DNA from: Pseudomonadota bacterium
Lineage (GTDB): Bacteria; Pseudomonadota; Gammaproteobacteria; Burkholderiales; Burkholderiaceae_C
Reading direction: 5' to 3'
Assembly: GCA_018241185.1 (NCBI GenBank)
Contig: JAFEEH010000217.1
Coordinates: 1-57,151, forward strand
DNA: 57,151 nucleotides
Below the pieces are notes generated by a model. The model was not told where the DNA came from. It ran no database searches and saw nothing but the letters and a program-made list of their open reading frames with translations. Made by a program: the position numbers and the translations under genes. Position 1 is the first letter of the stretch. Each line of letters opens with the position of its first letter. Shown piece after piece: positions 1 through 57,151 of this stretch.

Positions 1-2
1 CG

Positions 3-86
3 ACGCGAGCGTCCGTGCGCCGTCGGCTGGAGGGCAAGGTGCGTCGCTCGGAAGTCAAGCGCCAGCGCGGGGCCGTGCGCGACTGA
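3..86 (+). CDS. arfB: C-terminal tail of ArfB-like ribosome-rescue hydrolase (partial)
   Basis: Only the last 27 codons before a TGA at 84-86 are inside the window. The peptide begins TRASVRRRLEGK and ends VKRQRGAVRD. It follows the spacing of the basic tail of E. coli ArfB as I remember it (TRAS..RRL..K...S.VK..RG.VR). That tail inserts into the empty mRNA channel of a stalled ribosome, while the missing N-terminal GGQ domain hydrolyses the peptidyl-tRNA. The gene converges on the LysR gene 56 bases downstream. The call rests on a short, low-complexity basic stretch, so another RNA-binding tail is possible. Confidence 0.6.
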   Translation, partial: TRASVRRRLEGKVRRSEVKRQRGAVRD

Positions 87-142
87 GTGCCGGCCAGGCA
101 CAGCGCGAATGTCCGGGCGCAAGGGAGTGCCGCCGGCCCGGG

Positions 143-1066
143 TCAGTCCCCTCCTGTGGGCCCGTCGTCAGCCGGCGCGGAGATCGCGTCGCACAGGCGC
201 GCGGCTGCGGCCGACAGCGAGCCGTCCAATGTGGCGAGTGCCAGCGTGAGGCAGCCGTGTGTGCCGGGATCGGTGAGCGGTACGAAGCGCACATCGCTGG
301 ATTCGAAATGCCGGATCACGCCGGGCACCAACGCGACGCCGACGCCGCTGCCGACCAAGCCCACCATCGTGAAGGCCTGCGTCGCCTCCTGCACCACGCG
401 CGGTGAGAAGCCCGCCGCGCGGCAGGCGTCGAAGGTCGTGCCGCGCAATCGCGGGACCTGCGTGCGCGAGAACATGACGAAGGACTCGTCCGCCAGACTG
501 GCCAGGTCGATGCGTTTTCGATCGGCCAACGGATGGTCTTTGGGCAGCACGGCCACGATGTCGTCGTGCTCGACCTCGGTGATCGTGAAGCCGTCGACGT
601 CGTCCGCCGGCAGGCGGATCACGCCAACGTCCATGCGCCCCTCGCGCATGGCCTGGAGCAGCGTGATCGTCACGCCCTCGGTCACTTCCAGGCGCACGCC
701 GGGATAGCGGCGGATGAAGCCGGGCAGCCGTTGCGGCAGCAGCTTGTAAATCGCCGACCCCACGAAGCCCAGCCGCACGACGCCGAGTTCGCCCAACGCG
801 GCCAGCCGCGCGTTCTGGCGCGCGCGCTCGGCATGCAGCAGCGTACGCCGCGCCTCCACCAGCAACTCGGTGCCCGCGGCAGTCAGCGTGACGCCGCGTG
901 CGCCGCGCACCAGCAGCGGAATCCCCACCGCTTGCTCCAGCTTGCGGATGGAAATGGAGAGCGCGGGCTGTGCGATGAATGCGCGCGTAGCGGCTTCCGA
1001 GAAGCTGCCGGCCTCTGCCACCGCCACGAAGTGCTCGAGTTGCCTCAAGCCGAATTGAAGTGCCAT
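143..1066 (-). CDS. LysR-family transcriptional regulator
   Basis: A 307-residue protein of normal LysR length. The winged helix-turn-helix is at about residues 4-63, with the family pattern LRQLEHFVAVAE, then SFSEAATRAFIAQPALS, then LVRGARGVTLTAAG. The periplasmic-binding-like effector domain follows from about residue 90. The ATG at 1066 was chosen because it starts three residues before the conserved LRQLEHF; a TTG five codons upstream is possible. The gene is divergent from the CoA-transferase gene at 1165 across a short AT-rich gap with inverted repeats, which is the classical arrangement for a LysR protein controlling the neighbouring operon. The inducer is unknown but may be the acid, or its CoA ester, handled by that operon. 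Confidence 0.93.
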   Translation of the reverse strand: MALQFGLRQLEHFVAVAEAGSFSEAATRAFIAQPALSISIRKLEQAVGIPLLVRGARGVTLTAAGTELLVEARRTLLHAERARQNARLAALGELGVVRLGFVGSAIYKLLPQRLPGFIRRYPGVRLEVTEGVTITLLQAMREGRMDVGVIRLPADDVDGFTITEVEHDDIVAVLPKDHPLADRKRIDLASLADESFVMFSRTQVPRLRGTTFDACRAAGFSPRVVQEATQAFTMVGLVGSGVGVALVPGVIRHFESSDVRFVPLTDPGTHGCLTLALATLDGSLSAAAARLCDAISAPADDGPTGGD

Positions 1067-1100
1067 GCCAACTCCGTTCAATGGATTGGAGTATTTAAGA

Positions 1101-1135
1101 AATATATGGATTAATCAAGAACATATATTTGATTA
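1101..1135. promoter_or_regulatory. Divergent control region with two nested inverted repeats
   Basis: The 98-base gap between the LysR and CoA-transferase start codons is strikingly AT-rich for this genome. It holds two overlapping inverted repeats: AATATATG (1101-1108) with CATATATT (1122-1129), and TAATCAA (1112-1118) with TTGATTA (1129-1135). Either could be the LysR recognition site. No clear -35/-10 pair stands out, although the AT-rich run would suit promoters in both directions. Confidence 0.6.
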
Positions 1136-1164
1136 GTGGGGTGTCGATTCGTACGCTCCCCACC

Positions 1165-2391
1165 ATGCACAAGCCATCCATTGCCGAGGACGCTGCTCTG
1201 AAGGGGATCCGGGTGATCGACCTGACGACGGTGGTCTTTGGCCCTTACGCGACGCAGACGCTGGCCGAGTACGGCGCCGACGTCATCAAGATCGAGTCGC
1301 CAGAAGGCGACGGGACGCGCCGCAACGGCCCCGCGGTGGAGCCGGGCATGTCGTCGATGTTCCTCGGCTCCAACCGCAACAAGCGCAGCGTGGTGCTCGA
1401 CCTCAAGCGGCCCGCCGCGCGGGAGGCGCTGCTTGCGCTGTGCGACACCGCCGACGTCTTCATCCACAACATCCGGCCGCAGAAGCTCGAGCGCCTGGGC
1501 CTGTCTTCCGGCTTGCTGCGCGCCCGCAATCCGGAACTGGTCTACGTTGGGCTGCATGGCTTCGGCGAGACGGGCCCCTACGCCGGCGAACCGGCCTACG
1601 ACGACACCATCCAGGCCCTGAGTGGTGCCGCAGACCTTGTGCGCCGCCAGATGGGCGAGCCGGGCTACCTGCCCACCGTGATGGCGGACAAGATCGCCGG
1701 GCAGATGGCGGTGCACGCGATCATCGCGGCGCTGTTCCAGCGCGAGCGCACCGGCCAGGGGCAGAGCGTCGAGGTGCCGATGTTCGAGGCCGTCACGGCC
1801 TTCCTGATGGTGGAGCACTTCTTCGCCCGGCAGTTGCAGAACAGCGCCGCACCGGCACCGGCCACCGAGGAGGACATGGGCTACCCGCGCTCACTGGCCG
1901 CGTGGCGCAAGCCCTATCGCAGCGCCGACGGGTACGTCTGCATCATGCCGTACACCGACGAGAACTGGCGCCGCTTTTTCGTCGCGACGGGGCGCAGCGA
2001 CCTGCTGTCGGACGCGCGCTTCCAGACGCTCGCGCATCGCTCTCGCCACGTGGCCGAACTGCTCGAACTGGTCGGCGGCATCGTCGTCTCGCATCCCACG
2101 GCGCACTGGCTCGACCTGTGCCGCGGGCTCGACATTCCCTGCGCCAGGCTCAATCGCCTGGAGGACCTGGAGGACGACCCGCACATGCAGGCTGTCGCCT
2201 TTTTCCAGGCCCTGCCTTTCGACGCCACCACGCAGTTGTGCTTTCCGCGTTTTCCGCTGCGGCTGAGCGCCAGCCACGTCGCGCCGAAGTTGCCGCCCCG
2301 CCTGGGCGAGCACACGGCCGAGGTGCTGTCGGCGCTGGACCTCCCCGCGGACGTGCTGGGGGAACTGCTGGCTGGCGCGCACCCGGGCTGA
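1165..2391 (+). CDS. Type III (CaiB/BaiF family) CoA-transferase
   Basis: Moves CoA from a donor thioester to a carboxylic acid through an enzyme-bound aspartyl anhydride. The 408-residue length is normal for the family. The N-terminus GIRVIDLTTVVFGPYATQ leads to the AEYGADVIKIESPEGD stretch, and the catalytic Asp is probably D175 in VMADKIAG. The ATG at 1165 was preferred to an in-frame TTG at 1129 that lies inside the inverted repeats of the control region. It is the first gene of the long operon and lies 18 bases before the carboxyltransferase gene. The inferred role is to activate the acid that the carboxylase, hydratase and lyase then process. The acid itself cannot be read from the sequence; pimelate activation for biotin synthesis is a second possibility. 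Confidence 0.93.
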   Translation: MHKPSIAEDAALKGIRVIDLTTVVFGPYATQTLAEYGADVIKIESPEGDGTRRNGPAVEPGMSSMFLGSNRNKRSVVLDLKRPAAREALLALCDTADVFIHNIRPQKLERLGLSSGLLRARNPELVYVGLHGFGETGPYAGEPAYDDTIQALSGAADLVRRQMGEPGYLPTVMADKIAGQMAVHAIIAALFQRERTGQGQSVEVPMFEAVTAFLMVEHFFARQLQNSAAPAPATEEDMGYPRSLAAWRKPYRSADGYVCIMPYTDENWRRFFVATGRSDLLSDARFQTLAHRSRHVAELLELVGGIVVSHPTAHWLDLCRGLDIPCARLNRLEDLEDDPHMQAVAFFQALPFDATTQLCFPRFPLRLSASHVAPKLPPRLGEHTAEVLSALDLPADVLGELLAGAHPG

Positions 2392-2409
2392 ACGATTTCC
2401 GAGGAACCC

Positions 2410-4035
2410 ATGACCCAGATCGAATCCACGCTCGCCGTCCGAGGCGAGGCCTTCGAGCGCAGCCGGCAGGCCATGCTCGGCAACCTGGACCGGTTGCGCG
2501 CCATCGAACGCACAACACGCGAGACATCGCAAGCGGCCGGCCCGCGCTTTCGCAAGCGCAACCAGTTGCTGCCGTCCGAGCGTCTGGCGCTGCTGCTGGA
2601 CCGCGGCACCTTCTTCCTCGAACTCTGCTCGCTGGCCGGCTACGGCCTGGGGCCCGAGCGCGCCGACGGTCGACAGATCGCGGGTGGAGGACTTATCGCG
2701 GGCATCGGCCAGGTGGCAGGCGTGCGCTGCATGGTGTGCGTTTCCGACTCCGGCATCGACGCCGGAGCCTTTCAGCCGAAGGGGCTCGAGAAGCTGCTGC
2801 GAATCCAGGAGATGGCGCTGGAGAACAAGCTGCCCTTCGTCCAGCTCGTCGAGAGCGCGGGTGCGAACCTGATGAATTACAAGGTCGAGGGTTTCGTGCA
2901 AGGGGGCGAGAAGTTCCGGAACCTGGCGCGGCTTTCCGCGGCGGGCATTCCCGTCATCACGGTCACGCACGGTCCATCGACCGCCGGCGGCGCGTACCAA
3001 ACAGGCCTGTCGGACTACATCGTGATGGTGCGAGGCCGGTCCCGGGCCTTCCTGGCCGGGCCATCGCTGCTCAAGGCCGCGACCGGCGAGGTCGCCACGG
3101 AAGAAGAACTGGGCGGTGCGCTGATGCACGCCAGCATCTCGGGCCTGGCCGACTATTTGGCGGAAGACGACCGCGACGCCCTGCGCATTGCCCGGGAGAT
3201 CGTCCAGTCGCTGGACTGGAATGCACGCTCGCCCGCACGCCGCGAGCGCCGCTTCGCCGAGCCGCACTACGGCGCGGAGGAGTTGCTGGGCGTGATGCCC
3301 GAAGACCACCGGCGCCCGGTCGACATGCGCGAGGTGATCGCACGGATCGTCGACGGCTCGGAGTTCCGCGAGTTCGGCGCGCTCTATGGCTCGGCCACGG
3401 TCTGCGGGCACGCGAGCATCCGCGGCTTCGCGGTGGGCATCATCACCAACAACGGGCCGATCGAGCCCTCGGGCGCCGCCAAGGCGACGCACTTCATCCA
3501 GGCCTGCTGCCAGTCGGGCACGCCGCTGCTCTACCTGAACAACACGACGGGCTTCATGGTCGGTCGCGCGTTCGAGGAGGCGGGCAGCATCAAGCACGGC
3601 TCGAAGATGGTGCAGGCCATCACCAACGCCACGGTTCCGCAGATCACGCTGTTCTGCGGCGCGTCCTTCGGGGCCGGCAACTACGCGATGTGCGGGCGGG
3701 GTTTCAAGCCACGGTTCTGCTTCTCCTGGCCGAACGCGAAGACGGCGGTCATGGGGGCCGACCAGGCGGCACAGACCATGGTCAACGTACAGCGCAGCAC
3801 CATGCTGCGCAAGGAAGGCGCCGTCGACGAGGCCCGCCTGGAAGCACTGGGTGCCAAGGTGCGCGCCAATTTCGAGCGGCAGATGGATGTGTTCACCACC
3901 AGCGCCCATCTGCTCGACGACGGCGTCATCGATCCGCGCGACACGCGGGCCGTGCTCGCCATGGCGCTCGAGATCTGCAACGACGCCGAACTGCGTCAGA
4001 CCCGTCGCATGCAATTCGGAGTGGCAAGACCGTGA
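2410..4035 (+). CDS. Acyl-CoA carboxylase carboxyltransferase (beta) subunit, MCC/GCC type
   Basis: Transfers the carboxyl group from carboxybiotin to an acyl-CoA. The 541 residues contain the N- and C-terminal carboxyltransferase halves. Seen are FLAGPSLLKAATGE and ELGGALMHASISG in the first half, and LLYLNNTTGFMVG, then FGAGNYAMCGRGFKPRF and MGADQAAQTM in the second. These match methylcrotonyl- and geranyl-CoA carboxylases better than propionyl-CoA or acetyl-CoA carboxylases, but the exact substrate is not decided. The stop overlaps the GTG start of the biotin-carrying subunit by four bases, so the two are translationally coupled. Together with the following hydratase and lyase it forms a leucine/isoprenoid-type degradation module. 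Confidence 0.93.
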   Translation: MTQIESTLAVRGEAFERSRQAMLGNLDRLRAIERTTRETSQAAGPRFRKRNQLLPSERLALLLDRGTFFLELCSLAGYGLGPERADGRQIAGGGLIAGIGQVAGVRCMVCVSDSGIDAGAFQPKGLEKLLRIQEMALENKLPFVQLVESAGANLMNYKVEGFVQGGEKFRNLARLSAAGIPVITVTHGPSTAGGAYQTGLSDYIVMVRGRSRAFLAGPSLLKAATGEVATEEELGGALMHASISGLADYLAEDDRDALRIAREIVQSLDWNARSPARRERRFAEPHYGAEELLGVMPEDHRRPVDMREVIARIVDGSEFREFGALYGSATVCGHASIRGFAVGIITNNGPIEPSGAAKATHFIQACCQSGTPLLYLNNTTGFMVGRAFEEAGSIKHGSKMVQAITNATVPQITLFCGASFGAGNYAMCGRGFKPRFCFSWPNAKTAVMGADQAAQTMVNVQRSTMLRKEGAVDEARLEALGAKVRANFERQMDVFTTSAHLLDDGVIDPRDTRAVLAMALEICNDAELRQTRRMQFGVARP

Positions 4036-5999
4036 ACCCGTCATCCAACCTTCCAGACCCTTCCCCGGGCCGGCCCATCCGCACGCTCCTGGTCGCCAAT
4101 CGCGGAGAGATCGCGGCGCGCATCATGCGCACCGCACGTGCAATGGGCATCGATACCGTCGCCGTCTACTCGACCGCCGACCGCGAATCGCCGCATGTCG
4201 CGCTGGCCGATCGGGCGGTATGCATCGGCCAACCCGCGCCGGCTGCCTCGTACCTCCACATCGACGCGCTGCTGCGGGCTGCCGCCGCCACCGGCGCCGA
4301 TGCGGTGCACCCGGGCTATGGCTTCCTTTCGGAGAACGCCGCGTTCGCCGAGGCCTGCACGCGGGCCGGGCTGGTGTTCGTCGGCCCTTCGGCCGCCGCG
4401 ATCGACGCCATGGGCGACAAGGCACGGGCCAAGCGGTTCATGCGCGACGCCGGACTGCCCTGCATTCCGGGCTACGACGGCGATGTGCAGGATGCCGAAA
4501 CCCTGGCCGAGGAAGCGGCGCGCATCGGCTTCCCGGTGCTCGTGAAAGCCACCGCCGGCGGCGGTGGCCGCGGGATGCGCGTGGTCGAATCGATGGCCGA
4601 TTTCGTGCAAGCGCTGGAGTCGGCGCGTTCCGAAGCGCGCAACGCCTTCGGCGACGACCGCATGCTCATCGAGCGCGTGGTGCGCAATCCCCGCCACGTC
4701 GAGATCCAGGTGCTGGTGGACCGCGCGGGCAACGGCGTGCACTTCGGCGAGCGCGACTGCTCGGTGCAGCGCCGCCACCAGAAGGTGATCGAGGAGGCGC
4801 CGGCTCCAGGCCTGCCTCGCGCGTTGCGCGACACGCTGGGCCGCGCTGCGGTTGCAGCTGCAGTGAAGCTCGGCTACGAGGGCGTGGGCACCTTCGAGTT
4901 CCTGGTCGAGGGCACCGAGGCCTTCTACTTCATGGAGATGAACACCCGTCTGCAGGTGGAACATCCGGTGACGGAGGCGATCGCGGGCGTCGACCTGGTC
5001 GAGTGGCAACTGCGGGTGGCGATGGGGCAGATGCTGGACATCGCTCAGGACGACATCGATTTCTCGGGCCATGCCATCGAGGTTCGCCTGTGCGCCGAGG
5101 ACGAGAGCCGCTCGTTCCTGCCGCAGAGCGGGCGCATCGACTGGTGGCGTCCGCCGCATGGCATCCGTGTCGAGCACGCGGTGCGCTCCCAGATGGAGAT
5201 CTCACCCTTCTACGACTCCATGTTCGCCAAGCTGATCGCGCATGGCCGCGACCGCGAGGAATCGCGCCGCAAGCTGGTCAAGGCGCTGCGCGAAACCGTC
5301 GTCTTCGGCGTGAAGACGAACAGGCAGTCGTTGATTCGCTTCCTGGAGCACCCGGCTTTCGTGGCCGGAGGTGTCGACACGGGCTTCCTTCTGCGGCACA
5401 GCGAGGCGCTCGCCGTTCAGGCGGCGGGGGGCGATCCGTTGGCATTGGCATTGGCGTCGGCGGTGCTCTGCCGGGCCGGCTTGGGCACCGCGAGCCCCGG
5501 CGCCTGGTCCGTGGTGCTGCGCGATGAAGCCGCCAAGGACCATTCGATCCGTGTGACCCTGCGCCAGGAAGGCGATTGGGCGGTCGATCTCGCCAGCGAA
5601 TCGCTGGACTTCGCACTGCGCGACGGCGGCGAGCGGTGCCTCGTCTTCAGCCGTGACGGTGTCGATCGTCCCTTGTGGTGGCTGGTCGACGACGGGCGTG
5701 TCCATGTGCAATGGGAGGGGCGCTCGGCATCGTTCGTGGACGTCACCTACGCGGCGGCCTCCGAATCCGGCGACCTGGCCGACGGCAAGGTGCGCGCCTT
5801 GTCCAATGGCCGGGTCGCGTCGCTGCGGGTGAGCGTCGGCGACAAGGTGGAAGCGGGCACTGCACTGCTGACCATCGAGGCGATGAAGATGGAACACATG
5901 CACGTCGCCGCCGTGGCTGGCGTGGTGAAGGCCATCCTGGTCGCGCAGGGCGACTCGGTCATGACCGGCCGCGCGCTCGTCGAGATCGAGGCGGGCTGA
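4032..5999 (+). CDS. Acyl-CoA carboxylase biotin carboxylase + biotin carrier (alpha) subunit
   Basis: ATP-dependent carboxylation of biotin carried on the same chain. The 655-residue protein has the biotin carboxylase N-domain (TLLVANRGEIAARI near residue 20), the ATP-grasp glycine loop KATAGGGGRGMRVV, the EMNTRLQVEHPVTE signature, a linker domain and a C-terminal biotinyl domain. The biotin attachment site is EAMKM with Lys619. The start is GTG at 4032, giving a GTGA overlap with the beta-subunit stop; no better start lies upstream within the intergenic constraint. It is the only biotin-dependent protein in the window, and five genes of the same operon concern biotin synthesis, so its apoprotein may be the main sink for that biotin. 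Confidence 0.95.
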   Translation: MNPSSNLPDPSPGRPIRTLLVANRGEIAARIMRTARAMGIDTVAVYSTADRESPHVALADRAVCIGQPAPAASYLHIDALLRAAAATGADAVHPGYGFLSENAAFAEACTRAGLVFVGPSAAAIDAMGDKARAKRFMRDAGLPCIPGYDGDVQDAETLAEEAARIGFPVLVKATAGGGGRGMRVVESMADFVQALESARSEARNAFGDDRMLIERVVRNPRHVEIQVLVDRAGNGVHFGERDCSVQRRHQKVIEEAPAPGLPRALRDTLGRAAVAAAVKLGYEGVGTFEFLVEGTEAFYFMEMNTRLQVEHPVTEAIAGVDLVEWQLRVAMGQMLDIAQDDIDFSGHAIEVRLCAEDESRSFLPQSGRIDWWRPPHGIRVEHAVRSQMEISPFYDSMFAKLIAHGRDREESRRKLVKALRETVVFGVKTNRQSLIRFLEHPAFVAGGVDTGFLLRHSEALAVQAAGGDPLALALASAVLCRAGLGTASPGAWSVVLRDEAAKDHSIRVTLRQEGDWAVDLASESLDFALRDGGERCLVFSRDGVDRPLWWLVDDGRVHVQWEGRSASFVDVTYAAASESGDLADGKVRALSNGRVASLRVSVGDKVEAGTALLTIEAMKMEHMHVAAVAGVVKAILVAQGDSVMTGRALVEIEAG

Positions 6000-6030
6000 A
6001 GGCCCTTCCCATTCTTCTTCTGGACTCCCC

Positions 6031-6762
6031 ATGACCGAACTCCTGATCGAAGACACCGGCGACGGCGTGCGAATCCTCACGCTGCAGCGACCGGAAAAGC
6101 ACAACGCGTTGAACACCGCGCTCACGCAGGCGCTGCTCGATGCACTGCTCGACGCAGATCGCGATGCGGCGTGCCGAGCGCTCGTCCTCGCGGGCGCCGG
6201 GCGCAGCTTCTGCGCGGGCGCCGACACCAGCGAGTTCGCCGGGCTTTCCGGCGACGATCCGCAGGCCGCCTTCGACCGTGCCGAGCTGACGACACAGTTG
6301 CACGCCGTGTTCACGCAGATCGCCAAGCCGGTCGTGGCTGCGGTGCATGGCAACGCCCTGGGCGGCGGTGCAGGACTGGCGCTGGCTTGCGACCTCATGG
6401 TCGTCTCGCAGGATGCGCGCCTGGGCTATCCGGAGTTGCGCCACGGCATCGTGGCAGCGGTGGTCATGGCGAACCTGGTGCGCCAGCTGGGCCGGAAAGC
6501 GGCGTTCGCGCTGGTCGCGACCGCGCAGCCCCTCAGCGGGCTGGACGCGCTGCGGCTCGGCCTGGCACTCGAGGCTGTCGCGGAAGGCGATGTGCTTGCA
6601 CGCGCAACGGCGATCGCCGCGTCGATGGCGGCCTGGTCGCCGCAGGCGATGGCCGCCACCAAGCGGCTCTTCTATCGGGTGTGCGAGCTGCCGTTCGCGG
6701 ATGCCCTGCAGGCGGGCCGGGACACCAACGCGCTGATGCGAAGCTTTCGAAAGGTCAAGTGA
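6031..6762 (+). CDS. Enoyl-CoA hydratase/isomerase family protein
   Basis: A 243-residue crotonase-fold protein. Visible are LTLQRPEKHNALN at the N-terminus, the first oxyanion-hole segment SFCAGADTSEF, and the second, VHGNALGGGAGLALACDL. The first catalytic Glu is kept in YPELRHG. The position of the second Glu of classical hydratases reads Ala in FALVATAQPLSG by my alignment. Its place between a methylcrotonyl/geranyl-type carboxylase and an HMG-CoA-lyase-like protein suggests hydration of a 3-methylglutaconyl-CoA-like product. It ends at TGATG, sharing one base with the next start codon. Confidence 0.9.
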   Translation: MTELLIEDTGDGVRILTLQRPEKHNALNTALTQALLDALLDADRDAACRALVLAGAGRSFCAGADTSEFAGLSGDDPQAAFDRAELTTQLHAVFTQIAKPVVAAVHGNALGGGAGLALACDLMVVSQDARLGYPELRHGIVAAVVMANLVRQLGRKAAFALVATAQPLSGLDALRLGLALEAVAEGDVLARATAIAASMAAWSPQAMAATKRLFYRVCELPFADALQAGRDTNALMRSFRKVK

Positions 6763-7724
6763 TGTTCCCGGTACATGTACCCGACGACAGGGATGTCGTG
6801 CTTTGCGAATGTTTTGCCCGTGACGGCTTGCAGCACGAGTCCGCCTTCGTGGCGACCGAAGAGAAGGCAGGCTTGGTCGACCGCTTCGCTGCGATCGGGT
6901 TCACCCGTGTCGAGGCGACCTCCTATTCAAATCCCAAGCTTGTGCCGCAGTTCGCGGATGCCAGCGAGTTGCTGGCACAGCTGCCGCGCCGCGCGGGCGC
7001 CTGGTACAAGGCCACGTGCGCGAACCTGCGCGCGGTCGAGCGCGCCGTGGCAGACCTGGAGCGTGGCGTGGGCGCCAACGAGATCAGTTTCCTCGCCTCG
7101 GCCTCGGAGTCGCACTCGCAGCGCAACCTCAAGCGCAGTCGCGAGGAGCAGTGGGACAACATCCGCCAGATGCGCGAACGTGCGGGTGACTTCTTCAGGA
7201 TCGTCGGCACGGTGTCCGTGGCTTTCGGCTGTCCCTTCGAGGGGCGCGTCGATCCTCGGCAGGTGTTGCACGACGTCCAGGCTTTCGCGCGCCTGGGCAT
7301 CGGTCTCGTCGCGCTGGGAGACACCACCGGCATGGCCACGCCGCGTGACGTGCGTGCGCTGGTCCGCCTGCTCGAGGCGGAAGTTCCCGAGGTCACGCTG
7401 GTGGCGCATTTCCACGATTCGCGCGGCACGGGGCTCGTCAACTGCATGGCGGCCTACGAGGCAGGGGTGCGCTACTTCGACGCCGCATTCGGTGGCGTGG
7501 GTGGCCACCCGGCCGCCATCGCTTATGGCGGTGGGTACACCGGCAACGTCTGTACCGAGGACCTGGTCAACCTTTTCGCGGCGCAGGGGATCCGTACGGG
7601 CATCGACCTTGCCGCCCTGCTGAACGTCGCGCAGCGTTGCGAGAAGGCGCTTCAGCGCCAACTGCTGGGCCATGTCACGCGCACGGGCCTGAGCCCGCTC
7701 GTCGCCGCGACGCTGTCGTCTTGA
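6762..7724 (+). CDS. HMG-CoA-lyase-like protein (HMGL/DRE-TIM family) with altered signature
   Basis: Retro-Claisen cleavage of a 3-hydroxy-3-methylglutaryl-CoA-type thioester is the expected reaction. The 320-residue TIM barrel keeps the metal and catalytic residues of HMG-CoA lyase: ARDGLQ (Arg-Asp), the HxH pair in VAHFHDSRG, and the Asn in TGNVCTEDL. The N-terminal [12 protein letters not shown] stretch also fits. The hallmark active-site loop GGCP of HMG-CoA lyases reads GGHP here ([14 protein letters not shown]), so the loop cysteine is replaced by His. That may mean a different substrate or a subfamily without redox sensitivity. The start overlaps the hydratase stop by one base. Ten bases separate its stop from the bioB start. 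Confidence 0.88.
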
Positions 7725-7734
7725 GGAATCCTCC

Positions 7735-8748
7735 ATGAGCGCTACCACTGCAGTTCTCCTGTCCTCGATCGCACGCGGGGCTTCGCGTCCCAGCCCGCAC
7801 AAGCCGGAGCGCTGGCGCGTGGCCGACGTCGAGGCCCTGTTTTCGCTGCCCTTCATCGATCTGCTGCTGCGTGCGCAGACGGTGCACCGCGAGAATTTCG
7901 AGGCCAACGAGGTGCAGCTGTCGACGCTGCTGTCCATCAAGACCGGCGGATGCCCGGAGGACTGCGGCTATTGCCCGCAGTCCGCGCACCATCGCGCCGG
8001 GGTCGAGGCCGGACAGCTGATGGACGTCGGCGCAGTGGTGGCGGCGGCGCGGGCCGCGCAGGCGAGCGGCGCCACGCGCTTCTGCATGGGCGCGGCCTGG
8101 CGAAGCCCCAAGGCCCGCGACATGGAGAAGGTGGCGGACATGGTGCGTGAAGTGCGTGCACTGGGCCTGGAGACGTGCATGACGCTCGGCATGCTCGACG
8201 CCCGGCAGGCGCACGAGCTGAAGGAGGCCGGCCTCGACTACTACAACCACAACCTCGACAGTGCGCCCGACTTCTATGGTGCGATCGTCACCACGCGCAC
8301 CTACCAGGAGAGACTCGACACGCTCGCCAACGTCCGCGACGCCGGCCTTCGCGTGTGCTGCGGCGGCATCGTCGGCATGGGCGAGAGCAGGCTGCAGCGC
8401 GCCGGGCTGGTGGCGCAACTGGCCAACCAGGACCCCTGGCCGGAGTCGGTGCCGATCAACCACCTGGTGCCGGTGCCGGGCACGCCACTGGCCGATGCCG
8501 AGCCCATCGACCCGTTCGAGTTCGTGCGAACGATTGCGGTGGCGCGCATCACGATGCCCACCTCGATGGTGAGGCTGTCGGCCGGCCGCGAGCAGATGGA
8601 CGACGCGGTGCAGGCGCTGTGTTTCATGGCCGGCGCCAATTCCATCTTCTACGGCGACAGGCTCCTGACCACGGCCAACCCGCAGGCGGCGCGCGACATG
8701 GCGCTGTTCGATCGCCTGGGCCTGACGAAGACGCAGGTCGCCCGATGA
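7735..8748 (+). CDS. bioB: Biotin synthase
   Basis: Radical-SAM enzyme that inserts sulfur into dethiobiotin, the last step of biotin synthesis. The 337-residue protein carries the radical-SAM cluster motif CPEDCGYC with Cys73, Cys77 and Cys80 in the [13 protein letters not shown] context typical of BioB. Further family blocks are [25 protein letters not shown] and the C-terminal [17 protein letters not shown]. An AGGAATCCTCC stretch precedes the ATG. The ATG of the P450 gene overlaps the bioB stop by four bases. Linkage to a biotin-dependent carboxylase and to bioAFD supports the assignment; no other role is likely. Confidence 0.98.
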
Positions 8749-10022
8749 GCACGCGTGCAGCACGCGCCAGGGCGGCTTGCGACGAACTCCTGCTCGACGA
8801 GGAATTTCTTGCCGATCCCTATCCGGTCTACGCCGCATGGCGCGAGGACGGGCCCCTGCACTGGAGCGAGGCCTTCTTCGGCGGCGCCTGGGTGTTGACG
8901 CGTCATGCCGACGTCGATGCGATGCTGCGCGACACGACACGCTTCTCTGCACGCCGCACCGGCGGCTGGGTCATGCAGACGGCCGACGTGCGCCAGGAGT
9001 TCCAGGATTTCCAGCAACTCTTCGCCCGGGCCATGTTATTCCTCGATGCGCCGGACCACGGCCGCATCCGCGGCGTGCTGAACGCCGGATTCCGGGCCGA
9101 CTTGTTGCAGCGCTGGATTCCGACCATCGAGCGGCGCGTCGACGCCATCCTGGACGCCGTCGATGCCGCGTCCGGCTTCGATTTCGTCGAGGTCCTGGCC
9201 CGGCCTTTGCCGGCCGAGGTGATGGCCTTGTTGATGGGCATCCCGGCCGCCGACAGCGCCACATTCATCGGCTGGTCCGACGAGCTCTCGGCCTTCATCG
9301 GTTCGCCATCGCCTTCGCTCGCGCAAGCCCGTCGGGCGCGGCACAGCCTGCTCGGCATGGCGCGCTATTTCGAAGGCCTTGCCGCCATGCCCCAGCGCAT
9401 CGATCCAGAAGGCTTGATGGGCCGTCTGCTGCAAGCCGAAGCCGAGGGTGGCATCCACTGTGGCGCCGAACTGCTGTCCCAATGCGCCATGTTGCTGTTC
9501 GCCGGGCACGAAACCACGCGGAACCTGCTCGGCAACGGCCTTCGTGCACTGCTGGCCGAACCGGGTGCCTGGCAACGCCTGCGGCGCGAGCCGGCGCTGC
9601 TGCCGGGCGCTGTGCGCGAGGTGCTGCGCTTCGACAGCCCGGTCCAGTACACGGGCCGCCGGGCCGCCGCCGAAATGGTGGTGCACGGACAGCGGATTGC
9701 GCGCGGCGACCTGGTCATCGCATTGATCGGCAGTGCCAACCGCGATCCCGCGCGCTACGAGCAGCCCGATCGGCTTGACATCGGCCGCCGGGGCTGCGGC
9801 CTGCTGTCCTTCGGCGCCGGTCCCCATGTGTGCATCGGCGCTGCGCTGAGCCTCATGGAGGCCGAGATCGTCTTCGGGCGCCTGCTTGAGCGCTTTCCCC
9901 GACTTGCGGCAGCCGAGGGACCGGCGCGGTGGAACGGCAATCCCGTCTATCGGGGGCTGAGCACGCTGCTGGTCAAGCAGGGTGCCCAGGTGGCGCAGCG
10001 CGCCACCGAGAGTTGCATGTGA
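8745..10022 (+). CDS. Cytochrome P450, BioI-like by position
   Basis: A soluble 425-residue bacterial P450. Motifs seen: I-helix AGHETT (residues 253-258), the ExxR pair E292/R295 in REVLRF, and the haem-binding loop [10 protein letters not shown] with Cys363. No redox partner gene lies in this operon; the ferredoxin and reductase at 30500-32073 belong to another unit. It is wedged between bioB and bioA with an ATGA overlap upstream. In Bacillus subtilis the biotin operon contains BioI (CYP107H1), which cleaves acyl-ACP to pimeloyl-ACP, so the same job is plausible here because no bioC, bioH or bioW is visible. The alternative is a catabolic hydroxylase acting on the imported acid. Confidence 0.93.
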
Positions 10023-10032
10023 AGGAGGTGCC
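10021..10032 (+). promoter_or_regulatory. Very strong ribosome binding site of bioA
   Basis: AAGGAGGTG at 10022-10030 is close to a full anti-Shine-Dalgarno match and sits just before the ATG at 10033. It fixes the bioA start and rules out the longer in-frame start at 9982 inside the P450 gene. Most junctions in this operon rely on overlapping stop/start codons, so this one is unusually independent. Confidence 0.75.
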
Positions 10033-11442
10033 ATGGCCCAGGTCGAACAGCTCCTGCCCCTTCCGGGACCGCCCGGCGCCAACGCCGCCTGGCAGCAGCG
10101 CAGCCTGCGCAGCATCTGGCATCCGTGCACTCAGATGCAGCGGGCGGCCGTTGTGCCACCGTTGCCGATGGCTCGGGGCCAGGGCCCGTGGCTGTTCGAT
10201 CTCGAAGGACGGCGCTACTTCGACGCCGTCAGTTCATGGTGGGTCAATCTGTTCGGCCATGCGGACCCGGGCATCAACTCGGCCCTGAAGGACCAGCTCG
10301 ACAGCCTTCCGCACGTGATGCTTGCCGGGTGCACGCACACGCCGGCGGTGCTGCTGGCCGAGCGCCTGTCGGCCCTGACGGGCGGGGTGCTGGGGCACTG
10401 CTTCTTCGCCAGCGACGGGGCCTCGGCGGTGGAGATCGCGCTGAAGATGAGCTTCCATCACTGGCGCCGAATCGGGCAACCGGAGAAGCGGGAGTTCGTG
10501 TGCCTGCGCGGCGGCTACCACGGTGAAACGCTGGGTGCGCTGGCGGTCACCGACATCGACGTCTTCCGCGACGCGTATGACCCGCTGCTGATGCGTGTGC
10601 ATCAGGTCGTGTCTCCCGACGCTCGGCAGGCCGCGGCAGGCGAGGGCGCCGCCGACGTGGCGGCCTGCGCTGCGGGCGAACTCGAAGCCTTCTTCGCTGA
10701 GCGCCACGCGCACATCGCCGCGCTGATCGTCGAGCCGCTGGTGCAATGCGCAGGCGGGATGGCGATGCACGACCCGGACTACCTGCGGCGTGTGCGCGCG
10801 CTGTGCGACCGCTATCAGGTGAGCCTGATTGCCGACGAGATCGCCGTGGGGTGCGGGCGGACGGGCAGCTTCTTCGCCTGCGAACAGGCCGGCATCTGGC
10901 CGGACTTCATCTGCCTGTCGAAGGGCATCAGCGGCGGGGTGCTGCCGCTGTCGCTCGTGATGACGCGCGATGCGATCTACGAGGCGTTCCTGGGCGACGA
11001 AGCCTCGCAAGGTTTCCTGCATTCGCACTCGTACACCGGCAACGCGCTGGCCTGCCGCGCGGCGCTGGCGGTGCTCGATCGCTTCGCGCAGGACCAGGTG
11101 CTGGATCGCAATGCCGAGTGGGCGAACAGGGTCGATGCGGCGCTCGATCCACTGCGCATCGACCCGCGGGTGGAGCATTTGCGTCGACGCGGGATGATCT
11201 GGGCCTTCGACGTTCGTCCCGAATTCGCGGGGGAGCGCTTCGCCGAACGGTTTCATCTCGCCGGGCGCGGACATGAGTTGCTGATCCGGCCGATCGGCCA
11301 CACGGTCTACCTGATGCCGCCCTACCTGCTCGACAGCGGGTTGGCCGAGTGGTTGGCCGAGCGGTTGCTGAAAACCTTCCACGACGTGATCTCAGCGGAG
11401 GACGCCCATGCTGATCGAACACCTGAGCCGGCGATTGCTTGA
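10033..11442 (+). CDS. bioA: Adenosylmethionine-8-amino-7-oxononanoate aminotransferase
   Basis: PLP enzyme that turns 7-keto-8-aminopelargonate into 7,8-diaminopelargonate with SAM as amino donor. The 469-residue protein has the BioA-type start SIWHPCTQM, the FFASDGASAVEIALKM cofactor region, GGYHGETLGA, the PLP-contacting Asp268 in ADEIAVGCGRTG and the Schiff-base Lys297 in LSKGISGG. The length is a little above the usual 420-450 residues, mainly through the N-terminus. Its last 35 bases overlap the bioF start, so bioA and bioF are read in different frames from shared DNA. Confidence 0.96.
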   Translation: MAQVEQLLPLPGPPGANAAWQQRSLRSIWHPCTQMQRAAVVPPLPMARGQGPWLFDLEGRRYFDAVSSWWVNLFGHADPGINSALKDQLDSLPHVMLAGCTHTPAVLLAERLSALTGGVLGHCFFASDGASAVEIALKMSFHHWRRIGQPEKREFVCLRGGYHGETLGALAVTDIDVFRDAYDPLLMRVHQVVSPDARQAAAGEGAADVAACAAGELEAFFAERHAHIAALIVEPLVQCAGGMAMHDPDYLRRVRALCDRYQVSLIADEIAVGCGRTGSFFACEQAGIWPDFICLSKGISGGVLPLSLVMTRDAIYEAFLGDEASQGFLHSHSYTGNALACRAALAVLDRFAQDQVLDRNAEWANRVDAALDPLRIDPRVEHLRRRGMIWAFDVRPEFAGERFAERFHLAGRGHELLIRPIGHTVYLMPPYLLDSGLAEWLAERLLKTFHDVISAEDAHADRTPEPAIA

Positions 11443-12625
11443 ACTGGAGGAAAAGGGGCTGAGGCGGCAGCGTCGCAGCGCCGAGTCGGCCAGCACGCCC
11501 TGGCGGCGCGTGCGGACGGCCGAAGGTTCGACGCGGGCCATGCTGTCCTTCTGCAGCAACGACTACCTCGGGCTGGCCACCCATCCGGGACTGGTGGCCG
11601 CGGTCGGCGAGGGCGCGCGCCGCTTTGGCGCGGGAAGCGGCGCTTCGCATCTCGTCAGCGGCCACTCGGTGGCGCACGACGCGCTCGAAGAGGAGCTGGC
11701 ACGGTGGATGTCGCCTCATATCCCGGGCGCGCGGGCATTGAGCTTCTCCACGGGCTACATGGCCAACCTGGCGCTCCTGACAGCGCTGGGCGACAGCAGC
11801 GCTGCGATCTTTGCAGACAAGCTCAACCATGCGTCGCTGATCGACGGTGCGCTGCTGTCCAAGGCCCCCCTGCAGCGCTATGCACACGGCCGCCTGGATC
11901 TGCTCTCGCTTCACCTCGAGCGGTGCACGCAGCCGGTGAAGCTGATCGTGACCGACGCCGTCTTCAGCATGGACGGCGATCGGGCGGACCTGCCTACCCT
12001 GCTCGCCCTGGCCGAGGCGAACGACGCCTGGCTGGTGGTCGACGACGCGCATGGCTTCGGTGTGCTGGGAGAGCAGGGACGGGGCAGCCTCTCCCACTTC
12101 AGCTTGTGCAGCGAGAGGCTGATCTACATGGGAACGCTGGGCAAGGCAGCGGGACTCGCGGGCGCGTTCGTGGCAGCCCACCCCGTCGTCATCGAGTGGC
12201 TGGTCCAGGCCGGGCGCACCTACATCTACACCACGGCACAACCTCCCGGCATCGCACACGCGGCTTGCACCGGGCTGAAGCTCATCGCGGGTCATGAGGG
12301 CGAAGCCCGACGTGCACGGCTGCGGCGCCTGGTCGGTGCCTTGCGCGACCGGATGGCCGCGATCACCGGCCAGCACCCTCGCCTGGGCTGGCTCCTGCCC
12401 GCGTCCGACACACCGATCCAGCCCCTGGTGGTCGGCACCAACGCGGCCGCGATGTGGCTCGCGGCCGCGCTGGATCGGCAGGGCCTGTGGGTGCCGGCCA
12501 TCCGACCGCCCACGGTGCCGCAGGGCACGGCGCGACTTCGCATCACGCTCAGCGCTTCGCATTCGATGGAAGACGTGGATGCGCTCGCGGATGGCCTCGC
12601 CCGTGCCGCTGGAAGAATGCAATGA
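11408..12625 (+). CDS. bioF: 8-amino-7-oxononanoate synthase
   Basis: PLP-dependent condensation of pimeloyl-ACP/CoA with alanine, the first step of ring assembly. The 405-residue protein shows FCSNDYLGLATHP, FGAGSGASHLVSG, FSTGYMANLALL, the cofactor Asp/His pair in VVDDAHGFGVLG and the Schiff-base Lys246 in TLGKAAGLAG. The ATG at 11408 lies inside the end of bioA; the AGCGGAGGA stretch just upstream serves as ribosome binding site. Its stop overlaps the bioD start (ATGA). Its acyl donor must come from outside the visible bio genes, possibly through the P450 or the CoA-transferase of this operon. Confidence 0.96.
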   Translation: MLIEHLSRRLLELEEKGLRRQRRSAESASTPWRRVRTAEGSTRAMLSFCSNDYLGLATHPGLVAAVGEGARRFGAGSGASHLVSGHSVAHDALEEELARWMSPHIPGARALSFSTGYMANLALLTALGDSSAAIFADKLNHASLIDGALLSKAPLQRYAHGRLDLLSLHLERCTQPVKLIVTDAVFSMDGDRADLPTLLALAEANDAWLVVDDAHGFGVLGEQGRGSLSHFSLCSERLIYMGTLGKAAGLAGAFVAAHPVVIEWLVQAGRTYIYTTAQPPGIAHAACTGLKLIAGHEGEARRARLRRLVGALRDRMAAITGQHPRLGWLLPASDTPIQPLVVGTNAAAMWLAAALDRQGLWVPAIRPPTVPQGTARLRITLSASHSMEDVDALADGLARAAGRMQ

Positions 12626-13398
12626 GCGAGCTCGACACCGTGTTGCGCGGTTGCTTCGTCACAGGCACCGATACCGAAGTCGGCAAGACGCGCGTGAGCG
12701 CAGGGCTGCTCCATTGGCTGGCTGTGCGTGGGTTGCGGTGTGCGGGCTACAAGCCGGTGGCCGCGGGCATCGAGCGCCTCGCCGGCGAATCGGTGAACGA
12801 AGACGTGCGCCTGCTGCACCGCGAGAGTTCGGTGTCCCTGTCGATGACCGAAGTCGGGCCTTGCCAGCTCCAGGCCGCATGTGCTCCGCACATCGCGGCC
12901 GAGTTGCAGGGGCGAACCATCGAGCGCGCCGCGCTCGTTGCGGGTGCCTGCGCGCTTGCCGGACGAGTCGACCATCTGGTGGTCGAAGGTGCCGGTGGCT
13001 TTTGCGTGCCGTTGGGCCAGGACTTCGACACCGCCGACCTCGCGGGCGACCTCGGGTTGCCGGTCGTCCTGGTGGTGGGGTTGCGGCTGGGATGCCTCAA
13101 CCATGCCTTGCTCAGTGTGGAAGCGATACGCGCCCGCGGCCTGCGTCTGGCGGGTTGGGTGGCGAACACGGTCGATCCCTCCATGCTTCATCCCTTTGCC
13201 AACCTGCGCACGCTGCGGGCTCTGCTGGGCGCGCGGGGCGCTCCTTGCCTGGGCGTGATCCCCCGGCTGACCGACCCCAGCCCCGCCCAGGTCTCCACCT
13301 GGTTGGACGACGACGCGCTGCACACCCTGTTTGCACTCCAGCGCACGGCATGCCAAGGGTTTTCCCCTGTCCGAAATCTAACATTCAATCATGAATGA
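12622..13398 (+). CDS. bioD: Dethiobiotin synthetase
   Basis: ATP-dependent carboxylation and ureido ring closure of diaminopelargonate. The 258-residue protein has the BioD P-loop GTDTEVGKT (residues 15-23), the substrate-contacting YKPVAAG segment and the VVEGAGGFCVPL motif. The C-terminal third matches NHALLSVEAIRARGL and the following Rossmann strand. Start and stop both overlap neighbours by four bases. Its last codons lie inside a 22-bp palindrome that could be an operator. It completes bioB-P450-bioA-bioF-bioD. Confidence 0.96.
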   Translation: MSELDTVLRGCFVTGTDTEVGKTRVSAGLLHWLAVRGLRCAGYKPVAAGIERLAGESVNEDVRLLHRESSVSLSMTEVGPCQLQAACAPHIAAELQGRTIERAALVAGACALAGRVDHLVVEGAGGFCVPLGQDFDTADLAGDLGLPVVLVVGLRLGCLNHALLSVEAIRARGLRLAGWVANTVDPSMLHPFANLRTLRALLGARGAPCLGVIPRLTDPSPAQVSTWLDDDALHTLFALQRTACQGFSPVRNLTFNHE

Positions 13399-13402
13399 AC
13401 GT
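13381..13402. promoter_or_regulatory. 22-bp imperfect palindrome, candidate TetR operator
   Basis: The left half reads ACATTCAATCA; the right half read from the other strand is ACGTTCATTCA, so 9 of 11 positions pair. It lies across the bioD stop and the first codons of the ABC ATPase gene, in a locally AT-rich patch. Size and symmetry suit a TetR-family dimer, and the operon ends with a TetR gene at 18834. It could control an internal promoter for the transporter half of the operon. No -10/-35 pair is convincing. Confidence 0.5.
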
Positions 13403-14243
13403 TAATATTCCTGTCATCATGAACACCCATTCGACAAGCATCGCGCCCAAGGCGAGAGCGCAGGCCCTGGCACCGGGGCGGGCCTTGCTGGCGGTGGAGA
13501 ACGTCTCCGTCCGCTTCGGCAGCATCGTGGCGCTGGACGGCGTGTCCTTCGACGTGCAGGCCGGGCAGGTGACGGGCCTCATCGGCCCCAATGGCGCCGG
13601 CAAGACGACGCTGTTCAACTGCCTTTCACGTCTCTACGTCTGGCAATCGGGCGACATCTTCTTCAACGGCCGCTCGCTGCGCCCGATCGCGACACACCGG
13701 ATCGCAGGGATGGGCATCGGCCGGACGTTCCAGAACCTCGCGCTGTTCGAATCGATGTCCGTGCTGGAGAACGTCAAGGTCGGCGGCCACAGCGTCACCT
13801 CGACCGGCTTCTTCGCGAATTCGCTCCGCCTGCCCGCGGTGCGCCGTGAAGAGCGTGTCCTGACCGAGCGCGCCTGCCAACTGATCGAATTCCTGGAACT
13901 CGCTTCGGTGGCGCACTTGCCGGCCGGGCAACTGCCCTTCGGCACGCGCAAGCGGATCGAACTGGCGCGCGCGCTGATGGGCAGGCCGCAACTGCTGTTG
14001 CTCGACGAGCCCGCTGCGGGCCTCAACCACGAGGAAGTCGATGCCCTCGGCGGCCTGATCCGGAGCATCTGCAAGGGGCTGGGTGTCACGGTGCTGCTGG
14101 TCGAGCACCACATGGGGCTGGTGATGGGCGTTTCCGATGCCGTGGTGGCCCTCAATTTCGGGCGTCGCCTTGCGGCCGGTACGCCGCAGGAAGTGCAGCG
14201 GCATCCTGACGTGATCGCCGCCTACCTGGGAGGCGCGCAATGA
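13395..14243 (+). CDS. ABC transporter ATP-binding protein, LivG type
   Basis: One of two ATPases of a branched-chain-amino-acid-type importer. The 282-residue protein has Walker A GPNGAGKTTLFN, a degenerate signature loop PFGTRKRIELARAL, Walker B LLLLDEPAAGL and the switch His in LLVEHHMG. The ATG at 13395 overlaps the bioD stop; an ATG at 13419 would remove eight residues and is an equal candidate, because neither has a clear ribosome binding site. The N-terminus is about 30 residues longer than usual. This family often imports organic acids and aromatic acids as well as amino acids, so the cargo is more likely the operon's substrate than leucine. Confidence 0.93.
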   Translation: MNVNIPVIMNTHSTSIAPKARAQALAPGRALLAVENVSVRFGSIVALDGVSFDVQAGQVTGLIGPNGAGKTTLFNCLSRLYVWQSGDIFFNGRSLRPIATHRIAGMGIGRTFQNLALFESMSVLENVKVGGHSVTSTGFFANSLRLPAVRREERVLTERACQLIEFLELASVAHLPAGQLPFGTRKRIELARALMGRPQLLLLDEPAAGLNHEEVDALGGLIRSICKGLGVTVLLVEHHMGLVMGVSDAVVALNFGRRLAAGTPQEVQRHPDVIAAYLGGAQ

Positions 14244-14956
14244 GCACCGAACTCCTGAAAGTGCACAACCTGTCGGCCTTCTATGGCCAGTTCCAGGTGC
14301 TCCACGGCGTCGACTTCAGCCTCCGTCAAGGCGAAATCACCACACTGCTGGGTGCCAATGGGGCGGGCAAGACGAGCACCTTGCGCGCGCTCTCGCAAAT
14401 GATCCGCACGCAGGGGCGTATCGAGTTCGAGGGCAGTTCTCTCGTCGGGCAGTCGACCGAGGCGGTGACGCGCTGCGGCATCGCCCATGTGCCCGACGGC
14501 CGCGGCACCTTCACCGGCCTGACCGTGGAAGAAAACCTTCGCCTGGGTGCCTACGTGCGGCGCGACCGCGCGGCGATCGCTGAGGACATGGAAAAGATGT
14601 ACGGCTACTTCCCGCGCCTGAAGGAACGCCGGGCGCAGCAGGCCGGGACGCTGTCGGGCGGCGAGCAGCAGATGCTGGCCATCTCGCGCGCGCTCATGCT
14701 GCGGCCCAAGCTGCTGCTGATGGACGAGCCGTCGTTCGGCCTCGCGCCGATGGTGGTGCGCGAGATTTTCGAGCTCATCCGCAGGATCAACCGGGCCGAG
14801 AAGACGACCATCCTCCTGGTCGAGCAGAACGCGGCACTCACGCTCGAGTTCGCGACCCATGCCTACCTGATGGAGACCGGCCGGATCGTGCTGTCGGGCA
14901 CTGCGGAGGCCATCAAGCAGGACGACAACGTGCGCAAGGCCTACCTGGGCTACTGA
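14240..14956 (+). CDS. ABC transporter ATP-binding protein, LivF type
   Basis: Second ATPase of the importer, 238 residues. Walker A is GANGAGKTSTLRA, the signature is LSGGEQQMLAISRAL, Walker B is LLLMDEPSFGLAP and the switch region is LLVEQNAALTLEFA. The PDGRGTFTGLTVEENL stretch is characteristic of LivF. Its start overlaps the stop of the LivG-type gene (ATGA). The 34-base gap before the permease gene is one of the longer gaps in this operon. Confidence 0.94.
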   Translation: MSTELLKVHNLSAFYGQFQVLHGVDFSLRQGEITTLLGANGAGKTSTLRALSQMIRTQGRIEFEGSSLVGQSTEAVTRCGIAHVPDGRGTFTGLTVEENLRLGAYVRRDRAAIAEDMEKMYGYFPRLKERRAQQAGTLSGGEQQMLAISRALMLRPKLLLMDEPSFGLAPMVVREIFELIRRINRAEKTTILLVEQNAALTLEFATHAYLMETGRIVLSGTAEAIKQDDNVRKAYLGY

Positions 14957-14990
14957 GCCTGCACATCAACCCGAATCCAAAGAGGACACG

Positions 14991-15863
14991 ATGGAGACGC
15001 TCATCCACCAGACCGTTGCCGGCCTTGCCACCGGCGGCGTGTACGCCAGCGTGGCGCTTGCGCTGGTCATGATCTACCAGGCCACCGGCAACGTGAACTT
15101 CTCGCAGGGCGAGATGGCCATGTTCTGCACCTACATCGCATGGGCGCTGATCCATGCGGGCGTTCCGTACTGGGGCGCCTTCATCCTGACGGTCGCCTTC
15201 GCCTTCCTGCTCGGCGCTGGCATTCAGCATCTGCTGCTGCGGCCCCTGGGCAACGTGCCGGTGCTGTCGACCGTGACCGTGTTCATCGGGCTGCTGGTCA
15301 TCTTCAACAGCGTGGCCGGCTGGCTTTTCACCTACACGATCAAGTCCTTCCCGAGCCCGTTTCCGGACCGGCCCTTGTTCGGGCAGACCTATGTCTCGTC
15401 GCACGAACTCGGAACCATCGGCATCACGCTGGTCGTGCTTGCCCTGCTGTTCGGCTTCTTCCGCTTCACCTCGCTGGGGCTGGCGATGCGCGCGGCGGCC
15501 CAGAACCCGGTCTCGAGCCGCCTGGTCGGCATCCGCGTGGGCTGGATGCTCGCACTGGGTTGGGGCCTGGCATCTGCCATCGGTGCGGTGGCCGGAATGA
15601 TGGTGGCACCAGTGCTCTACCTCGACCCCAACATGATGTCCGGGGTGTTGCTGTACGCGCTTGCCGCCGCGCTGATCGGCGGCATCGACAGCCCCCTGGG
15701 CGCCGTGATCGGCGGGCTCGTGGTCGGCGTGCTGGAGAACCTCGTCGGCACCTACCTGATCGGCACCGAGCTCAAGCTCACCATCGCGCTGCTGCTGATC
15801 GTCGGCGTGCTGGTGCTCAGACCCTCCGGTCTGCTGGGGACGCGCCACGTCTTGAAGGTCTGA
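14991..15863 (+). CDS. ABC transporter permease, LivH type
   Basis: A 290-residue inner-membrane protein with about eight hydrophobic segments. The family blocks GLATGGVYASVALALVMIY and NFSQGEMAMF near the N-terminus are typical of LivH. The loop GLAMRAAAQNPVSSRLVGI is the EAA-like contact with the ATPases. The C-terminus ends LRPSGLLGTRHVLKV, also a family mark. GAGGACACG lies before the ATG at 14991. It precedes the LivM-type gene by three bases. Confidence 0.93.
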   Translation: METLIHQTVAGLATGGVYASVALALVMIYQATGNVNFSQGEMAMFCTYIAWALIHAGVPYWGAFILTVAFAFLLGAGIQHLLLRPLGNVPVLSTVTVFIGLLVIFNSVAGWLFTYTIKSFPSPFPDRPLFGQTYVSSHELGTIGITLVVLALLFGFFRFTSLGLAMRAAAQNPVSSRLVGIRVGWMLALGWGLASAIGAVAGMMVAPVLYLDPNMMSGVLLYALAAALIGGIDSPLGAVIGGLVVGVLENLVGTYLIGTELKLTIALLLIVGVLVLRPSGLLGTRHVLKV

Positions 15864-15866
15864 GCC

Positions 15867-16850
15867 ATGATGAATCAAGCAACCACCACCTCGCTGCCGG
15901 CCACCGCATCGGCTCGCTCGAAGCGCGGCCTGCGCGCCGCGGCCCTGACTCTCCTGGCCGCCGGCATGCTGGTCTCGCCCTTCTTCGGGAGCAGCTACCT
16001 GCTGTTCCAGGCGACGATGGTCATGGTCTACGCGATCGCGCTGCTGGGCCTGAACATCCTCACCGGCTACAACGGGCAGATCTCGATCGGCCATGGTGCC
16101 TTCTATGCCGTGGGCGCCTATGTGGCGGCCATCCTGATGGATCAGTCGGCCGTTCCTTACTGGCTCACGCTGCCGGTGGCGGGCGCGGTCTGTCTGGTCG
16201 TCGGCTTCCTGTTCGGCCTGCCGGCGCTGCGACTCGCAGGCCTGTATCTCGCGCTGGCCACCTATGCACTCGGCGTGGCATTGCCGCAACTGCTGAAGTT
16301 CAAGAAGTTCGAGGGCTGGACCGGCGGCGTGCACGGCATCATCCTGAACAAGCCGGAAGCACCCTGGGGCCTGCCGATCAGCGCCGACCAGTGGCTGTAC
16401 TTCTTCACCCTCGCGGTGGCGGTGCTGATGTTCGTGCTTGGCTGGAACCTGCTGCGCGGCCGCGTGGGTCGCGCGCTGGTGGCGGTGCGCGACCACCCGA
16501 TCGCAGCGGTCTCGATGGGGGTGAACACCTCGCTCTACAAGTCGCTGGCTTTCGGCGTGAGCGCCATGTTCACGGGCATTGCCGGCGCGCTGAGTGCCAT
16601 CGCGGTGCAATTTGTGTCGCCCGAGAGCTTCACGATCTTCCTGTCGATCTCCTTCCTGGTCGGCATCGTCGTGGGCGGTGTCGCGACGATTCCGGGCGCG
16701 ATCTTCGGTGCCATCTTCATCCAGTTCGTGCCGAACTTCGCGGCCTCCATCTCGGAAGGTGCACCCTGGGCGATCTATGGCGTGGTGCTGATCGCCTTCA
16801 CTTTCCTGGCGCCGCGCGGCATTGCGGGCGCGCTTTTCCGACGCCGCTAG
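15867..16850 (+). CDS. ABC transporter permease, LivM type
   Basis: A 327-residue inner-membrane protein. After a polar N-terminal tail of about 25 residues come eight to nine hydrophobic segments with the LivM blocks GLNILTGYNGQISIGHGAF and GRALVAVRDHPIAAVSMGV, the latter being the ATPase-contacting loop. It ends FLAPRGIAGALFRRR. It pairs with the LivH-type permease to form the channel. Confidence 0.93.
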   Translation: MMNQATTTSLPATASARSKRGLRAAALTLLAAGMLVSPFFGSSYLLFQATMVMVYAIALLGLNILTGYNGQISIGHGAFYAVGAYVAAILMDQSAVPYWLTLPVAGAVCLVVGFLFGLPALRLAGLYLALATYALGVALPQLLKFKKFEGWTGGVHGIILNKPEAPWGLPISADQWLYFFTLAVAVLMFVLGWNLLRGRVGRALVAVRDHPIAAVSMGVNTSLYKSLAFGVSAMFTGIAGALSAIAVQFVSPESFTIFLSISFLVGIVVGGVATIPGAIFGAIFIQFVPNFAASISEGAPWAIYGVVLIAFTFLAPRGIAGALFRRR

Positions 16851-16912
16851 CCCGACGAACCAGCGCGGCAACCCTGACGACCACCAACCCTGAACAAGGA
16901 AAGAGGAGCCTC

Positions 16913-18112
16913 ATGAACATCAATCGACGCATTTCGATCGCCCTGGTTTGCAGTGCCATGGCGGCGGGCCAGGCCCTGGCGGCGGACTCTCCGGGCGTGA
17001 CCAAGACCGAGATCCGCCTGGGCCAGACCATGGCCTACAGCGGTCCGGTGTCCGCCTATGGCCAGTACGGCAAGGCCGAGGTGGCCTATTTCAAGATGCT
17101 CAACGAACGCGGTGGCATCAACGGGCGGAAGATCGAGCTGATCAGCCTCGATGACGGCTACAGCCCGCCCAAGACCATCGAGCAGGTCCGTCGCCTCGTC
17201 GAGCGCGACGAGGTGCTGGCGCTGTTCCAGAATCTCGGCACCGCCTCGAACACCGCCATCCAGAAGTATGTGAACGCGAAGAAGGTGCCCAACCTGTTCG
17301 CGATCTCCGGGGACTCCAAATGGGCCGACGGCACGGCGTATCCGTTCACCACCAGCTGGCAGCCGAGCAACCAGACCGAGGCCCGCGTGTACGCCAAGCA
17401 CATCCTCGCGACGCGGCCGAACGCGAAGATCGCGGTGCTCTACCAGAACGACGACTACGGCAAGGACGCACTGAAGGGCTTCAAGGAGGAACTGGGCGAC
17501 AAGGCGTCGTTGATCGTCGCCGAGAAGTCCTACGAGGTGAGCGATCCGACCGTCGACTCCCAGATCGTCTCCTTCAAGGGCGCCGGCGCCGACGTGTTCT
17601 TCAGCATCACCACGCAGAAGTTCGCGGCGCAGGCGATCCGCAAGGCCCACGACATCGGCTGGAAGCCCACGCAGTACCTCAACAGCCTGGCCTCGTCGGT
17701 GGGCGCCGTGCTGGAGCCCGCGGGGCTGGACAAGTCCGAGGGCATCATCTCGGTGGCCTACCTCAAGGACCCGTCGGACAAGTGGTGGGCCAACGACCCG
17801 GCCATGAAGGACTACCTCGACTTCATGAAGAAGTACCTGCCGGGCGACAACGTCTACGACACGATGAACGTATTCGGCTACTCGGCGGCCCAGACGATGG
17901 CGCACGTGCTCAGGCAGTGCGGCGACAACCTGTCGCGCGAGAACCTGATGTACCAGGCAACGCACATCAAGAACCTCGTCCTGCCGATGACCCTGCCGGG
18001 CATCGTGATCAACACCACGCCCGAACAGCGGACCGCGCTGCGCTCGATGCAGCTGGCCCGGTTCGACGGCAAGTCCTGGCAGCTGTTCGGCAACATCATC
18101 AGCGCCCGTTGA
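16913..18112 (+). CDS. Periplasmic substrate-binding protein of the ABC importer, LivK type
   Basis: A 399-residue exported protein. The signal peptide covers roughly residues 1-23 (RRISIALVCSAMAAGQALA, then cleavage near AAD). The mature part starts with TEIRLGQTMAYSGPVSAYG, the usual type I periplasmic binding fold. AAAGAGGAGCC precedes the ATG, one of the strongest ribosome binding sites of the operon, which fits the high demand for binding protein. Ligand residues cannot be assigned reliably. The ligand is presumably the acid or amide metabolised by the operon. Confidence 0.94.
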   Translation: MNINRRISIALVCSAMAAGQALAADSPGVTKTEIRLGQTMAYSGPVSAYGQYGKAEVAYFKMLNERGGINGRKIELISLDDGYSPPKTIEQVRRLVERDEVLALFQNLGTASNTAIQKYVNAKKVPNLFAISGDSKWADGTAYPFTTSWQPSNQTEARVYAKHILATRPNAKIAVLYQNDDYGKDALKGFKEELGDKASLIVAEKSYEVSDPTVDSQIVSFKGAGADVFFSITTQKFAAQAIRKAHDIGWKPTQYLNSLASSVGAVLEPAGLDKSEGIISVAYLKDPSDKWWANDPAMKDYLDFMKKYLPGDNVYDTMNVFGYSAAQTMAHVLRQCGDNLSRENLMYQATHIKNLVLPMTLPGIVINTTPEQRTALRSMQLARFDGKSWQLFGNIISAR

Positions 18113-18132
18113 GGCTGCGCGAGGCCCGCACC

Positions 18133-18837
18133 ATGCATCAGATCGACATTCCGCAGCACGTCCTCGACCGGGCCCGGGCCCGTCGAGGGTCGGTCGAGGT
18201 GTTCGGCGACCTGGATCCGTCGCGCACGGCATTGCTGGTCATCGACCTTCAGAACGGGTTCATGGCGCCCGGACAGCCCGGGGAGCTGCCGTCCGCCCGC
18301 GAGATCGCCGGCAACGTCAACCGCATCGCGTCGGCGCTTCGTGGGGCAGGGGGCCAGGTGGTGTGGCTCCGCCACACCCACGAGCCCGGCGACCACGCCA
18401 ATCCCTGGCCGCGGTTCGTCGAATTTGCCGCCGGTTGGGGCGAAGGCCTGAACGCGGCACTCGTGCCGGGCCAACCTGGGCACGAGCTTCATGCGTCGCT
18501 GGAGGTCTGCCCCGAAGACCAGGTGGTGAACAAGACCCGGTTCAGCGCGTTGATCCAGGGTTCGTCCGACCTGCACGAACGCCTGCAGCGGCGGGGCATC
18601 GACACCGTGATCGTGACAGGCACGGTCACCAATGTATGCTGCGAATCCACCGCGCGCGACGCGATGATGCTCAACTACAAGGTGCACTTCGTCTCAGATG
18701 CGAACGCGGCGCGCACCGACGCCGAGCACAACGCCACGCTGGCCAATATGCTGCTGTGGTTCGCCGATGTGCGCGATACCGACCAGATCGTCGATCTTCT
18801 GCGGGCGTCCGGCCAGCGCAGTCGTCAAATCCTATGA
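18133..18837 (+). CDS. Isochorismatase-family cysteine hydrolase
   Basis: A 234-residue amidohydrolase-type protein. The catalytic triad is visible: Asp38 in LLVIDLQNGF, Lys134 in VVNKTRFSAL and Cys169 in TGTVTNVCCESTARDAM. The family includes nicotinamidase, ureidoacrylate hydrolase, N-carbamoylsarcosine amidase and streptothricin hydrolase, so cleavage of an amide or carbamoyl bond is expected. Lying after the importer and before the regulator, it may release the acid from an imported amide or conjugate. A biotin amide such as biocytin is a tempting but unsupported guess. Its stop overlaps the TetR start (ATGA). Confidence 0.92.
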   Translation: MHQIDIPQHVLDRARARRGSVEVFGDLDPSRTALLVIDLQNGFMAPGQPGELPSAREIAGNVNRIASALRGAGGQVVWLRHTHEPGDHANPWPRFVEFAAGWGEGLNAALVPGQPGHELHASLEVCPEDQVVNKTRFSALIQGSSDLHERLQRRGIDTVIVTGTVTNVCCESTARDAMMLNYKVHFVSDANAARTDAEHNATLANMLLWFADVRDTDQIVDLLRASGQRSRQIL

Positions 18838-19523
18838 CCTCGACTTCTTCGTCCATCCGAACGCCCAGGAAAGTCTCGATATCCGCCGCGGCACGCCCCG
18901 CGAAAGTTCGTCGCTCGCAGGAGGAGCGGACGGAGGAGACGCGCTCGAAACTGATCGCGGCGGCGGTCGAGGTCATCAACGAAGTGGGGTTCGCCAAAAC
19001 CACCTCGTTGCTGATCTCCAAGCGCGCACAGGTGTCGCGCGGCGCGTTCCAGCACCAGTTCGGCACCGTCCAGAATCTGATGCTGCACCTGGTCAAGCAC
19101 CTTTCGAGCGACCTGGTGGGCCAGATCGAGCTGGAGAGCGTGCGCTATGCCTCTCCGACCGAGCGACTGCGTGCCATCGCGTTGCGTTACTGGAGCGTCT
19201 ACCAGAGTCCCGAGTACCGTGCCGTGCTGCTCATCTGGATCGGCTCCGTACCGCATGTGGAGCTGGCGGATCGCATCAACAGCCTGATGCAGTCGATCGA
19301 CGGTCAGCGTGACAGGAACTGGACCGAGATCTTTGCCGATCTCGCCATCCCCGAGCAGGACCTGCACATCTTCCGGCGCATGCTGCTTGCGGCTGTGCGA
19401 GGGCTGGCGATCCACGCGATCTACAGCCGCACGCAGGTCAGCTTCGACGAGATCCTGTCTCTGGTCGTTCGCCTCTGGGCACAGCTGACGGACCGGACCC
19501 GAATTCCCGAGTCGATCGCCTAG
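18834..19523 (+). CDS. TetR-family transcriptional regulator
   Basis: A 229-residue repressor-type protein. A basic, disordered tail of about 30 residues precedes the helix-turn-helix (about residues 35-80: TRSKLIAAAVEVINEVGF, then TSLLISKRAQVSRGAFQHQFG). The effector domain after residue 90 is not assignable to a ligand. It is the last gene of the operon and overlaps the hydrolase stop, so it is probably autoregulated with it. The palindrome at 13381-13402 is a candidate operator. Its stop overlaps the stop of the convergent SulP gene by three bases, with no room for a terminator between them. Confidence 0.93.
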   Translation: MTSTSSSIRTPRKVSISAAARPAKVRRSQEERTEETRSKLIAAAVEVINEVGFAKTTSLLISKRAQVSRGAFQHQFGTVQNLMLHLVKHLSSDLVGQIELESVRYASPTERLRAIALRYWSVYQSPEYRAVLLIWIGSVPHVELADRINSLMQSIDGQRDRNWTEIFADLAIPEQDLHIFRRMLLAAVRGLAIHAIYSRTQVSFDEILSLVVRLWAQLTDRTRIPESIA

Positions 19524-21241
19524 ACAGCGATGGAATCCGCCGGCACCTGGCTGGCGCCACCGGCGCTGCGCAGGGCGGCCAGCGCCTCCGAATCCGTGCG
19601 GTAGGTGAACAGCAGCGGCCCCGGCTGCAGCAGCCCGGCGCGTTCCAGCACCTGCATCGCGGGCAGCTTCAGGCCCGACACGTGCAGGCGGATGCCCTGG
19701 CTCTCGAGCGCGCGGCGGATGTTGCCGAACACCTCTGCGCCCGTCAGGTCGACGCGGTTGATCGGGTGCGCGAACAGGCACACGTCCGTCAGGCCCGGCC
19801 GCTGGGCCACGGCGGAGTTGATGGCCCGCTCCAGCGTGGTGGCGGACGCGAAGTCCAGTTCGGCGTCCATGCGCAGCGCGTACAGGTTCGGTGCCAGCGC
19901 CGGCAGGCTCAGCAGGTGGCGGTCGCGCAGGCTGCCATCGGGATGCAGGCCCACCTCGACGATGCGTGGATGCAGGTGGCGGTACATGTAATGCGCCAGC
20001 GCCGCCAGCAGCCCGCCCAGCACGCCCCAGTAGATCGACGGCGCGGTGGCGATGGTCAGCACGAAGGTGCCGAAGGCGATGGCCGCTTCGATGCGCGAGA
20101 TTCGCCACAGCGCCACGAACGCCGAGGGCTTGAGCAGCCCGAGCGTGGCGGTCGCGACGATGGCCGCCAGCACCGCCTGCGGCACGTGGTACAGCAGCGG
20201 CATGGCCCACAGCAGCGCCGCCGCGACCACCGCCACGCTGAACAGCGTCGACCATTGCGACTTGGCGCCCGCATACAGCGTGATCGCCGAGCGCGAGAAG
20301 GACGAGCTGGTGGGAAAGGAGCCGCTCAAGCCAGAGGCGATCTTGCCCAGGCCCTGGCCGATCAGGTCCTGGTTCTCGTTCCAGAGCTTGCCGGCGCGCG
20401 CGTTGTCGACCTTGGCGCTCGACGCGGTTTCCAGGAAGCTCACCAGCGTGATGAGGAAGGAGGGCAGCAGCAGCGCGCCCAGGTCGTTCCACGACAGGCC
20501 CATGGGCAGGTAGAAGCCCGGCAGGCCCGAGGGCAGGGCGCCGATCACCGCGCCGCCGCGCAGCGCGTAGCTCACGGCAAAGCTCAGCGCGGCACTCAGC
20601 GCGACCAGCGCCATGGTGGTCGGAAAGCGCGGCGTGAAGCGCTTGCCGGCCCACAGCATCGCCATGCTGCCCAGTCCGAAGGCAATGGCGATGAAGTCCG
20701 GCGGCGGGCCGTGCAGCGCCTGCGCGAAGCTGCGGCCCGTGAAGCCCAGCAGGGCCGGCAACTGCGACAGCGTGATCAGCACCGCCGCGCCTTGCGTGAA
20801 GCCCATCAGCACCGGCGAATTGACCAGCCGCAGCAGCCAGCCGAAGCGCCCAGCGCCCAGCAGCACCTGCATCGCGCCCGAGAGCAGCGTGAGCCACACC
20901 GCCAGCGACACCCACTCCCGGCTGCCCGGCACCGCCAGCGGCGCCAGCGACGCGCCCACCAGCAGGCTGGTGAGCGCGGTCGGCCCCACCGACAGCCGGG
21001 CCGAGGAACTGAACAGCACGGCGATCAAGGCCGGGAACAGCGCCGCGTAGATGCCGGTGATCAGCGGCATGCCCGCCAGGGCCGCGTAGGCCACGCCCTG
21101 CGGAATGACCATCAGCGCGACGGTGATGCCGGCCGAGGCTTCGTTGACGAGCAGCGCGCGGTCGGGTCGGGGCCAGTTCAGGAAAGGGAACCAGTGCGCG
21201 AGACGCTCGCGGCGAGTGGCGGTCGTTGCTATCGAATTCAT
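19520..21241 (-). CDS. SulP-family anion transporter with STAS domain
   Basis: A 573-residue inner-membrane transporter. The N-terminal SulP block reads GITVALMVIPQGVAYAALAGM, followed by ten or more hydrophobic segments and LSGSFPTSSSFSRSAI (the conserved SGSFP loop). The cytoplasmic STAS domain occupies about residues 460-565 with RVDLTGAEVFGNIRRAL. The family moves sulfate, bicarbonate or dicarboxylates; the substrate is not decidable. The chosen ATG lies inside a dispersed repeat element (21228-21288), and the protein then begins MNSIATTATRRERLAHW. It is convergent with the TetR gene. Confidence 0.93.
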   Translation of the reverse strand: MNSIATTATRRERLAHWFPFLNWPRPDRALLVNEASAGITVALMVIPQGVAYAALAGMPLITGIYAALFPALIAVLFSSSARLSVGPTALTSLLVGASLAPLAVPGSREWVSLAVWLTLLSGAMQVLLGAGRFGWLLRLVNSPVLMGFTQGAAVLITLSQLPALLGFTGRSFAQALHGPPPDFIAIAFGLGSMAMLWAGKRFTPRFPTTMALVALSAALSFAVSYALRGGAVIGALPSGLPGFYLPMGLSWNDLGALLLPSFLITLVSFLETASSAKVDNARAGKLWNENQDLIGQGLGKIASGLSGSFPTSSSFSRSAITLYAGAKSQWSTLFSVAVVAAALLWAMPLLYHVPQAVLAAIVATATLGLLKPSAFVALWRISRIEAAIAFGTFVLTIATAPSIYWGVLGGLLAALAHYMYRHLHPRIVEVGLHPDGSLRDRHLLSLPALAPNLYALRMDAELDFASATTLERAINSAVAQRPGLTDVCLFAHPINRVDLTGAEVFGNIRRALESQGIRLHVSGLKLPAMQVLERAGLLQPGPLLFTYRTDSEALAALRSAGGASQVPADSIAV

Positions 21242-21288
21242 AGCTGTCCGCGCCCGGTGGACGGGCGCTGCAGGCATTTTTGGCTCAA
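21228..21288 (+). repeat. Dispersed intergenic repeat, copy A
   Basis: Shares the pattern GCTAT-N6-ATAGCTG, then CGCGCC, a short variable loop, GGGCGCTGCAGGC, T-run and GGCTCAA with copies at 22947, 25322 and 54066. The central CGCGCCC/GGGCGC part can form a hairpin. The SulP start codon lies in its left end. Confidence 0.75.
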
Positions 21289-21543
21289 GGCGGTGGGTGA
21301 GCCGGTTCGCTACGAGGCCGGCCGCACGGTGTCGCCGATTGTGCGTGATGGGCGTGCCCGGACCAGGGCCTGAGCGCTTCCGGCCCTTAACATCGCCGCC
21401 TCGTCGCCATGCGACCCAAGTGGCCTGCCAGGCGGCATCGGTCGGCAGGCAAAGGGCCGGCAGGTCGGGCGTCGCGGCTCGACGGCAGGCGCCGCATGTG
21501 CGATGCCTCTTCAAGCTTTTTCACAACCGGAGACAAAACAACC
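21289..21543. other. Intergenic stretch upstream of the VOC gene
   Basis: Together with copy A of the repeat this makes a 302-base gap. I see no plausible coding frame and no clear promoter boxes. The last 30 bases become AT-richer and include CCGGAGAC before the ATG of the next gene. Confidence 0.5.
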
Positions 21544-21945
21544 ATGTTCAGCCATGTGATGGTGGGGTCCAACGACATCGAGCGCTCCAAGCGCTTCTAC
21601 GACGCGGTGCTTGCCGTGCTCGGCGCCGGCGAGCCGGTGCGCAACCAGAATCTCACCGGCCAGACGCGCCTGTTCTACCGCCACGACGGCGCGAGCTTCT
21701 GCATCAGCGAGCCGCTGAATGGCGAGTCGGCCTGCGGTGCCAACGGCGGCACCATCGGCTTCAAGTGCAGCTCGCCCGAGCAGGTCACCGAGTTCCACGA
21801 CGTGGCGGTGGCCCATGGCGGCACCTCCATCGAAGAGCCGCCAGGCCTGCGCGAAGGCAAGCTCGGCGCGATGTACCTGTCCTACGTGCGCGACCCGGAC
21901 GGCAACAAGCTCTGCGCACTGCACCGGCCAAAGACGCCGAGCTGA
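21544..21945 (+). CDS. VOC (glyoxalase/bleomycin-resistance fold) family protein
   Basis: A 133-residue protein with the two beta-alpha-beta-beta-beta halves of the vicinal oxygen chelate fold: HVMVGSNDIERSKRFYDAVL at the start and YLSYVRDPDGNKLCALH at the end. It lacks the full metal-ligand set of glyoxalase I, so the reaction is unknown. The start ATG is preceded by CCGGAGACAAAACAACC. It converges on the GNAT gene across a small hairpin. No operon partner is seen. Confidence 0.88.
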   Translation: MFSHVMVGSNDIERSKRFYDAVLAVLGAGEPVRNQNLTGQTRLFYRHDGASFCISEPLNGESACGANGGTIGFKCSSPEQVTEFHDVAVAHGGTSIEEPPGLREGKLGAMYLSYVRDPDGNKLCALHRPKTPS

Positions 21946-21948
21946 GGT

Positions 21949-21971
21949 CGCCGGCGAGCGGAAGGCCGGCG
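21949..21971. terminator. Hairpin between convergent genes
   Basis: CGCCGGC (21949-21955) pairs with GCCGGCG (21965-21971) over a nine-base loop, filling the gap between the VOC and GNAT genes. There is no T-run, so it is only a possible bidirectional terminator. Confidence 0.35.
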
Positions 21972-21972
21972 C

Positions 21973-22470
21973 TCAGGCGTGGTTCGCCAGCGCGCCCAGC
22001 GCCGGCCCCACGAGCCGGTAGCTCAGCCGATCCGGCACCCGTTGCGCACCCAGGCCCTCGTAGAAGGCGATGCCGCGCAGGTTCGTCGCCTTCACGGGCC
22101 AGTCGATGCGGTGGCATCCGTGGGTTGCGGCGTGCCGCGCGAGCCAGGCCATCAGGGCGTGCCCGACCCCGGCGCTGCGGTGACCGGCCCTCACGTAGAG
22201 CTCCTTGAGCTGGCAGTGCCGGCGCAGCGCGGGGTCGAAGTCGACCAGCGAATGGACGAAGCCGAAGGCGGCCAGGCCCACAACCTCATGCCCGTCCGTC
22301 GAGGCGACTGCCAGCTGTTGCGGCGATCCCGGTGCCAGCAGCCGGTCGAGCAGGTGCGCCCGCACGGTCTCGCGTGGTGCCACGGTGCCTTCGTTGTAGA
22401 AGGCGTGCAGTTCCACCAGCAGGTCGACGAGCGACGCGTGCTGAGGTTCACCGACCAGATCGACCTGCAT
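21973..22470 (-). CDS. GNAT-family N-acetyltransferase
   Basis: A 165-residue protein. The acetyl-CoA-binding core is QLKELYVRAGHRSAGVGHALM (motif A, residues about 88-108), followed by the motif B segment ATNLRGIAFYEGLGAQRV. The length and the position of motif A are normal. The substrate is unknown. It lies 20 bases downstream of the DUF2501 gene on the same strand, so the two may be co-transcribed. Confidence 0.88.
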   Translation of the reverse strand: MQVDLVGEPQHASLVDLLVELHAFYNEGTVAPRETVRAHLLDRLLAPGSPQQLAVASTDGHEVVGLAAFGFVHSLVDFDPALRRHCQLKELYVRAGHRSAGVGHALMAWLARHAATHGCHRIDWPVKATNLRGIAFYEGLGAQRVPDRLSYRLVGPALGALANHA

Positions 22471-22490
22471 GCCGATGCCTTGCGGTCGGC

Positions 22491-22910
22491 TCAGAACAGC
22501 TTCGTTGCGTTCTTCAGCACGTAGTCGCAGGCCTTTTCCTTCAGCTTGCCCGACAGGCCCTTGAGGTTGAGCGACTGGCCGTCGCTGCCCATGAGCAGGC
22601 CCTTGGCGCCGTTGGCGTAGCCGGTCTGCTGCGGCTTCTGGCCGGTGACCATGCCCAGCAGCTTGTCCTTGATGCCATTGGCGCTGGCGGCGTTGAGGTA
22701 GTTGTTCTTCACGCAGTACTGGATGACGCCGGCCGCGTTGCCGGCGGTGCTGGCGCCGATGGCGGGCAGCGAGTTGCCGATGCCCGAGTTGGCGAGCTGG
22801 TCCTTCATCGCGTCCATCAGCTTGTTGGCATGCACAGGCGTGGCAAGTGCCGCGGCGAGCGCGAGAACGGCGGCGGAAATGCGCAGGGAAGGGCGAAGAG
22901 AACGGGGCAT
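22491..22910 (-). CDS. DUF2501 (YjjA-like) exported protein
   Basis: A 139-residue protein with a signal peptide at about residues 1-28 (ISAAVLALAAALATPVHA, then cleavage before NKL). The mature part has the blocks ASTAGNAAGVIQYCVKNNYL and KLKEKACDYVLKN, which resemble the DUF2501/YjjA family as I remember it. The two cysteines in the mature part could form a disulfide in the periplasm. The function is unknown. GGAGTCC lies upstream of the ATG. Confidence 0.82.
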   Translation of the reverse strand: MPRSLRPSLRISAAVLALAAALATPVHANKLMDAMKDQLANSGIGNSLPAIGASTAGNAAGVIQYCVKNNYLNAASANGIKDKLLGMVTGQKPQQTGYANGAKGLLMGSDGQSLNLKGLSGKLKEKACDYVLKNATKLF

Positions 22911-22946
22911 GGGCGGACTCCTTGAGATGCGGTGACAGATCGATCT

Positions 22947-23011
22947 GCTATGAAAAATGTAGCTGCTCGCGCAAGCAGGACGGGCGCTACGGCCTCTTTT
23001 TATGTTGAAAC
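22947..23011 (+). repeat. Dispersed intergenic repeat, copy B
   Basis: Same architecture as copy A: GCTATGA, TAGCTGCTCGCGC, variable loop, CGGGCGCTACGGCC, T-run, GTTGAAAC. The right end encodes the last eight residues and the stop of the AraC gene, on the opposite strand. Confidence 0.78.
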
Positions 23012-23925
23012 GCCGTGGGGGATTGCCCGGTGGCGGCCTTGAACATGGCGCAGAACGCGCTGTCGGTGGCGTAGCCGCTGGCGGCCGCGACCTGGCTCAC
23101 GGCCATGCCGCGCGCCAGCAGTGGCAGGGCATGGGCCAGCACGGCCTGCTGGCGCCACTGCTGCCAGCTCATGCCGAGCTGGTCGCGGAACAGGCGGGCC
23201 ACGGTGCGCTCGCTGGCGCCGATGGTGGCGGCCCGCTCGGCCAGCGTGGCGCGGTCGGCCGGGTTGCGCAGCAGCGCCTCGCACAGCTGGCGCAGGCGCT
23301 TGTCGGCGGGCAGCGGCACGTCGATGCGGATCTGCGTGGCGCGTTCCAGCTCGTCGACCAGCAGCGGTGCGATCCAGCGCTCGCGCTGCGCCGCGTGCGC
23401 ATCGACTGGCGGCAGGCCGTCGGGCGTGGTGTCCAGCGCCAGCATCAGCGCGCGCAGCAGCGGGCTGATCTCCAGCACCTCGCAGCGCTCCCAGGCCGGG
23501 CCCAGCCAGCTGTGCAGGTAGACGGTGCGCAATTCCGCGTCCTCGATCAGCGTGATGCTGTGCGGCACATCGGCCGGCACCCACAGGGCGCGCGAGGGCG
23601 GCACGATGTAGCTGCCGTCGGCGGTGCTCAGGCGGATCACGCCGCGCGTCGAGAAGGTGAGCTGCGGCCAGGGATGCTGGTGCAGCTCGACGAGGGTGTC
23701 GGCGCGCAGGAAATGCTCCTTGGCGCGCAGGGGCCGCATCGCGTCGGGCGCGTACAGGTGCGGCGTCAGCGGGCCGACGCTGGTGGTGGGTGCGTGCAGG
23801 CCGCCGGGTGGGGCGCCACGACGTGCGCGAACGGCTTCGGCCGGCACGTCGGGCGCGCTGGCATCGGCGGTGGAGGAAAAAACATCGAGCGCAGGCGGCA
23901 TGGTCAGGTTCCCTTCGAAGCGCAC
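22987..23925 (-). CDS. AraC-family transcriptional regulator
   Basis: A 312-residue protein. A cupin-like sensing domain (about residues 75-150, with LVELHQHPWPQLTFSTRG and VPADVPHSI) precedes two helix-turn-helix motifs at the C-terminus (LAERAATIGASERTVARLF, then SQVAAASGYATDSAFCAMF). It is divergent from the MFS transporter gene, 117 bases away, and probably regulates it. The final residues HKKRP and the stop lie in repeat copy B, so the C-terminus was shaped by the element. The ATG at 23925 was taken; one at 23901 is also possible. Confidence 0.92.
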   Translation of the reverse strand: MRFEGNLTMPPALDVFSSTADASAPDVPAEAVRARRGAPPGGLHAPTTSVGPLTPHLYAPDAMRPLRAKEHFLRADTLVELHQHPWPQLTFSTRGVIRLSTADGSYIVPPSRALWVPADVPHSITLIEDAELRTVYLHSWLGPAWERCEVLEISPLLRALMLALDTTPDGLPPVDAHAAQRERWIAPLLVDELERATQIRIDVPLPADKRLRQLCEALLRNPADRATLAERAATIGASERTVARLFRDQLGMSWQQWRQQAVLAHALPLLARGMAVSQVAAASGYATDSAFCAMFKAATGQSPTAFQHKKRP

Positions 23926-24042
23926 CCGCCGGACAGATGCGGTCGGTCGTGTGGCCGGTTTTCAGCAAATGTTGGCAAGGTGTCGCTATTCTGACGCAGG
24001 CCGGCCGCCTAGCATCGGGGCAGCTTCTTCCGACGACCGCCC

Positions 24043-25296
24043 ATGTCTGCATCTTCCGACACCGCTCTTCCCGCCACGTCCACCCTGCGCTCCGACGCCT
24101 CGCTCATCGGGCTGGTCGGGCTGGCGCACGGCATCAGCCATTTCAGCCAGCTCATCCTGGCGCCGTTGTTCCCGTGGCTGAAGGACGCGTTCAACGTCAG
24201 CTACACCGAACTGGGCGCGGTGCTCACGGTGTTCTTCGTCGTCTCGTGCGCGGTGCAGGCGGCATCGGGCTTCATCGTCGACAAGATGGGGCCGCGCCCG
24301 GTGCTCTTCGTCGGGCTGGGTTGCCTGGGGCTGGCGGCCTTTGGCTATGCGATGGCGCCCAACTACTGGGCCATGCTGCCGTGCGCGGTGCTGGCGGGCA
24401 TCGGCAACGGCGTGTTCCACCCGGTCGACTACACGCTCTTTAACCGCAAGGTGGCGCCTACGCGCCTGGGCCATGCCTACAGCGTGCACGGCATCACCGG
24501 CAGCCTGGGCTGGGCGCTGGCGCCGGCCTTCGTGGTGCCGATCGCCATCGCCTACGGCTGGCGCGCGGCGCTGGCCTCGGCGGGCGTGCTGGCGCTGGCG
24601 GTGCTGGTGGTGCTGTGGTTCAACCGCGGCGCGCTGGCGCTGGATGTGAAGGCCGTGCAGAAGGCGACGGGGCAGGGCGCGGCGGCGCCGGCAGGCGGCG
24701 AGTTCGACTTCCTGCGCATCCCGGCGGTGTGGATGTGCTTCGGCTTCTTCTTCTTTTACGCGATGGTGATCAGCATCGTGCAGACCTTCGCGCCGGTGGC
24801 GGCGGGCAAGCTGCACGCCGTGCCGGTGGCGCTGGTGGCGATCTGCCTCACCGTCTACATGGTGGCCAGCTCGGTGGGCATGGTGGCGGGCGGCTTCCTC
24901 GCGTCCGACCCCTCGCGCTGCGAACGCATCGTGGGCATCGGCTTCGGCATCGCGGCCTGCTTCGCGCTGGTCATGGCGCTGGTCGACTTTCCGCCGGTGG
25001 TGGTGCCGGTGCTGTTCGGCGCCATGGGCTTCGCCTCGGGCATCGCGGGGCCGTCGCGCGACCTGCTGGTCAAGCGCTCCACGCCGGCCAATGCCAGTGG
25101 GCGCGTCTACGGCGTCGTCTACGCGGGCCTGGACATCGGGCAGGCCATGGCGCCGCTGATCTTCGGCCGGCTCATGGACGCGGGCCAGTACACCAGCGTG
25201 ATCCTCGGCCTGGCGCTGGTGCAGGGCGTGCTGATCGCGAGCGCCTTCAATGTGCGCCGGGCCCGGCGCGAGGCACTGCCCGCGGTGCCGGCCTGA
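24043..25296 (+). CDS. MFS transporter, Fsr-like
   Basis: A 417-residue protein with twelve hydrophobic segments. The N-terminal half has GLAHGISHFSQLILAPLFPWL and the MFS loop FIVDKMGPRPVLFVG between segments 2 and 3. The HGISHFxxxLxxP start resembles fosmidomycin-resistance (Fsr) type exporters, but the substrate is unknown. Divergent from the AraC gene, which probably controls it. The gene ends 25 bases before repeat copy C. Confidence 0.9.
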   Translation: MSASSDTALPATSTLRSDASLIGLVGLAHGISHFSQLILAPLFPWLKDAFNVSYTELGAVLTVFFVVSCAVQAASGFIVDKMGPRPVLFVGLGCLGLAAFGYAMAPNYWAMLPCAVLAGIGNGVFHPVDYTLFNRKVAPTRLGHAYSVHGITGSLGWALAPAFVVPIAIAYGWRAALASAGVLALAVLVVLWFNRGALALDVKAVQKATGQGAAAPAGGEFDFLRIPAVWMCFGFFFFYAMVISIVQTFAPVAAGKLHAVPVALVAICLTVYMVASSVGMVAGGFLASDPSRCERIVGIGFGIAACFALVMALVDFPPVVVPVLFGAMGFASGIAGPSRDLLVKRSTPANASGRVYGVVYAGLDIGQAMAPLIFGRLMDAGQYTSVILGLALVQGVLIASAFNVRRARREALPAVPA

Positions 25297-25321
25297 TGCC
25301 GGCGCGCGCCGCACGGCGTCT

Positions 25322-25385
25322 GTTTCAAGCCAAAACGGCCTGCAGCGCCCGCGGCGCCTGCGCGGGCAGCTATCGTTTTTGTAGC
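25322..25385 (-). repeat. Dispersed intergenic repeat, copy C
   Basis: On the minus strand it reads GCTACAAAAACGATAGCTGC, then CCGCGC, loop, GCGGGCGCTGCAGGC and TTTTGGCTTGAAAC. It is the copy closest to D. It occupies most of the gap between the MFS and TauE genes. Confidence 0.82.
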
Positions 25386-25413
25386 GTTGCGCCAGTCCGC
25401 GCGGGTTGATCGC

Positions 25414-26175
25414 ATGGTCGACGGCGTGTCGCTCTACCTGCTCGTGGCGGTCGGTGCCGGCGTGGCCGGTTTCGTGCAGGGGCTGTCGGGCTTTGCCTTC
25501 GGGCTGGTCGCGATGTCTTTCTGGGCCTGGGGGTTGGACCCGAAGGTGGCGGCCGTGCTCTCCACCTTCGGCGCGCTCACGGGCCAGGTGATCGCCGCCG
25601 TCACCGTGCGGCGCGGCTTCGACTGGCGGGCGCTGCGCCCCTTCGTGTTCGGCGGGCTGGTCGGCGTGCCGCTGGGCGTGTGGCTGCTGCCGCGGCTGGA
25701 CATCGTGATCTTCAAGGCCTGCCTGGGTGGCCTGCTGGTGCCCTGGTGCCTGGCGATGCTGTTCGCGCGCAGCCTGCCGCAGGTGCGCTGGGGTGGGCGG
25801 CTGGCCGATGCGGTGTCGGGCCTGCTGGGCGGCGTCTGCGGCGGCGTGGGCGGCTTCACCGGGCCGATCCCCACGCTGTGGTGCACCTTGCGCGGCATGG
25901 CGCGCGATGCGCAGCGCTCGGTGATCCAGAACTTCAACCTCGCGATGCTGGCCGTGGCTTTCACGCTGCAGGTCGGCGCGGGCAACGTCACCGTGCCGAT
26001 GCTGCCGCTGCTGGCCGTGGTGGCGGTGTGCGTGCTGGTGCCGGTGCTGCTGGGCGCTCGCCTGTACATTGGCCTGAGCGAGCTGGCCTTCCGCCGCATC
26101 GTGCTGGGGCTGCTCACCGTGTCGGGGCTGGCGCTGCTGGTGTCGTCGGTGCCGCTGCTGCTGCAGCGCGTGTGA
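25414..26175 (+). CDS. TauE/SafE-family (TSUP) membrane permease
   Basis: A 253-residue protein with about eight hydrophobic segments. The TSUP blocks are GVAGFVQGLSGFAFGLVAMSFW near the N-terminus and the central GLLGGVCGGVGGFTGPIPTLW. The family exports or imports sulfonates, sulfite or other anions; the cargo is unknown. The ATG at 25414 was preferred; a TTG at 25387 lies only one base past repeat copy C. It is 25 bases upstream of the EVE-domain gene. Confidence 0.9.
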   Translation: MVDGVSLYLLVAVGAGVAGFVQGLSGFAFGLVAMSFWAWGLDPKVAAVLSTFGALTGQVIAAVTVRRGFDWRALRPFVFGGLVGVPLGVWLLPRLDIVIFKACLGGLLVPWCLAMLFARSLPQVRWGGRLADAVSGLLGGVCGGVGGFTGPIPTLWCTLRGMARDAQRSVIQNFNLAMLAVAFTLQVGAGNVTVPMLPLLAVVAVCVLVPVLLGARLYIGLSELAFRRIVLGLLTVSGLALLVSSVPLLLQRV

Positions 26176-26200
26176 TGCGGCCGGGCCGCACAATCCGCGC

Positions 26201-26668
26201 ATGACCTCGAAGCAGTACTGGCTGATGAAGTCCGAGCCCGACGAGTGCTCGATCGACGACGCGCTGGCGGCGCCCGACCGCACCGTTCCCTGGACCGGCG
26301 TGCGCAATTACCAGGCGCGCAACTTCATGCGCGATGCCATGCAGGTGGGCGACGGCGTGCTGTTCTATCACTCGAGCTGTCCCGAGCCGGGCATCGCCGG
26401 CATCGCGCGCATCGCCTCGGGCGTGAAGCCGGATCCGACGCAGTTCCAACCGGACTCGCCTTACTTCGACCCGAAGTCGAAGCCCGACGCCCCGCGCTGG
26501 CTGCTGCTGGACGTGCAGGCCCTGCGCAAGACGCGCCTGCTGGGCCTGCCCGAGTTGCGCACCGTTCCCGCGCTGGCCGGCATGCGGCTGCTGCAGCGGG
26601 GCAACCGGCTGTCGATCACGCCGGTGACGGCCGAGGAATGGGCCGTGATCGAGGACCTGCTGCGCTGA
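26201..26668 (+). CDS. EVE-domain protein (thymocyte nuclear protein 1 family)
   Basis: A 155-residue protein made only of an EVE domain, a PUA-like fold that binds modified bases in DNA or RNA. Blocks seen are YWLMKSEPDECSIDDAL, WTGVRNYQARNFMRDAMQVGD and VLFYHSSCPEPGIAGIARI. The aromatic cage residues fall in these blocks. No restriction enzyme lies nearby, so it is probably the housekeeping type. It follows the TauE gene closely and may share its transcript. Confidence 0.93.
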   Translation: MTSKQYWLMKSEPDECSIDDALAAPDRTVPWTGVRNYQARNFMRDAMQVGDGVLFYHSSCPEPGIAGIARIASGVKPDPTQFQPDSPYFDPKSKPDAPRWLLLDVQALRKTRLLGLPELRTVPALAGMRLLQRGNRLSITPVTAEEWAVIEDLLR

Positions 26669-26708
26669 CCGACGCGTTGGGGGCTCGTGGCAGGGCTCGC
26701 GCGATCGC

Positions 26709-27440
26709 TCAGCGGCCGCGACCCGCCACAAGTTTCATCCCGGGCATCAGCTCAGCCGCCAGTTCCGGGCGTTCGAGCGCGTAGTCGAGGTTCATGCGGG
26801 CGATCTCGACATGCTCCTCGCCCAGGGCCTGTGCCCGCGAGCCCTGGCCGCGCTCGATCGCCTGCACCAGCGCGTGGTGGGTGCGGTGGGCCTGCTGCAT
26901 CCACTGCTGGCCCTCGCGCATCGACGACTGCATGGGCAGCATGGCGCTGGGCGCCGCGAAGGGCTGGCTGTCGAGCATCTCCATGATGCGCCGGACCGAC
27001 GCGTTGCCGCAGCCCTGGATGATGATGGCGTGGAAGCGGTCGTTCATCTCCACGTAGCCGGCGTAGTCGTCCAGTTCCATGGTGGGCTTGTTGACGACCT
27101 TGTCGCCAGCATCCAGGCACTCGTGCAACTCGCGCAGCAACTGTCGGGGCGCGCCGTCCTCGGCGAGCAGGCGGGCCGCGAAGCCCTCGATGACACCCCG
27201 CACGCGGATCGCATCCGCGATCTCCTGCGAGGTGAAGCGCCGCATCTGGTAGCCACCGGCGGGGGAGGGCTCGATGAGGCCTTCGTGTTCGAGGCTGGCG
27301 AGCGCGAGACGCACGGGCGTGCGCGAGGCGCCCAGTTTCTCGGCCAGCGGGATCTCGGCGAGCCGCTCGCCGGGGCCGAATTCACCCTTGAGGATCAGAT
27401 CGCGCAGTTGAACCAGGACACGTGATTGTTGGGAATCCAT
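26709..27440 (-). CDS. GntR-family regulator, FCD subfamily
   Basis: A 243-residue regulator. The winged helix is at about residues 5-75 (VLVQLRDLILKGEFGPGERL, then LAEKLGASRTPVRLALASLE and GGYQMRRF). The FCD effector domain follows (IRVRGVIEGFAARLL, DDYAGYVEMNDRFHAIII and THHALVQAIERGQ), with the His/Asp metal-site pattern of that subfamily. The ATG at 27440 was chosen; an in-frame extension of ten codons upstream lacks support. Divergent from the Rieske operon, it is the obvious candidate to repress it until an aromatic acid or breakdown product binds. TGCAT-type sites crowd the gap. Confidence 0.93.
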   Translation of the reverse strand: MDSQQSRVLVQLRDLILKGEFGPGERLAEIPLAEKLGASRTPVRLALASLEHEGLIEPSPAGGYQMRRFTSQEIADAIRVRGVIEGFAARLLAEDGAPRQLLRELHECLDAGDKVVNKPTMELDDYAGYVEMNDRFHAIIIQGCGNASVRRIMEMLDSQPFAAPSAMLPMQSSMREGQQWMQQAHRTHHALVQAIERGQGSRAQALGEEHVEIARMNLDYALERPELAAELMPGMKLVAGRGR

Positions 27441-27450
27441 GGCTCTCCTT

Positions 27451-27678
27451 GTATGCAGTAAGCGAAGCAAATTCTAGGCGCGGCGTTGAGTGCACGCACT
27501 CTGGGACGCTTGGCCCGGATCATGCATGCATCAATCGGTGAAAACCATGGGATGAAGTATTTTTACCCTTGTTTAGTGCGCCGTGGACCGAAATAGTGCA
27601 TTGATCTGCCGCAAAAAACATTTGACCGAGCCGCACTTTTCACGACAATGCATCCCATTGCATGCAACGGAATGCATT
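27451..27678. promoter_or_regulatory. Cluster of TGCAT palindromes between GntR gene and Rieske operon
   Basis: The 262-base gap contains GTATGCAGTA (27451-27460), ATGCATGCAT (27522-27531), TGCATTGA (27597-27604), AATGCAT (27647-27653), the perfect palindrome TTGCATGCAA (27658-27667) and AATGCATT (27671-27678). The last three are spaced about 12 bases apart just before the oxygenase gene. FCD-type GntR proteins bind short palindromes of this kind, so these are candidate operators. The middle part is AT-rich and may hold the promoter. Confidence 0.6.
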
Positions 27679-27702
27679 GACTGAAAGGCTTGGAGCTTCA
27701 CG

Positions 27703-29025
27703 ATGATCAGCGCCGAACAAAACGACCTCATCACCCGCGTGGGACGCGGCACGCCCGCAGGCACGCTGCTGCGCCGTTACTGGCAACCGGTGGCCCTGTC
27801 CGAGGAACTGCGCGGTCCGCGCCCACTGCGGCCGGTGCAGCTCATGGGCCAGCACTTCGTGCTGTTCCGGGACGAGTCGGGTCGCCTCGGCCTGCTCGAC
27901 CGCGACTGCCCGCACCGTGGGGCCGACCTGGCCTACGGCCGGCTCGAGAGCGGCGGCCTGCGCTGCGCCTTCCACGGCTGGCTGTTCGATGCCACCGGCC
28001 AGTGCCTCGAGACCCCGGCCGAGCCGGCGGGCAGCAAGCTGTGCACGCGCATTCGCCAGGGCGCCTACCCGGTGGTGGAGAAAAGCGGCATCGTCTTCGC
28101 ATACATCGGCGAGGGCGAGCCGCCCGCTTTCCCCGAGTTCGACTGCTTCGTCGCGCCCGACAGCCACACCTTCGCCTTCAAGGGCCTGTGGGAGTGCAAT
28201 TGGTTGCAGGCGCTCGAGGTGGGCATGGACCCGGCGCACGCGTCCTTCCTGCACCGCTTCTACGAGGACGAGGACACGTCGGAGAGTTACGGCAAGCAGT
28301 TCCGCGGTGCCTCGGCCGACTCCGCCCTGGCCATCACCCAGGTGCTGCGCGAGTACGACCGGCCCGACATCGCCGCCGAGCCGGCGCCGTACGGCATGAA
28401 GCTGACCACGCTGCGCAAGCTCTCCGAAGAGCAGACGCACGTGCGCGTGACCAACGTCGTCTTTCCGCAGGCCTTCGTGATCCCGATGAGTTCGGAGATG
28501 ACGATTTCGCAGTGGCACGTGCCCGTGGACGACACGCATTGCTACTGGTACGCGATCTTCACTTCCTTCACAGGGCCGGTGGACAAGGCGCAGATGCGCG
28601 AGCAGCGCCTGAAGACCATCGAGCTGCCGCTGTACACCTCGCGCAAGAACAAACGCAACGAGTACGGCTACAGCGTCGAGGAGCAGCTGACCCAGACCTA
28701 CACCGGCATGGGCGAGGACATCAACGTGCACGACCAGTGGGCTTGCGAATCGATGGGGCCGATCCAGGACCGCACGCGTGAGCACCTCGGCACGACCGAC
28801 AAGGGCATCATGCTCTACCGCCGGATGCTGGTGAAAGCCATCGAGGCGGCGCAGGCGGGCGAAGCCGTGCCGATGCAACCCACGGCCGAGGACGCCGGCA
28901 CGCTGACCGGCCCGCCGTCGATCGACGGTGTGGCGGCTGCCGACAGGACGGCCAGCTACTGCGAAGAGGCCGATCGGGCCCGCCGGCAGGCGTCGGACTG
29001 GGCCTCGGCCCGCCTGGTGGCCTGA
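27703..29025 (+). CDS. Rieske non-haem iron oxygenase, phthalate 4,5-dioxygenase-like
   Basis: Oxygenase component for hydroxylation or demethylation of an aromatic substrate. The 440-residue protein has the Rieske [2Fe-2S] ligands C69-x-H71 and C88-x2-H91 (CPHRGADL and CAFHGW) and the mononuclear iron ligands H179 and H184 in DPAHASFLH, with Asp356 in the GPIQDRTREHLG block as likely third ligand. The start (EQNDLITRVGRGTPAG) and end match the phthalate-dioxygenase branch of single-subunit alpha oxygenases. The ferredoxin and reductase two and three genes downstream would supply electrons. It is the first gene of the ten-gene operon. Confidence 0.95.
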   Translation: MISAEQNDLITRVGRGTPAGTLLRRYWQPVALSEELRGPRPLRPVQLMGQHFVLFRDESGRLGLLDRDCPHRGADLAYGRLESGGLRCAFHGWLFDATGQCLETPAEPAGSKLCTRIRQGAYPVVEKSGIVFAYIGEGEPPAFPEFDCFVAPDSHTFAFKGLWECNWLQALEVGMDPAHASFLHRFYEDEDTSESYGKQFRGASADSALAITQVLREYDRPDIAAEPAPYGMKLTTLRKLSEEQTHVRVTNVVFPQAFVIPMSSEMTISQWHVPVDDTHCYWYAIFTSFTGPVDKAQMREQRLKTIELPLYTSRKNKRNEYGYSVEEQLTQTYTGMGEDINVHDQWACESMGPIQDRTREHLGTTDKGIMLYRRMLVKAIEAAQAGEAVPMQPTAEDAGTLTGPPSIDGVAAADRTASYCEEADRARRQASDWASARLVA

Positions 29026-29026
29026 G

Positions 29027-30475
29027 ATGAGCCCCTTCGCCGAACGCTTCGGTCTCTGGAGCGACGAACAGCAGGCCCAGGCGAGCGAGATCGTCGGGCG
29101 CATCGACGCGGGCGAACTCGACGTGCTGCGCTTCGCGTGGGCTGACCAGCACGGTGTGCTGCGCGGCAAGACCCTGGTCGCCGAAGCCGCGCGGGGCGCG
29201 CTGGCGCGGGGCGTGAACCTCACGACCACGCTGCTGGCCAAGGACACCTCGCACCGCTCGGTGTTCCCCGTGTTCTCCGCCGGCGGGGGCTTCGCGCTGG
29301 AAGGGTTGCAGGGGGGCGCAGACTTCACGGTCCTGGCCGACCCGTCCACCTTCCGCATGCTGCCCTGGGCGCCGCGCACGGGCTGGGTCCTGTGCGATGC
29401 GTTCATGAAGGACGGCCGGCGCTGCCCGTTCGACACCCGGCAGATCCTGCAGCGTGCGGTCGACCGGCTGGCCTCGTGCGGGCTGGACTTCGTGGCCGGG
29501 CTGGAGGTCGAGTTCCACGTCTTCAAGCTCGACGACGCGCAGATGCGGCTGGCCGACGCCGGCCAGCCGGGGACGCCGCCGGCCGTGTCGCTGCTCACGC
29601 ACGGCCACCAGTACCTGACCGAGTTGCGCTACGACCGCGTCGATGCGCTCATGGAGCTGCTGCGCACCCAGCTGCAGGCGCTGGGCCTGCCGCTGCATTC
29701 GCTGGAGATCGAATTCGGCCCCAGCCAGTTCGAGCTGGTGTTCGGCCCCACGGCGGGCATGGCGCCCGCCGACACGATGGTGCTGCTGCGCAGCGCAATC
29801 AAGCAGATTTGCCAGCGCCACGGCTACCACGCCACCTTCATGTGCCGTCCGCGCATTCCCAACGTCATGTCCAGCGGATGGCACCTGCACCAGTCGCTGC
29901 GCCATGCGAAGGGCGGCGACAACGCGTTCATGCCCGACGCGAACGGCGACGCTGCACTCCCGCTGAGCCCGCTCGGCATGCAGTACCTCGCGGGCCTGAA
30001 GGCCCATGCTCGCGGTGCCGCGGCGCTGGCGAGCCCGACGCTCAACGGCTACCGGCGCTACCGGCCGTTCTCGCTCGCGCCCGACCGCGCCATCTGGGCG
30101 CAGGACAACCGCGGGGCCATGCTGCGGGTGCTCGGCGCGCCGGGCGACGAGGCGTCACGCATCGAGAACCGGATCGGCGAGCCGACAGCCAACCCCTATC
30201 TGTACCTCGCGTCGCAGATCGTCTCGGGCCTGGACGGCGTGGAGCGCGGGCTGGATCCGGGGCCGTCCGCGGACGCGCCCTACGAGACGCCGGCCGAGGA
30301 ACTGCCCCGCACGCTCGATGCCGCGCTGTCCGCCTTGCAGGCGGACGCCGCGCTCGTCAATGGGCTGGGAAGGGACTTCGTCGACTACTACTGCCACATC
30401 AAGCAGGCCGAGATCGCGCGCTTCAACCTCGAAGTCACCGAGTGGGAGCACCGCGAGTACTTCGACATGTTCTGA
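29027..30475 (+). CDS. Glutamine-synthetase-like gamma-glutamyl ligase
   Basis: A 482-residue protein of the glutamine synthetase superfamily. The N-terminal beta-grasp part (VLRFAWADQHGVLRGKTLV) is followed by the catalytic barrel with GLEVEFHVF, LEIEFGPSQFELVF, WHLHQSL and ENRIGEPTANPYLYLASQ, which hold the metal-binding Glu/His residues. It lacks the adenylylation loop of GlnA as far as I can see. Homologues such as TdnQ/AtdA1 and PuuA ligate glutamate to amines. Next to a Rieske oxygenase this suggests that the substrate is, or becomes, an amine that is gamma-glutamylated. The ATG lies one base after the oxygenase stop. Confidence 0.9.
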   Translation: MSPFAERFGLWSDEQQAQASEIVGRIDAGELDVLRFAWADQHGVLRGKTLVAEAARGALARGVNLTTTLLAKDTSHRSVFPVFSAGGGFALEGLQGGADFTVLADPSTFRMLPWAPRTGWVLCDAFMKDGRRCPFDTRQILQRAVDRLASCGLDFVAGLEVEFHVFKLDDAQMRLADAGQPGTPPAVSLLTHGHQYLTELRYDRVDALMELLRTQLQALGLPLHSLEIEFGPSQFELVFGPTAGMAPADTMVLLRSAIKQICQRHGYHATFMCRPRIPNVMSSGWHLHQSLRHAKGGDNAFMPDANGDAALPLSPLGMQYLAGLKAHARGAAALASPTLNGYRRYRPFSLAPDRAIWAQDNRGAMLRVLGAPGDEASRIENRIGEPTANPYLYLASQIVSGLDGVERGLDPGPSADAPYETPAEELPRTLDAALSALQADAALVNGLGRDFVDYYCHIKQAEIARFNLEVTEWEHREYFDMF

Positions 30476-30499
30476 CCGCCGACGAAATCCGAGATTCCC

Positions 30500-30823
30500 A
30501 TGCCCACGATCCACTACATCCTCAAGGACGGCAGCACGCGCAGCGTCGAGGCCAAGCTTGGCGCCAGCGTGATGGAGACCGCCATCCAGCACAACATCCG
30601 CGGCATCGACGCCGAGTGCGGCGGCAGCTGCTCCTGCGCGACCTGCCATGTCTACGTCGACGAGGCCTTTCTGGGCCGACTCACGCCGCCGGACGAGATG
30701 GAGGACGCGCTGCTGGACGGCACGGCCAGCGAACGCGCGCCCAACAGCCGGCTCAGCTGCCAGATCCCGGTGACGGCGGAACTCGACGGCCTCACCGTGC
30801 GCGTGCCGGAGACGCAGGTCTGA
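30500..30823 (+). CDS. [2Fe-2S] ferredoxin, adrenodoxin/putidaredoxin type
   Basis: Electron carrier of 107 residues. The cluster ligands fit C40-x5-C46-x2-C49 and C87 (ECGGSCSCATCHVYV and RLSCQIPV). An extra Cys44 lies inside the loop. MLDxxxD is replaced by DEMEDALLDG, still a typical interaction helix. It should pass electrons from the reductase encoded next, which overlaps its stop by one base, to the Rieske oxygenase. Confidence 0.95.
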   Translation: MPTIHYILKDGSTRSVEAKLGASVMETAIQHNIRGIDAECGGSCSCATCHVYVDEAFLGRLTPPDEMEDALLDGTASERAPNSRLSCQIPVTAELDGLTVRVPETQV

Positions 30824-32073
30824 TGGCCGATGCGCTGGTCATCGTCGGCGCGTCGTATGCGGGCGTGCAGCTCGCGGCCTCTGCGCGGGAGCTGGGCTTC
30901 GAGGCGCCGATCGTGCTGCTCGGCGACGAGCGCCACGCGCCGTACCAGCGGCCGCCGCTGTCCAAGGGATTGCTGAGCGGCAAGGCCGCCGCCGACCAGC
31001 TCGCGCTGCGCGGCCCGGACTTCTATGCCCAGCAGGGGATCGACCTGCGCCTGGGCACAAGGGCCACGGGCGTCGATCTTTCGTCGCAGCGTGTGCACTT
31101 GGCCGACAGCAGCGAACTGGACTACGGCTGGCTCGCCTTCGCCACCGGCGCGCGCTGCCGGCCGCTGGCCGTGCCCGGCGCCGATCTCCAGGGCGTGCAC
31201 GAGTTGCGAACGCTGGACGATGCCATCGCCGTGCAGGCGGCGCTGGGCCGCAGCCGGCGGGCCTGCGTGATCGGCGGCGGCTTCATCGGGCTGGAAGTCG
31301 CGGCGGCGCTGACGGCGGCGGGCGCGAGTGTCACCGTGGTCGAAGGTCAGCCGCGCCTGCTCGCACGCAGCTTTCCCACCCTCATGTCCGACTACGTCGC
31401 GGACGCGCATCGCGCACGCGGTGTCGCGCTGGAGTTGGGGCGGGGCGTGGTCGCCCTGGTTGGCGACGGCCAGGGCCATGTGGCGTCGGTGCTGCTGGAC
31501 GATGGCCGCCAGCTCGAATGCGACCTCGTGGTGCTGGGCATCGGCGTGCTGCCCAATGTGGAACTGGCCCAGGCTGCGGGCATCGCATGCGACGGCGGCA
31601 TCCTCGTCGACGCGCTGGGGCGCACCAGTGCCCCCAACGTGCTGGCAGCCGGCGACGTCGCCAACATGGCGCTGCCGTCCGCCGCAGCGCCGGGCGCGGT
31701 GCGCATGCGGCTCGAATCCATCCAGGCCGCCAACGACGGTGCACGCGCCGCGGCGTCGGTGCTGGTCGGCCAGCCGCAGCCGCTGACGGCTGTGCCCTGG
31801 TTCTGGAGCGATCAGCACGATCTGAAGTTCCAGATGGCGGGGCTGCCCGCGCCGGGCGACCAGGCCGTGCTGCGCGGCACGCCCGCCGACCACCGCTTCA
31901 CCTTGTTCTACCTGCGCGAGGGCCGCGTCGCGGCGGCTCACTCGGTCAACCGTCCGGCCGAGCACATGCTGGCCCGCAAGCTCATCGCCCAGGGCGCTGC
32001 CATCTCCATCGAGGTGCTGGCCGATCCGGCCAGCGACCTCAAGCCTTTTTCCATTCCCCGGCCTGCGGGCTGA
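30823..32073 (+). CDS. FAD-dependent ferredoxin reductase
   Basis: NAD(P)H-dependent reductase of 416 residues. The FAD-binding site at the N-terminus is IVGASYAGVQLAASAREL, followed by the PYQRPPLSKGLL block typical of putidaredoxin reductase, the second dinucleotide site CVIGGGFIGLEVAAALTAAG (about residues 147-166), and the FAD-contacting VLAAGDVANM. A C-terminal reductase domain begins near PWFWSDQHDLKFQ. Together with the ferredoxin it makes the oxygenase a three-component system. Confidence 0.95.
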   Translation: MADALVIVGASYAGVQLAASARELGFEAPIVLLGDERHAPYQRPPLSKGLLSGKAAADQLALRGPDFYAQQGIDLRLGTRATGVDLSSQRVHLADSSELDYGWLAFATGARCRPLAVPGADLQGVHELRTLDDAIAVQAALGRSRRACVIGGGFIGLEVAAALTAAGASVTVVEGQPRLLARSFPTLMSDYVADAHRARGVALELGRGVVALVGDGQGHVASVLLDDGRQLECDLVVLGIGVLPNVELAQAAGIACDGGILVDALGRTSAPNVLAAGDVANMALPSAAAPGAVRMRLESIQAANDGARAAASVLVGQPQPLTAVPWFWSDQHDLKFQMAGLPAPGDQAVLRGTPADHRFTLFYLREGRVAAAHSVNRPAEHMLARKLIAQGAAISIEVLADPASDLKPFSIPRPAG

Positions 32074-32095
32074 GTTCTTCCCACGGAGTTCCACG

Positions 32096-33274
32096 ATGAA
32101 GATGACCAAACGTACCCTGCTCGCCGCCGCGGCCCTGGCCTGCGTGGCCGGCGCAGCGCAAGCCCAGGACGCGCTCAAGATCGGCCTGATCGGCACCTAT
32201 TCCGGCCCCTATGCCGACTACGGCCGCCAGTTCGACGCGGGCGTCGCGCTGTACCTCAAGGAGCACGGCGGCAAGATCGCGGGCCGGACGGTGGAGGTGT
32301 TGAAGAAGGACACGGGCGGCGCCAACCCCGACGCCTCCAAGCGCATCGCCCAGGAACTCATCGTGCGCGACAAGGTGCAGATCCTGACGGGCCTGGATTT
32401 CAGCCCCAACGCCTACGCCGTGGCCGCCGTCGCCACGCAGGCGAAGGTCCCGACGGTGGTGATGAATGCGTCGTCCTCGGGCATCACTGCCGCTTCGCCC
32501 TACGTCGCCCGACTGTCGTTCACGGTGCAGCAGGTCTCCGACCCGATGGCGCGCTGGATGCTGAAGAACGGCACCAAGGAAGCCTATGTGGTGGTGGCCG
32601 ACTACGCGCCCGGTACGGATTCGTTGACCGCCTTCAAGAAGGCCTTCGAGCAAGGCGGTGGCAAGGTTGTGGGGGAACTGCGCACGCCGATGAACAACCC
32701 CGACTTTTCTGCCTATGTCCAGCGCATCAAGGACGCCAAGCCGCAGTCGGTGTTCTTCTTCTTCCCCTCGGGTGTGATGCCGCCGGCCTTCCTGAAGGTG
32801 TGGAAGGAGCGCGGCATGGACGAGGCGGGCATCAAGCTCTACGCCACCGGCGAGGCCACCGACGACAGCTACCTCGACGCCACTGGTGACGTGGCCCTGG
32901 GCCTCGTGACCAGCCACCACTATTCCTACGCCCATCCCTCGGCCAAGAACCAGAAATTCGTGAAGGACTTCGAGGCGCAGTTCGGCACCGGCCTGCGTCC
33001 GAGCTACTTTGCCGTGACGGCCTACGACGCCATGGCCGCCATCGACCTGGCCCTCAAGAAGACCGGTGGCGACACCAATGGCGACAAGGTGATGGACGCG
33101 CTCAAGGGCCTGGCCTTCGAGAGCCCGCGCGGCCCGATCGAGATCGATGCCGCCACGCGCGACATCGTGCAGACGGTCTACATCCGCAAGACCGAGAAGG
33201 CCAACGGCAAGCTGGTCAACGTGGAGTTCGACAAGTTCGACCGCGTCAAGGACCCGGCCAAGGAAGCCAAGTGA
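32096..33274 (+). CDS. Periplasmic substrate-binding protein, LivK type
   Basis: A 392-residue exported protein with a signal peptide at about residues 1-22 (RTLLAAAALACVAGAAQA, then QDA). The mature part starts LKIGLIGTYSGPYADYG, the type I periplasmic-binding fold. It resembles aromatic-acid binding members of this family by context only. A start-proximal CACGGAGTTCC precedes the ATG. It heads the importer part of the Rieske operon, 22 bases after the reductase gene. Confidence 0.94.
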   Translation: MKMTKRTLLAAAALACVAGAAQAQDALKIGLIGTYSGPYADYGRQFDAGVALYLKEHGGKIAGRTVEVLKKDTGGANPDASKRIAQELIVRDKVQILTGLDFSPNAYAVAAVATQAKVPTVVMNASSSGITAASPYVARLSFTVQQVSDPMARWMLKNGTKEAYVVVADYAPGTDSLTAFKKAFEQGGGKVVGELRTPMNNPDFSAYVQRIKDAKPQSVFFFFPSGVMPPAFLKVWKERGMDEAGIKLYATGEATDDSYLDATGDVALGLVTSHHYSYAHPSAKNQKFVKDFEAQFGTGLRPSYFAVTAYDAMAAIDLALKKTGGDTNGDKVMDALKGLAFESPRGPIEIDAATRDIVQTVYIRKTEKANGKLVNVEFDKFDRVKDPAKEAK

Positions 33275-33348
33275 CGCTTTCGCCCGCCGGGCGCTGACTC
33301 CGGCACCGGGCGCACGCAGGGCGCCCCGTGCCCCGCATCGGGAATCCA

Positions 33349-34209
33349 ATGGGAATCGTGCTTTTCGACGGGGTGGCCTACGGCATGCTCCTGTTCCTCA
33401 TGGCGGTGGGCCTGTCCATCACCATGGGCTTGATGAACTTCGTCAACCTCGCGCACGGCAGCTTCGCCGTCGTGGGCGGGTACGCGGCCGCAGTGCTCAT
33501 GAACCGGCTGGGCCTGCCGTACGGGCTGGCGCTGGTGGCAGCCTTCGTGGCGGCGGCGCTGCTCGGCGCGGTGCTCGAGTTCGTCTTCTACCGCCACCTG
33601 TACCGCGCGCATCCGCTGGACCAGGTGCTCCTGTCGATCGGCGTGGTGTTCGTGTCCATCGCCGCGCTGACGTACTTCTTCGGGCCGACCATGCTGCCCT
33701 TCCATTTGCCGGCCGCGCTGCAGGGGCAGTTTTCCGTCGCCGGCGTGGAGCTCAGCCGCTACAGGCTGTTCCTCATTGTCTGTGGCGTGGCGACGCTGGT
33801 GTCGCTGCTGCAGCTCATGAACCGCACGCGCTATGGCGCGATGGTGCGCGCGGCCGTCGACAACCAGCGCGTGGCCGGCGGCACCGGCATCCACGTGCAG
33901 CGGCTGTTCTTCCTGACCTTCTCGCTGGGCTGCGGGCTGGCAGGCCTGGGCGGCGCGCTGAGCCTGGGCATGCTCGGCCTGGAGCCCTCGTTCCCCCTCA
34001 AGTACCTGGTGTACTTCCTGATCGTGGTCTGCGTGGGCGGGGCCGGCACCGTCACCGGGCCCTTCATCGCTGCGCTGCTGGTCGGCGTGGTCGACGTGGC
34101 CGGCAAGTACTACCTGCCCGAGGCCGGCGTCTTCCTGATCTACGTCTTCATGATCGGCATGCTGCTGCTGCGCCCCAACGGCATCGTTCCCAAGAAGGGG
34201 CTCGCATGA
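33349..34209 (+). CDS. ABC transporter permease, LivH type
   Basis: A 286-residue membrane protein with about eight hydrophobic segments. GVAYGMLLFLMAVGLSITMG and NFVNLAHGSFAVVGGYA mark the LivH family. The ATPase-contacting loop is GAMVRAAVDNQRVAGG. The ATG at 33349 fits the family start; a GTG seven codons upstream is less likely. Its stop overlaps the LivM start (ATGA). Confidence 0.93.
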   Translation: MGIVLFDGVAYGMLLFLMAVGLSITMGLMNFVNLAHGSFAVVGGYAAAVLMNRLGLPYGLALVAAFVAAALLGAVLEFVFYRHLYRAHPLDQVLLSIGVVFVSIAALTYFFGPTMLPFHLPAALQGQFSVAGVELSRYRLFLIVCGVATLVSLLQLMNRTRYGAMVRAAVDNQRVAGGTGIHVQRLFFLTFSLGCGLAGLGGALSLGMLGLEPSFPLKYLVYFLIVVCVGGAGTVTGPFIAALLVGVVDVAGKYYLPEAGVFLIYVFMIGMLLLRPNGIVPKKGLA

Positions 34210-35171
34210 AGGCCATCACCCTCTCGCCGGGCCAGTTGCGCGCGGCCGAAATCGCGTTCTGGCTGCTGCTGGCGTGCAGCTACTTCATCGCGCCCAACCA
34301 CCTCACGCTGCTCAGCCAGATTCTGATCTTCGGCCTCTTCGCCGTGGCGCTGGACATGGCGCTGGGCTATGCCGGCATCCTCACCGTGGGCCATGCGGCC
34401 TTCTTCGGCGCGGGCGCGTACACCGCAGGGCTGCTGGCCAAGCATGGCTGGGGCGAGCCCTTCAGCGGCCTGCTGGCCGCACTGGTCGCGGCCGGCGCGT
34501 TGGGCTACGCGCTGAGCTATCTCATCGTGCGCGGCGCCGACCTCACGCGGCTGATGATCACCATCGGCGTGTGCGTGCTGCTGGCCGAACTGGCCAACCG
34601 GCTCTCGGGCATCACCGGCGGCACCGACGGCCTGCAGGGCATGGTGGTGAAGCCGGTCTTGGGCCTGTTCGAGTTCGACCTGTTCGGCAAGACCGCCTTC
34701 GTCTATGCCTTCGGCGTCGTGCTGGCCATGTTCCTGCTCGTGCGGCTGGTCCTGCGCTCGCCCTTCGGCCTGGCGCTGCGCGGCATCCATGACAACCGCA
34801 AGCGGATGCTGGCCATCGGCACGCCGGTGGAAGCGCGGCTGCGCATGGCCTACGCCTTCTCGGCCGCGGTGGCCGGCGTGGCGGGCGCGCTCCTGGCGCA
34901 GACCACGCAGTTCGTGGGCATCGAGTCCATCGGCTTCAACCGCTCGGCCGAAATTCTCATCATCCTCGTGCTGGGTGGCACGGGCCGGCTGTACGGCGGC
35001 CTGGTCGGCGCGATCGTCTACATGCTGATGCACGACTGGTTCGCCGACATGAATCCGGAGTACTGGATGTTCTGGCTCGGCATCTTCCTGATCGCGGCCG
35101 TCATGCTGGGCCGGGGCGGGATCATGGGAGCGCTGTCGCGCCGCATCCGCACGAGGGAGCAGGCACGATGA
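34206..35171 (+). CDS. ABC transporter permease, LivM type
   Basis: A 321-residue membrane protein with eight or nine hydrophobic segments. LivM marks are FAVALDMALGYAGILTVGHAA and GITGGTDGLQGM. The coupling loop is GLALRGIHDNRKRMLAIG. It pairs with the preceding LivH permease. It ends with a basic tail RRIRTREQAR, and the following junction to the ATPase gene is unusual (a 55-base gap with a tiny frame). Confidence 0.93.
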   Translation: MKAITLSPGQLRAAEIAFWLLLACSYFIAPNHLTLLSQILIFGLFAVALDMALGYAGILTVGHAAFFGAGAYTAGLLAKHGWGEPFSGLLAALVAAGALGYALSYLIVRGADLTRLMITIGVCVLLAELANRLSGITGGTDGLQGMVVKPVLGLFEFDLFGKTAFVYAFGVVLAMFLLVRLVLRSPFGLALRGIHDNRKRMLAIGTPVEARLRMAYAFSAAVAGVAGALLAQTTQFVGIESIGFNRSAEILIILVLGGTGRLYGGLVGAIVYMLMHDWFADMNPEYWMFWLGIFLIAAVMLGRGGIMGALSRRIRTREQAR

Positions 35172-35230
35172 GCGCCGTGACCCAACACGACGTCCGTAGC
35201 GCATGCCGCAGGGCGGGGAGGGCGTCATGA
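35168..35230 (+). other. Tiny 20-codon frame linking LivM and LivG genes
   Basis: An ATG overlapping the LivM stop opens a frame of 20 codons (MSAVTQHDVRSACRRAGRAS) that closes at TGA overlapping the LivG ATG. It is either a coupling leader or a frameshifted former N-terminus of the ATPase, since LivG proteins often start with a similar short polar segment. Function is unproven. Confidence 0.3.
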
Positions 35231-35992
35231 CCGCATTGCAGACACAGGGCCTGGGCATCAGCTTCGGCGCGTTCCAGGCCGTGGCCGACGTCGGCCTGTC
35301 GCTGGAGCCCGGCGCACGCCAGGCCCTGATCGGGCCCAACGGCGCCGGCAAGACCACGCTGATCAACCTGCTGACGGGCATCTACCGGCCCAGCGCCGGC
35401 AGCATCCGCATGAACGGCGAGGACATCACCGGCTGGCCCGCGGACCGGCGCGCACGCGGCGGCCTGGCGCGCACCTTCCAGATCAACACGCTGTTCCCCA
35501 GCCTCACGCCGTTGCTCTCGGTGGTGCTGGCCATCCACGAGCGCGAAGGGCAGGGCGCGACCTGGTGGAGGCCCTTCGGGCGGAGCAAGGCGGCCTTCGA
35601 CGAGGCCCATGCGCTGCTGGATCGCCTGCGGCTGGGTGCGCTGGCCGACGTGCCGGTCGCCGAACTGGCCTACGGCAAGCAGCGGTTGCTCGAGATCGCC
35701 CTGGCGCTGGCCGCACGGCCGCGCATCCTGCTGCTGGACGAGCCGGCCGCAGGCGTGCCGGTGGACGAGAGCGGCGAACTCTTCGCGGCCATCGCCGAAC
35801 TGCCGGACGACATCAGCGTCCGCTTCATCGCGCACGACATGAACCTGGTGTGCCGCTTCGCGCGGCGCATCTCGGTACTGGTGGCCGGACGCATCCTGAC
35901 GGAGGGAACGCCGGCCGAGATCGGCCGCGACCCGCGCGTGCGCGAGGTCTACCTGGGCAAGACCCACGTCAACATCCGCAAGGAGGCCACCG

Positions 35993-36000
<8 letters not shown>
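35227..36000 (+). CDS. ABC transporter ATP-binding protein, LivG type
   Basis: A 257-residue ATPase. Walker A is GPNGAGKTTLINL, the signature loop is degenerate (LAYGKQRLLEIALAL), Walker B is ILLLDEPAAGVPV and the switch region is RFIAHDMNL. The ATG at 35227 follows a GGGGAGG stretch and was preferred to one at 35203. Some family members carry a longer N-terminus, see the tiny frame at 35168. The gene overlaps the LivF start by eight bases. Confidence 0.93.
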
Positions 36001-36709
<709 letters not shown>

Positions 36710-36717
36710 GCGCGGCC

Positions 36718-37083
36718 ATGCCCCATATCGTCGTCGAATACACCCCCAACCTGGCCGACCTGCCGCTCGAGGCCATGCTGGCCGCCGTCACGCGCGAACT
36801 GGCCGGTAGCCCCGAAGTCGGCGATGAGACCGATCTCAAAGCCCGCGCGGTATGCAGCGATCACTTCCGCGTCGGCCTGGCCGAGAGCGGTCGCGGATTC
36901 ATCCACGTCACCGTGCGAATCCTGGCCGGAAGGACACCACAGGCCAAGCGGGATTTCAGCGACCGTGTCACGAAGGGAATGCTGGCACGCATGCCCGCCT
37001 GTCGTCCTGGGCTGACGGCGCACCTGAGCGTCGAAGTTGTCGACATGGACCGCGAAAGCTATCGCAAGACCCGGCTGACCTGA
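36718..37083 (+). CDS. 5-carboxymethyl-2-hydroxymuconate isomerase-like (tautomerase family)
   Basis: A 121-residue protein beginning MPHIVVEYTPNLAD, so that after Met removal Pro is the N-terminal catalytic base, as in the tautomerase superfamily. Length and the blocks DHFRVGLAESGRGFIHVTVRIL and SVEVVDMDRESYRK fit CHMI (HpaF), an enzyme of homoprotocatechuate meta-cleavage. No ring-cleavage dioxygenase, dehydrogenase or hydrolase of that pathway is in this operon, so its natural substrate here may differ. It is the last gene, convergent with the LysR gene 20 bases away. Confidence 0.87.
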   Translation: MPHIVVEYTPNLADLPLEAMLAAVTRELAGSPEVGDETDLKARAVCSDHFRVGLAESGRGFIHVTVRILAGRTPQAKRDFSDRVTKGMLARMPACRPGLTAHLSVEVVDMDRESYRKTRLT

Positions 37084-37103
37084 GGCCTTTCATCTGGCTG
37101 CAC

Positions 37104-37997
37104 TCAGGGCCGGTGCGACTGTTCCTGCAGCAAGGTCGCGAAAGCCTGCGCCGCCGGCGACAGCGCCAGGCTGCGGCGCTGGTACACGAAGAACTCCCGG
37201 TTCAGGGCCGGCGAGCGCAGCGCGAGGAAGCGGATGCCGAAGTTGCCGGCGAAGGTGCGCGCATAGTCCGGCACCATCGCCACGCCCAGCCCGGCGCCGA
37301 CCAGCGCGAGCGCGGTGGTCAGGTAGCGCACCTCGGTCGCGGTCTGCATCGACAGCGATGCGTCGTGTTCGTGCAGCCGCTGTTCGACGTAGCGGCTGAA
37401 GTCGCCGGAGTACACGACCCAGCGCTCGTCGCGCAGATCGCGCCACGAGACGCTCTGCCGCCCCGCCAGCGGGTGGCTCGTCGCACACACCAGCCGCATG
37501 GGCACGTGCATGAGGAAGCTGCGCGTCACGTCCTCGCCCGTCACACGCTCGGGGCCGATGCCCAGTTCGGCGTCGCCGCGCCGCACCGCGCCCACGATGT
37601 CGTCGGCCGACCCGTCGACGATGCGCAGGCCCACGGTGGGGTGTGCCTGCTCGAAGCGCGCCAGCACGCCGGCCACCCAGGTGCACGCCATCAGCTGCGG
37701 CGCGACCACGCGCAGCACGCCACTCTTGAGCAAGCGCAGGTCGCTCGCGCCTTCCTCGATCTGTCGCAGGTCGTCCAGCATGCGGCGCGCCAGCGGCAGC
37801 AGCTGCTGCCCGCCCTCGGTCAGGGTGACGGCATGGCGCGTGCGGTCGAACAGCTTCAGGCCGAGCTCCTCTTCCAATTGCTGCACGAGCATGCTGACGG
37901 CCGACTGGGTGAGGTTCAGTTGCCTGGCGGCCAGCGTGAAGCTCGCGGTGCGTGCCACCACGGAGAACGCACGCATCTGGCGAAGGGTGAGGTTCAT
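37104..37997 (-). CDS. LysR-family transcriptional regulator
   Basis: A 297-residue protein. Helix-turn-helix at about residues 2-62: LRQMRAFSVVARTASFTLAA, then LNLTQSAVSMLVQQLEEELG. The effector domain covers about 90-295. The ATG at 37997 aligns with the family start; a longer in-frame start at 38036 would put 13 residues inside the operator region. Divergent from the DadA-like gene and probably controls it. It is convergent with the Rieske operon. Confidence 0.93.
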   Translation of the reverse strand: MNLTLRQMRAFSVVARTASFTLAARQLNLTQSAVSMLVQQLEEELGLKLFDRTRHAVTLTEGGQQLLPLARRMLDDLRQIEEGASDLRLLKSGVLRVVAPQLMACTWVAGVLARFEQAHPTVGLRIVDGSADDIVGAVRRGDAELGIGPERVTGEDVTRSFLMHVPMRLVCATSHPLAGRQSVSWRDLRDERWVVYSGDFSRYVEQRLHEHDASLSMQTATEVRYLTTALALVGAGLGVAMVPDYARTFAGNFGIRFLALRSPALNREFFVYQRRSLALSPAAQAFATLLQEQSHRP

Positions 37998-38015
37998 GTC
38001 TGCACCATTGTGGCG

Positions 38016-38036
38016 TTGATTGGGACCATGAATCAA
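38016..38036. promoter_or_regulatory. Candidate LysR box, TTGATT-N9-AATCAA
   Basis: Perfect 6-bp inverted arms with a nine-base spacer lie 19 bases upstream of the LysR start codon and 70 bases before the DadA-like start. The inner T-N11-A geometry fits the LysR consensus. A second AATCAA occurs nearby at about 38051. The whole 108-base divergent gap is AT-richer than its flanks. Confidence 0.6.
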
Positions 38037-38105
38037 TAATTCTCATGCATTAATCAAATGAATTCGTTGGCTTGATGTCTGCGGCATGAACAAAATGCGC
38101 TTCAT

Positions 38106-39350
38106 ATGCATGTCGCCGTCATCGGGACCGGCATCGTCGGCACCTGCACCGCAGCATGGTTGCAACGCGACGGTCACCAGGTCAGCTTCTTCGATCCACT
38201 GCCGCCGGGCGAGGCCTGCTCGTTCGGCAATGCGGGCTCCCTGTCGCCCAGCGCGTGCCTGCCGGTGGGCATGCCGGGCATGGTCAAGCGCGTGCCGCAG
38301 TGGCTGCTCGACCCGCTCGGGCCGCTCACGGTGCGCTGGCGCTATGCGCCCGCCGTGCTGCCCTGGCTGGTGCGCATGCTGCGCCACTCCACGCGCGAAG
38401 AGGTCACCCGCATCGCGACCGCGCTGCGCAGCCTGCTGGAGCCCATCTTCGAGTGCTACGACCCGTTGCTCGAGCAGGCCGGTGCGCAGCAACTGGTGCG
38501 CCGCTCCGGCTGCCTGTATGTCTACTCGTCGCGCGAGAAGGCGGCGCAATGGAACTGGGGCATGAATCTGCGGCGCTCGCTGGGCGTCGAGATGGTCGAC
38601 GTGGGCCAGGACGAACTCGAAGCGCTGGAGCCCGACCTCAAGGGGCGCTTTCGCTTCGGCATCCGTGCGCCCGAAAACGGCTCCACGCTCGACCCGTCGG
38701 CGCTGGTCAAGGCGCTCCATGCGCATTGCCTGGCCCAGGGCGCGGCATCGGTGCGGCAGGCCGTGACGGGCTTCGAGCGCGAAGGTCGCGGGGCGCGCCA
38801 GGTCACGGCCGTGCGCACGGCCGACGGGCAGCGCACGCCGGTGGACGGCGTGGTGGTGGCGGCCGGCGCGTGGTCGGCGCGGCTCGCGGCACAGCTGGGC
38901 TCGCGCGTGCCGCTGGAAACGCAGCGCGGCTACCACGTCACGGTGCGCAGTTCCAACCTGCAACTGCGCCACACCGTGATGGCGGTGGAGAACAACCTGA
39001 TGGTCAACCCCATGGCGATGGGCCTGCGGCTCGCGGGGACGGTGGAGTTCGCGGGGCTGAAGGCGCCGCCGCGTTACGAGCGCGCGCAGGCCCTGCTGCA
39101 CCTGGGCCAGCAGCTCTTCCCGCACCTGGACACGAGCGACACCACGCAGTGGATGGGCCATCGGCCCTGCCTGCCCGACAGCCTGCCGGTCATCGGCCGT
39201 GCGGGCGCGGCCGACAACGCCTGGCTCGCCTTCGGGCACGGCCACATGGGCATGTGCATGGGCGCGAGCACCGGGCGCGAAGTGGCGCACCTGGTGGCAG
39301 GGCGCGCCACGCAGGTCGATCTCGCCCCCTTCAGCCCGGCCCGGTTCTGA
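38106..39350 (+). CDS. FAD-dependent amino-acid dehydrogenase, DadA-like
   Basis: A 414-residue flavoprotein of the DAO family. The FAD site is HVAVIGTGIVGTCTAAWLQ at the extreme N-terminus, followed by SFGNAGSLSPSACLPVGMPG, typical of DadA-type D-amino-acid dehydrogenases. The C-terminus holds GHRPCLPDSLPVIGRA and GHGHMGMCMGAS, which bind the flavin. The product is expected to be an imino/keto acid; a RidA protein encoded 3.2 kb downstream could deal with the imine. Its position under a divergent LysR and next to hydantoinase remnants suggests use of D-amino acids or related derivatives. Confidence 0.9.
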   Translation: MHVAVIGTGIVGTCTAAWLQRDGHQVSFFDPLPPGEACSFGNAGSLSPSACLPVGMPGMVKRVPQWLLDPLGPLTVRWRYAPAVLPWLVRMLRHSTREEVTRIATALRSLLEPIFECYDPLLEQAGAQQLVRRSGCLYVYSSREKAAQWNWGMNLRRSLGVEMVDVGQDELEALEPDLKGRFRFGIRAPENGSTLDPSALVKALHAHCLAQGAASVRQAVTGFEREGRGARQVTAVRTADGQRTPVDGVVVAAGAWSARLAAQLGSRVPLETQRGYHVTVRSSNLQLRHTVMAVENNLMVNPMAMGLRLAGTVEFAGLKAPPRYERAQALLHLGQQLFPHLDTSDTTQWMGHRPCLPDSLPVIGRAGAADNAWLAFGHGHMGMCMGASTGREVAHLVAGRATQVDLAPFSPARF

Positions 39351-39408
39351 TGGACAGCCTGCCCAACCCGATGACGGACGTCCGGCCTGTGCGGGCGGGG
39401 AGGTGCTC

Positions 39409-41421
39409 GTGAGCGACATCGCGCTGGTCTGCACCCGGGGCTTCGCCGACGTGCTGACGCTGGCGCGCCAGAACCGGGCCGACCCCTACGCGCTGCACGT
39501 GCCGGCCTCGCCCTGGCCGATGTTGCTGCCGGCAGCCTGGCGCATCGAGGCCCGCGGGCGCATCGATGCCGCAGGCGCCGAGGTCGAAGCGCTCGACGCG
39601 GCGGACGTGCTGCGTGCACTGGGGGCCCTGCCGCGCCCGCCGCGCGGCGTTGCCATTGCGCTCCTGTTCGCGCAGCGCAACCCGGCGCACGAACTCACGC
39701 TTGCCCACGCCATTCGTGCGCGCTGGCCCGACCTGCGGGTGGTGTGCTCGCACGCGGTGCTGCCGCAGGACGGCGAATACGAACGGACGCTGGCCACGGT
39801 GCAGGCCCTGGGCCTGCAGGTCCCGCCCGTGGCGGAGGCGGACCGCGGACGGGAGGACGTGGGCCCGCTGCCCCTGCACCTGGAGCAGTTGGCCGACCGG
39901 ATGCAGCAGCGGCTGGTGGCCGAGGCCGTCTCCAGCGTGGTGCGCGAGGCCATGGACTGCGCGGCGGCCGTGTTCCTGCCCGACGGCCGCCTGGTGGCCC
40001 AGGCGCGCACGCTGCCGCTGCTGCTGGGCAGCCTGTCGCCGGCCGTGGCCGGGCTGCTGGGGCTGTACCCGGCGGCCGGCATGAAGGAGGGCGACGGCTT
40101 CGTGCTGAACGACCCCTGGCACGGCGGCACGCACCTGCCCGACCTCACGCTGGCGCGCCCGGTGTGCGTGGACGGGCAGGTCGTCGCGCTGGTGGCCTGC
40201 GTGCTGCACCACCAGGACGTCGGCGGCATTGCACCGGGCTCGGTGCCCACCCACGCCACCAGCATCCAGCAGGAAGGCCTGCGCATCCCGCCCACGCCGC
40301 TGTACCACGCCGGCCAGGTCGATGCGGCGCTGCTGCGCCTGCTGCGTGCCAACAGCCGCATGCCCGACAACCTGCAGGGCGACCTCGCGGCGCAATGGCA
40401 ATGCCTGGCGCAGGGTGCTTCGGAGCTGGCCCGGCTGTGGCAGGCCACGCCCGGCATGGCTGCGCGCTGTGCCGCTGCGCTGGCCGCGTCCGAAGCGGCG
40501 GCACGCGCCGCCCTGGCGGCCGCGCCCGATGGCGACTACGTGTTCGACGATGCACTGAACGGCGATGGCATTCATGCGGACCCGGTGCGGGTGTCGGTCT
40601 GCATCCGCAAGCGCGGCGACGGTGCCGAGCTGGACCTGACAGGCTGCGCCGACCAGACCACCGGCCCCGTCAACGCATCGCGCGGCGCCGTGCAGGCGGC
40701 CGTGGCCTACTTCGCACGCATGCTGGCGCCGCGGGCCGCCTGCAACGACGGCAGCCTGGCGCCGCTCACGGTGCTCACACGGCCCGGCAGCATCGTGGAC
40801 CCGGCCTTCCCGGCCGCAGTCAACGCCCGCACCAACCTCGTGAAGCTGCTGGCCAACGCGTTGCTGGGCGCATGGTCGCGCGCCGTGCCCACGCAGATGC
40901 CGGCGCCGAACGCGGGCGAGGCGGTGGTGCTCTCGCTGGGCGGCGTGCGCGCCGACGGCACGCCCTGGCTGCTGACCGAGATCATTGCCTCGGCGGCCGG
41001 CGGTGCGCCGTGGGCGGCCGGCGGCACCGGCGTGTCCACCGACGTGGGCAACGCACGCAGCACGCCCGCCGAAGCCATCGAAGCCCAGGCGCCGCTGCGC
41101 GTGGAGCGCGTGGCCGTGCGCGCAGGCTCGGGCGGCGCCGGCCGCCACCGCGGCGGCGACGGCGTGGTGCGCGTCTACCGGCTGCTGCACGGCAGCGGCA
41201 CGATTTCCTATCGCGGCGAGCGCCACGAAACGGCGCCGCAGGGCGCCGCCGGCGGAAGCCCGGGTGCATGAGCAGCCGCACGCACCGAGCGGGCCGCTGG
41301 CCGCATCGACGTCCTGCCAGCCAAGGCGCGCGCGCAGTGGCAGGCTGGCGACCTTCTCATCATCGAAACCGCGGGCGGCGGCGGCTGGGGACAGCCTGCC
41401 GACCTGGAGACAGCCGCATGA
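39409..41421 (+). pseudogene. Decayed hydantoinase/oxoprolinase: HyuA fragment fused to HyuB with in-frame stop
   Basis: A GTG at 39409, behind GGGGAGG, opens a frame with two unlike parts. Residues about 1-140 (VCTRGFADVLTLARQNR and VLPQDGEYERTLATV) match only the first domain of HyuA, without its own N-terminus and without the remaining ~500 residues. From about residue 150 the frame becomes HyuB (LLLGSLSPAVAGLL, NDPWHGGTHLPDLTLARP, HHQDVGGIAPGS, QQEGLRIPP). A TGA at 41269-41271 then stops it, but the same frame continues with AGRIDVLPAKARAQWQAGD and LLIIETAGGGGWG, the conserved HyuB end, to a TGA at 41419-41421. One substitution at 41269 plus a large in-frame HyuA deletion would explain all this. 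A 620-residue truncated product may still be made. Confidence 0.85.
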
Positions 41422-41509
41422 CGCTGCGCAGCGCACGCACCACGCCCCGACAGGCACGCCTCGTGCGGGTCGGCCCTGTTTCCCCTCTCCCTCCATTCGC
41501 GACTGCCCC

Positions 41510-42511
41510 ATGAAAACTTCCCTGTCCCGTCGTCAGTCGATCCGCCGCGTGGCGATCGGCGCCTCGTCCCTGCTGGCCGCGTCGTGGCTCGCGCCTTTGG
41601 CGGCGCATGCCCAGGCGACAGCCAAGACCGTCCGCATCGTCGTCCCGTTCCCTCCGGGAGGCAGCACCGACCTGCTGGCACGCCGTTTGGCCGAGAAGCT
41701 GTCGGCCGCCTGGGGGCAGCCGGTGATCGTCGAGAACCGCGCCGGTGCGGGCGGCACGGTCGGCGCCGACTTCGTGGCCAAGTCGGCACCCGACGGAACC
41801 ACCCTGCTGATGGGCGTCACCGGCAGCAATGCGATCGCCCAGGCGCTGTATCCGCGCCTGCCCTACGACGTGCTGAAGGACTTCGCGCCGGTGTCGATGG
41901 TCGTGAGTTCGCCGCTGGTCGTGACCGTGAACCCGGCCGTCAAGGCCAACACGCTGGCGGAGTTCGTCGCGCTCGCGAAGGCCAAGCCCGGATCGCTCAG
42001 CTACGGCTCGGCCGGCAACGGCACCTCGATGCACCTGACCGGCGAGATGTTCAAGCAGGCGACCAAGACCTCGATGGTGCACATCCCGTACCGCGGTAGC
42101 GCCGGCATGCTGACCGACCTGATGGCGGGTCAGATCGAAGCCACCTTCGGCGACCTGCTGGTGGTGATGCCGCAGCTGGAGGCCGGCAAGCTGCGCCCGC
42201 TGGCCGTCACCTCGAAGCAGCGCCATCCGCAGCTGCCCAACGTGCCCACGGTCGCGGAGAGCGGCTACCCGGGCTTCGAGGCGCTGTCGTGGCAGGGCGT
42301 GTTCGCGCCCTCGGGCACGCCGCCCGAGTTGGTCGAACGCCTGAGCGCCGATGTGAACAAGGCGGTGCGGACGGCCGATGTGCGGGACTATTTCGCCGCG
42401 CGCGGCTTCCTCGTCGAAGGAACGACCCCGTCGGCGTTCAGGACCTTCCTGGAGACGGAGGTGAAGAAGTGGTCGGCCATCGTCAAGGTGTCCGGCGCCA
42501 AGGCGGACTGA
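41510..42511 (+). CDS. Bug/TctC-family periplasmic solute-binding protein
   Basis: A 333-residue exported protein. A twin-arginine-like start RRQSIRRVAIG precedes the signal core and an AHAQA cleavage site near residue 37. The mature start KTVRIVVPFPPGGSTDLLARRL and the NRAGAGGTVGADFVAKSAPDG stretch are Bug hallmarks. Betaproteobacteria carry dozens of these orphan receptors for carboxylates; no TctAB permease lies here. It follows the decayed Hyu gene, and its stop overlaps the RidA start by one base. Confidence 0.94.
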   Translation: MKTSLSRRQSIRRVAIGASSLLAASWLAPLAAHAQATAKTVRIVVPFPPGGSTDLLARRLAEKLSAAWGQPVIVENRAGAGGTVGADFVAKSAPDGTTLLMGVTGSNAIAQALYPRLPYDVLKDFAPVSMVVSSPLVVTVNPAVKANTLAEFVALAKAKPGSLSYGSAGNGTSMHLTGEMFKQATKTSMVHIPYRGSAGMLTDLMAGQIEATFGDLLVVMPQLEAGKLRPLAVTSKQRHPQLPNVPTVAESGYPGFEALSWQGVFAPSGTPPELVERLSADVNKAVRTADVRDYFAARGFLVEGTTPSAFRTFLETEVKKWSAIVKVSGAKAD

Positions 42512-42912
42512 TGGCGCAGCGTCGACCGGACCTGGAGCGGCTCGGCCCGGTGGTCCGGGCGGGGCAGCGCCAACCCATCTCGGCCGCGGTGGCGTGGGAG
42601 CGGCTGGTGTTCGTTTCGGGCCAGGTGCCCATGCGCGCCGGCGCGCCGAGTGCGCCCGACATCGCCGGGCAGACGCACGCCGTGCTGGACGGCATCGCCG
42701 CCACCCTGGCCGAGGCCGGATGCACGCTGGCCGACGTCGTGAAGACCACGGTGTGGCTTACCGATGCGGCGGACTATCCGGCCTTCAACGCGGCTTACGG
42801 GGAGCGCTTCGGTGCCGACGCCGCGCCGGCGCGCTCGACAGTGATCGCCGGGCTCATCGCGCCCGTCAAGGTGGAGATCGAAGCCATGGCCGTGCGGCCG
42901 GCGCCGGCCTGA
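42511..42912 (+). CDS. RidA (YjgF/YER057c/UK114) family protein
   Basis: A 133-residue protein. Family blocks: WERLVFVSGQVPMRAG, then AGCTLADVVKTTVWLTD, FNAAYGERFG and the C-terminal ARSTVIAGLIAPVKVEIEAMA. The Arg that binds the carboxylate of imines in RidA proper is found in the PARSTV block. It probably hydrolyses reactive imines, or acts as a deaminase-like enzyme in the degradation of the amino-acid derivative handled by the DadA-like protein. Confidence 0.92.
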   Translation: MAQRRPDLERLGPVVRAGQRQPISAAVAWERLVFVSGQVPMRAGAPSAPDIAGQTHAVLDGIAATLAEAGCTLADVVKTTVWLTDAADYPAFNAAYGERFGADAAPARSTVIAGLIAPVKVEIEAMAVRPAPA

Positions 42913-42936
42913 GCCTGCGCGCCGCGCCAGAGCACG

Positions 42937-42954
42937 CGCCGGATGCCACCGGCG
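42937..42954. terminator. Hairpin between convergent RidA and VOC genes
   Basis: CGCCGG (42937-42942) and CCGGCG (42949-42954) can pair over a six-base loop. No T-run follows, so termination is only a possibility. Confidence 0.3.
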
Positions 42955-42958
42955 ACGC

Positions 42959-43372
42959 TCATGCGGCGAGCCGGCCGGGCGTGCGCTCCGCGTCCAGGTC
43001 GAAGTTGAGCTCGACCTTCAGGCCGAGCGGGTCCTGCAGGAAGACCTGGTGCAGCCGCGTGCCCCTGAGCGGCGTTTCGCTGAACGGCAGCTCGGCGTCG
43101 GCCAGGGCCTGCCGCGTCGCAGCCAGTCCGTGCGCCTTGAGCGCGATGTGGTCGACCGCGCCACCCTGGGGCTTCGGCGAATGCGGCAGCAGTGCGTTGA
43201 GGTGCAGCACCGCGTGCCCGCCGGCGTAGAGCCAGTGGCCGGGATAGCGCAGCGCCGGCCGATAGCCGTCGTGCAGGCCCAGCGTGCCCGCATAGAACGC
43301 CAGCAGCACCGGCAGGTCCTCGCGCGCGCAGCCGATGGTGACGTGGTGCAGGGCGGAAACATCGATGCTCAT
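42959..43372 (-). CDS. VOC-fold protein, glyoxalase/dioxygenase superfamily
   Basis: A 137-residue protein with HHVTIGCAREDLPVLLAFYAG at the start, GGAVDHIALKAHGL in the middle and DPLGLKVELNFD at the end. The first His, the VDHIAL His and the VELNFD Glu suit a metal site, so it may be a true enzyme rather than a binding protein. Its start overlaps the stop of the FAD monooxygenase gene by four bases, so the two are coupled; ring cleavage or isomerisation after hydroxylation is a plausible role but the domain is shorter than in classical extradiol dioxygenases. Confidence 0.87.
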   Translation of the reverse strand: MSIDVSALHHVTIGCAREDLPVLLAFYAGTLGLHDGYRPALRYPGHWLYAGGHAVLHLNALLPHSPKPQGGAVDHIALKAHGLAATRQALADAELPFSETPLRGTRLHQVFLQDPLGLKVELNFDLDAERTPGRLAA

Positions 43373-44994
43373 GCCGTGCTCCCGGAGCGCGCACCGCCGC
43401 GGCACAGCACGAGCGCGAGAGCGGCGTGCAGCGCCTGCGCCGCGTCGGCGACGCCGGTGCGCGAGCGCCAGGCGACGTGGCCGTCGGGCCGCACCAGCAC
43501 CGCGCCCTCGTCCGCAAGCCCATAGAGGCGCTGCCAGGCGTCGTCGGCCGGCGCGATGCCGCCATCGCCGACCGAGGTGACGGCGATCCCGGGGGCCGTG
43601 ATGTGGTGCGAGGCGTCGTGCCAGGCCTGGCCCCGCGCGCCGGTCAGCAGCACGAAGCCGCGGCCGAAGAGGTCGAGCGTGGAGAAGCGACGATCGCCGT
43701 CCTGGAGCCATGCGTGCGGTGCGCGGCAGCCCGGCTGCGCGCTCGGGATGTAATCCTGCACCTCGTCGGCCGGCGGCGCCGACTGGCCGTCCTCGGGCAC
43801 CACGGCGGCCGACCGGTAGCGTGCGCCGAAGACCAGCCCGATCTCGTTGAGGAACTCCTTGCGCGGCAGCACCGGCTCGTCCTGGCGGGCGGTCCGGCCC
43901 ATCGACAGGGCATTGAGCAGGCTGCTGTGGGTCACCGCCTGTCCCACCGGCCGGCGCTCGGCGTCGTAGGTGTCGAGCAGGCCCTCGCCGGCCTCGCCGT
44001 GCAGCACGGCGGCCAGCTTCCAGGTGAGGTTCTGCGCGTCCTGCACCCCGGTGTTCAGGCCGAAACCACCGGTGGGCGGCATCTCGTGCGCGGCATCGCC
44101 GGCCAGGAAGACGGCGCCGCCGCGGTAGGTCTCCGCGACCAGGGCCGAGGCCCTCCACGCGCTCACGCCCAGCACCTTCACCGGCAGCTCGCCCACGCCC
44201 ACCGCGCGGCGGATGACTTCGGTGCAGAACGCCGGCGTGAACTGTTCGGGGGTGAAGCCGTAGTGCGACAGCGAGGTGACGAGGAAGCCCCAGCGGTCGG
44301 TGCCGTTGATCGTGAGGAAGGTACCGCGCAGCTCGGGCTGCTCGATCAGGTAGAGCGCCGCCGGCCGCTCCCGGACCCACGGCGTGAGGTCGGCGTTGAA
44401 GTGGATGTTGACGCTGTCGTACACGTCGCGCTCGCCGCGCCTGCCGATGCCCAGCTGCGTGCGGATGCGGCTTTGCGAGCCGTCGGCCGCAACGAGGTAG
44501 CGCGCGCGCACCTCTTCACGCCGGCCGTCGGCGTACTGGAGCGTGGCGTGAGCGCCCTGTGGGGTGCAGTTGAGCTCGACCAGCTCGGTGTGGAAGCGCA
44601 CCCGCGTGGCCCCGGCCGCTTCGGCGGCCCGGCGAAGCACGGGCTCGAGCAGGTCCTGCGAGCAGCCGCAGTTGCCGGCCACCGACAGGCCCTGGTTGGC
44701 GCCGGTGCCGCGGCCCGGGTTGAGGCGCTTGATCTCGGCGCCGGCCAGGCTCTCGGACCACAGGATCATCTCGCCGAAGCGGGCCGGCATCGCGACCGCG
44801 CGGATGTCGTCCTCCAGGCCGATCTGCCGGTACATCTCCATGGTGCGCGCGTTCAGGGCCCGCGCCTTGGGCAGGATCGCGGTGCCGGGATGGCGCTCGA
44901 CCAGCAGGGAGTCGACACCGAAGCGCGACAGAAAGATGGAGACGGTGAGGCCGACCGGGCCACCGCCCACGATCAGCACGGGTACATCGATCAT
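43369..44994 (-). CDS. FAD-dependent aromatic monooxygenase (MhpA/phenol hydroxylase-like)
   Basis: A 541-residue class A flavoprotein monooxygenase. The FAD site is VLIVGGGPVGLTVSIFLSRFG, the DG motif is YLVAADGSQSRIRTQLG and the GD motif is AVFLAGDAAHEMPPTGGFG. The C-terminal ~150 residues resemble the thioredoxin-like domain of phenol hydroxylases (FSTLDLFGRGFVLLTG and VLVRPDGHVAW). It presumably hydroxylates a phenolic or hydroxylated heteroaromatic compound, using NAD(P)H. It stands third among the catabolic genes of a minus-strand operon behind the Bug receptor and hydrolase. Confidence 0.93.
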   Translation of the reverse strand: MIDVPVLIVGGGPVGLTVSIFLSRFGVDSLLVERHPGTAILPKARALNARTMEMYRQIGLEDDIRAVAMPARFGEMILWSESLAGAEIKRLNPGRGTGANQGLSVAGNCGCSQDLLEPVLRRAAEAAGATRVRFHTELVELNCTPQGAHATLQYADGRREEVRARYLVAADGSQSRIRTQLGIGRRGERDVYDSVNIHFNADLTPWVRERPAALYLIEQPELRGTFLTINGTDRWGFLVTSLSHYGFTPEQFTPAFCTEVIRRAVGVGELPVKVLGVSAWRASALVAETYRGGAVFLAGDAAHEMPPTGGFGLNTGVQDAQNLTWKLAAVLHGEAGEGLLDTYDAERRPVGQAVTHSSLLNALSMGRTARQDEPVLPRKEFLNEIGLVFGARYRSAAVVPEDGQSAPPADEVQDYIPSAQPGCRAPHAWLQDGDRRFSTLDLFGRGFVLLTGARGQAWHDASHHITAPGIAVTSVGDGGIAPADDAWQRLYGLADEGAVLVRPDGHVAWRSRTGVADAAQALHAALALVLCRGGARSGSTA

Positions 44995-45054
44995 CGGAAC
45001 ACTCCAGGCGCCTTCGGGCGCACCACATGAAAAGAAGGAAGAGCCGGCATCGGC

Positions 45055-45831
45055 TCAGGCACAGAACGCGCGCACATGGCCGGCCACCACCTCGGGCACC
45101 TGCGCCAGGCTCAGGTGACCGACCCCGGGCAGCACCAGCGCGCGGCTGTCGCGCAGCGCTTCGGCCAGCGAGAGGGTCAGCGCCATCGGCACCACGCGGT
45201 CGAGCTCGCCGGCGATCAGCAGCGCGGGCTGCGTGACTGTCGCGATGTCGAGCGCAGGCCGGTCATCGACCGCCGCGGCGCGCCGTTCGGAGCGTGCCGA
45301 ACGCGCCGGTGCCGACCTGAAATGCGCGCGGGCAGCCGGGTGAGCGGCCAGGAAGGCTGGCGGATGGAACAGCGCGGCCAGGGCCTCGGCGCTGGCGGGC
45401 AGCTCGGCGCGCAGGCGTGCGATCTCTCCCGCCACTTCGGGGTTGGCCTCGCCGATCGACACCGCGAGCGGCCAGGTGTGGGCCAGCACCAGGCGCCGCA
45501 CGCGTGCCGGATGGCGCACCGCCAGCGCCTGCGCCACCCGCCCTCCGAAGGAGGTGCCGAAGACGAAAGCCGAGCCATGGCCCAGCGCTTCGAGCAGGGC
45601 CGCGGCATCGTCGGCCAGTTCGTTCAGCGTCGCGGGTTGCAGCGCGCCCGTGGTGTCGCCGCAGTCGCGCTGGTCGTAGGTGATGACGGTGAAGCGGTCG
45701 GCCAAGTGCGGCCTCACGGCCTCGAACTGTCGCCGGCTGCCTTCGGCGCCGTGCAGCATCAGCAGGGGCGGGCCGTTGCCGGCGGTTTCGAAGGCGGTGC
45801 GGATGCCGCCCAGGTCGATGAAATCGGGCAT
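45055..45831 (-). CDS. Alpha/beta-fold hydrolase
   Basis: A 258-residue hydrolase. The oxyanion HGAEGS stretch, the nucleophile elbow FGTSFGGR (Ser at about residue 94), the acid in GELDRVVP and the late His in GVGHLSLAQ make up a complete triad. The length and TYDQRDCGDT fit the group of meta-cleavage-product hydrolases, lactonases and esterases; the substrate is unknown. It is ten bases downstream of the Bug receptor gene. Confidence 0.92.
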   Translation of the reverse strand: MPDFIDLGGIRTAFETAGNGPPLLMLHGAEGSRRQFEAVRPHLADRFTVITYDQRDCGDTTGALQPATLNELADDAAALLEALGHGSAFVFGTSFGGRVAQALAVRHPARVRRLVLAHTWPLAVSIGEANPEVAGEIARLRAELPASAEALAALFHPPAFLAAHPAARAHFRSAPARSARSERRAAAVDDRPALDIATVTQPALLIAGELDRVVPMALTLSLAEALRDSRALVLPGVGHLSLAQVPEVVAGHVRAFCA

Positions 45832-45841
45832 GGCGCGCCTT

Positions 45842-46798
45842 TCAGCTCATCTGGATGCCCAGCGGCGGCAGCACCTTGCGATAGCGCTCGATCTCGCCGA
45901 CGACATAGGGTCCGAACTGCTCGGGGGGCATGGCCGCCAACTCGCCGCCGTTCTCCCGCACGAAGTCCTTCACGGGCTGTGTCTGGGCGGCGCGTGCCAG
46001 CGTGTCGTACAGCCCGCGGACCACCTCGGGGCTCATCCGTGCGGGCCCGAAGATGCCCGACCAGGCGGGAATGTCCTGCACCTTCAGGCCCAGTTCGGCG
46101 AAGGTGGGCACCTCGGGCAGGATCGGCGAGCGCGTCGAACCCGAGATGCCCAGGGCGCGGAGCTGGCCCGCGCGAATCTGCGGCCCCGCCACCGAGGGCG
46201 ACAGGAAGGCCAGGTCGACGGTGCCACCGATGAGCTCGGTGGTCGGCGTGCCCTTGAAGGGCACGTGCAGCAGGTCCAGGCCCACGCCGTTGGCGAAGAA
46301 GACACCCATCACGTGCGTGGTGTTGCCGACGCCCGAGGACCCGAAGCTGAGCCGGCCCGGCTGCTTGCGGGCTGCGGCGATGAGCTGGTCGAGCGACTTG
46401 TAGGGCGACTTTTCGCTCACCAGCAGCGCGAAGCCCGACGAGCGCAGCACCATGGTGATCGGCGTGAAGTCCGTGACCGGGTCATAGGGCAGGTTTTTCA
46501 TCAGCGCGGCGTTGGTCGTGTGTCCGCCGGTGGTGTAGAGCAGGGTGCTGCCGTCCGGCCGCGAGCGCACCACCTCCAGCGAGCCGATGACGCTGCCGGC
46601 GCCGGGCTTGTTGTCGACGATGACCGTGCGCCCCGTGGTCTTGTTGATGGCCTGGGCCAGGACGCGGCCGCCGAGGTCGGTGCCGCTGCCGGCGCTGAAG
46701 GGCACGACGATGCGCAGGACCGGGTCCTGCGCGTGGACGGTGAGCGGCCCTGCGGCTGCCAGGGCGGCAGCGCCGAGAAAGCTTCTTCGATGCAACAT
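45842..46798 (-). CDS. Bug/TctC-family periplasmic solute-binding protein
   Basis: A 318-residue exported protein. The signal peptide (LHRRSFLGAAALAAAGPLTVHA) ends near residue 23. The mature start VLRIVVPFSAGSGTDLGGRVL and DNKPGAGSVIGSLEVV are typical. The ATG at 46798 was taken because GGAGACA lies upstream and it gives a proper signal peptide; an in-frame extension of 40 codons is unlikely. It probably captures the substrate for the adjacent hydrolase and monooxygenase. Confidence 0.94.
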   Translation of the reverse strand: MLHRRSFLGAAALAAAGPLTVHAQDPVLRIVVPFSAGSGTDLGGRVLAQAINKTTGRTVIVDNKPGAGSVIGSLEVVRSRPDGSTLLYTTGGHTTNAALMKNLPYDPVTDFTPITMVLRSSGFALLVSEKSPYKSLDQLIAAARKQPGRLSFGSSGVGNTTHVMGVFFANGVGLDLLHVPFKGTPTTELIGGTVDLAFLSPSVAGPQIRAGQLRALGISGSTRSPILPEVPTFAELGLKVQDIPAWSGIFGPARMSPEVVRGLYDTLARAAQTQPVKDFVRENGGELAAMPPEQFGPYVVGEIERYRKVLPPLGIQMS

Positions 46799-46862
46799 GT
46801 TTTTTGTCTCCTGCGTGGCGGCATGCCGGCGCGCCGTGCGTCCTGGCAGCCCTCTGGGGTGT

Positions 46863-46903
46863 CGTCCGCCCGGAGCGCGTGCGCTGCCGTGGCGGACGTC
46901 CGC
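46863..46903. promoter_or_regulatory. Inverted repeats between LysR and Bug genes
   Basis: CGTCCGCC (46863-46870) and GGCGGACG (46891-46898) form a wide inverted repeat, and GCGGACGTCCGC (46892-46903) is a perfect 12-bp palindrome. They lie about 65-105 bases upstream of the Bug start on the minus strand. They could be an operator, or an attenuator/terminator hairpin after the LysR gene. Confidence 0.4.
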
Positions 46904-46989
46904 AAGATTAGGCAGCACCCGCCACCAGGTCCAAGAGAATTTGCTGACCGATCCGATAACGGCAGGTCATCGGCGGCCGGCCGGTGCCG

Positions 46990-47913
46990 TCAGGCCAGCT
47001 GCGCGTTCGGCCAGTGCCCGTCGCGCACGTGGCGCTCGACCATCGTGCGCAGCACCCCCATCACGCCCTCGGTGGCCCGCGAGACGGGGCGGTCGGCGGC
47101 GCGCGCCAGCACGCGGTGCAGGTACAGGCCCTCGATGGGCACGCCGCGCAGCCGGCCGGCTTCGATGTCGTCCTTGATGGCGGCGGCGAAATGCGCGGTG
47201 AGACCGATGCCCTCGAGAACGAGCCGGCGCGCGACTTCGGCGGTCTCGACCTCCACCACGTGGTTCAGTGCAATGCGCGCGCTGGCGGCCGCGGCTTCCA
47301 GTTCCAGGCGCACGCCGGACTTGACCAGCCCGGTCATGACCAGCGGCACGCCGGCCAAGTCGCGGACCTCGACCCGTGCCGCCCGCAACCTGCGGTCGCC
47401 TGGCGGACCGATCAGGCAAATCTGCTCCTTCAGCAGCGGCACGACCTGCAGGTTGGAGCGCTCGATCGGTTCGATGAGCAGCGCGACGTCGACTTCGCCT
47501 TGTGCCAGCATCGACTGCAGGGACGGCGCGAAGCCTTCAATGAAGCGCAGGCGCACTTCGGGAAACTGATGGAGCACGGCCTGCGTGAGCCGGACCGTGA
47601 GCTGCTGGGCCAGGCCCGGGGACAGGCCGATGGCGACGGGCCCGCGCGGCTCGCGCTGCATGGCCAGCAGGTCGGACTTGGTCTGCTCGGCATAGCGCAG
47701 CAGGAAAAGGGCTCGCTCCAGCAGGAGCCGCGCCTCGTCGGTCGGTGCCGCGCCGCGCGCATGGCGCTCGAAGAGCTTGACCCCCAGCTCATCTTCCAGC
47801 AGCCGGATCTGGCGGCTGAGCGCCGGCTGCGTGACGTGCAGCACCTCCGACGCCTTGCCATAGTGCTGCTGCGTGGCGAGGGCGACGAAGTAGCGCAGCT
47901 GCCGCAGGTCCAT
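46990..47913 (-). CDS. LysR-family transcriptional regulator
   Basis: A 307-residue protein. Helix-turn-helix at residues about 1-60: MDLRQLRYFVALATQQHYG, then LHVTQPALSRQIRLLEDELG. The effector domain follows from residue 90. It lies upstream of, and in the same direction as, the Bug-hydrolase-monooxygenase-VOC genes, 191 bases ahead, so it may be their activator in a parallel rather than divergent arrangement. The ArsC-like gene lies nine bases upstream. Confidence 0.93.
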   Translation of the reverse strand: MDLRQLRYFVALATQQHYGKASEVLHVTQPALSRQIRLLEDELGVKLFERHARGAAPTDEARLLLERALFLLRYAEQTKSDLLAMQREPRGPVAIGLSPGLAQQLTVRLTQAVLHQFPEVRLRFIEGFAPSLQSMLAQGEVDVALLIEPIERSNLQVVPLLKEQICLIGPPGDRRLRAARVEVRDLAGVPLVMTGLVKSGVRLELEAAAASARIALNHVVEVETAEVARRLVLEGIGLTAHFAAAIKDDIEAGRLRGVPIEGLYLHRVLARAADRPVSRATEGVMGVLRTMVERHVRDGHWPNAQLA

Positions 47914-47922
47914 CGGCGAATG

Positions 47923-48291
47923 TTATCCGGGCAGCACTTCGAGTACCTTTTCCTTGGGTCGCCCCAGCCGCGTGCCAAGCGGCGTGACGAGCACGGGCCG
48001 CTCCATGAGCACGGGGTGCTGCACCATGAAGTCCAGCAATTGCTCGTCGGTCCACTTCGGATCGGCCAGTCCCAGTTCCTCGTAGGGCGCCGCCTTGGTG
48101 CGCAACAACGCGCGTACCGAACCGCCCATGGCATGGATCAGCTCGCGAAGCCGCGCCTTGCCCGGCGGTGTCTTGAGGTATTCGACGATGATGGGCTCGA
48201 CGCCGCGCTCGCGCAGCATGGCGAGCACGTTGCGCGAGGTGCTGCAGCCCGGGTTGTGGTACAGGACAACGGAAGGATCGGAGGAGGTCAT
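47923..48291 (-). CDS. arsC: Arsenate reductase ArsC (glutaredoxin-dependent type)
   Basis: A 122-residue thioredoxin-fold protein. The catalytic Cys16 lies in YHNPGCSTSRNVL, and the oxyanion Arg in the block VLMERPVLVT followed by GTRLGRPKEKVLEVL. This fits R773-type ArsC. No arsR, arsB or arsH gene is nearby, which is common for stand-alone copies that may have another thiol role. The ATG shares two bases with an opposite-strand ATG at 48290. Confidence 0.9.
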   Translation of the reverse strand: MTSSDPSVVLYHNPGCSTSRNVLAMLRERGVEPIIVEYLKTPPGKARLRELIHAMGGSVRALLRTKAAPYEELGLADPKWTDEQLLDFMVQHPVLMERPVLVTPLGTRLGRPKEKVLEVLPG

Positions 48292-48337
48292 GGGGGATTA
48301 TTGGCTGGCGGCTGCGGGCGTCGCCATACTGCCGGCC

Positions 48338-49144
48338 ATGCTCTGTCGATCCCTTGCCGTGTCGGCCTTCGTGTTCGCCTCGATCGCCGCTTTCGCGCAG
48401 TCCGCGCCGACCTGGGTCGAGGAAGTCCCTTTCATCACCACGCCCGACCACGTGACGCTGGCGATGCTCGAGCTGGCGCAGATGCGCGCCAGCGACCACC
48501 TGATCGACCTCGGCTCGGGCGACGGGCGCATCGTCATCACGGCCGCCAAGCGTTTCGGCGCCAGCGGCCTCGGCCTGGAGATCGTGCCCGATTTGGTCGC
48601 GAAGAGCGAACGCCATGCACGGCAGGCCGGCGTGGCCGATCGCACGGAGTTCCGTGTCCAGGACCTCTTCGACGCCGACCTGTCCACGGCCAGCGTCGTC
48701 ACGATGTACCTGCTGCCCGAGGTGAACCTGAAACTGCGGCCCCGCCTGCTGGCCCTGGCGCCGGGCACGCGCATCGTGTCGCACGACTGGGATCTGGGCG
48801 ATTGGCAGCCCGACCGCACCGTCACCGTTGAGGTGCCCGACAAGGCCGTGGGGCGCGAGAAGCTCAGCCGCCTGCACCTGTGGCAGGTGCCCGCGCCAGT
48901 GCAGGGACGCTGGTGCGTCGGCGCGTCCACGCTGCACCTGGCGCAGCGCTTCCAGTCCTTCGACGCACGCATCGAGCGCGGCGGGCAGGCCGGTCCGGCG
49001 TGGTCGGGCCGCATTCGCGGCACGGCGCTCCCGGCGCCGGTGGGCGGACCGCTGCGCCCGGCCTTGGCCTGGGACGACGGTGCATTGCGGGTGACGGCCG
49101 GCGCTGCGGGGCTGCCGACGGGCACGCGCTTGCTGCGCTGCTGA
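48338..49144 (+). CDS. Exported SAM-dependent methyltransferase-like protein
   Basis: A 268-residue protein. It has a signal peptide (MLCRSLAVSAFVFASIAAFAQ) and then a class I methyltransferase core with motif I HLIDLGSGDGRIVITAAKRF and the acidic loop GLEIVPDL, followed by RTEFRVQDLF. Methyltransferases exported to the periplasm are odd, but this type is known in betaproteobacteria. The start at 48338 gives the proper signal peptide; an ATG at 48290 with GGAGGAGG upstream would give a longer hydrophobic N-terminus. The C-terminal ~90 residues are not assigned. No partner gene is apparent. Confidence 0.82.
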   Translation: MLCRSLAVSAFVFASIAAFAQSAPTWVEEVPFITTPDHVTLAMLELAQMRASDHLIDLGSGDGRIVITAAKRFGASGLGLEIVPDLVAKSERHARQAGVADRTEFRVQDLFDADLSTASVVTMYLLPEVNLKLRPRLLALAPGTRIVSHDWDLGDWQPDRTVTVEVPDKAVGREKLSRLHLWQVPAPVQGRWCVGASTLHLAQRFQSFDARIERGGQAGPAWSGRIRGTALPAPVGGPLRPALAWDDGALRVTAGAAGLPTGTRLLRC

Positions 49145-49167
49145 TGGGCGACGTCGACGCCAGCGCT

Positions 49168-49851
49168 TCAGGCGCCCGAATCTTCCCAATCGTCGTCGAA
49201 CGGAAAGCGTGCCGCCCAGAAGGCCGCCAGCCGCGGGTCGGCATCGACACGCCGCACCACCTCGGCCAGGCGCGGCGCCTCGCGGTAGAAGCGGCGCCGT
49301 CGCGGGGTCCAGCGCGAGGCGACGGTGACGTACAGGTCGAGCACGCTGATGTCCTCGCCCAGCAGGTAGGGCGTGCCCGGCGGCAGCTGCTCGCGCACCT
49401 GGGCGTCCATCGCGCGCCAGCACTCGGCGATGCGCTCGGCCGTGCGCTCGCGCATCAGGGAGATGCCGGCATCGCCTGCCACGAGGCGCGTGGGCACGTC
49501 ACGCACCCAGAACATCGAATAGATCGACGCCGGGATGAAGCACATCCAGCGCAGGAACTGTGCGCGCAGCGGTGCGTCCGGGGCAGGCGCGAGGCGGGCT
49601 TCGGGGTGGCGGTCGGCCAGCCAGATCAGCATGGCCGCGCTCTCGGTCAGCGTCTCGCCGCCGGGCAGCACCAGCACCGGCACCTGGCGCAGGGGATTGA
49701 CGCTGCGCAGGCGCTCACGCTCGGCCTCGCTTTCCCAGGGCGCGACATCGACCACCTGCACCGGCGCACCGATGAGCGTCAGGGCCGCATGGACCGGCGT
49801 GGCGCCGGAACCGGGCGCGCCGTAGAGCACATAGGGGGCTGCATCGTTCAT
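49168..49851 (-). CDS. Glutathione S-transferase family protein
   Basis: A 227-residue protein with the N-terminal thioredoxin-like domain (APYVLYGAPGSGATPVHAAL, then NPLRQVPVLVLPGG and LTESAAMLIWLAD) and the C-terminal helical domain (YLLGEDISVLDLYVTVASRW). The N-terminal Ser of GSGATP is a candidate glutathione-activating residue. The substrate is unknown. It converges on the methyltransferase gene and follows ribH by 73 bases, so it may share the ribH transcript. Confidence 0.93.
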   Translation of the reverse strand: MNDAAPYVLYGAPGSGATPVHAALTLIGAPVQVVDVAPWESEAERERLRSVNPLRQVPVLVLPGGETLTESAAMLIWLADRHPEARLAPAPDAPLRAQFLRWMCFIPASIYSMFWVRDVPTRLVAGDAGISLMRERTAERIAECWRAMDAQVREQLPPGTPYLLGEDISVLDLYVTVASRWTPRRRRFYREAPRLAEVVRRVDADPRLAAFWAARFPFDDDWEDSGA

Positions 49852-49924
49852 GCAGCCAGTGTGGGCGCAGCGGCGAGCTGCGGCAAGTCGGACCGGGGCG
49901 CGCGCCGCCGTCGTGCAGGACCAC

Positions 49925-50428
49925 CTAGGCGGCCACCAGCGCGTCCACGCGCTGCAGGCCTTCGATGGTCTTGACGCAGGCTTCCGCGGCCTCGGTGCCC
50001 TTGACGGCGAAGTGGCGCTGGAAGTACTTGCGATGCTCGATGTGTTCGTGGAAGTGGTGCGGCGTGAGCACCGCCGAGATCATCGGCACGCCGGTCTCCA
50101 GCTGCAGGCTCATGAGCGTGCTCACGACGGTGTTGGCGACGAACTCGTGCCGGTAGATGCCGCCGTCGACCACCAGCGCGCAGCACACCACCGCGGCGTA
50201 CCTGCCCGACAGGGCCAGCCGCTTGGCATGCAGGGGGATCTCGAAGGCGCCGGGCACGTCGAGGATGTCGATGCGCGAAGGCGGGATGCCCAGGCGCTCC
50301 ATCTCGGCGAGGAAGGCGTCGCGCGCCTGGTGGACGATGTCGGCATGCCACTGCGCCTCGACGAGCGCGATGCGGCGCGCGTCCTGGCTGGCGAGGGAAC
50401 CGAGGGGAAGGTCGTTGGGCTGACTCAT
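49925..50428 (-). CDS. ribH: 6,7-dimethyl-8-ribityllumazine synthase, type II
   Basis: Condenses 5-amino-6-ribitylaminouracil with dihydroxybutanone phosphate, the step before riboflavin synthase. The 167-residue protein has VEAQWHADIVHQARDAF, DVPGAFEIPLHAKRLA, the DGGIYRHEFVANTV stretch and the catalytic His region TPHHFHEH. These features, with IPLHAK and HHFHEH, match the RibH2 (type II) subgroup best known from Brucella. The ATG at 50428 was chosen from the family start; AAGGAA-type purine runs lie upstream. An FMN riboswitch lies in the leader, so transcription or translation should fall when FMN is plentiful. Confidence 0.96.
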   Translation of the reverse strand: MSQPNDLPLGSLASQDARRIALVEAQWHADIVHQARDAFLAEMERLGIPPSRIDILDVPGAFEIPLHAKRLALSGRYAAVVCCALVVDGGIYRHEFVANTVVSTLMSLQLETGVPMISAVLTPHHFHEHIEHRKYFQRHFAVKGTEAAEACVKTIEGLQRVDALVAA

Positions 50429-50535
50429 GGTGATTCCTGAAAAGGAAAAGAAGGAACATGAATCAGGGCGCACGAGCGCAGGGCCACCGCGCGGCCTCCT
50501 CGCAGGAAGACGCACGCCGGCCTTGGCGATCGCGC

Positions 50536-50697
50536 TCTCTTTCATCCGGACTGTGACCGTCGGCCCCGGGATCGCACCGGGTCTGCTGACCCTTCCACCG
50601 CTTGCGGATGGAAGGCGCTCGCGGGCTTGTGCCTTGCATGGATTGCCATGCGCCGCCATCACCGCCGGTGGGGAGTTCCACCCCGCCCTGAGAACGC
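50536..50697 (-). promoter_or_regulatory. FMN riboswitch (RFN element)
   Basis: Read on the minus strand, the aptamer starts with CTCAGGGCGGGGTGGAACTC, then CCCACCGGCGGTGAT, GCCCGCGAGCGC, GGGTCAGCAGACCCGGTG and GGGGCCGACGGTCACAGTCC followed by GGATGAAAGAGA. All conserved blocks of the RFN aptamer are present and in order. It lies about 110 bases upstream of the ribH start codon. The rest of the 333-base gap holds the leader and a possible -10 box TAGAAT at 50738-50733. No obvious intrinsic terminator with a T-run lies between aptamer and gene, so control may be at ribosome access. Confidence 0.95.
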
Positions 50698-50761
50698 TTG
50701 CCGCCGCATCCGCGGACGCGGCAGCGGGTCGGATTCTAGGCAGGCCCTTCGCCGCGCGCTG

Positions 50762-51682
50762 TCACGCAGGCGGCGAGCCCGCCGCGCGCGCAGGGGCATG
50801 GCGCGCCCGCTCGCGGTGGGCGGCGTACACGCCCGAGCCCACCAGCAGTGCAATGCCGGCCCAGGCCCACGCGTTGGGCCACTGGCCCCACAGGGCGTGG
50901 CCCAGCACCACGGCGAACAGCAGTGCGGTGTAGCGGAAGGGCGCGGTCAGCGAGATGTCGCCGCTGCGCAGGCTGGCAATGAGGAACAGGTAAGCGGTGG
51001 CGAGGAAGCCGGCCGCCAGCGCCAGCAGCAGCAGGTGCCGCGGCGCCACGGGTGCCCAGCCTTGCGTGAGCGTCATGGCGCCGGCGACCACGGCGAGGAA
51101 GGCGGTGGTCGACAGCGCAATCACCATCGATGGCAGCGTGGGGTCGATGCCGCGCGTGAGCAGGTCGCGCAGCGCCTGCAGCAGCGTGCCGCCCACGCAC
51201 AGCAGCGCCCAGGCGTTGAAGCCGTCGCCGGTGGGCTGCACCACGGCCAGCACGCCCGCGAAGCCCAACGCCACCGCCACCCAGCGCGCGGGCGAGGCGC
51301 GCTCGCCGAGGAACACCACGGCGAACAGCGTCATGAACACCGGCGCCGCGAGGTTGATGGCCGTCGCGTTGGCCAGCGGCAGGTGGAAGAGCGAGAGCAG
51401 GTACATCACCGTGCCGAAGGCGTCGCAGGCGCTGCGTGCCAGCACGCGTGGCTGCAGCGCGCCCGCGAGGCGCGGCATCACGCCCTGGTGCCGGATCATC
51501 AGCAGGAAGAAGCCCGCCGCCATGACGCTGCGCAGGAAGATCAGTTGCGGCCCCGGCAGCGACTGGCTGACGAACTTGACGATGGCGTCGTTGGTGGCGA
51601 AGCACGCGGACGCGCCGACCATCAGCAGGATGCTGCGCCGGGCCGCCGCGCTGGCGTGCGTGGAGAGGAGAGAGGCGGTCAT
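50762..51682 (-). CDS. EamA/DMT-family transporter
   Basis: A 306-residue inner-membrane protein with ten hydrophobic segments in two EamA repeats: GASACFATNDAIVKFVS, then NLAAPVFMTLFAVVFLGE in the first and APFRYTALLFAVVLGH in the second. Typical drug/metabolite exporter of amino acids or small metabolites. The ATG at 51682 follows GAGGAGAGAGG-type purines on the minus strand. It ends the minus-strand operon that begins beyond the right edge and lies just upstream of the riboswitch. Confidence 0.92.
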   Translation of the reverse strand: MTASLLSTHASAAARRSILLMVGASACFATNDAIVKFVSQSLPGPQLIFLRSVMAAGFFLLMIRHQGVMPRLAGALQPRVLARSACDAFGTVMYLLSLFHLPLANATAINLAAPVFMTLFAVVFLGERASPARWVAVALGFAGVLAVVQPTGDGFNAWALLCVGGTLLQALRDLLTRGIDPTLPSMVIALSTTAFLAVVAGAMTLTQGWAPVAPRHLLLLALAAGFLATAYLFLIASLRSGDISLTAPFRYTALLFAVVLGHALWGQWPNAWAWAGIALLVGSGVYAAHRERARHAPARAAGSPPA

Positions 51683-51725
51683 GGGCGCGGCGAGGGTACC
51701 CGATGCACCGCCGCGGCGCCCGCGG

Positions 51726-52604
51726 TCAGACGACGCTGCGGTGGCGCGCGATGCACGTGTCCAGCACGTCGCCACCCTCACGCTGCCACCAGTCCAGCTG
51801 CGAGAAGATCTCGACCTCGCTGAAGCCCGCGAAGCCTGCGGCCTCGACCCAGCCGCGGATCTTCTTCAGTTCCACGATGCCGTCGCCCATCATCCCGCGG
51901 TCGGACAGCAGGTCGCGCGTGGGTGTGAGCCAGTCGCAGACGTGGTAGGCCAGCAGGCGTTCCTTGCCCGCGCGCTCGATCTGCTGCTGCAGCTTCGGGT
52001 CCCACCACACGTGGTAGATGTCGAGCGCCACGCCGAGCATTCCGCTTTTGTCGGGGTCCAGTTCGTCGCACAGGTCCAGCGCATGCTCCAGCGTGTTGAT
52101 GCAGGCGCGGTCGGCGGCCTGCATGGGATGCAGCGGCTCGATGGCCAGCGGCATGCCGACCTCGCGTGCGTACGCGAGCGAGGCCGCGATGCCGTCGCGC
52201 ACCTCGCCGCGCGCGCGGGCGATGTCCTTGTAGGCCGCCTTGCCCTCCAGCGCGCCGGGCAGGGCGCCCACCACGAGCACCAGGCAGGGCGCCTCGAGCG
52301 TCTTCGCCTCGTCGATGGCTCGGCGGTTGTCGTCGAGGGCGGCACGCAGGCCGGCCGCATCGGGCGCGGGAAAGAAGCCGCCGCGGCAGTAGCCCGACAG
52401 GCCGATGCCATGCGCCTTCAGTTGCCGCGCCAGGGTGTCGATGCCGACGGCCGCGACCTGGTCGCGCCAGGGGCTGATCGCGCGGATGCCGCGTTCGGCG
52501 CACTGGTCGACGATGCGGGTGAGCGGCACCTCGACGCCGCGCTGCTTGCGCACCGTGGCGGTGTTGATGGAGAGCCAGTCGTGGTTCTGGGAGAAGTCGC
52601 GCAT
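51726..52604 (-). CDS. Sugar phosphate isomerase/epimerase family TIM barrel
   Basis: A 292-residue protein of the AP-endonuclease-2/xylose-isomerase-like fold. Visible are WLSINTATVRKQRGVEVPL, GLSGYCRGGFF, then metal-binding Glu in PLAIEPLHPMQAADRACINT, the Asp/His of GVALDIYHVWWDP and HVCDWLTPTRDLL, and the final Glu in FSEVEIFSQLDWW. These are the four metal ligands typical of the fold. The reaction is unknown, isomerisation or epimerisation of a keto sugar being likely. It stands in an operon with a Gfo/Idh dehydrogenase, a DUF993 protein and an enolase-superfamily enzyme. Confidence 0.92.
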   Translation of the reverse strand: MRDFSQNHDWLSINTATVRKQRGVEVPLTRIVDQCAERGIRAISPWRDQVAAVGIDTLARQLKAHGIGLSGYCRGGFFPAPDAAGLRAALDDNRRAIDEAKTLEAPCLVLVVGALPGALEGKAAYKDIARARGEVRDGIAASLAYAREVGMPLAIEPLHPMQAADRACINTLEHALDLCDELDPDKSGMLGVALDIYHVWWDPKLQQQIERAGKERLLAYHVCDWLTPTRDLLSDRGMMGDGIVELKKIRGWVEAAGFAGFSEVEIFSQLDWWQREGGDVLDTCIARHRSVV

Positions 52605-52672
52605 GGAGGGTCCGTTCAGCATCGGTCGGTGGGCCGGGCGCAGGGCCGCGTCAGCGGGCGCCATGCCCCGGC

Positions 52673-52732
52673 CCGTTCATGCTGAGCCTGTCGAAGCGCT
52701 GTGCGGCGCTTCGACCCGCTCGGCCCGAACGG
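52673..52732. repeat. REP-like element with TGAGCCTGTCGAA motif
   Basis: The stem GTCGAAGCGC (52690-52699) and GCGCTTCGAC (52706-52715) pairs perfectly over a six-base loop, and outer CCGTTC/GAACGG arms (52673-52678, 52727-52732) also pair. The CCGTTC...TGAGCCTGTCGAA wording is a common dispersed repeat in proteobacterial intergenic DNA. It occupies part of the 260-base gap between the TIM-barrel and DUF993 genes. Confidence 0.75.
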
Positions 52733-52778
52733 CGGGAGGGCATCGCGTCTCATCGACACGATCAAGCCTGAAAGAGGA

Positions 52779-52846
52779 AAAGTGCAATCGGCCTGTGGCG
52801 CCCGTCCAGCGGGCGCTGGCGCCGAATTCGTCACATCCGTTACCAA
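52779..52846 (-). repeat. Possible diverged copy E of the dispersed repeat
   Basis: AATCGGCCTGTGGCGCCCG and GCGGGCGCTGGCGCC resemble the right part of copies C and D, with their pairing GC arms, but the outer TAGCT part is not recognisable. Assignment is tentative. Confidence 0.35.
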
Positions 52847-52864
52847 TTCAGCAAGGCGTCGGAC

Positions 52865-54049
52865 TCAGTCGACGCCATGCATCGCGAGCAGCGTCTTCAT
52901 GCGCTGCACCGCCAGCTCCGGCTGCTCCAGCAGATCGGCCGCATCGGCCAGGCGGAACAGTTCGGCCAGGTGCTGCAGCGAGCGCGTGCTCTGCTGGCCC
53001 CCCACCATCGTGAAGTGCGACTGGTGGCCGTTGAGCCAGGCCATGAACACGACGCCCGTCTTGTAGAAGCGCGTGGGCGCCCGGAAGATGTGGCGCGACA
53101 GCGGCACCGTCGGCCCGAGGATGGCGTGGAAGCGTTCCACGTTGCCTTGCGCCAGCTCACCCAATGCGGCGCTGGCCGCGGGCGCGATGGCGTCGAAGAT
53201 GCCCAGCAGCGCGTCGCTCTTCCCGTGCGTGGGCTCGCTGCCGTGGCCGTCGCCGGCGATGAGTTCGGCGTAGTTGAAGTCGTCGCCCGTGTACATGCGC
53301 ACGCCCGGCGCGAGGCGGCGGCGCATCGCGATCTCCTTGTCCTTGTCGAGCAGCGAGATCTTGATGCCGTCGACCTTGTCGGGGTGCGCGGCGATGATGC
53401 CCAGTGCCGTGTCCATCGCCGCATCGAGGTCGGCCGTGCCCCAGTAGCCTTGGAGCGCCGGGTCGAACATGTCGCCCAGCCAGTGCAGCACCACCGGCTG
53501 CTTCGCCTGGCGCAGCACGCGGTCGTACACGCGCTCGTAGTCGGCGGGACTCTTCGCCACGCGGGCGAGCGCGCGGCTGGCCATGACGATGAGCTTGCCG
53601 CCCAGGGCCTCGATGGCGGCCATCTGCTCCTCATAGCCGCGGATCACGTCGTCGACGCTCGTCACCGCGTCGATGTCGAGGTGGTCGGTGCCGCAGCCGC
53701 TGGCGACCAGGGCACCGGGCACATCCTTGGCCGCGTCGAGCGAGCGGCGGATGAGTTCGAGCGAGGTGGACCAGTCCAGACCCATCCCGCGCTGCGCGGT
53801 GTCCATGGCCTCGGCCACGCCCAGGCCCAGCGACCAGAGGTGGCGGCGGTAGGCGATGGTGGCGTCCCAGTCGACTGCGGCGGTGAGCCACGGATCGACG
53901 ACCGCGAGCGGGTCGGCGACGACGTGGGCGGCCGAGTAGGCGATGCGGTTGAACTGGACGCCGGCCGCTGGCTTCACGGGCGGCTGGCCGCGCAGCGAGT
54001 AGGGCGCGAGTGCGCGGTCGTCGGTGGGGAGGGTGAGGGTCAGGGCCAT
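52865..54049 (-). CDS. DUF993 family protein (dihydrodipicolinate-synthase-like)
   Basis: A 394-residue protein that I recognise as DUF993. Blocks: FNRIAYSAAHVVADPLA, YRRHLWSLGLGVAEAMDTAQ, GMGLDWSTSLELIRRS, ALVASGCGTDHL and the Lys of DGIKISLLDKDKE, which could be the Schiff-base lysine of a class I aldolase. The conserved MYTGDDFNYAELI follows. The function is not established to my knowledge. In this operon an aldolase role after oxidation and isomerisation of a sugar derivative is reasonable. Repeat copy D lies directly upstream of it. Confidence 0.82.
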   Translation of the reverse strand: MALTLTLPTDDRALAPYSLRGQPPVKPAAGVQFNRIAYSAAHVVADPLAVVDPWLTAAVDWDATIAYRRHLWSLGLGVAEAMDTAQRGMGLDWSTSLELIRRSLDAAKDVPGALVASGCGTDHLDIDAVTSVDDVIRGYEEQMAAIEALGGKLIVMASRALARVAKSPADYERVYDRVLRQAKQPVVLHWLGDMFDPALQGYWGTADLDAAMDTALGIIAAHPDKVDGIKISLLDKDKEIAMRRRLAPGVRMYTGDDFNYAELIAGDGHGSEPTHGKSDALLGIFDAIAPAASAALGELAQGNVERFHAILGPTVPLSRHIFRAPTRFYKTGVVFMAWLNGHQSHFTMVGGQQSTRSLQHLAELFRLADAADLLEQPELAVQRMKTLLAMHGVD

Positions 54050-54065
54050 GGGAGCGACGGAGAAG

Positions 54066-54129
54066 GTTTCAAGCCAAATCGGGCTGCGGCGCCCGCGGGA
54101 CAGGCGCGAGCAGCTATCAAATCTGTAGC
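54066..54129 (-). repeat. Dispersed intergenic repeat, copy D
   Basis: On the minus strand: GCTACAGATTTGATAGCTGC, then TCGCGCC, loop, CGCGGGCGCCGCAGCCCG and TTTGGCTTGAAAC, nearly the same as copy C. Its left end supplies the last codons and stop of the Gfo/Idh/MocA gene. Confidence 0.82.
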
Positions 54130-55280
54130 GTCGGAACGTCGATCCAGCGCCGCTCGCCCCAGCTCTGAAGCGCCGCCTCGACGAGTTGCACGCCCTTGGC
54201 GCCCTCGGGCAGCGTCCATTTGTACGGGGTGTTCTCGACGACGTGGCGGATGAAGTGTTCCCACTGGATCTTGAAGCCGTTGTCGTAGACCTGCGAGTCC
54301 GGGATCTCCTGCCACTGGTCGAAGAAGTTCATGGTCTGCGTGATGTCGGGGTTCCACACCGGGCGCGGCGTGGCGACGCGGGACTGCGCGCGGCAGCTCT
54401 GCAACCCGGCGACGGCCGAACCGTCCGTGCCGTCGACATGGAAGGTCACGAGGTCGTCGCGGCGCACGCGCGTGACCCAGCTCATGTTGATCTGCGCGAT
54501 CACCGGTTCGCCGTTGTGGCCGGTGAGCTCCACGGTGGCGTAGGCCGCGTCTTCGGCCGTGGCCTCGTAGGGTTCACCAGCCTCGTCCCAGCGCTTGGGG
54601 ATGTGCGTGGTGCCCAGGCAGCTCACCGACTTGACCTCGCCAAAGAGGTTGTCCAGCACGTAGCGCCAGTGGCACATCATGTCCAGGATCATCCCGCCGC
54701 CGTCTTCCTTGCGGTAGTTCCAGCTCGGGCGCTGGATCGGCTGCAGGTCGCCTTCGAAGACCCAGTAGCCGAACTCCAGGCGCACCGAGAGCATGCGGCC
54801 GAAGAAGCCGGCGCGGCGCAGCATGTCGAGCTTGCGCAGGCCGGGCAGGAAGAGCTTGTCCTGCACGGCACCGTGCTTGAGGCCCGAGCCCTGCGCCAGC
54901 CGCGCGATCTCCACCGCCTCGTTGAGGTTGGTGGCGATGGGTTTCTCGCAGTACACGTGCTTGCCGGCGCGGATGGCCTGCGCCAGCAGCGTGGGGCGCA
55001 TCTGCGTGGTGCCGGCGTCGAAGAAGATCGTGTCCTCCTTGTTGGCGAGCGCGGCCTCCAGGTCGGTGCCCCAGCGCGCAATGCCATGGGCCTTGGCCAG
55101 CGCCTCGATCTTCTCGGCGTTGCGGCCGATGAGGATGGGATCGGGCATCACCTTGTCGCCGTTGGACAGCGTGACGCCGCCTTCGGCGCGAATGGCGCAG
55201 ATGGAGCGGATGAGGTGCTGGTTCATGCCCATGCGGCCGGTGACGCCGTGCATGATGATTCCGAGCCGTTGTTGTGCCAT
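54117..55280 (-). CDS. Gfo/Idh/MocA-family oxidoreductase
   Basis: An NAD(P)-dependent dehydrogenase of 387 residues. The dinucleotide site is at the start (LGIIMHGVTGRMGMNQHL), the GKHVYCEKPIATNLNEAVE block with the conserved Lys of the EKP motif is at about residue 110, and a Gfo C-terminal domain follows (WHYVLDNL-like MCHWRYVLDNLFGEVKSV). Such enzymes oxidise sugars, inositols or their derivatives. The final residues PTLQI come from the repeat copy D. It is 37 bases after the enolase-superfamily gene on the same strand. Confidence 0.93.
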   Translation of the reverse strand: MAQQRLGIIMHGVTGRMGMNQHLIRSICAIRAEGGVTLSNGDKVMPDPILIGRNAEKIEALAKAHGIARWGTDLEAALANKEDTIFFDAGTTQMRPTLLAQAIRAGKHVYCEKPIATNLNEAVEIARLAQGSGLKHGAVQDKLFLPGLRKLDMLRRAGFFGRMLSVRLEFGYWVFEGDLQPIQRPSWNYRKEDGGGMILDMMCHWRYVLDNLFGEVKSVSCLGTTHIPKRWDEAGEPYEATAEDAAYATVELTGHNGEPVIAQINMSWVTRVRRDDLVTFHVDGTDGSAVAGLQSCRAQSRVATPRPVWNPDITQTMNFFDQWQEIPDSQVYDNGFKIQWEHFIRHVVENTPYKWTLPEGAKGVQLVEAALQSWGERRWIDVPTLQI

Positions 55281-55317
55281 GTGGGTTCCTCCGGGAATGA
55301 CGGGTGGCGGTTGGGCG

Positions 55318-56748
55318 CTAGACCAGGTCGGCGGCGCGCGCGAGGGGTTGAAGGTGGTCGAAGTCGGGGTCGGCCGCGTGCGCGAAGCCGGTGGCCGCGA
55401 GCACGCTGCCGAGTTGCAGCCGGCCGCCGGCGATGGCCAGCCGTACCGGCCCGCCGGCGTGGCGGTACAGGTCGGGGTGCGCGGCGGCGAAACGTCCGGC
55501 CTCGGCCTGGGGCGCCGGGCCGAAGCCGTCGACGTAGTGGTGGCCGTTGCGCTCGCAGTGCGTGAGGCCCAGCAGCGCGGCGATGGCCAGGTCCTGCTGC
55601 ACCGCCAGGCCGGCCTGGCAGGTGAGGTCTTCGGCGGACATGAAAAGCGCGTCGCCGCTGCGTTCGCAGCGCGCGCGGTTGATCAAGGCCTTGTAGATGC
55701 CCTTGCAGCCCTTGCTCGACACGCCCTGCCAGCCCTGCGCCACGGCGCGCGGAAAGGCGTCGAGCGTCCCGTCGCCTTCGTCCAGCAACAGCGGCGCCGG
55801 GGCGTCGACGGCGCTCAGCGGCGCGTCGATGGCGGCATCGCGCGCCAGCGGCTGCTCGATGTAGAGCAACGCATCGGCCCGGGCGGCCAGGCGGGGCAGG
55901 TGGCGCAAGCGCGCGCACAGGTCGGCGAGTGTGCCCAGGCCGGTGTATTGCTCGTTGCCGTCGAGGCTGAAGCGGTGGCCCGGAGCGATGCGGTCGAGCA
56001 CGGCCAGCACGGCGTCCAGCCGGTCGATGTCGGTCGCCGGGTCGCCACCGAGCTTGATCTTGAAGCTGCGGTGGCCGTAGCGGGAAACCACGTCGGGCAG
56101 GCGAACGGGCAGCGCCACAGGATCGGCGTCGGGCTCGGGGGACAGGACGTCGAGCATCCCCACCGTGTGGCGTGCTTCGATGGTCTCGGCCGGTCGGCGT
56201 GTCGCGAGCCAGGCAGGCCAGTCGAAACCGGCAAGATCGGGTGCGAGCCAGGTGTCGGCCAACCCAACGATGTTGCGGCGCAGGCCGGCGGCGATGCTGC
56301 AACCGGCGGCCCGGCACAGGGCGTCGAGCACGGCGCGATCGAGCACCGCCTGGCCGTAGGCCGAGGACAGTGCGGCCTCTCCTCGGGCATCGCCTTCGCG
56401 CATCAGCGCCGCGTAGTGCCGCTCGAAGAGTCCGAAGGCGGTGGCCGGCGCATCACCGCGGTAGGCATCGATCGCGCGGGCCAGGCTGGACGACAGGTCC
56501 CGCACGTTGTCGGCATGGCTGCGGGTCGGACGCTTGTCGAACCAGCGCGGCACCATCATCTCGGCGCTGAAGCCTGTGGCCGCACCCAGGCCAGGCACCT
56601 CGACCGTGGCGCGCACGAACAGCTGCGGGCAGCGCGTGAGCACGACGGCGCCAAACTTGAAGGGCAGCCGCAGGTGCATGTCGCGCACGCCGGTTTCGAC
56701 GGCGAGCACACGCAGCAACGGCGCTTCGGCAACGGTGGCGATGGCCAT
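55318..56748 (-). CDS. Enolase-superfamily protein (mandelate racemase/muconate lactonizing-like)
   Basis: A 476-residue protein, longer than the usual 370-400. The barrel shows the KxK motif in HRSFKIKLGGD, metal ligands in FSLDGNEQYTG, YIEQPLARD and LLLDEGDGTLD, and a later Lys in SSKGCKGIYKALI. The arrangement fits an acid-sugar dehydratase or similar member, but the N-terminal capping domain looks unusual. The reaction is unknown. It lies between the ABC ATPase and the Gfo/Idh gene and likely acts on the same imported compound. Confidence 0.85.
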   Translation of the reverse strand: MAIATVAEAPLLRVLAVETGVRDMHLRLPFKFGAVVLTRCPQLFVRATVEVPGLGAATGFSAEMMVPRWFDKRPTRSHADNVRDLSSSLARAIDAYRGDAPATAFGLFERHYAALMREGDARGEAALSSAYGQAVLDRAVLDALCRAAGCSIAAGLRRNIVGLADTWLAPDLAGFDWPAWLATRRPAETIEARHTVGMLDVLSPEPDADPVALPVRLPDVVSRYGHRSFKIKLGGDPATDIDRLDAVLAVLDRIAPGHRFSLDGNEQYTGLGTLADLCARLRHLPRLAARADALLYIEQPLARDAAIDAPLSAVDAPAPLLLDEGDGTLDAFPRAVAQGWQGVSSKGCKGIYKALINRARCERSGDALFMSAEDLTCQAGLAVQQDLAIAALLGLTHCERNGHHYVDGFGPAPQAEAGRFAAAHPDLYRHAGGPVRLAIAGGRLQLGSVLAATGFAHAADPDFDHLQPLARAADLV

Positions 56749-56776
56749 GACGAAAGACGAAAGGCTCGGTGGCGCG

Positions 56777-57151
56777 TCAGTGCGCGTCGAGGTTGCCTTG
56801 GGCGAAGAAATGGGCGCGCAGCGTGCGCGTGTAGGCGGCGAAGCGTTCGTGGCCCATCACGTCGAGCGGACGTGGGCGGGGCAGGTCGATGTCGTAGGTG
56901 GCGGCGATCTGGCCCGGGCGTTCGCTCATCACCAGCACGCGGTCGGACAGGAACACCGCCTCGGGGATGCTGTGGGTGATCAGCAGCACCGTCTTGCCGG
57001 CGTTCATCCAGATGCGCTGCAATTCGAGGTTCATGCGCTCGCGCGTCATGGCATCGAGCGCGCCGAAGGGCTCGTCCATCAGAAGCACCGGCGGGTCGTG
57101 CAGCAGCGCGCGCAGGATGGCCACGCGCTGCTGCATGCCGCCCGACAGCTG
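56777..57151 (-). CDS. ABC transporter ATP-binding protein, SsuB/TauB type (partial)
   Basis: Only the C-terminal half (125 codons to the window edge) is present. It starts at the signature [17 protein letters not shown], followed by Walker [13 protein letters not shown] and the switch His in [23 protein letters not shown] and the C-terminus match nitrate/sulfonate/taurine or pyrimidine-type importers. The Walker A part lies outside. Its downstream genes on the minus strand form the operon of sugar-type enzymes. Confidence 0.92.

Follow-up and report, generated by a model that had tools for sequence, protein, structure and literature searches.

A block of 18 genes, made up of 17 co-directional genes and a divergent LysR-family gene, is present in the 57,151-nucleotide stretch of DNA analysed here (the window). 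We consider it reasonably probable that this unit imports and degrades a 3-methyl-branched 2-enoic acid (or amide) larger than 3-methylcrotonate and itself makes the biotin that its carboxylase needs. The substrate, the role of the P450, the regulation and the biotin prototrophy are all deduced from sequence. The original prediction had put forward two readings, a degradation route that produces its own cofactor and a supply of the pimeloyl precursor of biotin by the carboxylase genes. The former turned out to be the better of the two, in view of the conserved unit, the sole BioF and the recurrent linkage of biotin and carboxylase genes; its MCC-type enzyme had to be given up for one of the geranyl-CoA carboxylase type, and 3-methylcrotonate has become an unlikely substrate.

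Extent, conservation and probable acquisition of the block

The 17 genes occupy positions 1165–19523 of the + strand, with a largest internal gap of 62 bp. All the genes earlier named for this set are found there, and an acyl-CoA dehydrogenase gene is indeed absent among the 17 proteins. The stop/start codons had been described as mostly overlapping; with the starts chosen, overlaps of 1, 4 or 35 bp occur at 8 of the 16 junctions and the remaining 8 leave 3–62 bp between the genes, so that the fraction is closer to half. Terminator-like sites within the block are at the chance level (8 vs. 7.9 expected), promoter-like sites are few (3 vs. 1.4 expected), and no Rfam family, riboswitch or other known RNA, exceeded its threshold in positions 1–24000. 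The block is presumed to be co-transcribed. Searches of an open-licence library did not turn up the same gene composition.

All 18 genes recur in identical order in a genome of another genus of the same family (G564, locus L080), where the proteins are 67–93% identical and the DNA is 78% identical over 16.6 kb. The divergent LysR-family gene (143–1081, − strand), for which all NCBIfam LysR models among the matches listed are under their cut-offs, is assigned to the unit since its protein is 84% identical to the one encoded at the same divergent place in G564. The gap between this gene and the CoA-transferase gene holds an operator-like dyad, ATCAA-N10-TTGAT (1114–1133), which is the presumed LysR site. 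The dyad is the sole copy in the window, has no counterpart in 100 shuffles and is kept in L080. The last gene of the operon encodes a TetR-family regulator (18834–19523, +), conserved in L080 and L163.

It appears that the block entered as one piece, at a position that is unoccupied in congeners. In four of the five congeners fetched, its flanks stand about 0.7, 0.7, 1.0 and 3.0 kb apart, as measured between the matches to the first ~70–93 bp of the window and those to the SulP region from about position 19550; the left-flank matches are short and 72–79% identical, the weakest having an E-value of 2e-4. The P450 of the block has no match at E ≤ 1e-60 in the 14 congeners, and the biotin importer BioY is absent from all 15 genomes of the genus searched. 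bioB is found in 12 of the 15, and 11 of the 14 congeners possess bioB without BioF. Since BioF, and likewise BioA over its cut-off, occurs in this genome only out of the 15, the block probably brought both the catabolic route and biotin prototrophy, the auxotrophy of the congeners being judged from BioF and BioA alone.

Catabolic genes, importer and likely substrate

The operon begins with a class III (CaiB/BaiF) CoA-transferase gene (1165–2391, +), whose best NCBIfam model, succinate-glutarate CoA-transferase, gives 216.5 bits against a cut-off of 750. The acyl-CoA carboxylase follows, with a beta subunit (carboxyltransferase, CT; 2410–4035, +) and an alpha subunit comprising biotin carboxylase and BCCP (4032–5999, +), in which K619 of the EAMKM motif is the biotinyl lysine. 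The nearest solved chain of the alpha subunit is MCC alpha (3u9s, 599 bits).

By published sequence rules the carboxylase is of the geranyl-CoA carboxylase (GCC) type. According to Jurado et al. (2015, PMC4673880), GCC has Gly in place of MCC Phe191, lacks a 3-residue insertion and possesses an N-terminal helix absent from PCC beta. The CT scores 631 bits with the solved GCC beta (5ikl) and 458 bits with MCC beta (3u9r). It carries Gly165 at the selectivity position, located by alignment to 5ikl with an inferred numbering offset of one residue, and in the alignment it is devoid of the 3-residue MCC insertion before that position. Its match to GCC beta begins at residue 4, in agreement with the rule on the helix. 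R170, a few positions past Gly165, differs from the GCC residue there, and MCC-type relatives have HFGRIF at the selectivity site. With both Phe191 and the insertion missing, the enzyme is not the MCC-like carboxylase originally predicted, and an MCC pathway was rejected on the CT scores together with Gly165 and the missing insertion.

The enoyl-CoA hydratase of crotonase fold (6031–6762, +) is distant from the solved isohexenylglutaconyl-CoA hydratase 4zu2 (89 bits vs. 127 for the best chain). The next gene encodes an HMG-CoA-lyase-family lyase (6762–7724, +; PRK05692, 257.8 bits, cut-off 246) with RDGLQ at residue 20 and HFHD (HxH) at 216. Its catalytic loop is altered: the window and L080 have GGHP, not GGCP, plus four extra residues, whereas the other 10 of the 12 aligned rows have GGCP. 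RDGLQ, HxH and the loop cysteine of GGCP are features of HMG-CoA lyase. A single-sequence structure prediction of the lyase was poor (mean pLDDT 42.1).

Since the carboxylase is of the GCC type, the substrate is likely a 3-methyl-2-enoic acid larger than 3-methylcrotonate. The latter seems an unlikely substrate because a GCC-type carboxylase is combined here with a lyase without the loop cysteine of HMG-CoA lyase.

The importer genes form a complete Liv/HAAT set in one cluster on the + strand: two ATPases of the LivG (13395–14243) and LivF (14240–14956) types, two permeases of the LivH (14991–15863) and LivM (15867–16850) types, and a binding protein of the LivK type (16913–18112). All are under the curated Liv cut-offs, which for LivG, LivF and LivH are equivalog cut-offs. 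They are followed by an isochorismatase-fold cysteine hydrolase (RutB/YecD/biuret-hydrolase-like; 18133–18837, +) in which the D, K and C stretches typical of this fold are present and presumably form the catalytic triad.

Biotin genes, the P450 and their linkage to carboxylases

Between the lyase and importer genes lie, all on the + strand, bioB for biotin synthase (7735–8748; TIGR00433, 411.9 bits, cut-off 225; CPEDCGYC at residue 73), a cytochrome P450 gene (8745–10022), bioA for DAPA aminotransferase (10033–11442; TIGR00508, 493.8 bits, cut-off 405), bioF for AON synthase (11408–12625; TIGR00858, 426.2 bits, cut-off 426.45) and bioD for dethiobiotin synthase (12622–13398; TIGR00347, 161.7 bits, cut-off 83.3). 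BioF falls 0.25 bits short of its cut-off, yet it is about 49–76% identical to the BioF proteins of other bio loci, and no other BioF was found in the genome. Extra genes beside the bio genes, namely those of the P450, the CoA-transferase and the hydrolase, could also serve the synthesis of a natural product or antimetabolite related to biotin, such as exist in Streptomyces (PMC13336041). We regard this as extremely improbable: a sole BioF is accompanied by BioA, BioB and BioD over their cut-offs, and an importer is present.

The P450 contains AGHETT, ExxR and heme-Cys stretches, which we presume to be the usual motifs of those names. It may make pimelate, as BioI does. A score of 181 bits with BioI against 210 with the best P450 reveals no special affinity to BioI. 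Among P450 matches of at least 50% identity, 36 of 42 (the window's own included) are near bio genes. The six others have none in the fetched stretch, five of them belonging to one genus (one on a 5-kb contig) and one lying on an 8.6-kb contig; the P450 neighbours outside bio loci show no common theme. In one of these loci (L088) the P450 gene adjoins succinyl-CoA-ligase-like genes. Structure prediction of the P450 with seven sequences was poor (mean pLDDT 44.6).

It is doubtful, though with something to be said for it, that the P450 is instead catabolic and oxidises the imported substrate, pimelate being provided by BioC/BioH elsewhere. The six matches without a bio gene speak for such a role, as do two of six plasmid records (L043 and L046) in the same situation, and the product of B. 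subtilis BioI is reportedly not used by BioF (PMC11089781). BioC-like hits at E ≤ 1e-20 occur in 63 of 80 genomes, both with and without the P450, but exceed the curated cut-off in only one, leaving 79 without BioC by that measure. Against a catabolic P450, bio genes accompany 36 of the 42 matches, four of the six plasmid records and six of eight P450 loci found in a scan of genome contigs (the other two are cut at a contig end), even where other genes of the operon are not near, and in the window the first 4 bp of the P450 gene overlap the end of bioB.

The proposed gene-linkage check was run, and bio and carboxylase genes were indeed found side by side in related genomes. Counting the window, 25 of 60 bioF loci (24 of the 59 fetched) have a carboxylase within 10 kb, where about 2% would be expected from the five carboxyltransferase loci in 5.34 Mb of this genome alone. 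Because 50 of the 80 genomes searched were chosen for their P450 match, the 24 of 59 should not be read as a population frequency, and a binomial P value for these counts, which takes no account of shared descent, is not relied on. The 60 loci represent all but one of 61 BioF matches, the one left out being a partial second match in G710. Short-contig loci were kept, and one locus (L100) was counted on the strength of an incomplete match to biotin carboxylase where its stretch ends. A carboxylase is near at 19 of 37 loci with a P450 beside bioF and at 5 of 22 without. Of the latter, 11 come from genomes with a P450 match elsewhere; none of them is near a carboxylase, and one (L148) is a contig broken off from a P450 cassette. 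The other 11 belong to genomes lacking a P450 match, and five of these loci have a carboxylase nearby. With the window, the 38 P450-bioF loci are spread over 22 genera, in 12 of which a carboxylase is near at least once. No carboxylase was detected within 10 kb at 18 of the 37 and 17 of the 22 loci, some on short contigs, so the linkage is common but not needed. Neighbouring genes beyond the carboxylase were looked at in a few loci only, and the ORF caller used in part of the analysis was a rough one. Around the CT relatives from Tistrella (69%) and Haematobacter (61%), the 12 kb retrieved to either side contain no bio gene.

In other genomes, P450-bio cassettes are located close to carboxylases of the PCC, MCC or GCC type, the labels denoting identity to the window CT of about 30, about 45 and above 55%, respectively. 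On a BioF tree of 68 rows, built by a quick method, the state of the linkage (present or absent) changes eight times, seven of the changes being forced by starred branches, and the two GCC-type rows group together (SH-aLRT 98). The nearest BioF kin of the window are G564 and the Variovorax loci L022–L025, in which no carboxylase was detected. In P. putida, biotin genes share fitness modules with MCC and PycAB genes (PMC10949508).

Could a catabolic operon and a biotin cassette be chance neighbours, joined once and then inherited or transferred together, with prototrophy as the only gain? Cassettes without a detected carboxylase at 18 of the 37 P450-linked loci, the Variovorax ones among them, would be in accord with it, and since carboxylase linkage is clustered on the BioF tree, the loci are not independent. 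Nevertheless, bioB to bioD sit mid-operon in one direction, with end junctions of 10 and −4 bp, and on the tree the linkage switches repeatedly, with no fewer than three types of carboxylase taking part. We consider chance joining unlikely.

Very unlikely, in our estimate, is the reading in which the pimeloyl precursor comes from the CoA-transferase, carboxylase, hydratase and lyase. Their genes do lie in one operon with bioBAFD, and BioZ/CaiB is listed in a review among the routes to pimelate (PMC11089781). Yet the carboxylase that accompanies the cassette can be of the PCC, MCC or GCC type or be lacking altogether, whereas the P450 is repeatedly found next to the bio genes, and neither BioZ nor BioW models are among the NCBIfam matches listed for the 17 proteins. 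We also know of no step by which the products that the lyase would form from a 3-methyl-branched acid could become a straight C7 diacid. A changing carboxylase type favours a cofactor made with its consumer over a carboxylase that supplies pimelate.

Proposed function and comparison with known systems

In the preferred reading, whose steps are suggested by the protein families, the substrate would be taken up by the Liv-type importer and, if it is an amide, hydrolysed by the isochorismatase-fold enzyme. The CoA-transferase would then transfer CoA onto the acid, the GCC-type enzyme would carry out biotin-dependent gamma-carboxylation, and after hydration the divergent HMG-CoA-lyase-family enzyme would cleave the product, giving acetyl-CoA and a 3-oxo acid. 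At the same time, a pimeloyl thioester could be formed by the P450 and then converted to biotin by BioF, BioA, BioD and BioB. A promoter region between the LysR and CoA-transferase genes would tie biotin supply to the substrate. If this BioF is the sole one, strict control by the substrate would leave the cell auxotrophic otherwise, so that basal expression or scavenging must be assumed.

A broader idea is offered tentatively: catabolic-carboxylase operons of Burkholderiales may have repeatedly taken in biotin synthesis, so that induction of the main biotin consumer would also switch on the supply and thereby stand in for feedback repression by biotin, with prototrophy here being substrate-conditional and the P450 a proteobacterial BioI-like pimelate enzyme. 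Betaproteobacterial BirA reportedly lacks a DNA-binding domain (PMC5343134); if so, biotin adjustment in these bacteria needs another answer. Coupling of bio genes to carboxylases would be a concrete and testable one, in which supply follows demand. The block also illustrates a possible path by which a vitamin auxotroph regains prototrophy through an acquired catabolic operon, and the P450 family may mark a further pimelate route.

Among known or related systems, the liu-like MCC-type operons of the same family (L125–L129) have, as here, bioA-F-D(-B) inside an operon of a gamma-carboxylating acyl-CoA carboxylase, but they are of the MCC type (HFGRIF), lack a P450 and show another gene order. 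Compared with the acyclic terpene utilisation (Atu) pathway, the window has a CoA-transferase in place of the ligase, no dehydrogenase and a lyase whose loop has diverged, and its operon also contains bio genes, a P450 and an importer. What it shares with that Pseudomonas pathway is a GCC-type CT (Jurado et al. 2015, PMC4673880), together with a biotin carboxylase, a hydratase and an HMG-CoA-lyase-family lyase. Bacillus BioI is likewise a P450 encoded with late biotin genes (PMC11089781), but the P450 of the window shows no greater similarity to BioI than to P450s in general, and no BioW model is among the matches listed. In Variovorax sp. WS11, Dawson et al. (2022, PMC9804861) describe an isoprene-induced carboxylase-bioAFDB cluster of about 20 kb. 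Similarly to the block, it unites carboxylase subunits, a hydratase and bioA-F-D-B in one cluster, and it is induced by the growth substrate. The legend of its figure S2B lists an acyl-CoA dehydrogenase and a CoA ligase among the genes, and neither an importer nor a hydrolase nor a CoA-transferase; the main text makes no mention of 'P450', and the WS11 gene order resembles that of L125–L128 rather than the layout of the window.

Layout of the block and its probable insertion site

Seventeen genes lie in a single direction at 1165-19523, with overlaps at 8 of the 16 junctions and a widest gap of 62 bp. From position 1165, a class III CoA-transferase, a carboxyltransferase, a biotin carboxylase with BCCP, an enoyl-CoA hydratase and an HMG-CoA-lyase-family lyase are followed by bioB, a cytochrome P450, bioA, bioF and bioD, then by a five-gene Liv-type importer, an isochorismatase-fold hydrolase and, last, a TetR gene. 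A LysR gene (143-1081) diverges from them. The dyad ATCAA-N10-TTGAT, with its sole copy in the window between the LysR and CoA-transferase genes, was found in a relative (locus L080) too. This relative, genome G564 of another genus of the same family, carries all 18 block genes in identical order, with protein identity of 67-93%; its tetR continues from L080 into a second locus, L163. The two blocks show a DNA similarity of 78% across 16.6 kb, and the fetched G564 flanks contain none of the 18 genes past the remainder of tetR. Judged from its sequence, the block is one unit.

To the right of the block lies a SulP gene that has matches in every one of the 15 genomes of the window's genus. Of five congeners fetched, four match the window's first 70-93 bp at a place ~0.7, 0.7, 1.0 and 3.0 kb from the SulP gene; these matches are short and 72-79% identical (weakest E 2e-4), and none was found in the fifth congener. 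Because of these flank matches near the SulP gene, the block seems to have entered a place otherwise conserved in the genus. Contamination is an unlikely source, since the contig carries genus-typical DNA, the SulP region being up to 92% identical to congeners. Dispersed repeats of ~60 bp at about 21216-21307 and 22936-23015 match many contigs of the same genome and of congeners at ~76-94%. Genes for a LigXa-like Rieske ring-hydroxylating oxygenase, a Liv-type ATPase and a periplasmic binding protein lie at 27703-36000 and may form a cluster that breaks down an aromatic acid and has a dedicated importer. At 52865-55280, a DUF993 protein adjoins a GFO/IDH/MocA oxidoreductase.

Substrate type of the carboxylase and lyase

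The block carboxyltransferase scores 631 bits against the beta subunit of geranyl-CoA carboxylase (GCC) vs. 458 bits against that of 3-methylcrotonyl-CoA carboxylase (MCC). Jurado et al. (2015, PMC4673880) describe Gly162 in GCC and Phe191 in MCC, the latter with a 3-residue insertion. The block protein has Gly165 at this selectivity position and lacks the insertion; for the alpha subunit, the closest solved chain is MCC alpha. The lyase (6762-7724) keeps the RDGLQ and HxH motifs, while in its loop GGHP replaces GGCP (His for Cys) with 4 additional residues, a change common to the window and L080 lyases and absent in the 10 other rows of the 12 aligned. Taken together, the carboxyltransferase scores, Gly165, the missing insertion and the altered lyase loop point to a substrate larger than 3-methylcrotonyl-CoA.

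The window's genome encodes a further GCC-type carboxyltransferase (contig C138, 84608-86212), 68% identical to that of the block; near it lie genes for a biotin carboxylase and two acyl-CoA-dehydrogenase-like proteins, and the 20 kb fetched contain no bio gene. Given this second enzyme and an MCC-type operon on contig C104, ordinary leucine breakdown is probably handled outside the block.

Biotin genes, the P450 and their linkage to carboxylases

The genus survey took in BioF, BioA and bioB. BioF (E <= 1e-40) was found in one of the 15 members, in the block, and is the sole BioF found in the window's genome. BioA exceeds the curated cut-off in 1/15, sub-threshold aminotransferases occurring in all 15, and bioB is present in 12/15. 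The block P450 is absent from all 14 congeners (E <= 1e-60), and BioY from all 15 genomes of this presumably auxotrophic genus. The genome's second bioB (contig C165, locus L030, 9202-10224) stands directly behind methylmalonyl-CoA mutase, MeaB, PCC-type (propionyl-CoA) carboxyltransferase and biotin carboxylase genes; carboxylase genes followed by bioB recur in 10 of the 11 bioB-bearing congeners (L151-L161). A lone bioB is reported to enable auxotroph growth on dethiobiotin (PMC9561691). We infer biotin auxotrophy for the genus, with prototrophy gained by the strain of the window together with the block.

Bio genes occur in the fetched stretch for 36 of 42 P450 matches of at least 50% identity among 399 family genomes, the window's own counted; five of the other six come from a single genus, a 5-kb contig carrying one of these, and the sixth lies on an 8.6-kb contig. 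A scan of genome contigs revealed bio genes at 6/8 P450 loci, four from Variovorax, the other two being cut by the contig end. Plasmid records have them in four cases (Cupriavidus P-10 and N-1; EM10 and Polaromonas as broken pieces) and lack them in two. On one Cupriavidus plasmid (NZ_CP080769.1, 14860-19800), the P450 adjoins a gene for pyruvate carboxylase, and the 30 kb fetched revealed no bio gene. The block P450 has no special sequence closeness to BioI; pimelate formation is the simplest reading of its putative role.

Carboxylase genes lie within 10 kb of bioF at 24 of 59 fetched loci (25/60 counting the window), namely 19/37 with the P450 beside bioF and 5/22 without it; the sample was picked for the P450 and genera are shared, so the counts express recurrence, not frequency. 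The expected linkage is ~2%, from five carboxyltransferase loci in the 5.34 Mb of the window's genome. The carboxylase-bio linkage recurs with different carboxylase types. At some loci a PCC-type carboxylase lies upstream of bioA-F-D-B-P450; at two (L103, L104) a glyoxalase/methylmalonyl-CoA-epimerase-like gene, scoring under the epimerase cut-off, stands between carboxylase and bio genes. Five family genomes without this P450 (L125-L129) have bioA-F-D(-B) inside an MCC-type operon, flanked by carboxyltransferase/hydratase and biotin carboxylase/HMG-CoA-lyase genes. The GCC type with bio genes was seen in the window and G564. Named records with the pairing are Burkholderia guangdongensis (L027) and three Cupriavidus plasmids (L044, L045, L051). 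In a quick-method BioF tree of 68 rows, carboxylase presence switches 8 times (starred branches force 7 of these switches), and both GCC-type rows group together next to Variovorax cassettes that stand alone.

Working scheme and comparison with known systems

In the scheme we propose, the Liv-type importer would take the substrate in, and the isochorismatase-fold hydrolase would free the acid in case it is an amide. The CoA-transferase would activate it, carboxylation and hydration would follow, and lyase cleavage would yield acetyl-CoA and a 3-oxo acid. The late biotin enzymes, with the P450 feeding them, would share a transcript with the catabolic genes. Leyn et al. (2016, PMC5343134) describe the BirA of alpha- and betaproteobacteria as having lost its DNA-binding domain. 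Coupling biotin supply to catabolism would make sense without a BirA repressor, because cells growing on the block substrate would require more biotinylated protein than on, for example, succinate.

The principle of biotin-carboxylase coupling has precedent in the isoprene-induced carboxylase-bioAFDB cluster reported for Variovorax WS11 (PMC9804861) and in P. putida fitness data, where biotin genes fall together with those for MCC and pyruvate carboxylase (PMC10949508). As far as our searches show, what is new within the literature covered is a GCC-type gene set that also includes a P450, an importer and a hydrolase, the location of this set, as one unit, in a genus otherwise lacking BioF, and the repeated pairing of bio genes with varied carboxylases.
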